From NCBI GenBank assembly GCA_019400425.1, contig JAFREE010000018.1:1-64000 (forward strand): a stretch of DNA of 64,000 bases, given 5' to 3'. A program made the translations under genes and the position numbers. Shown piece after piece: positions 1 to 64,000 of this stretch. Source of the DNA: Hymenochaete sp. R1. Lineage: Eukaryota; Basidiomycota; Agaricomycetes; Hymenochaetales; Hymenochaetaceae. Every line of letters begins with the position of its first letter. Position 1 is the first letter of the stretch. The notes beneath the pieces are model-generated. The model was given only the letters and a program-made list of their open reading frames with translations, was not told the origin of the DNA and did no database searches.

Positions 1-86
1 TAAAGTTTTGGTCTCGTTTTGAATGAATGCTCACAAGCTTGATGATGTAAGCACACAGAATGATGTAATTGAGTAATAAAATGTTT

Positions 87-152
87 TGACTAATGTAGTA
101 CGTAACGTTCTGACTAATATAGTACGTAACAATCTGACTAATGTAGTATTTC
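87..152. repeat. 24-bp tandem repeat, about 2.7 units
   Basis: Units at 87-110, 111-134 and a partial one at 135-152 all begin TGACTAAT(G/A)TAGTA. Nothing coding overlaps it. Confidence 0.85.
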
Positions 153-205
153 TAATGCTCTTATGTCATTTCGGCACGGTCTTCCGGTTACTCATTACCC
201 AAGCC

Positions 206-241
206 GGTGATGGAAACGGTGATGGAAACGGTGACGGATAC
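206..241. repeat. 12-bp tandem repeat, 3 units
   Basis: GGTGATGGAAAC occurs at 206-217 and 218-229, followed by the variant GGTGACGGATAC at 230-241. The rest of 1-609 shows no supportable gene; it is the 5' flank of the first array copy. Confidence 0.8.
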
Positions 242-609
242 GGAAATTAATCCGCGCGATTTGCCGGTGTCCTCTTAATTCCAGTGCATCAAGATCTATT
301 CCATGCACCCCGAGTGCTTCTTTCTAAAGACATTTGGCCCGCAATATCATTGATATCTAAAGATTCGACTGTACTGATGCGTGCGCTGGCAGGACATAAC
401 GACACCCATTGATATTGGAGCTACGCGTTAGCAATTGGAAGGTGCTATCACTCATCTATTCCAAAGGCCCGATCTCAGATCATCACATTCGCAATTGATT
501 CTGACTGACTTGATATAGGTACAGACAACAGACCTGGTATATTCAGGCTTAGGCGGGCATAGGAGTATAAGATGCATCCATGCCGGATAGTCGCTCAACC
601 ATTTCCACC

Positions 610-2840
610 ATGCTATCGAACACCACCCTTGCCCTTCACGACATTGTTGAAACTGCATCTCGGCAGGAGGTATCTGGATGGGTTGAGGAACATGTCATTC
701 AAATAAACCTTTCTATTGTGATAGCATCTGCTCTTCTTTACGATTCATGTCAGTATCTTTTTATTTGGCGAACAGCCTATCCACTAATTCAAGTTTGTTT
801 CAGTATGCACATTTGACAAAGAAGTACGTGGGCTTGTACGTTCCTTTGCTAATCCTTTTTTACGTGGATTGCGAACAGGTCAAGTACTTTTGGGTATGCG
901 TTTCCTGCGTTGTCATCACCTTGCATACTAATGACATGGTTTGGAATAGTTTGCCCCTTTCAACATCACCAAAATTGTGTATTTCTTGGCGAGTTCTCGA
1001 GAAAGTGTTCCTTTTAGTTGCATGCTTAGAGAAAACTCAGAATCGCTACATTGGTATAGTCGGGTCAGTGCTACGCATATTTGGTACGTATGTAAATATT
1101 AAAGGAATTGTGATTGAGCTCACCGATTTCTAGAAGGATCTTTAAATAGAACACTACTAGAGTGTGTGGGCCATATTCTTTATCTGCTTAAGACACTAAG
1201 GATTGTATCTAGATGTACGTTCTAAGGCGTTAATTACTTTTCGGACATGGATATCACATAAACTCTAGGCAAACTGTATTCATGGATACCAGAAATTTCG
1301 TGTGAGTTGAAACAAGCTCTTTACCTTTTCCGCGCTGAGAAATGCAATAGTCGCGATCACCATCATCACCGTCGACTGTAAGATACCCCCGGGTTTTGCT
1401 GTGGTATTCTAACCAACTCGAATAGATATTCTGACCGTCAGAGTTCTGGCATTGTACCATAAGGGTACGCTTTTACCCCTTCGCCTACTTTTGATAGATT
1501 GGTCATCGTGAACCAGAAAAGTGGATTTCTATTTTTCTTTATTCCCTGCTGGGCCTTGAAGCTATCGGAAAATTATGTCTCATGATTTACGGTACCTCAA
1601 TTGAGAATAGTAAGCTGATTGCTTTCGATGTGTGGCATAGGTTTTGCTTATTTTCTATAGTTGTTACTTTCAGACTGGCAAGGGATACCACTTTTTGTGC
1701 GGATACAAATTCTCCCGCGCTGTTTATTGCTGTTCTTGATTGGTGCGTTATTACTTCTCAGATTTCTTCTTCTTCTGCCACTCACTGTCAATTTAGGGGC
1801 TTCCCTCTCGCATTTGGACTGCTGTTAGAGTCCGATCAAGACGTTGATCAGGAGTCTGACAAATCAGGGTCACGTGACAGCGACCTGAGATTACAAGAGA
1901 TCAGGCCTAAGCTCCGGCTTAGGTAACTGATTAGACAGAGTTCGAGTAAGATATCCCACCCAGGGATAGTCTTATAAGACAGGAGAGACAAGACAGAATG
2001 TATTGACCGGAAGAGACAAAAGGTCAAATCTAAAGTACAAGAGCTACAAGGTGAGGCTCTTATATAGGCCACCCGTCTACGAGGCTGTGTACTAGTACAT
2101 GAGAAGAAACAGACGAATAAGGAAGGTGTCTTAGTAAGACGCCTGACTGATGCTGTGCACAGATCACATGCGATCATGTGCACGGAATGTCATGGAAATA
2201 CAAAGAACAAGATGACAAAGAAAGGAAATGAAGTAATCGGGGTACTTGACTAAGCACATGAACGGTGTTGAACCGTAACAACTGCTGCTTCTGATCCTGG
2301 CTCTAGTCAAAGCTGTGGAATACTGGCAATCAAAGACACTTACGGTGTCACGGCTCGTCAAGATCCTCATCACGGATCAGATTATGTACTTCGCTGCGTG
2401 AGCCCTCTTGACCCTTTTTTGCTGGGCTGATCTCATGCTGGTAAAAGTGTTATAATAAGCTCGCTTTTTTCAATATTGATCGATGTGAGCGCCTGGACCC
2501 GAGTTGCAGCGCAAGTTCTGTTAGTGGGTATAGCAAATCCTACGCTTCTCTGCATCCTCGGAAGTCGAATGTTCTTTAACTTGAAAGAGGCAGGAGAAGC
2601 CGACATCAACGAAGGGACAAATGTTAGCTCTCACTCAAGTCTTCCCACCTTCAGTAGCATTCATTTCAACGAAATTAACAACGAAGGCAATCAGTGAGTC
2701 ATTTGCTTTTTCTTCAAGTTGAAGGTTTACGCAACTGACAAAGCTTCGACAGTAATGGCTCACAGTCAATTGGAGAAGGATCTACCTGCATTGGATTTTC
2801 AACGAATGCATCTGATGCAGCTACTTCCACAGAAGTCTGA
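610..2840 (+). pseudogene. DUF6533-like 7-TM gene, array copy P1, interrupted by a solo LTR
   Basis: The copy starts MLSNTTLALHDIVETA and follows the family exon plan: exon 1 at 610-748, exon 2 at 804-823, the VKYFW exon at 879-893, exon 4 at 950-988 and exon 5 at 1041-1083. The 2-nt exon is AT at 1213-1214, followed by KLYSWIPEIS. Exon 4 ends in a GC donor at 989-990. Exon 13 (LPLAFGLL) is cut at 1822 by a 458-bp LTR, and reading on gives a stop at 1924-1926. Downstream of the LTR exon 13 resumes, the last membrane exon (ANPTLLCILGSRMFFNLKEA) is intact, and the tail ends ATSTEV. Apart from the insertion the frame is preserved, so the disruption looks recent. A truncated protein could still be made. 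Confidence 0.85.
1823..2280. mobile_element. solo LTR of an LTR retrotransposon
   Basis: The 458-bp insertion begins TGTTA and ends TAACA, a 5-bp terminal inverted repeat of the TG...CA type. It is flanked by a perfect 5-bp target duplication, ACTGC at 1818-1822 and 2281-2285. Removing the element and one duplication restores the exon reading of neighbouring paralogues (GLLL-LALVKAVEYW). It contains a TATATAG-like stretch near 2061. No gag/pol, primer-binding site or second LTR is present, so it is a recombined solo LTR. Orientation was not determined. Confidence 0.9.
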
Positions 2841-4833
2841 AAGACTTTTGGAGTTACGCCCGAAACCGAGGCCCGACGAATATTCTTCTAGTGGATGTAG
2901 TATTTGATCTTTCAAATTCATTACCACTTTATTATCACCATCTTGCTTGTTCCGACACGTCATTCTTATATCAGTGGTATGCATCATGGAGCGGTCACTC
3001 ATCTACTTGCGTTGTATTTAGTAGTATGTTACAATATTGCAATAGATGTGTCTGCGCAACGAAATCATTTCTGCGCTCCGGTTTGAGTCAAGGTGAAAAT
3101 TCAGCGTCAGAATGCGCACCGTGCGAGAGAAGCCAGGACTTGAATGGGCAGCGACTCGGACAGAACTTGAACAACGACGACGCTGCCTCCATAGACCAGC
3201 TTAAGAAGAAACCTAGGATAGTAGGAGGCACCAGCGAATATCGATGCATGAATACAAGCTAAATTTTGTCTGCGGACTCCTTTGTTTTCAGACTTGAAAT
3301 CACAAACGTATAATCATATATGCACATATGATAATTACATATTTTCTAGCCTTTCCATTTGCGGGGCGGGCTTCACAATTTCAACCTTCCTCAATCCCGA
3401 AAAGGAAGGAACCTCTCTCTTTTAAGCGAGCCACATCCTGACCTGACACGAAATTCTCGCAGGCGTTGCGCACTCTCAGAGTGTTTCGAAGGCGGTTCGA
3501 GGAGCGAGGTCGAGTAATCTGCGGACATTAGTTGCCATCGTGTTTCGAGCGAGCAGTGTGGGTGCTATGGTAGATGGAGGGGTCGAAGGTGATTGACGCA
3601 TGTTTAGTTTGGGCTTGAGTTGAGACCAGCAACAATGAACGCACTTGAGCTGTCATAACCTCATGACCATCCTTGTACAGCAACGAACATCTCATTGCAG
3701 ATGCATTGTAACGCATGAGCTATCATACTCAAGTCGTTGTCTTAAAAGATTGTGCGACCTGTGTATCCAAGAAGTTGGCGCTACACTGCTAACCATACAA
3801 TGGGGCGTATCTGAACGAACTGAGGCCCGATGAACGCAGAAATACAAGGATCGAGAAGATCTCGACAGTATGAAAGACCAGAACGAAAGCTGTTGTATTG
3901 ATGATCATGATGGTGAGATCAGATGCGTAAAGGAGAAGGAGTGGTAGTGCCCAACGATGCCAACGTTGTTCAACTTGTTACCCGACATCGTCGTTGAAGC
4001 CGACCCGCGCGTCGATCAAGACTCACGCTCACAGCCGGACAATGAAAAAGTGAATGGCGAGCAGCTTTGCGACCTCCACTCATGTCGATGTGCTATCTCA
4101 ACGGCCACCCATGCTCATTGACATGCTACTGTTAGCTAGAGCAACGCTATACAGGCGGAATCAGTTTGACTTCCCTGGGGATATTCAATGATGATCTGAC
4201 CTCTTCTCTTCGCAAAGCATCCGAGTCGTCACTACCTATCTCTTTCGAAATGAAAGAATCAAGAGGATCAGCAGTGCAGAGATACATCTGACACGCCCGA
4301 GCATCTCAAAAGCAAAGATGAGGAGATGAGAAGCATACAGGATGCATCTGAGGATACGGACGATGATGGTTCGATCGACAGCACTCCCAGGCGATGTTCG
4401 CAGAAGGGATCAGAGACGAAGCAAGTGTTTTTTCTTTTAAATATTGTAACTTCCCTCATCAACTTGAATTGTCCATGCCGACCTGAGTATTGTATTATAT
4501 GGACTCACCTCGTTTTACAGGGCCCATTCATCTCTCATTTGAGAGCTCATCTACTTCTACCACGTAGCCCTTCACTCAGTATCTCACAGCAAATTGTTGC
4601 GGAACATTGCTCTGTGCCAATCGTATCTACATCTGGGTAAACGACTAGATCGCTGTGCATGCACTACGAGACAGAATAATGCGACAATTATCTTTAACAT
4701 TATACAAGTGAGATGTCGCTTCTACGTCAATAGCCTTGGTCTCAGCTCATTACTCTTCTCTGTTGACTGTGAATACAACTCGAAAAGTTGATCCGATCGA
4801 GCCAGTATATGTTGAAAGGGATGGTTGTAGCAC
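2841..4833. other. intergenic, no supportable gene
   Basis: Only short unrelated ORFs are seen. The motif GCGTCGATCAAG near 4010, about 860 bp upstream of the next start, matches part of the 17-mer repeated upstream of three minus-strand copies, in the same orientation relative to the gene. A match to the ATCGACGTG-type motif lies near 4082-4100. Confidence 0.6.
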
Positions 4834-4840
4834 TATAAAA
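4834..4840 (+). promoter_or_regulatory. TATA box of array copy P2
   Basis: TATAAAA lies 39-45 bp upstream of the start codon. Paralogues carry a similar box at a similar distance. Confidence 0.65.
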
Positions 4841-4878
4841 TGTGCCAGTTCTGAAAATACGCCCACTCATCATTTACC

Positions 4879-6632
4879 ATGCTATCCAATACCACCATCG
4901 TACTCCGAGGTGTTGACGGATACTTTCTCCCGGACGAGGTGTATTATTGGGTAAATAGATCTATTGTCTCCGGTTACTTATACACTGTAGTAGCATCTGC
5001 GCTAATTTATGATTCATGTGAGTATTCTCTTTCTCTAGTAGCTCGCTCCTCTAATGTACTTTAGTATGCACCTTGGACAAAGAAGTATGTAAAGGCGCTC
5101 GTGCAGCTTTCTATCAATCTCTACTAATCACTACAATTTGATTAGGTTAAATATTTCTGGGTACGCCTTGAGAATCCTTGCGGCCTTCAGTTGCATAGAC
5201 TGACAAGGTTTTTAACAGTCTGGCCCTTTCAGTATCACCAAACTGGTTTATTTCTTGGCGAGTGATGTGACAATATTCTCCTTTATTCCCTACTGAGAAT
5301 AATACAGAACCGCTATATTGGCGTTGTCGGGGCGATAATGGAAATATGGGGTACGTCAAATCCACTCAAAGATTCATACACAAGGTTTATGGAATATACA
5401 GCGTTCTCCTTCAATAGTACTTTATTCGAGTACGTGCCTCAGATCACAACGCGTTTGAAGATTGCTTATTGGCTACAGATGTGCGTCGTTTGGTGCTGTA
5501 TGCTCCATGGCAAGAATCACATGTATGCTGTAGGTAACTTGTACGCTTGGCTGCCTGACATATCATGTGAGTGAAAGCAGACTGCTTCTGTCTATATGCT
5601 AACAAAAGTTTAGACTGCATCATCATCACTATCGACTGTAAGATTCTTATTTTTTGCCACTGTAGTGCCTTAACCGATATGAACAGACATTCTGACCGTT
5701 AGAGTGTTGGCTTTGTACCATAAAGGTACGCGTGTATATCTTTTCGCCTTTGAACGTTCAGTCTTAGAGACGCAGAGAAGAAGATTTCGGTTGTTCTTTA
5801 TGCCTTGCTGATCCTTGAAGCCATTGCAAAAATGACTCTGATGATTGTCGGCATTTCGTCTGAGGGCAGTAAGCTGCTTTCCTTTTGTATGTGTCTCTAA
5901 TTCTGCTGATCGACTATAGTTGTCATTGGTGGTCTCGCAAAGGACGCCACTACTTGCGCTATTAGAAATGCACTCCACCCGGTCCTCTATGCTCTCGATT
6001 GGTATGTCAAAAGAACGCTTCGGTAACCATTGCGCCATTCATATTTTGTATAGGGGTATTCCTCTCGTATATGGCCTGCTGCTCTTGGTTCTAGCCTTGG
6101 TCAAAGCCGTTGAATACTGGCGTCTGGAGGCATTTCATGGGTCCCGGCTTGTCAAGGTTCTCATGACGGACCAAATTATGTATTTTTCAGCGTTGGTGTC
6201 TTTCCCTATCCTCACTTTACTAAACTAATACTGGAAAAAAGGGTTATAACAAGCTCGGCTTTCGAAATATTGAGCGATTTCGATACGACATCATTAGCTA
6301 GAGTGCAAACTTTCTTATCCGCTGTGGGAAACCCTACGCTCCTATGTATCCTCGGCAGCCGGATGTTCTTCAATCTCAAAGAAGCAGGTGAGGCCGGAGT
6401 GAATGAAGGAACGAACGTCAACTCTCATCCGAGTCGCTCTACCGTCAGCAGCATTCACTTTGATGAGCCAAACAATGGGGTTGATCGGTGAGTGCACGCA
6501 ACTATTTTTTTCAAACAAATTGTTGAACGAGAGAGCTTCTACAGAAGTGGCTCACAGTCCATCGGACACGAAGCGGTCGGCAATAGTTCCTTGTCGGGAT
6601 CGTCCATCGCTTTCACTCCGGAGGAAGTTTAA
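4879..6632 (+). CDS. DUF6533-like 7-TM protein, array copy P2
   Basis: Apparently intact 15-exon gene. The start MLSNTTIVLRGV matches the paralogues. Exon 1 (4879-5017) carries the first membrane segment, VSGYLYTVVASALIYDS. The next exons give LCTLDKE, VKYFW and GPFSITKLVYFL. Exon 4 ends in a GC donor at 5258-5259. The 2-nt exon is AT at 5479-5480 and gives E-C before NLYAWLPDIS. Exon 9 is one codon shorter than in paralogues but phase is kept. The penultimate exon has NPTLLCILGSRMFFNLKEA, then NEGTNVNSHPS and SSIHFDEPN. The tail ends FTPEEV. Function is unknown. Confidence 0.85.
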
Positions 6633-7928
6633 AACGCTCCCAAGAGGCACCTTTGAGGCGTAGGCTGGCGAAAGGCATTTCAAATACGCTGAGTTCCAAG
6701 TTTCCAGGATTCCGAGTACTTATTTTTCGCTCTCCTTTGTTCTATGCTTTCAGTCCCCTTATTTATGAGTAGGGTTTGTCACAAAGCTGGCTTTTATTCG
6801 GATCGTATTTATTGGCACGGTGTTATGTTACGGTGTTGCTACGTATGCATGTTTGTTTGGGAAAGAGTTTATCAGCGTTGTACATGTATATTTGGTTTAT
6901 GTTTCAAGTAAGGTGCAAGACAACGGGTTGAAGGATATTGGCCCGAAATATCAGCAATGAGAGTGAGGATTTAAGCTTGAACCTCGATCAATCATTAGAT
7001 TGCGCAGAGGACGTTCACTGGATAACAACAGATGCATCATCACTTGGACTCTTCAAGGTGACTGTTAGAGAGTCAGTGTCGATCAAGGATCATCCCAAAA
7101 GTCTACCGCGACGATTCCGCTCAGTGTTCACTGTACGCTGCCTTCCATCATCCTTCGCAATTCAAAATGCTGTCGTTATCTCGCTTTCACTGTTTGACTG
7201 TCGATATCTAATTCTAGAGCCACTGCCATGTTACCATCCACTCCACTTTCGGTCGTGTTAAAGCTGGCATCGCGTCTCGAATCCATGCAAGATCTCAACC
7301 ACTGGCAGTGGCAATACGTTGCGACGCATCTGAATATGAAACTTCGTCGTCACGACTTCTTCGGAGCTATATGCTCCTCCGACTCCGCGCATCTCAGAAG
7401 TGTGATGGAAGTGATGGAGGAGCCCTCAGGATCTATCTGGACATACAAATGCAAACCATCTAAAAATGAGTTTACATTCACTAAACAAAATACCGGACCA
7501 TTTTCGATCTTCAATAGATGCGTGACTGGTGCTAATTGGAGGGATAAGAATCAAGTGAGTTCCTGTTCAATATTGCGCCTTTGCCTCCTATCAAATCACG
7601 GTGGGCTTTACGCCGCAAAGACTCACTCTATCCTACAGTGCCTCTTCGCTACATCCACCACGTCAAAGTGTATCTAATGGCCATATATGGTTCTCGTAAA
7701 AAGATGCACCGTGATAGTAACATCAACATTCAACTACTCGACTGGATTGTTTATGCGCCGAAAGTGAAAAAAGGTGCATTGTAGCCATCAGCGTCAGAGC
7801 CATTCAAAATCCGTATTGCATCCGCCGCACCAGCCTATCAAGCTCACCATTTCCCTCCGCTGATTTGAAAGTACATTCACGATCCCGGACAGCAAAGCTT
7901 ATAAGTTTGGTTAAGGAGACTGGTCTGG
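6633..7928. other. intergenic with one unassigned ORF (7228-7677)
   Basis: A 149-codon plus-strand ORF starts MLPSTPLSVVLKLASRLE at 7228 and ends at 7677. An in-frame 84-nt GT-AG stretch (7555-7638) could be an intron. I recognise no family, it has no membrane segment, and no other array interval shows a matching ORF. It may be a gene fragment or chance. Confidence 0.3.
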
Positions 7929-7936
7929 TATATAAT
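7929..7936 (+). promoter_or_regulatory. TATA box of array copy P3
   Basis: TATATAAT lies 37-44 bp upstream of the ATG at 7973, the same spacing as in other copies. Confidence 0.65.
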
Positions 7937-7972
7937 GGATTTCAGTTCGGTACTGGCCCATTCACTTTCGCC

Positions 7973-9755
7973 ATGTTTTCCAACTCCACCAGTGCCCTTC
8001 GCGATGTTGCTGTGAGCCTACCTCCGGAAGAGGTGTTTGGATGGGTCAAGGGAAGTAGCCTTTCCGGATACCTCTTCTCTGTGGTAGCAGCTGCTTTAAT
8101 ATACGATTCCTGTAAGCAAATCAAACCTCCGCAACTGATTTGGCTAATTTGTTTTAGTATGCACCTTTGATAATGAAGTATGTACTAGAGCCACTTGAAA
8201 TGTGTCCTCCGCTAAATGATTTTGCATACTCATTAGGTCAAATACTTCTGGGCAAGCTCTCCTGTGTTTCGACTGCCTCGCTTTTCTTTGACTCGGCTGG
8301 GAATAGTTTGCTCCTTTCAACCTCACCAAGACGGTCTATTTCTTGGTTAGCCCTTCGGCGATACAGCTTTTTTTCATAGTGCTTACAGTAACACAGAATC
8401 GCTATGTTGGCATTGTTGGATCTGTGCTACGAGTACCTGGCATGTCGATTGGATGAAAGGTTTACATTCTGACTCTAATATATTAGTTTTTGCAGTGGTC
8501 TTTCTCAATATCACGCTATTCGAGTGCGTGCCTCATATTCCAATGTAGTAAACAGGCTGACAATTTTTTCAGGTGTATGTACTTCAACGCCGAAAGACTT
8601 AGGCTACGAGTAATGCATAAACTCTAGGTAAATGGTACAAATGGATACCTAACATTTCGTGTGAGTGAAAATCAACTCTACTTTTGTTCGTATACCGAAA
8701 AAAGTGATAGATTCAATCACAATCATATCAATTGATTGTAAGGTAACAAGTTGTGGCCGTACAACGTCCTGATAATCCTGCGCAGATATTTTAACTATTA
8801 GGGTTCTGGCCCTGTACCATAACGGTACGTTTACATGCCTCTCTATTCCATGATTTAGCAGAAAGAGAGAGACAAACAGGAAAAATGATTTCAATCGTTC
8901 TTCGTGTCCTACTCGGTCTTGAGGCTACCGCCAAAATCTGCCTGATGATCTACATCACTTCAACGGAGGGCCGTAAGTTGTTCTCTCCGCATCTATATCA
9001 CTGCTCCCGCTTAATGTTGACAGTTGCAATCATTGGATTGGCAAAGGATACCACAGCTTGCGCTACATTGAACGCCCCCGCACCGATTTTTGATGTGCTC
9101 GATTGGTATGTCATTGAATTTGGTAACGTTCATGCTCTCTCATTGTCTGTATAGGGGAATTCCCCTCGTATTTGGTCTGGTCCTTTTGATTTTAGCCCTG
9201 GTCAAAGCTGTGGAATATTGGCGTCTGAAAGCATTCCACGGGTCACGACTCGTCAAGGTCCTCATGACGGACCAGATCGTCTACTTTACCGCGTCAGTTT
9301 CCACTGGCCTTCTTTGCGGCACCGCTCTCATGCCAGGAAAAGGGTTATAATGAGCTCGGTTTTCTCAATAATAAGCGACGTGAACCTTGCGAACTTTTTG
9401 ACAGTGCAAAGCCTGTTGTTCACTGCGGGCAACCCGACACTTCTGTGCATCCTTGGAAATCGAATGTTCTTCAACATGAAAGAAGCAGGAAAGGCCGGTC
9501 TTAATGAAGGAACGAATGTCGGCTCTCACCCAAGCCAATCTACCGTCAGCAGCATTCATTTCGACGAGCTTGCAAACGAAGGAGATCAGTGAGCGTATGC
9601 CATTTATCTTTTCTTATAGATAGATATATGGTTGACAGAGTGTTGGTTGTAGCAGCTCACAGTTAATTGGAGACGAGGAATGGAGCTTTGGAGATCAAGG
9701 TAGCTATGAGTACGCACTCAAGTTACTGTCTTCATATATTGACCTTATCTCTTAG
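7973..9755 (+). CDS. DUF6533-like 7-TM protein, array copy P3
   Basis: Starts MFSNSTSALRDVAVSL; exon 1 ends in LSGYLFSVVAAALIYDS. Later exons read LCTFDNE, VKYFW, FAPFNLTKTVYFL and NRYVGIVGSVLRV. Two introns need GC donors, after VKYFW (8252-8253) and after exon 5 (8440-8441). The 2-nt exon is GT at 8573-8574, followed by KWYKWIPNIS. Exon 11 seems extended at its 5' end (AERERQTGKMISIVL) unless an internal acceptor is used. The penultimate exon has LCILGNRMFFNMKEA, so the usual S-R-M is N-R-M. The last exon has drifted and ends at TAG 9753-9755, without the usual EV end. Intact if the GC introns splice. Confidence 0.78.
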
Positions 9756-10693
9756 AGACAACAAGCCTACGATATGATGGATGTTGATATCGCTTCCTTC
9801 CTACTATTGAATTTCATCCAATATCCTTAATTCTCCCCCTTCTTGTCGTGGTGCGTATAGGTTTGTTGGGGTCTGACTCACTGAAATTTCTCCGCTTTCA
9901 ATCAGCTTTCGGTTGTCGGGGTAAGACGAGATCCTGTCCTAAAATAAAGGAATATATAGAGCTGTGGCCATCATACTTGACTGTTTACATGAGCCACAAC
10001 GCACCACGAAACAATCGGATCTCTTCCCCTTTGATGTTATCACAAGTCAACCATCTTCGAAGTAAGATGGAAGAGATTGAGGGGTTCACGGGGAAAAGTC
10101 GGGGCGGATACAATCTTCAATTATGAGACTCACACGACTCCTTGACGAGATGAAAACGCAATCCGACCGCTAGGATTAAAATATCCCTCTTTGGCTCAAC
10201 AAACTTCGTATTCATTCCAATCCTTCAATGGATTTATACATTAGATAGGTCAACTGGACCACTAACAAGGCAAAAAATTCGTCGTCATCGTACCATCACC
10301 ATCCTTCCTTACTAACTATTTCATTTCATAGACTTTCCTCATTTAGCGAAACGTATTCATCACCTCTATTGAGACTTCTTTTCTTCCACCACATCAAGAC
10401 CTGTACAAACTGCGCATCTGTTTGTTGTAAAGATCGTTCCTTGACAACAACATTGACGATCAAAGACTCGCTTGAAATGCTGTGACCAGTGCTATGAGGG
10501 TGAGTACAACAATCACCATTGAATCTTATTTCTGGCCCATATTCACCGTGTAGCTGGCTCGTTTGGAGATCAACAGCTCTTTCTGTCAATGTTCTATGCA
10601 CTTAGGCTGACGCAATTACCACACACTGATCGTAGCCGGCGTACAAATATTCGAAGCATTTCTGTGGGTTGCAAGTTGCTCATTTCGACTACC
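9756..10693. other. intergenic, nothing recognised
   Basis: 938 bp between copies P3 and P4 without a convincing ORF. The TATA element of P4 is weak compared with other copies. Confidence 0.6.
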
Positions 10694-12440
10694 ATGATAT
10701 CCAACACCACTATTGTTCTTCGAGATGCAACTGAAACCGCACCAGCCGAAGTAATACGTACACTGATAAAGGAATATGTCTTTTCTGGTTACCTCTTGAC
10801 TGTAGTAGCGTCTGCTTTGGTATACGATTCGTGTAGGTGCATCTTTTCTGTCCAATCGAGTTGCCTAATTCGTTACAGTATGCACCTTCGATAAAGAGGT
10901 ATGTCGCCGCGTGAAGACATTTATACAGCCCAATCGTTGATTCTGTATACCTCCAATCAGGTTAGGTACTTTTGGGTAAGTTCTATTGCGCTATCATTAC
11001 CTTGCACTTCATTTATGCTGTTTCATAGTTCGCCCCCTTCAATACCACCAAAATCGTCTATTTTTTGGTAAGATATCTTTTATATTTGTCTTTCATCTCA
11101 TATTCAAAAATCACACAGAATCGCTACGTTGGTATTGCTGGTGCATTATTTGTCACATTTGGTATGTATGTACGGTGAAAGTAGTGTGAACTAACTAACG
11201 GCATCACAGGATTTTCTCTCAATGTGACGCTTTTTGAGTACGTTTCTCCACATTTTATCGCATTTGAAAGCCTTACACTAATCTCTAGGTGTGCGTTATA
11301 CGCTTCTGAATGATCAAAAACACAAATAACTTGTGGGCTCCAGGCAAACTGTACACATGGCTACCCGCTGTCTCGTGTAAGCAAGTACAATTTTACTTTT
11401 CCTTCGCTCATTTAGAAAACAACAGATTCAATCACCATCATCTCTATCGACTGTAAGATTTCAAGCACGGCAGCGTAATACATGATTGATGTCGAACAGA
11501 TGTATTGATTATCAGGGTCCTGGCTCTGTACCAAAAAGGTGTGTTCTCCCGTCTTTTCTCCTTGTGATAATTTGGTAACAAATGTTCAGAAAAGAAGATT
11601 TCGATCATTCTTTATACCCTGCTCGGATTTGAAGCCATCTCAAAAGTCTGTCTGATGATTTATGGTACTTTAGATGAGGATCGTAAGTTATTGCATTAGT
11701 ATGCATGTCGTTACTCTGGCTTATTCTTTCAAATAGTGGTCATCGTTGGTCTAGCAAGGGACGCCACGTCCTGTTCTTTCACAAGGAACCCTCCTTTCAT
11801 TCTCCATGTTCTCGATTGGTATGCCAAAAATGTTGCTATTCGGTGTTCCGTCTCATTAATTGCATAGGACTATTCCTCTCGCATTTGGATTGCTGCTCTT
11901 ACTCTTGGCCCTGGTCAAAGCCGTCGAATATTGGCGTCTGAAGATGTTTCATGGGTCACGTCTCGTCAAAGTTCTTGTAACGGATCAAGTCAAGTATTTC
12001 TTCGCGTGAGTTATTTCTTTTCGATGCACTGTTTTTTTATATACTCACGCTATAAAAAGGATAATATTGAGCTCGGTCTTCACCATTGTGACTGACGTGG
12101 ACACCTCGTCACAGTTCAGCGTGCAACTTCTGTTGCAGGCAGTGGGAAACCCTACGCTCCTATGTATCCTCGGTAGCCGAATGTTCTTCAATCTGAAGGA
12201 AGCAGGAGAAGCAGGGCTTAACGAGGGAACAAATGTAGGTTCTTATGACTCTACTGCTAGCAGCATCCATTTCGATGAACCCATGATCGGGGACAATCAG
12301 TAAGCTCATGTCCTCTGTGTCTTCAAATTTATGATTGAGAAAGCTTCGATAGCAGTGGTTTGCAATCGATCGGAGACGACTCCGTCGGTTCCGTATCATT
12401 GGCGGTAGAATCTGTTACCATCGCTTCTGAAGAGGTCTGA
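10694..12440 (+). CDS. DUF6533-like 7-TM protein, array copy P4 (reference copy)
   Basis: Best-behaved copy, used as the family template. Its 15 exons are 139, 20, 15, 39, 43, 28, 2, 33, 27, 39, 93, 82, 138, 240 and 88 nt. The sum is 1,026 nt, or 341 aa plus stop, and every intron is GT-AG. Exon 1 has FSGYLLTVVASALVYDS. Joined exons then give LCTFDKE, VRYFW (10961-10975), FAPFNTTKIVYFL and NRYVGIAGALF. This pattern, an acidic E before a W and then a membrane helix ending in NRY, is the DUF6533 signature as I know it. The 2-nt exon is GT at 11289-11290 and creates E-C before KLYTWLPAVS. Further helices are in exons 9-10 (ITIISI, RVLAL), 11, 12-13 (LPLxFG type, LALVKAVEYW) and 14 (GNPTLLCILGSRMFFNLKEA). 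The cytosolic tail ends IASEEV. Molecular role is unknown; a receptor-like membrane protein is plausible. Confidence 0.88.
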
Positions 12441-12855
12441 ACGGCTCCCAGTGTGCTCCCGTTTGAGTCGAGGCGAGACTTTCACGTCGCCGTTATCGAT
12501 AATCCTGTTCTTCATTCAAGTTAGACCCATAGATCCATCAATGGCTCCCTTGCACGTACTGAAGTAGCCACCTTCTTTGACCTGTCTTCTTTGACCTTTT
12601 ACTTCTGAGCCTTCCAAAATATCGTTAGGTAGATTTAACGCCCCCGTATCTATTTGCCCCTTTCTTTTCATCCCGGATATCAGACCACCCGCATTGTACC
12701 ATCCTTGCCCTCTACCGCACCGTCCTTCTCAGCATGTCCGGAGTCGAGCTCCTGCACCGGATATGAGATCGAAGAAGACTACGATTGAGTTTCGGGCGAT
12801 TAGGACAAGCGACGCGAACCGTTGAAGACTGAAACGGAGGGTCGTTTCGAGGGAT
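12441..12855. other. intergenic, nothing recognised
   Basis: 415 bp between the stop of P4 and the start of homology in the P5 fragment. No gene seen. Confidence 0.6.
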
Positions 12856-13385
12856 GCTCGCGGCCCTTATCAAAGCTGTAGAATACTGACGCTTGAAGAT
12901 CTTCCAAGGATCACAGCTCGTCAGGGCTCTCGTAACCGACCAGATTGTATACTTCGTTAAGTTTTTTTTTCCTGGGCTTTGAGCGTCGTTATTCTCATAC
13001 CCGGGAAAAGGGTGATAATTTATTCGGTCATCGAAATCTTGGGCATCCTAGACTCTTCACCATTTACTATACACGATATTTTGGCTGTGGCAGGAAACCC
13101 GTTGCTTTTATGCATTCTCGAAAGCCGGATGCTTTTCAACTTGAAAGAGGCAGGAGAGGCGAAAGTCAACGAACGTCGACCCTCGACCGAGTCTCCCTAT
13201 CATCAGCAGTATCCATTTCGACGAGCCTAACAATGGAGGATATCGGCGAGCGCAAGACATCTACTATTTCTCCCCTCAAATTATGACAGAAATTTTAGGT
13301 AACAACGACTCACAGACAGATAGAGACGGGTCTGTCGCATTGGCTCCACGGTACCAGCGGGTGCCTTGCCGTCGAAGAGGTTTGG
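12856..13385 (+). pseudogene. 3' fragment of a DUF6533-like gene (copy P5)
   Basis: Homology begins abruptly inside exon 13 (ALIKAVEY) and runs to the last exon. No exon 1-12 material lies upstream. An in-frame TGA at 12887-12889 replaces the W of EYW. The 3' part of exon 13, its intron and exon 14 follow (VAGNPLLLCILESRMLFNLKEAGEAKVNE). The frame is then lost where NEGTN is expected. A relic of the final exon ends near 13385 with a GAAGAGGTTTG-type end. Truncated and degenerate. Confidence 0.85.
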
Positions 13386-15346
13386 ACGCTTCCAACGCAC
13401 GCTTAAAATCGTAGACCTACCAAAGGCTCTTTGGGAGCATCGAGACTGACTTTCCAATGGTTCGGACTGACTGGTTGCTATTCCCTCTGTTGGTCTTCAC
13501 ACTTGTTCACCTTCGTTATGCGCAACCTCAGCATGTAGATGTGTGGTTTGTTGATAATTTTTGGAGTATTTGGTACTGGATAGTGTGTATGGCTCGTTGA
13601 CATTGAATTCATATATGGACTGACCCCTGGCATTGCGTACGTTTTTCGTAGCACTGACTGGGTCCGGAACCAACCGTTCGTTCCGATGTGATGAATTCGT
13701 AATGTGCCGATGAGTTGATTTTTGAGCGGAATGAGGATGAGGACGAAAAATGCAAGGAGAAGGGCAAAAAGATTTGAGTTCATCAGCGACGACAGGGCCG
13801 CCTTTCGACCAGAGACAGTTTTTCTAATCGTCGAGAAGCATGCATGTTAAACCTTGAATGTGAGGTCGAGTTTGAGGGTGAGAGTGAGAGTGAGTCGAGT
13901 CGAGGCGACTTTCGAGCTGACGCGTCGATCAATTCTCCGATCGATCTGAGGCAAAGTCCCTTCGACGTCGCAGGCTACCGCCCCCTTCCCATGTCCATTC
14001 GGCTGAAACACTCTACGACAGCCAATGCAATCCGTACCTTCTTCTAATCACATTGTACTGCAATTACGTTGTGGCAAGGCTATCGCTCTATTGGACGATC
14101 TCCGTGCTGATAGGTCGAATCTACACAAGGCACCAGCACGCGTGTGCAGGTACTATACATGTAACGAGATTGGCACAAAATACTTGATTTAAGACTTAAT
14201 GTTTCAAACACCAAGACGAACGTTAGTTACTAAGGCAAAGCCACAACTACCAGGTTCCCATGGCGCGTGAGTCGGAACAGGATGGCGGGGCATATCAGTG
14301 GTAAGTTTGTGATCGAATCTTCATCATCATTGACTAGACTGAAGCTTTTCTCGGACTTTGGGTCGCAACGTAGCTTTCTCTCTTGGTCTGCTTTGAGCTG
14401 CATGCAACTCAACAAGAAGGTCATAACTGACGCCGCTATGTGACAACCTCATGACCGGTACAACGCCAATGCAAAACACCGCTAGACTTGAGGCCGATGC
14501 TCATTTTTTTTTCCAGATTAAGTCTTGAGCACTCTATTATTAGACTAGAATGCTCAATAGCACTGTGCCCAAGCCATGCTTTGTGGATAATACTCGTGCT
14601 TTTTCTCTGCACGGCTCGTTTGAGGCTCGCAGCCCGCTTTGAGGCGTGTTCGGACACAGCCCAGATCACTCAGCCGGTGCCTTTTCTGTTCAACATCCTG
14701 AGCAAATACGTTCTCCGTTCATGGTAAGTACGTGTTTCCGGGATCCCCTTCTTGCTTCGATCACATTTGGGCGCAATAGCTCTGGAAATGATAGTAATAG
14801 AAGTGACGCAAGGTCATGTCGTAATACGCCGTGAAAAAGCATTCGCAGGATGATGGATAGTGTGGCAAGTTTGGGGAGCACCGGGAGCCGTTTATCCCGT
14901 TTGGCGATGATAGTGGTGGGCGCACCTTATCTATCTGCCTTTGATCTGGACAGGAGGCTATCGTGAATATTTGAAATTGTAGGTAACGGCAAAAACCGTT
15001 GTTCCCTCTTTTATCGATATTGTCTAACTATGTTATATGTTCCACCATCATCACAGATGGGACCTGACAATGCTTCTTTTTGATCTATTCCACGGCCTAC
15101 CATATTCGGATGTTGAGCTGGCAATAGTACGTGCTATGATCCTGCCTCACAACTCGCAGAAATTTATTTCCGCGATGCAGAAGGTTCATGTGTTTCTAGG
15201 GGGACTCGAAAAAGAATTCAGACCTCTAGACAGGGTCAGGATAGCTCCGCGTCCAACTACGGGCGCATCCAATAGTACATAAAAGCGGCATACATAAATC
15301 TGCATAAATTGTATCGCTGCTGGACGCCGGCTCTCGCACATCCACC
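13386..15346. other. intergenic, about 2 kb, no firm gene
   Basis: Only short ORFs. A minus-strand ORF at 13478-13783 begins with a hydrophobic stretch (LFALLLAFFVLILIP) that could be a signal peptide or anchor, but nothing else supports it. A GACGCGTCGATCAA motif near 13920 matches part of the 17-mer found upstream of other copies. Confidence 0.45.
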
Positions 15347-17095
15347 ATGCTACCAGTATCGAAACTCCATATTGCTCTTCGAGATATCGCTGGCACTATA
15401 CCCCCAGACGAAGTGTCTGTGATGGCAAACCAAAATATTGTTTTTGATTACTTTTCCACTGCAGTTGCATCGGCGCTCATATATGACTCCTGTGAGCACC
15501 TTTTTCTCTCTGATCTTTTGATCGCATAATCTAATTCGTTCTAGTGTGCACATTCGACAAAGAAGTATGGTATCGTCAATGCGCTCCCACATTCCTTCGC
15601 TCATCCTACATTTCAATCAGGTCAGATACTTCTGGGTATGTTCTACACACTTACCATCCCGCACATTGTTGACGCAGTCAGATCAGGTTGCCCCTTTCAA
15701 CATAACCACGACCACTTATTTCTTGGTGGGTTTTTTTTTGCTAAAATGATCTAGCTAAACGCGTTTACGATGGCCCAGAACCGTTACTTTGGCATCGTCG
15801 GGGCAATGCTTAATATATCTAGTACGTTGGTATTTGAAAATGGCTATGGATCTACGCTGACAATATCGCAGTGAGCTTTTTCAATATATCGCTATCTGAG
15901 TACGTAGTTAAGACAAACGTATTCCAGGTGCTAATGTGTTTTTTTTAGATGTACGTCGCAAAATGCTGAATTCCGAGAGCAATGTATACGGGTCGCATTC
16001 TCCAGGTCGAACCGATGCGTGGTTTATTACCACTTCATGTGAGTGAAGGTAGATCCCTCTTTTTTTGCATATTGACGTTATTGATAGTCTCGATCACCAT
16101 CATTACGATTGATTGTGAGGAGTCAAATTGTCTCGCTATAACTTCTTGACCATTTTGGACAGATATTTTAACTCTCAGAGTCTTAGCTTTGTATCAAAAA
16201 GGTGAGTTTTGCGTTTTCTCGTTTCGTGGCGATTTTTCATAGGACGACAGAGAAGAAAATCTCGATCATCCTTTATACACTTTTAGCCCTCGAAACTATT
16301 GCGAAGACTTGCCTGGTAATCTATGGGACCTTACATCAAGGCTGTAAGTTATTCATTATTTATACGAATCATTACGTCTAGTACTGATCGCCTGTAGTTG
16401 AGATTTTTACTGTAGCGAAGGACACTACGACATGTATCAGTACGGTACTGCCCCCGCTGCTCCTCTATGCTCTCGATTGGTATGTCCATCGCCTCTGTGA
16501 CCTTAAATGTTCTCATCGTTCGCGAAGGTGTCTTCCTCTAGCATTTGGACTTCTGCTGTTCATTCTGGCCCTTGCCAAAGCTATGGAATACTGGCGGCTT
16601 AGGATGTTCCACGGATCACGGCTCGTCAAGGTTCTCATAACGGACCAAGTCATGTACTTCGCCGCGTGAGTCGCCTTCGCTCTCTTTACTCATCATGTCT
16701 CACGCTGGGTGAAGGGTGATAGCAATCTCGGTCATCGAAATAGCGAGCGATGTGAAGCCATCATCACAATTTGCAGTACAAAGTGTCTTGAACGCTGCGG
16801 CTAACCCGACGCTTCTTTGCATCCTCGGGAGCAGGATGTTCTTCAATCTGAAGGAAGCGGGAGAGGTGGGTGTGAACGAAGGAACGAACGTTGGCTCCTA
16901 TCCGAATCTCCCTACCATTAGCAGCAGTAGCAGCATTCGCTTTGGCGAGCGAAATGACCAAGCTGATCAGTGAGTTCATGTCAGCTATGCTTCCAGTAAT
17001 TTTCGACTGAGAGCTTGAATAACAGCAGGGACGATCCAATTTGGGGTGGAGCTACCGGAACAGGACAGGACTTGCGGCATGCACATCAATTGTAG
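15347..17095 (+). CDS. DUF6533-like 7-TM protein, array copy P6
   Basis: Starts MLPVSKLHIALRDIAGTIPP. Exon 1 ends FDYFSTAVASALIYDS; then LCTFDKE, VRYFW, VAPFNITTTTYFL and NRYFGIVGAML. The 2-nt exon is AT at 15949-15950, joining FNISLSE to C-R-T-D-A-W. Exons 9-14 follow the template, with AKAMEYW in place of VKAVEYW and ANPTLLCILGSRMFFNLKEA. The NEGTN motif is present, followed by extra serines (ISSSSSIRF). The last exon differs from most copies (RDDPIWGGATGTG) and stops at 17093-17095. No broken splice site or internal stop. This is the last plus-strand copy before the single-copy block. Confidence 0.83.
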
Positions 17096-18331
17096 TAGTT
17101 TCAGAAGATTGGACCTCTCTCAGAGAGTCAGAGGAACGCATGACTTTGTAGGGTTGCTGAGAGTGCCCTAGAAGCACCGAGGCTTCGAACTTGCAAGGCA
17201 TTACTTCCTTGTGTTTGTCACTTTTGTTATTATTTGTTTAGCTCATATTTCTAGATGGTTTTTATTCGTACGTTACGGTATCACTGTGTGTATTTTCATA
17301 TCACCATTCCAACTCTCACTCCAAGGACGGTTTCCGTATCTCAAGCTCCTACCGGAGTCCTACGCCATTCACACCTTTGTCCGGAATTATCTACGACCTC
17401 GACCCCATCCATTCTCGTTCATGGAAAATTTAACACTGCTATGTGAAAGAAGAGACTACTCTTTCCCTTCGTTTAGCTTCCTCGTAAGCTACTTCGATTG
17501 CGTCAGCGGGCTCATCCGTGGGACGTGGTTCCTGGGGAATAGAACGAACGAGAACCTCACTCGGCTCGAGAGATGAGCCGACGCGTCGACAACGCTTCTG
17601 GCTGCGCCGATCGGACGACGTCGACCGTTTCCAGTGTCCTGACAGGTAGTTTGTGTTTATTTTCTTATTACTACCATCTGCGAGGGTAACTCCGATACTG
17701 TGATTCCAGCCGCTAGGAAACACTTGATCATTTGACTTCCGAAACATTCGGTCGAGGAATATGATAAGGACTAACTTCAACGTCATCGACCATCCATCAA
17801 AAGCTCCCTGAAAACACGAATAGATCGCGGTAGCTTAACTGAAAGTTTAGAATATCTCAACAGTCGCCAAGACAAGAAGGAAGCGCATATTCAATAAGTA
17901 AACGTGGGCACTTTCTCACTTGTCTGTCTTGGTCGCATCTAAAGAAACGTGCTGTCGCCATTTTCCAGGTAGCAACTTCATCCATCTCACCTCTATGAAC
18001 CTCGTTGCACGTAACGAATCACTGATTCTGTGTATTCTGCGTCTGAACAGACCGTAATCGGTAAAATATTTTGGCGCGGTCCGCGGTGTCTGTACTGCGC
18101 AATTCTCCCTTAACATAAAGCTTGGACTTCTTTCAACTCAGATGTCCACTTACTTGTCCACGCCACAGGGACCTATCACAGTGTTTGCCCACGATAGCCA
18201 CAAGGTCTTGTTGCTTGATTATTGCGCCCTACCTGGCTTCATGTAATACATGACTTCACTTCATTTTCGTGCTTAGTCTCTCAACTCTGACCAGACGGGA
18301 CTCACCTCTCTGAATACACTGGCGTATTATT
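17096..18331. other. intergenic, border of the left half-array
   Basis: About 1.2 kb. A plus-strand ORF at 17211-17576 (121 codons, hydrophobic start) has no paralogue and no recognisable domain, so I do not call it. The promoter of the MFS gene must lie near the right end. Confidence 0.5.
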
Positions 18332-20570
18332 ATGCCCTCCTCGTCTCGCTGCGAGTCCTTCATGGAAGATATACCTTCAACTCTTGTCTCGAAGTCTGAG
18401 GACTCCCTGAAGGTGATCGGCGGGGTCGCAATTTCGGATGACATAATTGCACCCTCCGTCGATGGACATACACTCGATGACCCTGAAGAAGGCGTCAAAG
18501 AAGAACGCGCCGCCACCCAAGCGCCAATTCAAGGTCAAGAGTTCAAGCAGGAGGATTATCCTGATGGTGGTTTACGAGCATGGCTCATCGTCGCAGGTGT
18601 AAGTTTCTAAAACGTATACAGAATGACGGCTTATCCGGTTTTTGAATTGTTTTAGGCTTTGTTTACGACATTTTCAAGGTGAGCTTTCGAATATAAGTTT
18701 GTAGGCCGTTTGAATTGACGTACGACTCGGACTCGGCGACGTGATCAAATCAGCTTTGGGATATGTAATTCTTGGTCTGTAAGTTGGTTATTTTTCATAC
18801 AAAGCATTTGGATGGCTGTGACCTTAGGAAGAGCATTGCTAAATACTGTCTTTGGTATCTTTCTGATTTAATAACAGGTCTTCCAATCATACTACGAGCA
18901 GACCCTACTACAAGAGTCCTCAGCTTCCGATATGTGAGTCGTACGGATCATCAACTGGGCATGTGCACGACTAACAGTGATACAAGCGCGTGGATTGGAT
19001 CAATACAAGTACGTATCTGCTCTCTTAATGGACCTTCAATCTAAACCTTATATGCAGTATTCCTTGACGTTCTTACCATCAATAATTACTGGCCGGTTAT
19101 TCGATCTGGGCTATTTCAAGTTACCAATCTTCGGAGGTAGTTGTTTGATGGTACTTGCGACATTTCTAACGGCCGAGTGTACCAAATATTGGCATTTCGT
19201 CTTATGTCAAGGACTTGCAACAGGGGTGAATTCTTCAATTTTATAAGTCGTCGCGCCTTTGCACTTATCTTGGATGTCTAGCTCGCATCTGGAATTTTGT
19301 TTGGGCCTACTACGGCAGTGGTTTCTCATTGGTTCAAGAAAAGGAGAGGGTTGGCTCTAGGCATACTCGCTTGTGGCTCATCTGTGGGTGGGACTGGTGA
19401 GATTCATACTTTTGTCCGTCCAAAAAAGGTTCTTAGATTTGTCAGTGTTCCCGGTCGTCTTTCACGGTTTAGTCGGTCGAGTAGGGTAAGACGCCTGAGC
19501 TAATGACCGTCGACGTTACTGAACTACTATCGTTCTTTATGCGATAGATTTCCGTGGACCATGAGAATCATTGGATTTATTCTCATCCTTACATTGACTG
19601 TGGCCAATCTAGTATGATTGTTCATTTTTTACTCCGTCTGCGGCTGAGTCGCCGATTAGACGATGGACCGCCGTTTACCTCCCGTGAATGTCTCCGGGGG
19701 ATTGCTCAACCTAAAAGCATTCAAGCACATGCCGTACACCTTCTACACCCTTTCCGCTTTCGTTGTTTTTCTGGGGCTCTATACAGGTACGTCTCATGCG
19801 ATGGTCCGACTCTATAAATGCTACTTATATCCATTGCCCAGTGTTAACATTTATCGACGTCAGTGCTACAGCGAATGGTGTAGATGAAAACTTCTCCTTC
19901 TACCTCCTTAGCATTGCCAATTTCTCTTCACTGTTCGGCCGTCTGACCTCCGGTTACCTTGCTGATCAAATCGGTAGGCTTTGCTTTTAAACTTTACTAC
20001 CATCCATTGACTCAAGAGTTACGTGTCTAAGGTGCAATCAATATCATGGCTCCTTTCACGTTGGCAGCTGGTATCTTCACTTACGTCTGGCCCTTTGTGC
20101 ATGGAAATGTTGGTTATGCTTTCATCGCTCTCTTTTACGGGTGTGCTTCTTCAATCGAGGATATTATTTTCTATTACTAAATCGCTTGCAGTTTCTCCTC
20201 CGGTGCATATATTTCTTTGATCGCTGCACCAATAGTCGCCTTAGGTGCATACTTTTTGAGTTCAAGCTTATGAAGTTCTTCTGACTGACTTAAATTATAA
20301 GGCGACTTCAGTGATGTAGGCCGACGAACTGGCATGTACTTTACCGTTCTCGCAACAGGCGCCCTTGCAGGTCCTCCGATATCCGGTGGCATCAATGTCG
20401 CTACTGGCGGGTACAAAATTGTAGGCGTATACGCAGGTAAGCCATGAGTCACAGACGTAGTTTTCTCTGTCCTTATGCTTCGCTGGTTAGGAACGATGGT
20501 CGTCCTTGCCGTTGCGATTATGTGGACGTCGAAGTATCTAGCGATGGGACGACACGGAGGGAAATTCTGA
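18332..20570 (+). CDS. MFS transporter, monocarboxylate-transporter (MCT/Mch) type
   Basis: About 15 exons, spliced in frame from MPSSSRCESF to MGRHGGKF. An acidic cytosolic N-terminus of about 75 residues leads to YPDGGLRAWLIVAG, the hallmark entry to helix 1 in fungal MCT-like proteins. Next come the ALFTTFS and VFQSYYEQ exons, then YSLTFLPSIITGRLFDLG, LCQGLATG-LASGILFGPTTAVVSHWFKKRRGLALG and GSSVGGT. The C-terminal half has SIANFSSLFGRLTSGYLADQIG, FYG-FSSGAYISLIAAPIVAL, a GRRTGM loop and GPPISGGI. The conserved D/R pairs and 12-helix order fit plasma-membrane transport of short monocarboxylates, but the substrate cannot be told. Donors and acceptors are all canonical. It appears single copy here. 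Confidence 0.9.
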
Positions 20571-22693
20571 TATGTTCGGTGGTCGTATCAGCTTCGTTAG
20601 CTTGACTACCTACGAACGAAATGAAAAAAAGGCTTTTCGTGCGATTTCCTCCTGTCTATCAATTTCACTACTTAAAGGACTTCCGATACAACGTTTCCTT
20701 TTCCGATCATATGGTATGTCGGATTCTATCACCAGACCGTAGCATCATATCCGTGTCCCACAAAACTGCTATCATTGTGATGCGCGCCTGTAGTTTGTGG
20801 TACCAACTTCAAATGAAGGCAAGAGAAACAGATGTCGAATGGAAGTGAATCATTGAGAGGGGTACGAGTACTCGGGAAGTGACTCCATCAGAGGGTGTGT
20901 TGAAAAGGATGGTATACGTGAGGATGATAGTGAACGGCGATAGGTCCGTGGACGGACGAAAGGGCAGCAGAGCCGGCCTATGTTTATTCTGCCATTGTTA
21001 CTGTTACTACGATAGTACGTGTCGATCCATGTTAGCGAGGTAGGTGAAAGAATAGCTGTCGAGATGAATGTAAACGAGGATATTGTAAACAATGACAGCA
21101 AGAGAAACCACACAGAAGCATACCCAGATTCCATCCAAAATCCCGACACTTTCCAAAAGCGACTGTGCATGTACGTTACAAAACTCGTGCCATCTCAAAC
21201 GCACTTTGAGTCAAAGATGCATCGTGATGGATCTGTCCGGATGACAGAAGTTGCGACAACAACATGATCTTATTTTCTGAGCGATAGGTTCTGATGCAAG
21301 AGGACACCCTAGAAGTTTCGAGGTGATGTTAAGTGCAACGAATATATATATATGCAGGGGAACGGCTCAATCAGCATCTGGCGGCAACATTTGAAAATGC
21401 CAGGCAGATATCTGGTGAAATCAATGATAGAACCGGGCCATAGTCAAGGTGGTGCGTCCATCCGATCGTTTTAAACGAATGATTCGATGATTGAGGGATG
21501 TAAGAGGAGATATATTGGAATTGCGTGGGAGACGGAAGACCGTCCTCGTCGTCGTCGGGCGAGCCGCAATTCGATTCGAGTCAAACGAAACTGATGGGAT
21601 GTGTCGATCAACGCCTTCGACGATGTCCAACTCCTGCGTCTCCGTTTTACACCTTGCCATCCATCCATGTCCATGTGCCCCTCAATTTCTAGGGTTTTGA
21701 TCTGTTCGTGATGATACCCGTGCATTTCGAATTTGGAGCTGAAGGGAAAGATCTTGTGTTAAAGCTACGATCCCTCGTCTCGCGGCGCAGAACTCTGGGG
21801 TTCGAGACTATGTATCAGCTCTCTTGGAGAGCTGGAATCTCAGTTTCAATCCCGCCAGTATCGACATGGGATAAGATATGAAATTACTAACACCTAGAAC
21901 TTGTTTGGGGATGGAGAGATGGAGCTGAAGATGCAAAGGACGGTTAGAAAAAGAAGCTGTGAGTACGCTTCCTGTCTGTCACTTTCATGATTTGACCACT
22001 GCTTTGTAGACACATTCATTGCAGAACACCGGTTGACGTACCTTCACTGGTCCTATCATTCAACTGGCACGCCTTCAAGTGCTCTATGCTTGTGCTGTGT
22101 TGATATGCGACTGATCATCATCCATAGACGATGCTTTGCCACTCAATCACCTTTTATCGCAAGCTTTTTATTGGTTCTCTACAATTAGGCGCACTCCATT
22201 GGCGGTATGTATGAGAGGTCTTGGGAAATATTTGACAAAACATCAGTCGCCTACCGATGCTACACTTCTACTCGATGCAGTCACCAGTATATCATCTGAC
22301 GCCCGGATTACATCTTAAGACTGCATGGACGACGCTCTGAATATGCTCCCGAACCTTGCACAGTAGATGCATAGGAAGTCGCCGTGTCCATATTTTCATC
22401 TGACAATGACAGCGATGACCATGATAATCTGATTTCTTTTTCTAGGGTACTTCTTTGACCCCGAAGCACTCATATCTGACCACGCATTGATTCTGAACAA
22501 AGCAATTGCATTTCAAACTCGATACATTTCCAACCTGGCGCCTTCTAATCCATTTCGCAGAGTTTGCGTGAAATCGAAGGACACTGGTCTGCTCAGCCCA
22601 TAAAAACCAAAGTTTTTTCTTTCCTTTTCGCAAGGCCCACCCCTCTCGGCGGTCTAGCCTACCCTCCGTCCACCTCTATAGATTTCACTCAAG
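20571..22693. other. intergenic, about 2.1 kb, no supportable gene
   Basis: Contains a short AT dinucleotide run near 21340. ORFs on both strands are short and unrelated to known domains. A pyrimidine-rich stretch before 22694 may belong to the promoter or 5' UTR of the next gene. Confidence 0.55.
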
Positions 22694-24026
22694 ATGTCGA
22701 ACGCAGCCGCAGCCGCCATGCTACCTCCGGAGGGGACCCAGTTTCTCGCGGAAATCGAGCCCGGTATTACTTTCATTTTAATCGCGACGCCGCTGGGGGC
22801 CATGCTCGTCCCTGTTATCATCCTTCTCTTTTTCTTCTCGACGGACTCCTCTCGCCAGTCGATTATGTTCGTGCTCAACGTTCTCATCTGCTTGCTTGGG
22901 ATACTCCTCACAGTTCTCAACGATGTGCTCGAATGGAAGTCGATGCTGCAACCCACAGTTCCGATCAAGACAAGTCTTGCGTTGTCGACAATCGTAGTTA
23001 GTGTCATGACGCCGCTGTTCGTCGACTCGGTCCTTTTGACACGGCTCCTTGCATTCTACCCGAGTCACCAGACAACGATTCAGAAGAGGCTCATGGTCAT
23101 CGCATTACCTGTCTTTTGCAAAATTGTACGATTTATCATCTGTTGCGCGTACTTCGAGGATTACAGACAGAAGGGAAAGGACTTGGGAAGCATTTTACTA
23201 GTCGGAGGCGTTACATGGTTTCGCAACCCGTTCATTACTACAGAGTGGACGCTTCAGATTATTGATAATTCGTGTGTAGTATATCAGTTTTTTTAAGCTT
23301 GAAAGATACTTATCTCTTCTCTAGCTATTCCTCGATTTTCTTCCTCTACAAACTTAAGCTATTTAATGCTCGAGGGCGCGATAGCTGGTTGAAGAAACAT
23401 AGTACGCTATAACCTATCATCTTGTGATTCTTCTTGTCTAAACCTCACCCCAAGCTACAACTCTCAAACGCATTCGTGGATTATTTTATATCGCCATTGG
23501 AAATTTTGTCTTTCCCGTCATCTTCAACATCTTCCAAATTATTCTCATCACCTCCGACAGGGATTTCCTCAAGGGCACCTACGTTCTCTTCGTCAACACC
23601 TACATCTCTATTCTTGGCGTCGTCTTCGGCACCGTCTGGACGTCTTCCGCATACTGGAAGCAGAACCTCGAAGGTCCGCAAGCGTCGGCTTGGAACAACT
23701 CCGGGGGACATGGGTACAACCAAAATGGAGATGGGCACGACGAGATGCAGTATAAGACCTTCGCGTCCGGTGCTGCCACTGTGGCAGACTCGACTTTCGA
23801 ACCGGGTCTATCGGCGAACAAGTCTGTTGGCGACTCGGATCTGGAGAGGGGCGCGGTGTCGAGTGGTCCCCCGTCTACGTTCACTATCACGACGTCAGAC
23901 GCAAATAGTAAAAAAGCACCTTCGTATGGGGTGTACTCACTCAAGGCGAATTATGATTCACCTATCGGGTACGGGAATTCGAAAATCTACCACCCCTACT
24001 CATCGCACGCGAGCTCGAGGCGGTGA
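22694..24026 (+). CDS. fungal integral membrane protein, about 7 TM segments, family unknown
   Basis: Three exons (22694-23271, 23325-23401, 23455-24026) sum to 1,227 nt, or 408 aa plus stop. Helices are visible at FILIATPLGAMLVPVIILLF, IMFVLNVLICLLGILLTVL, LALSTIVVSVMTPLFVDSVLL, LMVIALPVFCKIVRFII, near WTLQIIDNS-YSSIFFLYKL, FYIAIGNFVFPVIFNIFQII and TYISILGVVFGTVW. The last 150 or so residues are polar, rich in Gly, Ser and Asn, and probably cytosolic. The start MSNAAAAAMLPPEG has upstream stops. It resembles hypothetical GPCR-like proteins of Agaricomycetes but lacks the DUF6533 signature and the array's exon plan, so it is not another array copy. Function unknown. Confidence 0.85.
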
Positions 24027-24932
24027 AATCCTTACGATGACTCAGCCTTCTAAACTTCTTGGGATTGGTTACTCCGCGAAACCTGTGTGTGTAACTTTGA
24101 CTATCTCTTTTTGCTCTTCGTACTTCGTCCTTCCTTCTTCGCTTTCCTGTTTTCCTTATTTATGGGTGTGTTAACGCGTTTGCAGTTCTGATTCGCTGCA
24201 ACATAATAACAATTATGCTTTTGGATCATCTCTGTTCTCACAAATTCAAAACGGGCCGTGCTTTCAATCTTTTTTTTGTATGTCAGAAAACCCTTTTCAG
24301 TGTACCAACGCATCTATTCACAACGAACTCAAGAGGGGTTTAAGCCCGTGGTCGGCTGTTCTCCGTATTAGGTGAGGGCTACTGAGCAAACATACATTGT
24401 TGGCGCTGCTCGATCTCGATCGCCTCAAACTTTGTTGGAACGATGCTGGAGGTAAGGAACTCCGACGGTCTCGACATGCTTTGATCATTTCTCTGCAAAG
24501 TGTCAAACATGTCTCTGAAGGGAGAAGGAAGGTAGCATGTCTCAGTCCTTCAAGAATCATCCTGTCGACTAACACTTCTTATTTCAAGCAGCATGCATCA
24601 GGAAGCAGGGCATCTGCACGATCTGCTTTGTTGGTACGGTACTATCCAATTCGCTGTCTCCTATTGTCATGTCTGCTTGGAACGGAGTCTATATATGTGT
24701 ACTATGCCTGATCAAGCCAAAGTTCCAGGCAGAGTGCATCCGAGTTCGACGATGATCTGACGGAAGAAAAGACGAGGATCTGGTTGCTTTGATTGGATGA
24801 GGATACACGAGAAAAAATATCGAATAGTTATTAGAATGAGAATGAGAGATTTGATGACCTCGGGACGATATTCTTGAAAAAACAAATCGATCACGAATCC
24901 GTACAATTGAAAAAAAAAGAAGGTTCTACGTT
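24027..24932. other. convergent intergenic region
   Basis: Lies between the 3' ends of the membrane protein and the USP gene. It holds both 3' UTRs and no supported gene. Confidence 0.6.
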
Positions 24933-27900
24933 CTACGCGCGCAACCCCACCCCAACGCCCATCGGCACACCAGGATTCGGGCTCGTATTCGAGTCTAAAG
25001 TACGGCCGTGGCCATGACTGTGACTATGACTTTGACTATGTTTCTGCGCGTGTTTTTGGGACTGAGACTGCAACTTTCGAGGGGTGTTGGAGGTCCGGGT
25101 CGTCTTGGGGTTTGGGGAGGCACGTTGTCGGGCTTCGGGTTCGAGATGAGAAGGTGACGGCGACGGCGAATGAAGGGTCGAAGGAGGAGGAATCGGCGGT
25201 GCTGGACTCGAAGAAGCTGAGTTTGGGCTCAGAGGGGTCGTGAAATCGAACGGTGAAGACGAGAGTGGCGGGTCGAGTCGGGAAGTCGAGTCGGAGTCGG
25301 GATTTGAGTTTGAACTGGAGTTCGGATGGGAGTTCGGGTTCGTCGGCTCTAGTTCCGGCTCTGGCTCCGGCTCCTTCGATAGCAAGGACGCCTTCGTCTC
25401 CGGCTCTGACCTTCGCTCATCGTCCAAGTCGCCGTTGAGCACTTGCATCCTCTCTCGTCCAACCTCGCCGACACTCATCACCATCCTCTCTCCACCTCCA
25501 TTCTCCCGCCCCTCGTAGTCATCTTCTTGCTTCCTCTTCCCCTCCATCTCCAAATCTCTCAACTCCGGCGCACTCATCACCATCTCCCCCTCCTTCCCTC
25601 CTCCCTCACCCGTTCCCAACGAACCCCCAACAACCCGTCCCACTCTCCCCCTCCCCGCCGTCGTCCTCCTCACCACCCTCGGCCTCACCGCGCTCCTTGA
25701 CAATTTCGAGCTCGAGCTCACACTCCTACTCGAACCCGCCATCGCCGACGAACTCGCGTCATCAGGCCTCACAGTCTCCTCCGAACTTCTCGGCGTTCCC
25801 CTTCCATACCCCCCATTCGCATACACTCGACCTCCCATCGCCCTTCCCAAGCCCATCCCGGAACCCCCCAGCCCAACGCCAATCCCAGCACTAACGACGT
25901 TCTTGGCCTTCACTCCCGACGTAGTGGAGCCCGTCCCGATGTACGCCGTCTGCACCCTCTCGTAGAACAGCAAAAACGCACCTCCTCCCTCGCCTAGCAC
26001 CCGCTCGAGCGTACACTCCTCGACGCTGTCGTCGCTGATCCGGAGCCAGGCTTTCGGCCCTCGGACCGGCCCTCTCGTCGTCTTTTCTCGCGATCTTGTG
26101 TTAAGGGAGGGGAAGGTATCCCGGATGGGTCCGTATGTCATGCATTGGGTGCATTCGCATCCCAGAGGGCAAACAAGTGTCGGTGTGCCGGGGTGCGCTC
26201 GCGTTGCACTGTCGTCATCGTCGTCTTCGTCCTCGACTATTCGTGGGCGTCGACGGAAGCACACGTAGTGCCCATATGCGTGGTTCCCGTAATGGCACAC
26301 AACCGCTGAGAGACGGTAAAGCACCCTTGGAACGCTGTATGCTGCTTGTGTAGGGGTTGTGCTACGTTGTGGCGGGAGTAGCGTTGGGGTTGTGCTTGAA
26401 GAAGGGTCAGAAGGGGGTGGAGGAGGCGGAGGGGAGATGGGCGTTTGTGGGGAGGTGGAGAGGGTCCCGGAGGTCGTATAAGGTGTGAGATCGAGAAGTT
26501 CGGGAAAGCGGACTCTGATTGGGTTTCGAGCTGTGTGGGCACCGTAATGGATAGATCGATTGAGGTGGAGGACGAGGACCTTTGGAGGCTAAAAGGGTGA
26601 AGAGAGGATAAGTTGCCTTTGAGGGTAAGATGTAGTTGTATGCACGTACTCGAGCTATCATAGCCTGCTTGGTGGATGCCCGACTGAAGACCCGTTCCAT
26701 CGTAACACCGGGAACATCGTCTTCAATCCGCCCCTCTTTGATGGCTTGTGCAACTCGCGATTCCTGCTCTTTCAGTCCTTTCAACGTTTCCTTTGCTTCA
26801 CGTATCGCCTTTTCCTTCATTTTTGCTTTCTTTTTAGTCTTCCCCGACGGGTCGATCAATCCCTGCCCACCCTCATCCACGGACTTCAGCCGCTCAGGTC
26901 GCGCCGCTTTCCTCAGCCCAGCTCCAACAATGTCCCCAACAACTTCCACCTTCTTCTCTCCCTCCTGCACCTCCCGCCTCAATCTCCCCAACGTAGCCAC
27001 CATCGAACACCTTCGACATATACAATCCGTCAGCACCTCCAACCGCGTATAATCCCCTAAACAGCTAGCCAAAGTCGTCTCCCCACCCACGAGCCCCATC
27101 GGTAACGCAAGTTGCCACGTCGCACACGCAAAGTGCATAACGGCCTCGGTGTACCCGCAGGCGACGCAGCTCCGGCGGTTGGCGGTGAGTCCGTCGAGCA
27201 CCCCCGCCGCTGCCAGTTCCATCTCGTTTTCGCTCTCTCCCTCGGTATCAGAGGACGAGCCGCTACTTGAGGTAGAAGAACGCGAAGTAAATAACCCGAG
27301 GCCGCGATCCCGCTGTGCTTCAGCATCAACGGCGAGCGCCTCGGTCTTGAGGAACTCCGAAACGAGCTGGAAGAGTTCCTGCGCGTCTTGATGTTCGCGG
27401 GATGAGAAGAGGCGCGAACGAGAAGAGTTGGGTGTAGGCTGGCTGAGCGCATTGATCATGGGAACGGGTCGAAATGAGTACGAGCGAGAATTCGGCGTGT
27501 TGAGTGCTATTTTGGGAAAAGGAAGGGGGGAAGTGGAAGTGGGTGAGGTGGAAATGGGGCCAATAGGTGGTTTGGTAAGATAGTTGATAAGTTCAACTAG
27601 AATAAAGACTTGGATGGACGTACTTCTAAGAGTATCTAGGAGTGTATCGACGACGGGCGTAGGAACGTCGAGGTCCACCGCCCGGGTTTGGATAGCATTG
27701 ATGTGAGGCTGAAGATACGATAGAGAAGCCATAGCCTACGAAGAAAGAGCGCTTTGACGTCAGATATCGATTAAGGCGTTCATACAATCAAGAGCGCACC
27801 TGTAAGACGGAGTTGAGGAAACAGTACGTTCCCGAGATGTTGACGAGCCCGGGGTAACATAGCGAGAGGTCTTCTTCGTTGTCTACGTACGTCGTCGTCA

Positions 27901-28370
27901 GCGTCGTCACCCACAACAACGAACGAGCAAAAAAAAGAAGCCTTTGAACATAAACGCAACTTTCACTCACCTCCACCGACAGCACTTCCGTTCATTCCTT
28001 TCCTCGTCGCTGTCACCGTACCCCTCCTCGCTCTCTTCCGCCTCTCCCTGTTTCTCTTCTCCACTTCATCCCTTCCATTCCTTTCACCACTCCCTCCGCC
28101 TCCATTCGTCGACCCAGCCCCACCCCACCACAAGAACCCGAGAACAGCCATGAGCCGCGCAAGGACACGGTGGCCGTGTGCGTGCGCGAGGAGAGCGAGC
28201 GCCGGAAGACCAAAGAGGACGAGGAACGGGAAGAGCTGTTGAGCGTAGTAAGATGTTACGAGGCGCCTCAGAACGTCAATGACGCTGCTGCTGCCGCTAC
28301 TGGCGATATCCGTGTATTTGACGATAATGGTGGAGTCTAGGTGGAAGAAAGAGACCAAGTCGGGGCGCAT
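24933..28370 (-). CDS. ubiquitin carboxyl-terminal hydrolase (USP, Ubp1/USP30-like), membrane-anchored
   Basis: Four exons (28370-27971, 27882-27800, 27735-26650, 26588-24933) give 1,074 aa. The N-terminal 90 residues include the hydrophobic anchor LFPFLVLFGLPALALLA, as in yeast Ubp1 and USP30. The Cys box reads GLVNISGTYCFLNSVLQ (catalytic Cys about residue 155); canonical USPs have GNTC. A QDAQELF box follows, then a CxxC...CxxC zinc-ribbon-like pair (SCVACGYTE, CICRRCS). Next come PKVLVLHLNRS, the His box VCHYGNHAYGHYVCFRRR and a C-terminal WLRISDDSVEE...AFLLFYER strand. Beyond about residue 700 the protein is low-complexity (Pro/Ser, HSQSHSHSH). It removes ubiquitin from proteins, probably at an organelle membrane. 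A decayed partial copy is at 50,785-51,240. Confidence 0.92.
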
Positions 28371-29116
28371 TCCACTTTAGGCGGAGGGATGAGCTTTCGA
28401 GGCTAAGTGGAACTCCGTCGCTCGAGATTGCGGACGATACCGTGACCCGACCGGCCAACCGCTTGACTTCCTTTTCCACGAGTGACTTCAAGTTTATGAT
28501 AGTTTCCCTCGTTCACCGATCTGATCTCAAGCTGCTTTTTTTTTTGCTGGTTGTGATGGGTGGTTAGGTTTAATCGAGATTGAGATGAAGGGGAACGAGC
28601 GGAGAGAAGGTAAGGAAGGAAACGGCGTGGACGGGGAAGATGGGAAAGCCGTGGTCAGAGCATGGGATCAACGGACGAAGTGACGCCGACGGCTTCCTCT
28701 TCCTTTTGTTGCACACAACACCTATTTTGAACATGAACGTGAACGTTCAGGCAACAATCAGTCGGAAAAACTGATAGGAAGAGTAAAATAACGCAAATCC
28801 GATCCGATTCCAAGTCCCTGCTTTCTTGCAAACCTAGCTAGCTACTGTCTACACACAATCGACAACATCTCAAATGGAAAGGCGAGATAAAAAGGTATTG
28901 GGAAACGGACAACGTCGACCTGAGCGACAGTAGAACGCAGAAGAGACACCATGGGAAGGGAAAGAGGAAGAGGAAAGGGATCTCACAGGGCTTGATAGTA
29001 TGGTACATCCACAACGAGGGCGACTAATCAAAATGAAAGGAAAAGGCTTGTATAAAACACAGGCAAGGCCAAAGCAGCGCAGTTCGGTTTATTCCTGACG
29101 CAAGAGGGAGGTTGGG
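28371..29116. other. intergenic, probable USP promoter
   Basis: Sits upstream of the USP start and downstream of the 80-aa gene, both on the minus strand. No ORF of interest. GAACATGAACGTGAACGTTC near 28730 contains a palindromic GAACGTTC. Confidence 0.5.
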
Positions 29117-29514
29117 TTACCAATAGACCATTCGCTCGATGGTCCGGTGTTTGGTGGTGGGTGCGTATGAGACCGTTCGGCGAATCCGGCGAACATTGGG
29201 GTACCACGTCTTGTAGACCTCACCGGGCTCGAACTGGACCTCGACGACTTGCCGGCCCTGTATTGTGTGTAGACAAAACAAAATTGTAAGCATAGCATGA
29301 AATATGAAGGTAAAAAGAGGGACGTACGGCATAGTCAACGCTGGAACCGATGACGAGACCTTCTTTGCGGCCGTACGCACCGTGGTTGACGGCGACGATG
29401 TCACCAGGCTAGATAACACACGACAATATAGAACAGAACAGTGTAGGTCAGTGTCCTCGAGCCTCACATGCATGCATAGAGATATGAACGCACGATGATC
29501 TCTTCGGTCGACAT
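29117..29514 (-). CDS. small SH3/KOW-like protein, 80 aa
   Basis: Three exons (29514-29494, 29408-29328, 29257-29117) sum to 243 nt. It begins MSTEEII, followed by PGDIVAVNHGAYGRKEGLVI, GSSVDYAGRQVVEVQFEPGE, WYPNVRRIRR and a basic tail ending ERMVYW. The G-D-x-V...G-x-x-G-x-E-G-x-V pattern resembles KOW or other small SH3-like barrels that bind RNA or protein; that assignment is inference. The short first exon, clean splice sites and exact frame make a real gene likely. I recognise no named orthologue. Confidence 0.8.
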
Positions 29515-30282
29515 TGCTTATTTGGTATAGATGTTTTGGGTTGAGTTTTGGGTTGAGAACGAGGGTCGACCGTCAACGGTAGGGTTGCGAAGAGATTGAT
29601 GAGATGAGGAAGACGAGGGGAGAAGGTTGAGGAGGATGGAAGATGAGGAGAAACGAAGGACAAGGCCAGGGATTTATAGTCAACGACTACGGCGACGGCG
29701 TGGAGGCCTCGAGGCTCGGATTATTGCACGCGCTTGGGCCTAGTACGTCAATATGCGTGCCCAAATAAACCTTTTGTTTGCACAGTTCTCTTCTCGCGAA
29801 GGTCATCGTAAGCATATCGAAATGACTTGGATTATGAGAGCGAAGAGCTTCGGGGATGAATATGTAGAAAAAAAATTCTGAAGTTCTTAGGATTATTGAC
29901 AAAGGTTGGAGGACAAGACGCATACACTGAAGTACCAGTAGGTGTACAAACAAACCAAAACATGCCACCGGTATCCTTTTTCTCGTGAATCTTCAGACTC
30001 GGTGCATGTCAATGGGCACAAAAACATCGACTTGATCTTCTGCGGGTATCCTGCTACAAGGAAAAGACACGGAAAGAAGAAAGTATACAGAAATAAATAC
30101 AGATAGCCAGAAACGACGGCTCAAGACCTTTGCGAAGCAAATCCAATAAAATATGTTCACGATCAGCCACGGGAAAGTGAATGCGCAAGCTCGAGTCAGG
30201 AAAGCATCAATTCTCGATACATGTGCTTCAAAATACAGCAGCGACGAGCCATTTTCAACTTCCACATTTCCCATAAGACCGG
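29515..30282. other. intergenic, border of the right half-array
   Basis: Two short minus-strand ORFs (29687-29968 and 29993-30274) are present. The second starts 9 bp past the stop of the first minus-strand array gene, so it most likely lies in that gene's 3' UTR. Neither is called. Confidence 0.5.
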
Positions 30283-32056
30283 TTAACTGTCCAAGTCATT
30301 AGCAGCAAATCCACTGGCATTAGAGCCACTGTTGACGATTCCCGAGTTTGCACCAACAGATGCCATCTCCATCGATTCAGAGCCGCTACTATTGATATGA
30401 CATCAATCAAAGGACGGCATGAGCGACACAAACTTACTATGCTCTTTCTTGATTAGGCTCGTCAAAATGGATGCTGCTGACCGTAGAACGACTCAGGTGG
30501 GAGCTAACGTTTGTCCCCTCATTGACGCCAGCCTCTCCCGCTTCCTTCAGATTGAAGAACATACGGCTACCGAGAATGCACATGAGCGTTGGATTCCCCG
30601 CAGCACCCAGAAAAATAGATACAGATGCCAAATCTGTATCCGACAATATCGAGAAAACCGAGCTGATTATGACCCTTTTTCCTAGAATGAGAGCAGCGAA
30701 GAGGAGTAAAGTTGGAGGGCTTACGCGGCAAAGTACATGATTTGGTCCGTTATGAGAACCTTGACAAGCCGTGAACCATGGAATGTCTTTAACCGCCAGT
30801 ATTCTGCGGCTTTGACGAGCGCTAGAACCAAAAGCAGTAACCCAAATGCGATTGAAATGCACCTGTTGAAGTAGTTAGATAGGATACTTAATAAATGAAT
30901 CATTAGATATACCAGTTGATAATTGAGAAGAAGATTGGAATGGGTAATACTGAGCAGGATGTGATGTTCTCCGTAACCTCGATTGGTTCGACTGGTAGCG
31001 CCTTCAGAGATAGTCGGCGTACAGAGGAGAAACACCACTCACCATCCTCAAGTAGAACACCATAAATTGATGTACCGCTTACTGCAATAGCTTCGAGAGC
31101 TAATGTGATATAAAGAACGATCGAAAGCTTCTTATCTGCTTTCCTGTAACCAAATTATCGAAAGCAAGAAGCTGTGGATGCCCACCTTTATGATACAGAG
31201 CCAAGACCCTAATCGTTAGAATATCTAATCAAATTGGTCAAATTATTACAACTGCGCGATTTGAAACCTTACAATCTATCGCAATGATTGTGATCGTGTC
31301 TGTTGCTGTACTCAACGCACGAAACAAAAGAGAATAGAACCTTGCTCACATGAAATGCATACTATCCATGTATACAATGCACCTGCAAAACTCTGAAAAT
31401 TCGTAGTTACACCCGTTCGATCTATAAGACATACATCTGGGACAATATCGTGAGTTTTTACAGACGCGTTGGATGTAAGTTAATTCACGCACTCAAAATG
31501 TGTCGTATTGGAAGAGACATCTGCGTAGCCGCTTGAGTCAGACCGGAGCCTGTCCCTTTCAACCATACCACATTGACGCACAAAATATGTTCAATACTGA
31601 ACCGACAATGCCGATGTAACGATTCTGCGTCCCTCTTGTCATGAATCAAATCGGGGTGCGGGACAATAAATGGCTTACCAAGAAATAGATAACCTTAGTG
31701 CTGTTGAAAGTAGCAGACTGTTTGACCGAGTCAATTGAATGCACGTCAACGAGAACACGGAAAATCATACCCAGAAGTACTTTGCCTAACCAAATGTAAG
31801 TGAGATAAAATAAAATATTGACCGAAAAGTCAAGGAGGATTTTTACATACTTCTTTGTCGAGTGTGCATACTGGGAGATGTTAGAAGGTCGGCTACTAAA
31901 GAGAAATAGAAACCCACAGGAATCATATATCAGGGCCGTTGCTATCACAGTGGACAGATAACCAATAACTTCAGTTTGTTGGACCCATGCGTATACCCCG
32001 TCCGGAGGAACGGTGTCAGAGACATCTCGAAGAGCGATGGTAGTGTTAGAAAGCAT
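30283..32056 (-). CDS. DUF6533-like 7-TM protein, array copy M1
   Basis: Starts MLSNTTIALRDVSDTVPPDG. The micro-exon after LCTLDKE reads AKYFW rather than VKYFW. Exons continue SATFNSTKVIYFL and NRYIGIVGSVLNIF. The 2-nt exon is AT at 31435-31436, then CALYTWIVCIS. Exon 11 uses an internal acceptor (K-D-K-K-L-S-I-V-L-Y) and lacks the usual K-x-C (EAIAVSGTSIYG). Exon 12 is divergent (VEPIEVTENITSC) yet keeps phase. The last membrane exon has GNPTLMCILGSRMFFNLKEA and NEGTNVSSHLS. The tail is unusual: Asn/Gly/Ser-rich, ending FAANDLDS. No stop or lost splice site. Confidence 0.82.
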
Positions 32057-32093
32057 GTGGGCTAGGAGTGAGTCAGTACCCAGCAGCGATGTA

Positions 32094-32100
32094 TTTTATA
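32094..32100 (-). promoter_or_regulatory. TATA box of array copy M1
   Basis: TATAAAA on the minus strand is followed toward the gene by TACATCGCTGCTGGGTAC. Copies M6 and P6 share a similar CATCGCTGCTG or TATCGCTGCTGG block. Confidence 0.65.
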
Positions 32101-33126
32101 CCATTACCACTAACCCAGCCATATTGAACCAGCTTCATCATCGCATATTTAGATGAGTATTCAGTTCCGATAAAGGATAAAGCTGAGGTGAGGCTGGGAC
32201 TAGCTACCTCCGACTGGATCACATAGTCCCTAACAGATAGTCAGCTTTGTTCGACATCTTCCTTCTTTTCCTTCGAACGCGAGAAGAACAAGGATGAAAC
32301 TGTTTTGAATACTCACATCTAATGATACTAACTGAGGAAAGATCCGACTGATCACCAAATCTGGACTGAGATGGACGTGGATGCTAAAATGAAGGCGATC
32401 AGCTCCCTTGTATCAACGTTCACAAGAGTCGCCACTTGTCTAGAATTAGAGGCCGTCATAGTATTATAAGTAGGCCGAGAGAGGTCATGGTGCGGTTGAG
32501 TTGCGCCAGTACCGTGCTTCAAGTTAACCACAGTATTGTTTGCCAACGTCGTAGGGAAAGAAGCTTTCCCCCTTTTGCCTCAGTGCCCTACTATCATAAA
32601 CCCATGGCTAGAAGAATAGCGGTTCATCGGCGTGTTTGTAATGCCTGATTTCGAGTCAAATGTACGTTCCTCTTCAAACTAAAACCCTTTTAAAGGCAGT
32701 TAAGCTGTCTGCTGGTTAGAAAAAAAATAGAATCACTAACCGAACCAGGGTCTACTCCCAATAGACGGAAGACTGTTTCTCACCGGAAGGGCAATTTGTA
32801 AAGGTAGAGACCCATTTTCCCTTATTATTTCTCAAACCCAAGTTCTAAGTTCTAATAAAGACGTTGAGACGCTGTTGAACAGATCATAAGCGATCATCAT
32901 ACACTGACTGACAAGCAGATTGTGACGTGCCATGACACACCTTTGTGACTTCGCACTTCGGCCGTATAGCACAAAACATCAGCTCGAGTAACCACAGAAA
33001 TCATCACGTGTATAGCAAAGCGCACAATACAAATAATTACCAAATAATGCCTATACGAACGATGCTACAGTGCTGAACGATCCTAATGAAATCCATACGG
33101 TCTGGGTCAAGACTATTCTGAGTCAT
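32101..33126. other. intergenic, nothing recognised
   Basis: About 1 kb between copies M1 and M2. No gene, repeat or RNA signature seen. Confidence 0.55.
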
Positions 33127-34861
33127 TCAAAGCAAATGCGACAGATCCACCGCCTTCAACGCCCGATTTATCACCAGCTGAATGCAGCTCAATTGATTCT
33201 GCAGCCCGATCAAGTTTCATTAATGAAAGTTCAGAATGCAAACGGAATGAGCTCACTGATCACCGCCTATGTGTGCCTTGTCGAAATGAATGCTGCTGAC
33301 TGTAGAGTGATGGGAGCGAACGTTTGTGCCTTCGTTGACGCCAGCCTCTCCCGCTTCTTTCAGATTGAAGAACATTCTACTTCCAAGAATGCACAATAAT
33401 GTAGGATTTGCGACAGCCGAGAACAGAATCCGCGCCGAAAACTGCGATGTGGTGTTTGCCCCGCTCACTATTGAGAAAGCCGAGCTTATAATGACACTTT
33501 CCCCGAAGATAAGATGAGATACAGCGGCAATGATCGTGAAGGAAACTCACGCGGCGAAGTAAGTGATCTGGTCGGTTATAAGTACCTTGATGAGGCGTGA
33601 TCCATAAAACATCCTTAATCGCCAGTATTCGACCGCTTTGATCAAGGCCAGAACTAAAAGTATCAAGCCAAACGCGAGAGGAATACCCCTAGACCAGCAA
33701 TGAAGAGAGTCGTATATTTTAGAATAATTAGACATACCAATCAAGAGCATAGAGAAACGGCGCAGGACTGGTCGAATAGGCGCAAGACGTAGCGTCCTTC
33801 GCTAGTCCAACGATTATGACTGGTAACGTTCAACAAAGTGAAAACATTAAAAAATCGAGTGCGATTCACCGTTTTCGATCATGTAAAGATAAATCATCAA
33901 GCACGTTTTTGCAATGGCTTCAAAGGTCAGCAATGTATAAAGTACGACCAACACTTTTTTCTCTGCTTGTCCTCGAATCAGTTTGTCAAAAGGAAAGGAA
34001 AGAGAGGATAAGCGCACCTTGATCATATAAAGCTAAGACCCTGACGGTTAGGATATCTGGTTGAGTTGGTCAGCAGTCACTGCATTGCGGTCTGAAGCCT
34101 TACAGTCAATCGTCACGATGGTGATCAAGTCTATCTCCGTCTTCAGTTCACAAACAAAAACGATATGTGCATTTTACTCACATGAAATATTAGGCACCAA
34201 TAAATATGATGCGCCTGGAATATTAACGCTCTCAATGTTGAGCCCGGCCGTTCAGGCTTATAGCACGTACAACTAGATAATGTCATTCGCTATTCAAGTT
34301 CATTGAAGAGTAGTATACGCACTCGCTGATGGACGCATTGAAAGTGACAGCTGTGGAATCTTCAGTCCAGAGTGGTAGCTCGTTCGCGTTTGCTAACGTA
34401 CTGAATATACGTAGCAGCGCCCCGACAATACCGACATAGCGGTTCTACAACATCTTAAACACAGAGACCGCATATCATAATGAAGGACTCACCAGAAAGT
34501 AGACGATTTTAGTTAGGCTGAAAGGGGTGAACTGCTCTGGACCGGATCAACAGAGCGTATGCGGGTATGCATGAACATTATCGTACCCAGAAATATCTGA
34601 CCTGATCGAAATCATAAATGATCAGTGGAAAGGTGCATAGATATCTTCACCCACTTCTTTATTCAATGTGCATACTAGCGCATATTAGATGGTTCGATAA
34701 TACTAGCGGAAACGGAGCTTACAAGAATCGTATATCAAAGCAGACGCGACCACAGTGTAAAGATAGCCAGTGAAAGCAAACTCCTCCACCCATCCAGATA
34801 CGTTGTCCGAAGGTATGATTTCAGCGACGTCTCGCAGAACGTTGGTAGCGTTGGACTTCAT
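33127..34861 (-). CDS. DUF6533-like 7-TM protein, array copy M2
   Basis: Start taken at MKSNATNVLRDVAEI, which aligns with the other copies; an in-frame ATG 33 nt upstream (34894) would add MLRNTGSPSLT. Exons give FTGYLYTVVASALIYDS, LCTLNKE, VRYFW and NRYVGIVGALLRIF. The 2-nt exon is TT at 34271-34272, so this copy has Asp-Cys instead of Glu-Cys, followed by ASYLLVPNIS. Later exons have EKKVLVVLYTLL, IIVGLAKDATSCAYS, GIPLAFGLILLVLALIKAVEYW and ANPTLLCILGSRMFFNLKEA with NEGTNVRSHHS. The last exon is uncertain: simple splicing gives a stop at 33127-33129, while another frame with a Ser/Gly-rich tail would stop at 33113. Confidence 0.78.
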
Positions 34862-37570
34862 GGTAAGTGAGGGTGAGCCAGTGTTACGGAGCAATGGACT
34901 TCGTTTCAGTCAACATATTATATAGATATCGGCTGGGAAATGCCAAGCGTATGCACGATCAAGAAGCATAGTAGGTGGTATTTGACACCTACCAGCGTAA
35001 ACAGTAGATATTTTGAACGCCTAACACATGGGACGGAAGTTGATCGCTGCACCATACTTCTCGAAGTAGCAGCACAATGTTTCTATTGTATTTTCGGTAA
35101 TCAGCGCTCTTCCTGCAAAGGATTGACTACCACGAAGCACATGCACTGCATTGAACTCAGATTGAGATGTGGAAGAAACGAAGTTTTTGAATGCGTGATG
35201 GGCGGCTACTGCAGGAATACTGAGTTTCCCATCGCAAATCCTAGCTTGGCAATGGAGTCGAGAATGGTTTGGTTGCCAACATGATCGTGACCACGTATCA
35301 TCCCCTCTATTTGCGTTATCCGCGGCCTTGTCGAAGAGTAGGCGAGATTCGGCCGTTCGCTCGGACGAGAAGGGCTAATTTCGATATGGATTGCGGTTTC
35401 AGCTCGTCAAGAAGCATCCCGAATATGATCTTCGTAACTCACATCTGGGTTGCTAGGTCCGTCCTACACGAAACAATCACTCTGTCTCTTCATGCTGAAA
35501 TGTTCAATTTTTATAGAATGATATTCGAATGCTGATGCTTACTTTTGAAGGCCGTGGAAAAAAAAAGAGAGGGGGGAGGGGGATCCTTGCAAAGCTCAAC
35601 TATGTCGGAGTTCCCCACATAGGTTTTAAGAATGCTAGAAGCTCAAGAAACACATGACAGGATGGGACACAAGTAGTAGCCGTGTTTGTCGCTTGTTACA
35701 CCTATAATGAAAGGTCAACCCTTGAAATCGGTGGATCGTGAGCGTGCTCACAAATGCTGTTGCTGAAGTACCACTCGACTCTTGTCCTCAACTCTCCATT
35801 TCTTAAGACAGAAAGATATTCTGACGCCAAGTTTCCCATATCCGCGCTGGTACGCGCTGTTATGAACAACGCCGACATCTTGGTTCAAGCATTTCGAGGC
35901 TGCGCTTTGAGGCCGTAACGACTTTGCAATGGTTCAAAAACGAGTGAGAGTGCATTCGAGGTCTGATTTCAGTGAGAGATATTGCCGGATTGCAGCAATA
36001 CGTGTGATGATGAGGGTGCATATGGACATGGGATTCAAAGGCAGTGACTGCAATGACCAGAGGTTAAGTTGAAGTGCGTGGACGGACGCTGAGTGCAGTC
36101 GAGCGTCGAGCGTCGAGCGTCGATCAATGCTCTTCCACCGCACCTAAGCTTACCGGGACTCCTCAACTCAACGACGGCGACCCTTCTCTGCATGCCACCA
36201 TGTACTGCTCAATCGTCCCATCATATTAATATTTTCTGTCTTCCTGGTGGAACAGTCCATTCCTCTGTCTCCTCTGGCACCCGATTCTCTCATCACACAT
36301 GCAAAATTTGCCCCTCCGATTCACCTGTCACCTGCAAGACTGTTCCATCGTTCCTCTTCAAGCAATCACACTGGACATGGAACACGAAGTCCCGAGGAAG
36401 TTAGTCTGGTGTTTCCCCGTAAGCGCCGTCGACAAAAAGTCGATGTTGCGATTGTATTGCAGTTGCACGAAGTAACGTTGGCCAACGTAAAATCCAGACT
36501 CTTATGGAAGAGGCTGTAGTTCGTCATTGCCTCGAAAAATAACGAATCAGTGGTCATCATACTCTTCTGCCCCGCCGTACATATAGAAACGAAACCCAAC
36601 TTGCTTACGCGTATTATGCGCTTCACAAGGTTCAGCGCCCTTGTGGGACTCGAACCTCTGGTTTAGATAATTGTGCGAGTGCGCGTAATTGAGGAAGGCC
36701 GAATCAAGGTTGATATTCTAGCGTTACGGTGAAGCACATCTTCTATCTGTACGTTTTACTCTTTTTCCCTTACGCATTCCCGATTTAAAGCTGAAATGCT
36801 TAAATATACTGCGCGGGCGGCTTCGTGCAGTTTGCGACTCCCCGCAAGTAGCGTGCGGTCCTCCTACGAAGATGACAGACGCTGCGATGGGGCACGACTT
36901 CAGTCGTGTTTCCGAGTCTGCCCAAAGAAGCTTCAACTACCATTGGCAAACATTCTTTGCGCGACTTTCTTCTTTCTCCGCCCTTTCTTAAGTCTGAAAA
37001 ACAGGAGCTAGGGAAGTGGTCTCGTAGCTTTCCCCTTACTCGTACGTACTCATAATTGTTACTGTATACTATTGTATTTACAGCTGCTTACTCCTGATGG
37101 TGTTCACAGTAACGTTTCATTCATTGTCAGATTCTCTCCGTCGGCCGCTCATATCTGCTGATTATCTTCTTCCGTGCCATTGCCGTTGACTTTCTCATCC
37201 AAGTCCGAGTCTTATGCTAGGGTTTTGGGGGTCGACGAATATACATTCAAGAAAAAGCAAATGCGGAGGTACTACCAAGGTACCGGCTTTGAAGCTTCGC
37301 TGTCCTTAAAAATTATTAACCCTTCTAGAACATGCACAAAAGAGGGCGCAGAGCATCCAAAGTCATGATCTATGACAACCATAAATGACAAACCACACCT
37401 TAACGTGTCAACAAATGCTATCCGAAAATGTTTCTAATGTGTAACGCATGATGCCCGTAAACAGGAAAGGATCTATGCGCAAAATGTAAGAAGAGGTTAT
37501 GTAAACAACCCGAAGCTCGATGCGTACACGAGACGTTTGGCCAGCCAACAACGGCACGCCTTGAAACCCT
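34862..37570. other. intergenic, 2.7 kb, no supportable gene
   Basis: The longest gene-free stretch of the right half-array. It has scattered ORFs under 115 codons, a purine-rich run near 35560 and a short GTCGAGC triplication near 36100. A T-loop-like string near 36650 was examined and rejected as a tRNA. Confidence 0.5.
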
Positions 37571-39337
37571 TTAGACGTTATCGGGGGTGACTGCGGCAGA
37601 GTTGACCGTGACAGATCTAACGTCGGCAAATTCATCTCTGATAGATGCAGAGGCACTACTTTCGAAGCTTAGTCGACTATGATAATATTGGATGTCAGGA
37701 GGAAAAACGCACCCTCTGCTTTCGCTGTTGGGCCCTTGAAAGCACATGTCAGTGCCTATCGAATGGTGAGAGCCGATGTTCGTTCCTTCGTTCAGACCAG
37801 CCTCTGCCGCTTCCTTCAAATTGAAGAACATCCGACTACCAAGGATGCACAGCAACGTCGGGTTCCCCACACTGGCTATGAAGCTTGACACGGAAGCCAT
37901 CGACGTAGCGCCTATGTTGTTCACTATTTCGAAAACCGAACTTATTATAACCCTTCGCAAAACATCAGCATATTATAGTATAAGACTCCATGGCACTTAC
38001 ACAGCGAAGTACAAAATCTGGTCCGTTATGAGAACCTTGATGAGCTTCGAGCCATGAAACGTCTTGAGGCGCCAATATTGCGAACCCTTGACAATGGCTA
38101 AGACCAGAAGCAGCAGACCATATGCAAGAGGAAGGCTCCTGAACGTTGCGTCAATAGAGAAGCATATGTTTTTACGCTGCGAAAGTACGTGACGTACCAA
38201 TCAATTGCAGGAAGGAGCGTAGGAATACTGGTGGCAAAGGCACAAGACGTCGTAGCCTTCGCCAAACCAACGACTACGGCTACGGACATTCAGCTCAATT
38301 GATGTTGCACGTTGAAGAGAGTGAACGTCCTTACCATCCTGAGCCATGTTATTGTAGATCATAAAAGAGAATTTTGCGATAGATTCTAGGACCAGCAAGG
38401 CATAAAGTACGAGTGATACTCTCTTCTCTACTCTCCTATGAGTGAAAGATTCAGAGCAAAAAAAAAGTAGAACCATACCTTTATCGTACAGAGCCAGAAC
38501 CCTAACAGTCAGAATGTCTAGTCGAATTGGTCATGAAGTTCGAGTAAGAGTGTCACAAGGCTCACAATCGATCGTGATGATGGTAATCGAATCTGGTTGT
38601 AATCTCAACGTATGGACCGAGGTAGAGTCTACATTCACTCACACGAGATAGAAGGTATCCATGTATACGATGCGCCTAAGACAAATCATCCTATTATCAG
38701 TTTCTCGCCTGGTGGCAAAGATAACATACACCTGGATACGTTCATTAGCTACCCAAAGTCATTGAAATATACGCAACTCACTCTGTCATTGAGGCATTGA
38801 AAGAAAAGTCTGCATTATTGTTAGCCATGATCCAAAGCTTTTCAGTCCATTCCAACGCACAGAATATGCGTAGGATTGCCCCGACAATGCCAATATAGCG
38901 ATTCTGATCAAGGTATGAGCACCAATATAGCGGCATAGTATCGGGAAACTCACCGAGAAATAGACGGCATTGGTGAATTTGAGAGGAGAGAACTGCATCA
39001 AACAGTATGAAAATCACCGAAACTGACTGAATGCAAAAACAAACTCGCCCAGAAGTATTTGACCTATGCATTGCGATCAGTACTCTTGATCTGAATCTAT
39101 AAACTTGTAAGAGACGTTTTTCACTTACTTCTTTATCAAAAGTGCATACTGAGATGTGTCGTTAGAGAATTCAATGGTTAAAGAAAGTTGGCACTCACAT
39201 GAATCATACACTAGCGCAGACGCTACTATAAGGGACAGATAATCTCCAACGATATTTTCTTTCACCCATTGGGGCACCACATCCGGCGGTATAATTCCAG
39301 CAACGTCTCGAAGGGTGAAAGAAACGTCAGTTAGCAT
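37571..39337 (-). CDS. DUF6533-like 7-TM protein, array copy M3
   Basis: Starts MLTDVSFTLRDVAGIIPPD. Exon 1 ends GDYLSLIVASALVYDS; then LCTFDKE and VKYFW with a GC donor (39047-39048). Next FSPLKFTNAVYFS and NRYIGIVGAILRIF. The 2-nt exon is GT at 38730-38731, giving E-C before ASYTWIPSIS. Exons 9-13 are regular (DSITIITID, LTVRVLALYDK, SLPLAYGLLLLVLAIVKGSQYW). The penultimate exon has VGNPTLLCILGSRMFFNLKEA and NEGTNIGSHHS. The last candidate intron is only 36 nt and in frame, so it may be retained. The tail ends AAVTPDNV at TAA 37571-37573. Confidence 0.83.
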
Positions 39338-39374
39338 TTTGGATGGAAATTGACGAACAACTAACAGAGCTCCC

Positions 39375-39381
39375 TTTTATA
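39375..39381 (-). promoter_or_regulatory. TATA box of array copy M3
   Basis: TATAAAA on the minus strand, 38-44 bp before the start codon, in the context AGTATAAAAGGG. Confidence 0.65.
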
Positions 39382-41348
39382 CTATTACGACCATCCTGAC
39401 AAGAAAATAAATGCTTTTCTGGTTCAGCTACGTCAAGGTACTCACGGTCTTTTAGGAAGGATGTTAAACCGAGATTATGAGGCGAGGAACATGGACTCGG
39501 ATAAGATAGCTTGATTGGCTGAACATCAGATGCTTTCGAAGTTGTTGGTCGTATCATCACTACGCGTCCTTAGCTACGCATGCGCATCATCTTCGTCAAA
39601 TCCTTGGGTCCTGACACCATGCAACGGTCGACAAGAAACGCATGAGCCCGGAACGATCATAACCCATGGACATTTGAAGACTCGACGGTCCTATAAAATG
39701 AAAGAGAAAGAATACCGTCGGCACATGCTCGACTTCAACTTGAAGGATACGCGATTTGCATAGTTGAGACAAGACCCACGGTTTCTTGTCTTGTTCTACG
39801 TTGTCAGAAACTTCATCGAAGAAAAGTACTCCACCGAATTATTTGATAACCCACGGTAATCATAGAGCATCGATATCAACTTGCGGCCTCATCTCGTCAA
39901 ATGCTGATCAAAGTTGATCAACACAACTTCGATTTCCTTCTCAAGAACCGTTCTGCATCAAGTTTTAAGTTTTAAATTCCACCTCACTTCCGAGGTGCGG
40001 GACTCGGAAGCGCGCTACGTATGAAGGAAGCACAGTAGAAGATCAAAGGAGTTCATAGGCAGTGAGCTCTGCCGATAGGATTGGCATCACTGTAGGGAAG
40101 TCAGTTGATATCGTAGCTATGAAAAATTCTCGCATCTTTATCCGTCTTTGTTGCGTGATGGCAAATAAGAGTTGCTGGAGAAATATGCTGTCGTCCGCGA
40201 TCCGACTTTCAAGATGAGTATCCACACCAGGCCGACGAAAGGATACGAGCTTCAGGCATGTCAACAGCACGTGGGTAAGATTTGAGGCGCATACATGAGA
40301 TGTACGCCATGCAACCCAGTATCACGGTACTAGTCTTGCTCGTTTCCGGTATCATTCGATCCAACTGGCGCGACGAAGAACGAGAACTTATTGTTTGCGC
40401 ATTTTTTTGTGATTCGACGTTCTACAACGGTATTTGGCGCCACGAAAAGCCTCGGGAGCCACCGTGAAGCTGATTGTTCGTGACTGGAGTCCGAATCTCC
40501 TGCATAATGAGACGCACTGATGTATTGTCGTTGAAAATTACATCGAGCCTCACTCTGGCGCGCGCTTGCTGCTGACTACGGCACGCAGGACAGTGGCTTT
40601 CCTTGGATAGCGATCAGCATGCCTCTTCACACAGTACAAGAGTAAGGGAAGACTTACCAGGACAAAAAGAGATGGGAGACACAATCAAAAATTCCGCATG
40701 CCGCAATAGTTGTCCGCATGAAATTGACATCTTTGGTGAAGGCGATTCGAGTGCGTACTCACAGCTTCCTCTTTCGGGCCGTCCTTGTATCTCAAGCTCT
40801 GGGTCTCCATCTTCAAAGTAGCTTGAAAGCTGCCTGGAATTTCAGTGAATGTTCAGATCAGGTCCACTGAGGGCTCTGTTGTTGTAACACCAAAGAGTCG
40901 AACCAATACCTCGAGACAAGACGTTGAAGACTTAGGTCGGACACCGGATGAAAAGAAGATGCCCTGACCGTACGAAAATCAGCAATTCCTTGGCAAAGCC
41001 GGATGAGTTTATCGGGCCGATTGAGCTCAGGAATCGTTGCTTATAAGAAGAAGTAAAATAAATTTCGAGAGAGCCCATCACCTAAATCACCATCGTGAAA
41101 GGTAAGGTAGAGGATGCGTTCCATCAGTTTCAAACAGCGCAGGTTGGACGTCCGAGGGACGTCGGCTAAGATATTGATCGGCGCTCAACATCGGTTGTCT
41201 TTGACGATGGCGGCAATTATCAATTCCATTCTCCAACGACTTTCATTCATGCAGAGTCTCTGGCATGACGAGAGCATAAATCTTACAGACATAGTACACT
41301 AAATATCAATATTCGTTTACATGATATTTTCCAAGACAGGCAGGCAAG
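39382..41348. other. intergenic, about 2 kb, no supportable gene
   Basis: Only short ORFs on both strands. No array exon remnants found by eye. Confidence 0.5.
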
Positions 41349-43295
41349 TCACGATACATACTGCCTACGGAATACAAACCACATATCAGGAAACTTTTTT
41401 TAAGTCGTGATTGAACCACAGACATTATAAACTCACAAATTCCCTCCGTTTCTATGTTCATCAAACCGAATATCACTATCGGATGTTCGATACACCCCAA
41501 GATTTGTCCCCACATTATCGTCAGCCTCTGTCGCCTCCTTCAGATTGAAAAACATTCGGCTACCGAGGATGCAGAGGAGTGTCGGACTCCCGACAGCCGC
41601 CAGCACATCCTGCATCGTAAACTTTGTTGAAGTTTCCGCATTATTCAGAAGACCGCAGACCGAGATTGTCACCACACTTTGAGAGTTCTAATGAAATCAT
41701 TCATCCCGTTAATATCTATGAAGACTTACGCGGCGAAATACATGAGTTGGTCCCTAACGAGAACCTTCACAATTCGGGAAGTGTGGACAGTCCTGAATTT
41801 ATAAATTTTCGCGGCCTTAACCAGAGCCAGAACCAGGAGTAATAGACCATATACAGCTGGAAGGGCCCTTTTAAATGACTTGAGCCACATGTATATAACA
41901 TAGATAATTGACATACCAATCGAGAACATAAAGGGGTATTAAGTGGTTGCTTGTGGATACACAGACTGTTTTACTTTCTGTTGGGTCACCAACTAAAGCT
42001 GTCGGTAAAGTCAAAATCGCTGGGATTCATACGAAAGAAGCCATGCGTACCACTGCCAGCTAAAGTGACGTAAATCATCAAAGATACTTTCACAACGCCT
42101 TCAAGGCATAACAACCCGTAAAGAATGATGGTAAGTTTCCTCCCTAATCTTGTGTGAACAGACAGCAGGGAGCAGATATTTTATGACGGCTCACCTGTAA
42201 GGTAAAGAGCCAGGATTCTGATAGTTAGAATGTCTATTGAACAGGAAGGTTAGAACTATATAATAATTCGCTTCGAAACCTTACAGTCGATAGAAATGAT
42301 TGTAATGGCGTCTTTCAGTGCTTTCAGTGCACGGAGAGGAATAAGAATATATGTTGCTACTCACATGAGATGCTAGGGAGCCATGATGATAAATTCCCTA
42401 GAGATATTGTTAGACTTTTTTTTGACGAAGTGATTTAACCGGTCTTATAAACGCACGCCTGAGGTGGAAGGGGAACAGTAGAGATAGAGATTCGTTAGCC
42501 TTCCGGGTGCATTGAAATGTGTGTGAAACACAAACTCTAACAGCGTTGCATTAATAGAGTTTGCTGCAAAATCAATCAGTTCGAGCCAAGTCCTCCACAT
42601 TACCCCACCTAGCTTACCAAACACGCGCAGTAAGGATGCAACAATGCCGACGTAACGGTTCTGGACTACGGTAAATTAACAAACGTGGATAGCCAACTGT
42701 CTGACTTACCAAGAAGTAAACTATCCTCGTTATATTCAAGGGACGAGTTTGCTTCAAATCAGGTCAAACTATGTAAGCGAAGAGACGGGGTCACAGAACT
42801 AGAGCCCCGTGCGGTGCGGAAACCGCAGTAATTGTCAACCACTAATCTTTGAGACTGACGGTTTTGGAGTCGGCGGCTGTGGTTCTTTCTGAAGCTTCAA
42901 AAAAGAGTTTTTTGGAACTGGTATTTGCGATTTCTTCTGTCGTTCCGAAACAGCTTGATTCAAAGATTCGAGATTGCGGTTTCCGCACCGCACGGGGCTC
43001 TACACAGAACGTACCCAGAAATATTGGACCTGCCGGCGTAAGGAATAAATATTGTTTAGAAGACCAATGTGTGGGCGCGTTTTCATACCTCTTTATCGAG
43101 TGTACAAACTGAGGGCAGATTAAAACAAATCTTTAATAGAAACAGAAAGCACTTACGCGAATCGTAGGTCAGCGCAGCTGCCACTACAGCAGCGAGATAA
43201 CCATCGATGATATCGACATTGACGAATCCAGTCACTACGTTTGAGTCTAGGACGCAATCGACTTCTCGGGGAAGAATGAGGTTGCTTAACAGCAT
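41349..43295 (-). CDS. DUF6533-like 7-TM protein, array copy M4, MITE in intron 3
   Basis: Start taken at MLLSNLILPREVDCV (an ATG at 43322 is also in frame). Exon 1 ends DGYLAAVVAAALTYDS; then LCTLDKE and VQYFW. Intron 3 is swollen to about 290 nt by a 199-bp MITE. Exon 4 reads QTRPLNITRIVYFL and exon 5 NRYVGIVASLLRVF. The 2-nt exon is GC at 42457-42458, so the conserved Cys becomes Arg (E-R-N-L-S-S-W-L-P-S-I-S). Exon 12 is divergent (ALVGDPTESKTVC). The last membrane exon has VGSPTLLCILGSRMFFNLKEA, but NEGTN is changed to NVGTN and the tail is very short, stopping at 41349-41351. The frame can be kept throughout, but relaxed constraint is likely. Confidence 0.72.
42802..43000. mobile_element. 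199-bp MITE with 26-bp terminal inverted repeats
   Basis: The ends are perfect inverted repeats of 26 bp: GAGCCCCGTGCGGTGCGG... at 42802-42827, and its reverse complement at 42975-43000. Both sides carry TA (42800-42801 and 43001-43002), a TA target duplication as in Tc1/mariner-type MITEs. The interior is non-coding with a partial inverted AATCTTTGA/TCAAAGATT pair. It sits in intron 3 of array copy M4; no other array copy has it. Confidence 0.93.
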
Positions 43296-44136
43296 GACAG
43301 ATAAACATCTAGGTATCATCACTTAACGTGTTCTTATACCGCTGCAAAGTCGAGTTCAATCCTCCGATCAATTATCATTTAGTAATACATGCTTTGTTTC
43401 TCTTTGGAAATTGCCGCAAAAAAAGCCAAGGTTATTACGCAGGAACCGCAGCTTGGGTGAGTATCACGTTTCGCATGCATGCCGACAAGTCTCGGGACTG
43501 ATCCAATGATTGTTGCGCTGTCTATGTTCAGCTCTGTGCACAGTAAGCCGGTCATATTTTTAAATGGCAGAAACCATACCGATTCATACCACTAGACTCA
43601 AGCGTGGTGAGTCAAGAGACACTATTCATAGATAGTCAACGGATGCAATCGAGCTCCAAGGTACGAGACAACATCTCAATGGAGTGATAGTTAGGTCGAG
43701 AGATGCACCGCGTACATGTCCACACTTTCTTCAACTCTGTATCACTGATGGTTGGTACCTTGTGGAATAAATGGTAAAGTGATTATAGAAATGGCCGACA
43801 TCGAGAACGATGACTAAGAGTATGCTCACTAGGTATGGCAACCAGTAGTCGCCGTCTCCTCGTGCTTTCGGTATCACAACGAGATATCCCCCCGGAATAG
43901 CACAAGCAACGAACTTCGTCAGTTGATTTGAGATCAGAGTTGAGCATATTTAGGGAACCGGTGCAAACCCTAGAAGGGCATCTCACACGTGGAAACATTC
44001 CTTCGTTAAATTGTTGAAGAGTACACACCGCATAAATTCGGAGCTGACTGAACAGTAAAACTTTTTCTTTACAAGGAATGGGCGCTACCTATTCGAAAAT
44101 CCCGGAGAATCGAGAAGCCGTGATGGCATAGAAACT
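43296..44136. other. intergenic, nothing recognised
   Basis: Short interval upstream of M4 and downstream of M5. A TATA-like GTATAAGA lies near 43335 on the minus strand. No gene. Confidence 0.55.
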
Positions 44137-45917
44137 TCAGGCGTGCGTTTCAGGCTTTTTCGGGACGGATGCGATAAATGCACCCGTCAAGGGTCCAGTG
44201 CCAGCAGAACTTGAAAAATCACTAATAAACTGTAAGCCAATGCTGTCAAAGCTTTCTTAGTATCATGTTTATAGGAAAGAGTAAATTGAACGCACTCACC
44301 GATCGCCTTCGTTATCGGGTTTATCGAACTGAATGTCGGTGACTGTGGAACGATGGGAGCCGACATTCGTTCCTTCGTTGAGACCAGCCTCTCCTGCTTC
44401 TTTCAGATTGAAGAACATACGGCTGCCGAGCATACATAGGAGCGTAGGGTTTGCAATAGCTTCTAACAGAACTTGCGCTGCGAGTTTTGCTAGTTCCGGC
44501 GAATTGTTCACATCGCTCACTATCGCGACAACTGAGCTTATAATTACCCTTTGACCGGAGTGCCAATGAGATCCATGTGTTTCAGAAAGAGAGAAACACT
44601 CACGCGGCGAAGTACATGATTTGATCCGTTAACAGAACTTTGACAAGTCGAGACCCATGGAAAGCCCTCAGTCGCCAGTATTCGACGGCTTTCACCAGGG
44701 CCAATACCATAAGGAACGAACCAAACGCGAGAGGAAGTCCCCTATACAAAGGATGAATGACATGAAACTTACCGGGGTATTCAACGTACCAATCCAAAAC
44801 CTCGAGACACAGTGGCACGTTATTCGTCGAAGCACAAGCCGTAGCGTCCCTTCCCAGACCGACAGTTACAACTGGAGACGACCGGTGGCAGTGATAAAGT
44901 GCATAGGAAGGGATTGACTTACTGTTTTCTGACAAAGTGTTGTAGATCGTTAGGCAGAATTTTGCAATGGTTTCGAGGCCTAGCATGGTATAAAGTACGA
45001 CAGAGATTTTTTTCTCTGATTCCAAATGATTCAACTGTAAAAAACCTCAAAGGGCTAAACACACCTTTTTGGTACAAAGCCAAGACCCTAACGATTAAGA
45101 TATCTGATCAACTCGGTCAGTAAAACGGTATAGTATGGAGACAGACATGCCCTACAGTCGATAGTGATGATCGTGATCGAGTCTATCGCTAGTTCAAAGA
45201 TGTGAACATGGAAAGTGACCGCTTTCACTCACACGAAACATCAGGTAGCCACGTATACAGTTTGCCTAAAGTTCATATGCCATCTGTACTCTGAATAATT
45301 ACGCGTTATGCAACGCACATCTAGATCCAACCATAAGACTTCCGAATGCACTGAAAAGTGAAACGCGCACTCAAATAACGTATTATCAAGGGAAAATTCT
45401 GCGAAGCCCATTAGCTCAGAATAAGCGTATGTACACCAGTCTAACACACGGAATATGCGTAGAATTGACCCTACGATGCCAACATAGCGATTCTGTGTCG
45501 TTCCATTTTAAGCATGATGCGAATGGGTACATTGCCGAATGACTCACCAAGAAATAACTGATCTTGGGCAGACTAAATGGAGCAAACTGTATTGGATTGT
45601 GTCAATAGATTTCAAGGTAATGAGTATACAGACCAGCGAACCCAAAAATATTTGATCTGATCAAGAGTCCAGAAAAAATTAGCAGAGGAACGGTGCGAGA
45701 GCTTTCACGCACTTCTTTGTCAAGGGTACATACTGAGACAAGTCAGATGAGTTAAATACAGGTGAGGAAAGCACTCACAAGAGTCGTGAAGTAGAGCAGA
45801 TGCCAAAATAGCTAAGAGGTATCCATTAACAATGTTTACTCTCACCCATCCAGACACCTCGTCCGGCGAAATGGTTTCAGCTACATCTCGAAGGGCGATG
45901 CTAACATTGGCTTGCAT
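44137..45917 (-). CDS. DUF6533-like 7-TM protein, array copy M5
   Basis: Starts MQANVSIALRDVAETISPDE; exon 1 ends NGYLLAILASALLHDS, with H for the usual Y. Then CTLDKE, IKYFW, FAPFSLPKISYFL and NRYVGIVGSILRIF. The 2-nt exon is AT at 45319-45320, completing FSLDNTLFE-C before KLYTWLPDVS. Exon 11 uses an internal acceptor (EKKISVVLYTMLGLETIAKFCLTIY has the typical helix). GLPLAFGSFLMVLALVKAVEYW and ANPTLLCMLGSRMFFNLKEA follow, with NEGTNVGSHRS and a tail ending IASVPKKPETHA. All splice sites are GT-AG; no stops. Confidence 0.84.
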
Positions 45918-45957
45918 GATGGGTGGGAATGGGTCGGTACCCGGCCGCTTTGATGCG

Positions 45958-45963
45958 TTTTAT
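45958..45963 (-). promoter_or_regulatory. TATA box of array copy M5
   Basis: TATAAA on the minus strand in AGTATAAAACGCATC, about 41-46 bp before the start codon. Confidence 0.65.
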
Positions 45964-47814
45964 ACTATTGTGCCCACTTTGATGGATGCATATAAGCTTA
46001 TCATAAATCCGGGAAGTATGGCTTGGGTCAATAAAGATTGTTGAGGCTGGAAGGCACGTGAATGCCTGAATGAGTCCGAGTTTGATTGGGACACTACGAT
46101 TGCCCGTTTCTTTGATTTGCACAGCGTTCCAATTGACTTCTGCACGTCAATGTTATCATGACGGAGCAGCATTTAGAGAAAGACAATATAAGTCATCGAA
46201 TAGAACTTGGGAACAGTGGCCAGGCTCTGTGGGAGGGGATGACGACTCGGAGTCTGTGCAGCGCATATCTATCGGATTTTAACAGTGGTGCCAGTGAGGA
46301 AGGTGTACTAGTGAATACAGAGTATTACAGACTCACTTGCGCCCTATCCCCTTGGTCCAAGCTATCCGCAATTTCGTTAAAGAGCGGAAGTGTGACATCG
46401 GTGCTTTAAACGATCAGGGAGCACTTTCAACGGAGGCTGCGGACTCTGCCCGAGAATTATCTTGACTTTGATCATCATTGCACCTCCCATAGGCATGTCA
46501 CCCTGCGGGCAACTCTCGTCCCATTTCTAAGCAGCGCAGCGTAGATTCGGTCTACGCAGTGATGACGAAGCCGGTGTCGTCGATGCCCTAGTATTTCATG
46601 GTTAAAGACTTGAAGGCACGACGCCAGCTCCAGGGCAATGCAAGGTCACGACCTTCTCGGACATTAATTGATAAGACGTTGATTTATCATATTAACGTGC
46701 CAGAACGACGAAAGGAGGTGCTCAACGAGATTCAGACCTTGATCGACGTCGACGCGGGGTTCGGGAGGCGACGCGGGGTTCGGGAGGCGACGCGGGGTTC
46801 GGGAGGCGACGCGCACGTCTTTCGCTCTTTCTCGCCCATCTAGTCCCAGCTCTTTCAAGCACCTTCTACGGATGTTGACGCAAAGGATAGGCTTGCGGAA
46901 CCGATGTTTCCGCAGTTGTGCATCGCGCGAATGTTCAAGGAAGGATAAATTGAGGGCGTTCCAATGCAATGTGTCGGAGGTTGGATCCGGTGTTGATGGA
47001 GGATGAGCTAAGGCGCATTTCTCTCTTCTACGACATCGGGATCGCGAACGGACGCGACGACGAGAAGACCTAATCGAGGCCGCAAAATAAGTGACAACAA
47101 TGTCAAGGGCCGAGGTGCAGGTACTTGTGAGGTGGGTGTCTTCGTCGCTATATTAGATAGTAGAGACGGCTTAGGTTCAAACAGTGATGTCAAAGGCTAG
47201 AGTTAGGACTGTGGCTGGCGCATGAGTAGGACTCTGAAGTGGCGATGGTGATGGGCGATATAGGACGTCAGTGACCTCAAATGTGTCTTTTTGATCGGAT
47301 CACGCGAGCTTGTTGAACTTAAAGATGTCAGGCAAGGCAAGTACGTGATTGAGTTCGAGTCAGATGAATCTGCTGCGAAGTATGATGCAGCCGAGGAAGT
47401 GAATGGGACGACGCGAGTGCCCTATATTGTTTTTGGGTGAGGAATGGACGGGATTCGAAATGGGTGCGTGGACGCTGAGACAGTCGTATTCGATGGGATT
47501 TCAAACGGCTTGGAAGAAACAGAACGGGTTATGCCGCAATCATCGATGCGATATTCTTACTTTCGCTCGTACTTGAGTGCAAGAGCAGTACGGAATTAAT
47601 CGCATGCAGATATGCGTAGCAAGTTACTAGCAACACTGGATCATACTAATAAATACACTTCGAGAATGTGACTACTTCGTGATTCATACTACTAACATAT
47701 GAAGGCACAGAGCGAAAGAAAGTCTGATACCAAAGACTCGACGACAAATGAATGAACGCACAATTTAGTAAAATTGTACTTGGCGTGCAATCTCAGCGCA
47801 TTTCTAGGGGTGTT
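45964..47814. other. intergenic with shared upstream 17-mer and a minisatellite
   Basis: The 17-mer TTGATCGACGTCGACGC is at 46739-46755, 822 bp upstream of the M5 start. Identical 17-mers occur at similar distances upstream of M6 and M7. A 19-bp minisatellite overlaps its end. No gene is supported; an ORF at 46598-46843 only spans these repeats. Confidence 0.6.
46750..46813. repeat. 19-bp minisatellite, 3 full units plus part
   Basis: CGACGCGGGGTTCGGGAGG occurs perfectly at 46750-46768, 46769-46787 and 46788-46806, followed by CGACGCG. Confidence 0.93.
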
Positions 47815-49567
47815 TCAGACTTCAGCAGAAACAGATGCATCCATTAAGCTTCCAGTGCTAGCGGATTCGCCTCCAATCGATTGCGAGCCTTTGCTATTTG
47901 AGCCATTCTGAGAAATAAATCCGGAAAAGTAATATGGTGCGCACTCACCCGTTAACTCGTTATACGAGTCTTCGAAATGAATGCTGCTGATCGTGGAGCG
48001 ATGAAAACTGGCACCTCCCAGCGCCTCATTTGCATCCTTAAGATTAAATATCATCCGGCTCCCGAGAATGCATAAAAGCGTAGGATTCCCTACAGCGGCA
48101 AACATGGTCTGTATCGTGAACTGCGATGAAGCACCCTCCTTGTTCAATAATTTGAACACCGAACTGGGTATCACCCTTTACTTGGCTCTGAGAAAGGTTA
48201 CGTCGAGAAAAGCGAAGAAAGATCACTCACACTGCGAAGTACTTGATTTGGTCTTTTATGAGAACCTTGATGAGCCGGGAGTCTTGGAACGTCCCCAAAT
48301 GCCAGTGGTGCATGACTCTAACCAAGGCCAGAGTCAAGAGTAACAAGCCAAATGCAAGCGGAAGGCCCCTAAGCAAATGAAAATTTGCAGTAAAGTTGAG
48401 AAAGAAAATCGACGTACCAATCGAGTTCATGGAGAATTCGAGGGGGAACTGTCTTACTAACGCAAGACGTGGTGTCTCTTGCTAGAGTAAATATCTCAAC
48501 TACGACTAGTTAGCGGGAACGACAGCCCTTATGAAAGGAAGGAACTAGCCTTTCTCCTTTAAGTTACCGTAAATCATCAAACAAATCTTCGCAACAGCCT
48601 CAATGCCTAGCAGAGTATAAAGAACCATCGAAATTTTCCTTTCTGACTTCCTATTTAGAAAGGCTTGGAAAGCAAATGGATGTGGATGCTCACCTCTATG
48701 GTACATCGCCAGGACTCTGACGGTCAAGATGTCTATACATCAACTTTCCGTTTGGTCAGAGCATTTTTGTGATGCAACAAAACATCCTACAGTCAATCGT
48801 GACGACGGTGATTGAATCTAAGACCACTCTGAGCCTGAGAATTGAGCCATTATTGTTTTCACTCACATGATATAGATGGTAACCATAAAAACAGTTCACC
48901 TGAGAAATCCATGTCATCGTCAATGATCTTTTACTTCCTGTCTTTTGACGACGCACACCTGGAAATTTTCATTAGCCTCTGAGTGTCTGTGAGAAAAAAG
49001 TACGCACTGGACCAGCGACGCATTGAAAGTGTTATCTATGAAGCCCGTCAAAAACCTTCGAACGAAAGTCTCAAGCGCTCGACAACATACAAAATATGAA
49101 CAACAGCGACCCGGCGATGCCAACATAGCGGTTCTGTGACAGTTTAAGCTTGGGGAAAATGAAAGTACTGTATTTCCGGGGGGGCTCATTACTCACCATG
49201 AAGTAAACGATCTTGGACACATTGAAGGGGGAATACTGTATCACTATGTCAATACTCAGTATTGCGGAGATGAAAAGGCAGCTGATCTGACCCATATATA
49301 CTTGACCTAGTTGGAATGCGGGACGTATTAGTTGAGGCGTGTATGAGCATCTTCACGTACTTCGTTGTCGAAGGTGCATACTGAAGTAAGTTAGACAGTT
49401 CCATTACGAGATGAAGACAGGTACTTACTAGAATCGTATATTAGAGCAGATGCACTTACAGTGTAAAGGTATACTGTAACAATGTTTCCTTCCACTCGTG
49501 TAGACACTTCCGCTGGCGGGACAGTACTGGCAAGATCTAGGAAGTAATTGGTAGTATTAGTAGTCAT
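47815..49567 (-). CDS. DUF6533-like 7-TM protein, array copy M6
   Basis: Starts MTTNTTNYFLDLASTVPPAE. Exon 1 ends TVYLYTVSASALIYDS; then CTFDNE, VKYIW, YSPFNVSKIVYFM and NRYVGIAGSLLFIF. Exon 6 ends CA rather than GA, and the 2-nt exon GT (48957-48958) therefore yields Q-C before ELFLWLPSIS. Exon 11 appears to end in a GC donor (48548-48549). Exon 13 has GLPLAFGLLLLTLALVRVMHHW. Exon 14 has VGNPTLLCILGSRMIFNLKDA but lacks the NEGTN segment. The candidate last intron (41 nt) would shift the frame if removed; reading through it gives a Ser-rich tail ending SVSAEV at 47815. The 3' end is the uncertain part. Confidence 0.76.
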
Positions 49568-50784
49568 GGTGGATATGAGTGAGAAGATATTCAGCAGCGA
49601 TGCATTTCATACTTTTAACTTTAAGGGCCAGGGTAGCGAAGAGTCGTCATCTGCATCTGTGATCGCCGAAATGAGACATGACCGACACAGAGCTGAGAAA
49701 AAGACTGGAATAGTAGACACGATAAAGCATCACGGCAAGATTGTCTCCGCAGCTGATTGTCGCCCTACTACTGGGCTCAGCATTCCGACCTAATCTTTGA
49801 ATGACAGTGACGTTGACAACGAAAGATGATTAAAATGTTGCTTTTTTTGCGGCATTGATTGATGTAGTGGGAGTGGGTGAACCTTTAAAATAGTATGAGC
49901 AGGTCCAATACAGTGAGGTGGGTCTATTCCGTGCAATATCAGATTTGACGATGAAAAGGTTGATAATGAAAAGCCCACTCACTGAATTTTACTTCCTTCG
50001 CATCAGCCCTTCTATAAGATCAGTAAGGAGTAAAGACGAAGCAGTAGTTCCATTGATAAACAAGAAGAATACTGCGGTTTATTTAGTCGACAAGGCTTCT
50101 CGCATCTCGATCGTCGCTGCTTCTAACTGCTTTTTTTTTCCAGAATTACCAAAACACCTTCGTCACTTTCATCCAATTTCTGAGATGCACAGATTCAGCT
50201 GTTACAGCGATTGCGGAGCCAGTGTCAGTATTGCCGGTGCTCAAGCCTAAGCATCAAGTGTTTATTTCGGGTCAAACGGGACCACGGCCCCACGACGATG
50301 TCTTACGTGAACTTGAAGACGTGTCACCATCGGTAACACAATCGAGGACGATGGTAAAAATGAAGAGACCATAGTTCCTGTAGTTGAGATGGCATATCGA
50401 CGTGCCACTGCCAGAAATCATGAAACAATGTTCAACGTAGATGCACGACGGATAGAGACCAGGACAGCTCCGAGCTCGCGCGACGCGACCCGCAGGACTT
50501 GATCGACGTCGACGCGTCAAATGAGTTCATCTTATTTAGCCACGCTGTCGCTGCTCGTTGTCCATCTTACCTCTCACCATCATCCATGACCATCATCCAG
50601 TGTCTTTCGATGCTATGGCGGCGCATCTCTCGCTCACATCGCCATAATAATAACATTGCATATCTGTCAAGCACATTTCTTGAATAGTCGCGCCAAAGAG
50701 AGGCTCTCAACGCTCTAACACCAAACAAACTTTGGATATGTTAGCTCAAGTGTCTGCACCACCATGACTATTTCCATCCACCAT
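49568..50784. other. intergenic with shared upstream elements
   Basis: The 17-mer TTGATCGACGTCGACGC recurs at 50499-50515 (932 bp upstream of the M6 start). GATGGCATATCGACGTGCCA at 50389-50408 nearly matches an element upstream of M7. No gene. Confidence 0.55.
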
Positions 50785-51240
50785 GATTATTTCCATCCAC
50801 CATGACGACCGCACTACCCGGACATCAATTGCAGTCCACTTTAACCTCACATCCTGCACCACTTGCGGGACCCGTCTCCCTTTTCTGTGAAAGCTTGTCG
50901 TCCCTGCCCCGCCTTCACTCCCGTCTACTCTCTTCTTCTTTGACGTCAACACTATTCCCATCAAAGCGGAGTGTGAAACTTACGCAACCGGTGTATAACT
51001 TCCCAAGATGCGCCGTTGTCTTTTCGCAGACATGTATCATTATGGAATCTGCGGGTATGGAGGGGTACGTGTTTCCGTCGGTGATCTCAACTGATTCTCA
51101 TCGGTATGGAGGAACTTATCCTGAGATACCGACTTCCATCTGTCATTTTGGATGGAACTGCACACAATGTACAGCCTGGGATGCGATACCCGATGCGCCC
51201 CCTTCTACAACATTGGCGTCTTATTTAGAACCGCAGACAT
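50785..51240 (+). pseudogene. decayed partial copy of the USP deubiquitinase gene
   Basis: On the strand opposite to the intact gene at 24,933-28,370, this stretch follows the same order as the USP C-terminal catalytic half. It matches the region around HLNRSIHYG, the Pro/Ser spacer, the VPRVLYRLSAVV segment and the His box. CATTATGGAATCTGCGGGTA corresponds to the H-Y-G-N-H-A-Y codons. The TPTLVCPLGCECTQC segment follows, here PTSICHFGWNCTQC. The His-box region is frameshifted and catalytic residues are lost. No Cys box or N-terminal anchor is present. Homology cannot be followed past about 51,240. Confidence 0.82.
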
Positions 51241-51991
51241 AATCCATATGGAAGCGAATGCACGACTCAAGGAATGCATACTTAACAGGAACGCTATCGT
51301 GGTGTAGATGGGCGAGTGCAGTAAAGTTCAGCTGGAACGGGTGCCTCTCAAAGGGTGAAGACGAAGACTGGGGCCTGGGGTCTGGTTTGGATTTGTGTTT
51401 GAGGTACAGGTGTAAGAAGTGGTCGCAGGACGGGTAGAATAACAGGAAGGTTTGTTAGAGAGATGCTAATGAAATTTTGGCAGGACAAAGCGGGCTCGTC
51501 GACGGCGGTAGACGGGTGCAAGCTCGGGTTTGGGTCAGTCGTAAAGTATGTTGAGTCCGAGAGATGCGAATGCATTACGTCATCCTGAACGATGAGGAAG
51601 GGATGAAACCTGATGCTCTCGGGACAGCACAGGACGACGGCAACAGCTTCAGCTCCGTCCAAGAATATCGTTGACGAATTTGTAGAACTCAGAGCAAGGT
51701 ATATCATTATTGTCCTTCCGAAGCGCTCACCCTCACTCAAATTAAAGGGCGGAAACAATTCGGTATCATGCGCATACGAGTACACAACAATATCATATCA
51801 TAAATATAAATACAATCCACGCAGCTAATCGATCGCTCGCTTCATTGATCAAAATTCGTACCGCTAATAAATAAGAAACTGAGGACTCGAAATAAACCGC
51901 AAACTATAGTAACAGTATATAAAAACCTGGAGACCAGAGGCTCGATTTTCCGAAAGACTTAAGCTACCCCCCAACTTTGAGCCCGAGCGTT
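51241..51991. other. intergenic, no firm gene
   Basis: A minus-strand ORF of 145 codons (51348-51785) shows no recognisable domain; its Pro/Thr-rich end may be chance or further USP decay. Confidence 0.4.
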
Positions 51992-53734
51992 TCAAACTAT
52001 TTCGGATGCGACTGCGATGGATGCACCTGCTAAGTATCCAATGCTTGTAGATTGCGAGTCGTTGCTATCGGAACTAACTTAGCCATAAATCTAAAAGAGA
52101 TGTTGATGACTCGGACATGAACTTACTGATTACCTTCAAGTGCACCGTTGGGCTCGTCAAAATGCATGCTGCTGATTGTAGAGCGATAGGAGCCGACGTT
52201 TGTTCCTTCGTTGACGCCTGCCTCTCCCGCTTCTTTCAGATTGAAGAATATTCGGCTACCAAGGATACACAGGAGTGTCGGGTTTCCGATAGCTACCAAC
52301 AAAGCTTGTACAGTAAACAGTGGCGAGGAACCCATATCCTCTACAATCTCGCATATCGAGCTGATTATAACCCTTTTTTTCAAGATCTGAGTACGGCACA
52401 GAAAAGAGAACGTGAAAGACCCACAAGGCAAAATACACGATTTGGTCCGTTATGAGGACCTTGATGAGCCGTGATCCACGGAACATCCGTAGACGCCAAT
52501 AGTCCACAGCCTTAACCAGGGCCAATACCAAGAGTAGGGAGCCATATGCAACGGGAAAGCTCCTAGATATATAGACAATGAGTCTGCAAGCAAAACATCG
52601 AATCGTTCTACATACCAATCTAAAGCATATAGGAACAGCGGGACAGTGGTCGAAGCACCACACACCGAGATGTTCTTCGCCAAATCGTCACTTTGAACTA
52701 TAGAAAATTAGTAGAAGTATAGCTTAGACAAAGAAAGAAGAGCATACAGTGGGTAGTTGAAGTAGTAAATATCATCAAAAAAACTTTTGCAGCGCCTTCG
52801 AAGCCTAGTAGGCCATAAAGAAAAATCGACATTCTCGCCCCTGCCTTTATTCGGACAAATTTTCAAGGGTAAGAAGAAGCGAAAGCGCACCTTTATCGTA
52901 CAAAGCCAATACTCTAACAGTTAGAACATCTTCCCGGGCCAGTTAGCGCATCCCAGCAAAAGCATATGAAAATCTTACAGTCGATTGTGATGATGGTGAT
53001 AGAGTCTAATGGCGCTGTCAACATGCATACGAAAAGACGATCTGTTTTTCACCTACACGAAATACTAGGCAACCATGTATATAATTTACCTAAGTCTCGT
53101 ATGTTACTTATGCCTCAGATTATTCAGCATTGTAGAACGCACACCTGGGGAGTTGTTAGCCTTTCAAATTAAGTGTAGCAAGAGGCACGCACTCGAAAAG
53201 TGTGATGTGAAGAGAATTCTCTTGAGGGCTCATTAGATCCGATTCAACCATAAGGCTTCTACCAAGGACGACTCACGAAGTATGATCAAGATTGACCCAA
53301 TGATTCCAACATAGCGATTCTCAGATACTCGTAAGCATGACGGGATGAGAAAATCTTTTTAGTCCTCACCAGAAAGTAAACGCCCTTAGTGATCTTGAAA
53401 GGAGTAAACTATTTCAGAAGATGTTAATTGCAATTGAGATGGTGAGTATGCTGATGAATTTACCCAGAAATATTTAACCTGATTGAATGGGTGAAAAATT
53501 AGTGGAATATTGTACAAGTCGTTCACATACCTCTTTGTCGAAAGTACATACTGACACAAATTAGAAAGATCAAGTAAAAGAGGAAATTCACTCACAAGAA
53601 TCGTACAACAAAGCTGTTGCTACTATAGCTGACAGGTAGCCAACAATGTAATTTCCCTTTACCCATTCAGACACCTCAACCGGGGTCAAGGCGACGGTGA
53701 CATCCCGAATGGCAAGGGTAGTATTGAATAGCAT
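51992..53734 (-). CDS. DUF6533-like 7-TM protein, array copy M7
   Basis: Starts MLFNTTLAIRDVTVALTPVE. Exon 1 ends VGYLSAIVATALLYDS; then CTFDKE, VKYFW, FTPFKITKGVYFL and NRYVGIIGSILIIL. Exon 6 (QNSLHITLFE) must use the acceptor after CTCAAG to give its 28 nt. The 2-nt exon is GT at 53143-53144, followed by KLYTWLPSIS. Exon 11 starts at an internal acceptor (R-A-R-M-S-I-F-L-Y). Exon 12 is divergent (QSDDLAKNISVCG). IGNPTLLCILGSRIFFNLKEA, NEGTNVGSYRS and SSMHFDEPN follow, with a Ser-rich tail ending VASEIV. No defect seen. Confidence 0.85.
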
Positions 53735-53770
53735 GGCGGGCATGAGTCTGATATTGAGAAATGAGGCGCT

Positions 53771-53777
53771 TTATATA
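53771..53777 (-). promoter_or_regulatory. TATA box of array copy M7
   Basis: TATATAA on the minus strand (GTATATAAAGCGCC), 37-43 bp before the start codon. Confidence 0.65.
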
Positions 53778-55986
53778 CAAGCAACCGCCTTGATAAAAAT
53801 ACAACCTCGCCATCTGTGAAACCGGTAGAAAATGTGTGACAACCAAACGGCAGGGGCCGAAGCGCTACTAGTGGCGATAAGACTCTTGAATGACTCCGAG
53901 TTTTGGCAGTCGCATTGTGTATATTGAGAGTTCTGTGCATAACATTTAAACCCAATCTTTCCATATCAGCGCTCTTTTCAAAGATCGATGTTGAGTAAGC
54001 ACCTGTGCAGTATCAAAAAAAGTCTGATATGGCGGAAGCTACGGCGCACCTAAGGCGTGAAGGCAGGGTCTGTAGGGTGGAGTTAATGCTTACTGGTAAG
54101 AGAGTAAAATTGTGAAAGGAAACTCACTTGTTTACCATACTCCCGGTCTAGATTATTTGCGGTTTTTCTAAAGAGCATCAGCGATTCAGCAGTCCGTTCA
54201 GGCGACAGACAAGACTATCTTCGATCTGGACTACGGTCGCATCTCGTCAAGAAATTCTGAGTTAATCAGCGCATATTCCATCGACATCTTTAGATCAGTT
54301 CTACCAGCGCCTTCATATCTTGTGTCTCGCTTTTTTTTAGATCCGCAGATTCGGACGGCATATCAGATAACGAGGGTAGCCCGATATCAAGTGTTAATGC
54401 CTTGCGTAAATTTGAAGATATGATGCCAGCTTCGACGCAGAACAGGTGGGTTATAGGTAGGAAACTATTCAGAACAAGATGTAAACTTGAAGATGGCACA
54501 TCGACGTGACAGAAGGACATGGAAGACAGCGGACAAGTTGCATGCTCATGCTCATGGCTGCTTGGGCGACGCGAACGGATTTTGTACTTGATCGACGTCG
54601 ACGCCTAGGACATAGTCTTCGGGATACCCTCACACCTCATCTCATCTCATTTCCTCATTCACACTCCCGAGCTCAACGTGGTCATCGTCACCTCTTTCCC
54701 GCTGTGCAGATGCACCTACTTCTCCTATCTCCGCATTCATATTCTTTATCTTCTTCGGAAACATACTACGAATGTCTACGCTGAAGATAGGATTGGAGAA
54801 TTAGCAAAGACTTCAAGATCGCGAGGATGGACCGAAGACTATGTCCTAGTAGGCGTCTCGACCAACCACTTCTTGGAAGGTCTTCAGAAGTGCACCCAGT
54901 ACACCTACCAAGCAAGCCATGAATAGCTTGAGTACGTTCACCTCGCAATACGCAGCAACGAATTCTGAAGAAAGGCCATCCTTTTCGATTAGAGCCATCC
55001 AAACCCCTCCAACAGCTCCCTCAAATGGTTCATCCATCATGGCGCATACCGCCAGAAACTCAATGCAGTCGGTTTCCCCAAGATCCTCGAGGTACCCTTT
55101 CCACCGTCTTACAAATGCCCGTCTCCTCCTTCAACTTCTTCAAACATACCGTCGACGCCTATCTATGGAACACAACGCCCCGAAGGAGACTTATCGTCTC
55201 ATTCATTGCGTGCCCTCAAGGGAACCCTGCTTATGGAAATTAACATGTGGCTTCATCAATGTCCTTGGTCGGTCCCCGAAGACGAATATGAATGCGACGG
55301 ACGCGCATCCTGGAAAGAAACCACCCGCATGACCACTTGGAAGCGAGTGCGCTCAATGCGCAGGCTACGGTGCACTACTCTGTACGTTTCCTTCTACGAT
55401 ACGGGTAACTCGAACGGAGATGACGGTAGGACCTATATGAGGGTTAAGACGTAGCTCATAGTGGACGACAGTGCCAAGGAACGCGCACTTGAGAGCGCTT
55501 CATAGCTAGGCCATGAGGTGCGCCACTCAATAGTCGCCGTCTGTCTCCCGACCCGACTCCTTAACACTGATTTTGTCGACATGCATTCGCTCTTATTCCC
55601 TATGCTCCCAATTGAACTCGAAAAGAGCTTCATCTCTCATACTTACATAGATCCCCTCTCCTGCTAAACGTACCATACACCCTCTTTTGATCATCCACGC
55701 TTAGGCTTTTGGGGTCAAAGAACAGAGCGGGAACCTCAATTTACAAATATTTGGTTTCCCCCACATACTTTCCCTGGTGTGGACTTCTAAAAATTTCAGT
55801 TGTTTGAACGTGCAGTGAGCCGGGGCGAAGGATTTGTGGCACTCGTACCGCAAACGTTCATGGCAACAATGTTCCGTACATATATATGCTGTCTGAACAA
55901 ATTTATTCAATGAAGACACTTAGGTTACTAATGCATGCAGAAACCTTTCATCGGATTGCAACACCAGGTGTCGGCGCGTGAGCACC
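53778..55986. other. intergenic with shared upstream elements and an unassigned ORF
   Basis: The third identical 17-mer is at 54588-54604 (854 bp upstream of the M7 start), with GATGGCACATCGACGTGACA at 54493-54512. Plus-strand ORFs overlap at 54919-55332 and 55025-55454; none has a domain I recognise, and they could be remnants of a non-array gene. A stretch near 54770-54800 resembles 46860-46890, another trace of a duplicated upstream region. Confidence 0.45.
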
Positions 55987-57742
55987 TCAAATGCCTTCAG
56001 AAGCATCTAAGACGGAAGTAACTATCACAGAACCAACGCCAACGGATACATCCCCTGTTGACCATGAGCCACTACTTCCAGAATGTTACCAGTCAAGATT
56101 GCATCGCAGAGGGTAAGAACTCACCGATCGCCTTCTGTATTAGGCTCGCCGAAATAAATAACACTTGTATTGGAATGATGAGAATCAGCATTTGTTCCTT
56201 CGTTGACGCCTGCCTCCCCAGCTTCCTTCAAGTTGAAGAACATCCGGCTTCCAAGTATGCACAGCAGTAGAGGATTTCCCGCGGCAACTAGCACGTTTTG
56301 TGCTATGGGCACCTCCGAGAACCCAGTCCGGGATAGGATCTCGATGACCGAGCTCATTATGGCGCTTTATTTGAAATAAGAACTGTTCCCCGGAAAACGG
56401 AAATAAGGTACTCACGCAGCGAAGTACATAACTTGGTCCGTTATGAGAACCTTGAAGAGCCGTGAGCCGTGAAAATGCTTTATTCGCCAGAAGTGTATAG
56501 CCTTATATAGGGCCAGTACTAATAGTAAGAAGCCGAATATGGGAGGAATGCCCCTATGCAAAGAAAGTGAGCAGTATCCGCATGGAATGTAATCAAAATA
56601 CCAATCAATAATTATGAAGAATGATGGGATGATAACTGCATCTCCACAGGTCTGAGCGTCCGCTGCTAAAGCAATGACCTTGACTATTGTTGGAAATTCA
56701 ATTATATTCCAGCATAGATCGAATGCAACCGTACTGACCTTCCTTCGCTAACGTTGTATAAATCATGAAAGATGATTTTACAATAGCTTCAAAAACCAGC
56801 AGAGTATAGAGGACGATCGATAAGTTCATCGCTGTTGATCTAAGTTGTTAAACGCCGTTCGGGTGAAGAGATTCAATAACGCACGGTTATGGTACAAAGC
56901 CAAAACCCTGACGATCAAAATATCTGATCACAAAGGTTAGTTCAACATAATGGCGGACTCTAGAAACTTACAATCGATAGTGATGATGGTTATGGAGACT
57001 AGATATTTCTTCAATCAACGAAATGAAGCTCTTATCGATTTCACTCACAAGATATACCAGGTGCCCAGTCAGCCAATTTGCCTTGAGAATGTGACAGCAT
57101 GTGTATGCGTTTTATTCAACTCGATTATTAACGTACGCACACCTAGAGAGGATCATTAGACTTTAAAGACACTATAATATCATAACTTACTCGGATTCTG
57201 TGACATCGAACGAGAACTCTTAAATGATGATCAGCTCGGGCTCAAACTCTTAATAATGCTAACGTACGAAGCATTTCCGAAATCGCTCCGATAATCCCGA
57301 TATAACGATTCTAAAGAACACTCACAATCAGAGGAAAAGGCATGTTCTATCGCTAAGCTCACCATGAAATAGCTGGCCTTGCTCAAGCTGAGTGGACGAG
57401 ACTGATTTGGATCGTGTTTGTGGATGCAACCGTATACCTTTTCTCAACAACGTACCCAGAAATATTGCGCCTAATAGCTGTATGTCAAAACATTATCATT
57501 CATGGGGAACAGCAGAGAAATCTACGCACTTCTTTGTCGAGCGTGCAGACTGGGGTGTGTCAGAGTTCGCCCATTTAGAAACGAAGAAATAGACTATACT
57601 CACCTGCATCATAGAATAGCGCGGAACTTACTGCTATGTTGAGGTAAGTCCCAATGAGGTCTTCTTCAACCCGTGAAGGGACCACAATAGGCGGCACGGT
57701 ACCAGAAATATCTCGAAGAGCAAGAGAATCGTATAGGGACAT
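55987..57742 (-). CDS. DUF6533-like 7-TM protein, array copy M8
   Basis: The most divergent start of the array, MSLYDSLALRDISGTVPPIV. Exon 1 ends GTYLNIAVSSALFYDA; then VCTLDKE, AQYFW, SRPLSLSKASYFM and NRYIGIIGAISEML. The 2-nt exon is GT at 57141-57142 and gives E-C before KLADWAPGIS. Exon 10 ends in C instead of G; exon 11 (MNLSIVLYTLLVFEAIVKSSF) follows in frame. Exon 13 reads GIPPIFGFLLLVLALYKAIHFW. Exon 14 has AGNPLLLCILGSRMFFNLKEA and NEGTNADSHHS, with a tail ending DASEGI. No stops and canonical GT-AG introns suggest it is functional despite the divergence. Confidence 0.82.
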
Positions 57743-57777
57743 GATGGGAGATGTAGGCTGGTATTGACATCACCGTA

Positions 57778-57784
57778 TTTTATA
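57778..57784 (-). promoter_or_regulatory. TATA box of array copy M8
   Basis: ATATAAA on the minus strand within GATATAAAATACGGTG, 36-42 bp before the start codon. Confidence 0.6.
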
Positions 57785-58294
57785 TCATCATAGTTTGGCC
57801 GCGCATTCATCACTCTTGCCTCTTGAGAAGTCCGGGATATGGAAAAAATGCATACCTGAATGAATAGGCGCCACAAACGCCCCCGGCGAGCTCGAGAATG
57901 CTACCGTATGCATTGATCGTTATCTTACGCTTTCGAATTTGATCGTTACACTTCGGTTAACTTGACCTTCATTGACTTGGGTACTGATTCCGATTTCGAT
58001 ACCAACACATGGCATGGCAAGGTTTTGATGGAAGCATTTAGCCGCTGAAGAGAATTTCGGAAGGTCCTAGTACAGTCCACTCACCAGAACTCAGCAGAAT
58101 TAAGTTACAGAAGAAAGTTTGGTATAAAGTTGATTGGGGCGCTTCAAAATGAGAAGTCCTTCGGTCGTTCAGCATGACATGGGTGAGCGACGGAAGCCTC
58201 GGGCGCGGTGGGATAGTTCTTGCATTGATATTCGGGAAGTCATTTTCGGTATCTATATACATAGCAAAGCCGACTTTACTAGTCCGCGGGACGA
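57785..58294. other. intergenic, contains a 38-nt element repeated at 61,463
   Basis: 58196-58233 (GCCTCGGGCGCGGTGGGATA...) matches 61463-61500 at about 30 of 38 positions by eye, in the same orientation. It lies just downstream of the M9 stop. Confidence 0.6.
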
Positions 58295-59990
58295 TTAAAA
58301 CCTGGTGTCGAGCACTGGCCGCAGATCGAAGGTTCTGAAACATTTTGGTCAAAAATTCGCTACAACATGGTAAGAACTCACTCGCCACCCTCAACACCAG
58401 GCTCATAGAAATGTATAATACTTGTGTTGGAATGATCAGAGTCAACATTTAATCCTTCGTCAACACCTGCCTCTCTAGCTTCCATCAAGTTGAAGAACAT
58501 CCGGCTACCGAGGATGCACAGGAGCGTAGGACTTCCTGCAACAGACAAGCAGACATCTTGTACCGAAAGCCGCGACGAAGTTCGCAGATCGGTTAAGATT
58601 GCGCAAATAGAATTTACGATTACTCTTCGTAGAATGAGAAAGAATGAGAACAGCGTTGTTAGGTATAAGTTCAAAACAAACTTACGCTGCAAAGTACATA
58701 ATCTGGTCCGTCAAAAGGACCTGGATCAGCTGTGACCCGTGTAATGCATTTTTGCGCCAATAGCCAACAGCCTTAGCCAGAGAAAGTGCCAAAAGCAGTG
58801 CGCCAAAGCCTATGGGAGTGACCCTGCAAAGGCGGGTAAGTGGGTAGAGTAAGTATTGGGTAAGAGACATACCAATCGATATAAACGAAAAAGTGCGGGA
58901 GAGTATTTGCTATAGCACAGGACGTGGTATCTTTGGCTAAGTTCACGAGTACAACTAATGACAAGTCGCAGAAACTTCAATATGAATAGGGGAGATACGT
59001 ACTGCTCTGTGAATAGTTACCGTAAATTGTCAAAAAGACTTTTACGGCAACTTCAAGACCTAGCAATGTATACAAGGCAATCGACAATCCTCTCCCTGAG
59101 TTCCCTCCAGCGAGTTACATCAAATGGGATTATTTAATGCTCACTTTTGAAATATAGAGCCAAAACTCTGACGACCAGGATATCTAGACAAAGAAATTAG
59201 ACGTTAATATCGAGTTACGTTGAGATCTTACAATCCATAGATATAATCGTCGTTGAGTCTGTCTCTGAACTATCAGCGTACGACAAGAATAAGTATGCTC
59301 CCACATACACGAAACATCAGGTAACCATCTGTACAACTTGCCTAGATATTCACATCGTTCGTTGAGCTTTCAAGCGCATGATATACGCAAAATCGTACAC
59401 CTGTAGTTGTTCATTATCCTTGAAAAGCAGAGAAGTTTATGACCTACTCAGGCAATGAACCGTTCTTAACGGGCCCTGAAAGGACACTTAATCAAACGAT
59501 GAAGTCCGTTGTTCACCAACGCACAGAAAATAGTCAAAATAGATCCAACAATGCCAATATAGCGATTCTATGACTTCCATGAGGATACATTGCTCGGACG
59601 CCACGGTGCCTGACGCACTAAGTAATAAATGATCGTTGGCGTATTGAATGGGGCAGGCTGTTTTTTTCCGTGTCAATGGATTACGAATCAACGAGAGTAC
59701 ATAAAAACATACCCAGAGATATTTTACCTGTAAAAGGCAGATAAAGTTTCAGTGGCGAAGTACACGAGCACTTTCACGTACTTCTTTGTCGAAGGTGCAA
59801 ACTGGAGAAAATAAGAGGATTCCCTTTCTGGGTAGAGCTGGATGTGCTTACGAGAATCGTAGACTAATGCGGATGCTAGCACAACGAAAAAATATACCTC
59901 AGCGGTATCTTCTCTCATCTGTTGGGCCACCACGCTTTGGGGCAGGGTATCGGTGACGTCTCGAAGAGTTATGGTGGAATTAGACATCAT
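58295..59990 (-). CDS. DUF6533-like 7-TM protein, array copy M9
   Basis: Outermost minus-strand copy. Starts MMSNSTITLRDVTDTLPQSV. Exon 1 ends EVYFFVVLASALVYDS; then CTFDKE, VKYLW, PAPFNTPTIIYYL and NRYIGIVGSILTIF. The 2-nt exon is GT at 59399-59400; its donor is gtacga, slightly off the gtRYgt pattern. KLYRWLPDVS follows. Exon 10 ends in A; exon 11 (RRGLSIALYTLLGLEVAVKVF) keeps frame. Exon 13 is VTPIGFGALLLALSLAKAVGYW with IQVLLTDQIMYFAA. Exon 14 has AGSPTLLCILGSRMFFNLMEA, and NEGTN becomes DEGLN. The tail is short (TFDLRPVLDTRF) and unlike other copies. Confidence 0.82.
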
Positions 59991-61957
59991 GCTAGAAGAA
60001 GACGAGATAGAGGTCAGTTACAACGCCTGTGACACTGGTATCAGGCAGAGTATTGGATTTTGTCGAGTTTGCCACCAAGGTATGGGTCCAGTGGACTGAG
60101 ATGAATATCGATGTGAGGCTGGGGCTGAGCTGACACCAATCCGGCGCGTGATGGTGATGTTTCTTAGCACATGCACCCTAATCCGAATATCACGCTGCAG
60201 TTTCAAAGTTCAGAGCTAGGCGCTTAAGTCAACCTCGAGGTCATTGATGATACTGTGCGTGCTGTTTGATGAACACCTGACGTGCGGGCATGAAGTAGCG
60301 TTAAACAGCATTTATCTGAGCTATTGAAGCTGAAGAGAAATCAACTTTAGAAGGCTGCTGATATCGTAATTTGGGGGCTTTGCGACTTTCGAACAAGTTT
60401 GGTCTGCGTTTTCTTTCACATAAGATGTCCCATTGACATTTGAAATATTTGAGGATCAGGATAGTGCGGTGCTCCCTGGACCGAGAACTACTGCAACAAT
60501 CAGCACAGCGATCATATTTTGTGAAAAGACCCACTTGGCATCGAAGTCCAGCAGATGTGATCATCTTGATCATTGAAGACATCATATTCGATGTTTCAAC
60601 GAGAAAAGATCATCATGAAAAGTCGTAGCTGAATAGGGCGCGTATCTACAATCACCTCAAGTGCGTCACCTTCTCACTTCTATATTCCAACCCACCACGT
60701 CCACAAAATCATATTGCTATCGACAATAGCTCCTCCGAGGGCTGCGTCGAAGCTAACGAAGCCGATAGCTCCCCAGCGAGTCTTGCATCTTGAGCTAAAG
60801 GATTGGTGATGGTTTCAACATCCATGAGGACGTCGAAGTGTCGCAGGGTTACAAAGGGCAGTGCTCAAATGTATTCCAAGAAAGCGATAAGATTCAGCTG
60901 AACAATAAAGCGACATCTCATGAGAGAGCCAATGAACAAGGAAAGCATAGGGCAGGCCGTGATTGCGACGAACTTGACAATATGCAGAGCTTCCTACTCT
61001 CCATCGGATCTCCTCCGAATTGACTATTGTACCTCGAAGGAGACCGTCAATTCTTTGGTCGACGATTTCCATTCCGCTCTGTAGCGGTATAACAGACATG
61101 GGTATCTTTGACAGAAGCAATTGGGCGCCAGAAGAAGTGATGGGCAGTCCCAACCCAGTCGAGCAACTCCAAACGAAACCGCGAATAGTTTATTCTTCAT
61201 AAAGGAGGAAGAAGCACGTAAGAACATGAAGAAGTGGTTCCCTTCAACTAACGACTTACTTTCTCGTCACAATTCGTCAAGGTACTGGCTTGTCTGGTTG
61301 AGCACACCGAGACCGGCGCTTAGACGTCGGTCTTGCATAACTTCCTTCCACCCAATTCGCGCGTGAAAACATCAGAGTGCTCGCCATGCATAATACATGG
61401 CACCAGGCGAGTTGATCACGCTTCGAAACGATATGCGCTTCTTAGATCGGTGAAGAGTTGAGGCTACGGGCGCGGTGGGATACTTCCCGCCTTGATGTCC
61501 AAAGGCGCTTCGGCGACGCTAGATGCGGGGAAGAAGGTACAGTATTTCCTTTCGAATCCAACTAGGGATAGCATCCATCTGATTGACAAGATGCTTGCAA
61601 AGCGTTCGATGGGCATTCTTCAGGTCGAGGTTCATCTTGCTGTTCCACTAAACAATACGAAACGACAGGCAAGGCTGTGTTAAGTCATGTAGTTACGAGA
61701 TGTACCACAAACTTACAATGATTCCAATGCCAGCTCACTTCACGAAAAAGCGAACTTGTACGCGCACTCGCAACGCTGCTGGCATGTTGATGGTCGAAAT
61801 CCAAGAACACCTCCGCTGCAACGAACTTGAAAAATGTGCAAACAAGCGCAAGCAACGCGATTCGCGTCTTCATTGCAATCCAGCTTCGGACGTCACCCTC
61901 TCTCCTAGTCCCTTCTTCCAAGCTCTTTGGGAAACCCCTGCCTCCCAAAGCATCAAA
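59991..61957. other. intergenic, right border of the array
   Basis: No gene supported. The repeat at 61463-61500 resembles the 3' flank of M9 and may mark a lost array member. Several ORFs of 60-112 codons are without domains. The promoter of the NAA10 gene should lie near 61,900. Confidence 0.5.
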
Positions 61958-62883
61958 ATGAGCATCCGAGTAGCAACGGTGAGTACCATTTAAGCCACAC
62001 TGTACTGTACCAAAAAGAGGTCATCTAAACGAACGATATCTAACAGGTGAACGACATGATGGGCATGCAGGCCTGCAATACGCAGAACCTGCCCGAGAAC
62101 TATACGTTGAAATACTGTGCGTATATTGTGACCTTGTCATGATACCCAAAAGAGCTTATAGAAATGGTTGATCGTGTGTACTGTGCCAACTGCGAAAGCA
62201 GATCTGTACCATATCATGTCCTGGCCTACGCTCTCGTTTGTGGCGGAAGACGAGAAGGGTCGCATCGTAGGCTACATCCTTGCCAAAATGTACGATAATA
62301 CCCATTTCTTTCATTTCTCAAAGTCACGGAGCTGACTTTGTTATCGGAAATGTCTGATAGGGAAGATGACCTACAAGAAGGGGAGGAACCGCACGGGCAC
62401 GTCACCTCCATCTCTGTCCTGCGAGGCTACCGCCGGCTCGGGATCGCGAAACGGCTCATGCTGCAAGCTCGTAAGTCCTGTTTCTGAACCCCCGTAAAAC
62501 CTCTGCTCACGAACGCCTGCTTTCCGTCATCGTTAATCCACCCATGGAACTCGACTCGCCTCACCTTGCCTCGTTCGACTCTCCACGTACATCTACCTCA
62601 CCCACTCGAAATAGAGGACCAAATGTCCACTGTGTACCGTGCATCGTACGTATCACTACATGTTCGCAGGTCCAACAAGGCGGCCATCGGATTATACCAA
62701 AAGACATTGAAGTTCAAGGAGGACAAAATAGAGAAATCATATTGTGAGTACGCATGTCTTGCACTCTTTCACAGCATTTCGCACGGCCTTCGTAAAAGTC
62801 TGCTGACTATGCCCTTTGAAATTTTAGACGCTGATGGTGAAGATGCGTATGCGATGCGGCTGAAGTTCGATCCGGCTTCATGA
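61958..62883 (+). CDS. NAA10: N-alpha-acetyltransferase, catalytic subunit of NatA (Ard1/NAA10)
   Basis: Six exons (61958-61978, 62047-62116, 62202-62289, 62361-62470, 62615-62743, 62828-62883) sum to 474 nt, or 157 aa. It begins [20 protein letters not shown], then [46 protein letters not shown] (acetyl-CoA motif R-R-x-G-I-A), [17 protein letters not shown] and [11 protein letters not shown]. These are the diagnostic NAA10 blocks. It acetylates N-termini of nascent proteins on the ribosome with NAA15. The protein stops soon after the GNAT fold, without the long acidic tail of animal NAA10. Confidence 0.96.
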
Positions 62884-63030
62884 CGTGGGGGGCCATAGAT
62901 TGCATAGGAGTGCTAGGTGTGTAAGGTACAAATGGTGTATACAATTCGTTCATCTGTTATACAAAAAAGTAGTATCTACGGTAATATAAATGGCAGTGTA
63001 AGCTTGAGGATCGGGGTCGCTTTCCTAAAT

Positions 63031-64000
63031 CTAAACACTTCCTTCCTTGAAGCTAATCTCTTCAGACGTCCGGCCTCTTGAAACAGCGACGGCTTCCCTG
63101 ATAATCTTTGCTGTCTCCAATCCCAGTGAGTAGTACGAGTCGTTCGTACCGGGCTCGAACATGCCTACATGAGCATCAACCTCGTTCTCGGCGAGATTGT
63201 TTTGACAAAGGGAGAAATGCGAAAGGAGGGTCTGGCTGGAGTTCGAGGGAGGGAGGACGATGAACGTTCGAGAGGTGGAATGCTCAGCATTCGGAGGAAG
63301 GGATGTATAAAAGCTTTAAAATGCCCAAATTAACAAGGAACTGAGCCACGACGGGAGAACAAAAAGAGAATACTCACTCTCGGAACCCAACTCCCAACAT
63401 CTCTTCGATCTCCACGAGCTTCCCAACACGCCCCTTCAACTTCTTCTCGTCCCACAACGTCCCAACATACTTCATATGATCCGTCGCCCACGTATACCCC
63501 TGCCCAATATCTTCCCTCTTATAATACGCAGCGCCAGCCGCCATACCACTCAGCACCAACCCACCAACGCCATACGCAACCGGGACAGCCCATTTCGTCC
63601 AACTAGAAGCAGAGTCGGAGACAGGCGAAGCTGTGATGGCTCCAGCAGGCTGCGTGGCGCTTGCTGATGTTGCAGGTGAAGAAGATTTGGAGAAAATGGC
63701 ACTGAGGGAGGTGGCGGCGTTTTTGGCGGTTTGGGCGTAGCTTAAGGCTTTGGTGGCGCTGTTCTTGAAGACGAAGGGGTGGAGTCCGAAGTACTTTTGG
63801 ATGTACTTTAGCTGGAACCGATATTAGGAATGCTTGCGCATGGACTCACGGGAGTGTCAAAAGCTATGCAGGCGATGATCCTAGGCCAAAGAGGAGCTCT
63901 CTCGTCAGGTCTGGAAGTGACCATACCGATGAGAGAATCTGCAGCGACGAGCCCTCCCATACTGAATAACACACGAATTCAACTCGGACCCAATCACTTA
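63031..64000 (-). CDS. alpha/beta hydrolase-like protein (lipase/DUF676-like), 5' end outside window
   Basis: Three exons of the C-terminal part are visible, ending at TAG 63031-63033. The 5'-most visible exon starts at 63961 with MGGLVAADSLIG, the end of a G-H-S-M-G-G nucleophile elbow; the Ser codon itself is split by the intron. The text then reads LWPRIIACIAFDTP, LHPFVFKNSATKALSYAQTA, a Ser/Ala linker, a hydrophobic stretch (VPVAYGVGGLVLSGMAAGAA) that may be a membrane segment, KYVGTLWDEKKLKGRV and FYTSLPP. It resembles a fungal serine-hydrolase family with no settled name. Substrate and location are unknown; the N-terminal half lies beyond 64,000. Confidence 0.75.

Follow-up and report, generated by a model that had tools for sequence, protein, structure and literature searches.

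Two nucleotides between two short introns very probably form a real, constitutively included spliceosomal exon (exon 7 of 14) in the DUF6533 membrane-protein genes of Hymenochaete sp. R1. The site is flanked by ordinary splice sites, it is conserved among the members of the family and the reading frame is shifted when the two bases are left out. An in-frame conserved exon had been proposed here from the letters of one stretch of 64,000 nucleotides (the window), which is part of contig C90 of a genome of 27.8 Mb. This reading is supported, as all the comparative tests agree with it, and we infer from the DNA that the two bases are spliced in.

The gene family and the predicted exon

The repeated genes of the window are members of the DUF6533 (PF20151) family, judging by the Pfam match of copy P4, whose predicted protein scored 50.4 bits against PF20151, above the curated cut-off of 24.1 (E 2.3e-13 in a scan of P4 alone). 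In the excerpts of the paper on this domain it is described as specific to basidiomycetes and as found in integral membrane proteins (PMC10949477). A crude hydropathy average picked out five segments.

The model of P4 was built by hand. It starts with the ATG at 10694, its stop ends at 12303, and it has 13 introns of 46-62 nt and 14 exons of 139, 20, 15, 39, 43, 28, 2, 33, 27, 39, 93, 82, 138 and 244 nt. The original prediction had given an exon sum of 1,026 nt for this copy, which we could not reproduce, since our own model totals 942 nt with the 2-nt exon; without it the frame shifts into stops. P4 has two further tiny exons, the second and the third (20 and 15 nt; window 10879-10975, plus strand), whose lengths recur in most models. 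Just 3' of P4 there is a fragment of the family with the C-terminal part only (window 12854-13176, plus strand).

Regarding the 14 window copies that keep the region (Table 1), every one of them has ag-NN-gt between exons 6 and 8, NN being the two bases, and at the DNA level the description given before was borne out in nearly all its details. NN is AT in five copies, GT in seven, TT in M2 and GC in M4; exon 6 ends in GA in 13 copies and in CA in M6; the donor of intron 7 reads gtRYgt in 13 copies and gtacga in M9. The encoded pair would be Glu-Cys in 11 copies, Asp-Cys in M2, Gln-Cys in M6 and Glu-Arg in M4, also as claimed. All 14 sites exist where they had been placed, but the number given as the first base in the minus-strand copies is the lower coordinate, and the true first transcript base is one higher.

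Table 1. Window coordinates of the predicted 2-nt exon in the 14 copies and of its neighbours in P4
Feature	Copy	Position	Strand	Remarks
2-nt exon AT	P1	1213..1214	+	gene pieces 610-2694; exon 13 interrupted
2-nt exon AT	P2	5479..5480	+	aligned gene 4879-6479
2-nt exon GT	P3	8573..8574	+	aligned gene 7973-9589
Exon 6	P4	11210..11237	+	28 nt, ends ...GA
Intron 6	P4	11238..11288	+	51 nt, gtacgt...ctctag
2-nt exon GT (exon 7)	P4	11289..11290	+	gene 10694-12303
Intron 7	P4	11291..11343	+	53 nt, gtgcgt...ctccag
Exon 8	P4	11344..11376	+	33 nt, begins GC AAA; KLYTWLP exon
2-nt exon AT	P5	15949..15950	+	aligned gene 15356-17007
2-nt exon AT	M1	31435..31436	-	aligned gene 30452-32056
2-nt exon TT	M2	34271..34272	-	aligned gene 33256-34861
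2-nt exon GT	M3	38730..38731	-	aligned gene 37727-39337
2-nt exon GC	M4	42457..42458	-	aligned gene 41439-43295; sole copy with Arg for Cys
2-nt exon AT	M5	45319..45320	-	aligned gene 44299-45917
2-nt exon GT	M6	48957..48958	-	aligned gene 47968-49567
2-nt exon GT	M7	53143..53144	-	aligned gene 52147-53734
2-nt exon GT	M8	57141..57142	-	aligned gene 56124-57727
2-nt exon GT	M9	59399..59400	-	aligned gene 58381-59990

Some copies have peculiarities elsewhere. Exon 13 of P1 is split by several hundred extra bases (window 1797-2397, plus strand; the aligned pieces are 1797-1829 and 2307-2397), and this copy is possibly no longer intact, although by its letters it retains the 2-nt exon. Intron 3 of M4 has 263 nt (window 42752-43014, minus strand) versus about 54 nt in its relatives, and intron 5 of P3 has a GC donor, gcatgt (window 8450-8510, plus strand).

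Our own spliced aligner, run with the P4 protein, found the identical 2-nt exon in every one of the 14 window copies. A profile made from these copies was then run on 20 loci outside the window, where the models with a score above 150 were kept, and on 6 more. Overlapping loci had given two models twice (one of L039 and one of L040), and the duplicates were removed before counting. The resulting set contains 54 models, all of one genome, 14 from the window and 40 from elsewhere; no fewer than 13 more loci of this subfamily lie outside it. The 2-nt exon is predicted at the corresponding position in 53 of the 54 models, that is to say, in all the 53 that keep the region. The lone exception, on L050, has unrelated DNA 5' of exon 8 and no agNNgt there. 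This minus-strand copy is rearranged, and the unrelated stretch directly 5' of its exon 8 contains a repeat of about 25 bases.

Across the 53 models NN is AT in 30, GT in 18, TT in 4 and GC in 1. The predicted pairs of residues are EC (28), QC (12), LC (4), DC and TC (2 each), and ER, MC, IC, KC and GC (1 each). Exons 6 and 8 measure 28 and 33 nt in 47 of the 53. Because the profile had been built from copies already modelled with the exon, we masked the residues around the site and reran the alignment, and the 2-nt exon was still chosen in 52 of 53 (the exception is L054+3925). The margin over the best model lacking the exon was below 5 score units in 8 of 53, among them P1, P3 and M5 of the window, and there was no margin for L054+3925. 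The spliced aligner yields spurious tiny exons where the alignment fails, as happened in exon 13 of P1, in one L050 model and in distant paralogues. In the first model of L054 a single exon of 35 nt takes the place of exons 2 and 3 (20 and 15 nt), likely by intron loss, and the 2-nt exon is kept.

Constraint on the two bases and their splice signals

With the 2-nt exon spliced in, base 1 of NN would complete one codon and base 2 would begin the next one, which is a TGY cysteine codon in 52 of 53 models, base 2 being its T. To align the paralogues had been suggested as a test of codon-level constraint, and in this test NN changes as codon letters do. The changes were counted on a family tree built without the tested columns. 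Base 2 changed once and base 1 changed 13 times, mostly by synonymous A/G exchanges, whereas 30 non-consensus positions of the introns changed 17-30 times each on the same tree. The G of TGY, which lies across intron 7, did not change at all. The third letter of the cysteine codon changed 16 times; apart from one G, only T and C replaced each other (T or C in 52 of 53).

The original prediction also held that the exon is needed to keep the frame, and indeed every one of the 53 models runs into a premature stop when the exon is skipped. A stop likewise follows when intron 6 is kept (49 of 53) or when intron 7 is kept (47 of 53). The cysteine completed by the two bases is residue 96 of P4, counting Met as 1, and it is present in 52 of 53; a second cysteine, residue 172 of P4, is present in 52 of 53 as well. 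In many seven-helix receptors a disulphide joins helix 3 and the second outer loop. As a guess, the two conserved cysteines may form a disulphide, the second one being in a later loop.

Regarding the splice sites, the flanking acceptors are AG in 53 of 53 for both introns, and the donors are GT in 52 of 53 for each intron, the other one being GC. For L044 the GC donor is at intron 6 in one model and at intron 7 in the other. The lengths of the introns are ordinary, 47-77 nt for intron 6 and 47-66 nt for intron 7 in the 53 models.

Chance was assessed by dinucleotide-preserving shuffles, in which AGNNGT was required with both introns of at least 44 nt. It was present in 6.1% of the shuffled intervals, versus all 14 real intervals of the window and 52 of the 53 of the family, where the exception has a GC donor; this agrees with the earlier argument against coincidence. 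AGNNGT never occurs twice in one interval. The strict form YAG-NT-GTRNG appeared in around 0.1% of the shuffles versus 13 of 14 window copies and 46 of 53 in the family. In the other introns (41 models of 14 exons) the base before the donor is G in 204, T in 130, A in 105 and C in 53 of 492 cases. Base 2 of NN is T although G, not T, is the commonest base before other donors.

The branch-site motif CTRAY was found in intron 6 above the shuffles (49% versus 16%). For intron 7 we found no branch-site excess over the shuffles, either with CTRAY (22% versus 18%) or with YTNAY (51% versus 55%). Introns 4 and 10 are as poor in CTRAY as intron 7.

Alternative readings of the site

The alternative that survives best, which we nevertheless regard as very unlikely, is a single intron of about 105 nt whose donor lies two bases downstream (GAGT, then NN...), the central agNNgt being unused. 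Read-through of exon 6 often gives GAGTGC (Glu-Cys), so that gtgc or gtgt donors would encode the same residues, and where NN is GT the mRNA would be identical to the product with the 2-nt exon. Since in 7 of the 14 window copies an extended exon 6 would thus give the same mRNA, only the copies with AT, TT or GC are diagnostic (P1, P2, P5, M1, M2, M4 and M5). GT or GC stands at the required place in 16 of 53 models (one GT and six GC among the 14 of the window). However, the other 37 have AA, AC, GA, AT, AG, CA, TT or TC there, which makes such an intron impossible, and GC donors are rare in these genes. Furthermore, a single intron would account neither for the fixed place of agNNgt with NT in 53 copies nor for the single change of base 2. 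Counting any in-frame single intron, alternatives with GT donors exist in 18 of 53 models (5 of 14 in the window), or in 23 of 53 (9 of 14) if GC is allowed. When these alternatives were enumerated, the most widely common one was found in only 7 of 53 genes.

A stwintron or a recursive splice site, in which the inner intron would go first and the remainder, including NN, would be removed as one piece, is extremely unlikely here. The two introns do stand back to back as in the fungal stwintrons, and where NN is GT a first splice would make overlapping donors, GTgt. Nevertheless, in 35 of 53 models NN is other than GT, so no donor could begin directly after the AG, and the loss of NN shifts the frame, with a stop in all 53. 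A zero-length recursive site does not fit either, given these 35 models and a frame that is broken if no bases are kept. In the excerpts of PMC5639578 stwintrons are two consecutive introns that need successive splicing, as here, but the splice signal of their outer intron is interrupted; in our genes intron 7 has its own full donor after NN, each of the two introns is complete, and two coding bases would stay in the message.

That the genes are decayed and the pattern is a relic of a common ancestor without present use is scarcely credible, in spite of the interrupted exon 13 of P1 and of M4 with its lost cysteine and long intron 3, as in the predicted frame of the 14 window models there is no stop after the site, and the third positions of the codons are variable, in contrast to the constant Cys, GT and AG.

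Proposed splicing, known systems and probable origin of the exon

If the two bases are an obligatory exon, introns 6 and 7 would be recognised singly, by intron definition. An exon of 2 nt could hardly hold the complexes of the 3' and 5' splice sites together, and their simultaneous recognition would be sterically unlikely. With intron 6 out first, exon 6 plus NN would adjoin the gtRYgt donor, and with intron 7 out first, NN would head exon 8; the second step would be an ordinary one in both cases. Intron 6 may be removed first because it has the better branch-site signal.

As in microexons (15 nt or less), we find a canonical acceptor and a canonical donor, and inclusion keeps the frame. The comparisons with known systems draw on excerpts of the cited papers. 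An exon of 1 nt was proven in APC11 of Arabidopsis (PMC4674806), and land plants have kept such 1-nt exons in both APC11 and VPS55 (PMC8831610). They resemble our case in being below the size for exon definition, between two GT-AG introns, needed for the frame and long conserved (PMC4674806, PMC8831610). Furthermore, intronless relatives of the plant genes hold the base inside an exon (PMC8831610), and distant paralogues do likewise here. However, the plant exons have 1 nt, occur in one or two genes per genome and are proven by RNA, while the present one has 2 nt and is predicted from the DNA of a single fungal genome, in no fewer than 53 paralogues. When the single base of an APC11-type exon was changed artificially to TT, splicing was correct in Arabidopsis and not in rice (PMC4674806).

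Among fungi, the P450 genes of Phanerochaete chrysosporium, also a basidiomycete, have many introns of 45-55 bp and tiny exons as these genes do, but their shortest reported exon has 6 bp (PMC1184071) and ours 2 nt. Xlr2 of Trichoderma virens has a fungal microexon too; it is alternatively spliced as a glucose-dependent switch in one gene (PMC11121469), whereas inclusion seems obligatory and family-wide here. Snowball (SNB1) of Coprinopsis cinerea, a predicted seven-helix membrane protein, has the DUF6533 domain in common with our genes (PMC10949477).

No report of a 2-nt exon was found in the open-licence literature, which lacks most subscription papers; one match on two nucleotides concerned two nucleotides of exon 2 and not an exon of 2 nt. 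The novelty would lie, pending RNA, in the size and the setting (2 nt, a fungal family), as tiny exons as such are already known. Should RNA bear it out, a single fungal genome would contain a naturally occurring 2-nt exon in dozens of its genes, and the copies would offer ready natural variants to test how the spliceosome copes with an exon below the size for exon definition. The models that automatic annotation gives for these genes are probably broken or wrongly joined right at the nearly invariant cysteine.

Regarding the origin, further DUF6533 loci were found in the genome with the Pfam model, and 15 of them were read by eye. The cysteine codon is uninterrupted in 8 of the 15 (L065, L068, L069, L070, L072, L074, L075 and L080; letters checked), and L067, L071, L073, L076, L078 and L079 were not resolved by eye. 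In L069 (GAAGCATGC), L072 (GAGTGT) and L074 (AGATGC) one and the same exon contains both the preceding codon and that of the cysteine. An intron just 5' of the preceding codon, with both codons joined, is found in L075 (GATTGC), L080 (GACTGC), L070 (GTATGC) and L068 (CATTGT), and L065 has an intron at the place of intron 6 and lacks intron 7. As the codon is whole in these 8 distant relatives, the 2-nt exon likely arose when a second intron, intron 7, was acquired two bases away from intron 6, which was already there.

Tandem duplication as the origin received no support, since introns 6 and 7 of the same gene resembled each other barely more than shuffled ones did (mean -6.5; shuffled -8.2, s.d. 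3.7). A scan of the viral contigs for relatives found none, and the genome-wide pattern GARGCNTGY was rejected as too common to be informative.

One of the 15 distant loci, L066, has its own predicted 2-nt exon, GC, between introns of 56 and 55 nt (L066 322-390), which lies two bases further 5' with respect to the cysteine codon. This one is weaker evidence than the family-wide exon because the aligner makes spurious tiny exons. Taken together, one may speculate, though we doubt it more than we believe it, that an obligatory 2-nt exon is kept in more than 50 receptor-like paralogues whose proteins require strictly sequential splicing, that exons of this kind arise preferentially at this hot spot, as the one of L066 would suggest, and that inclusion could act as a family-wide on/off switch, given that skipping always shifts the frame.
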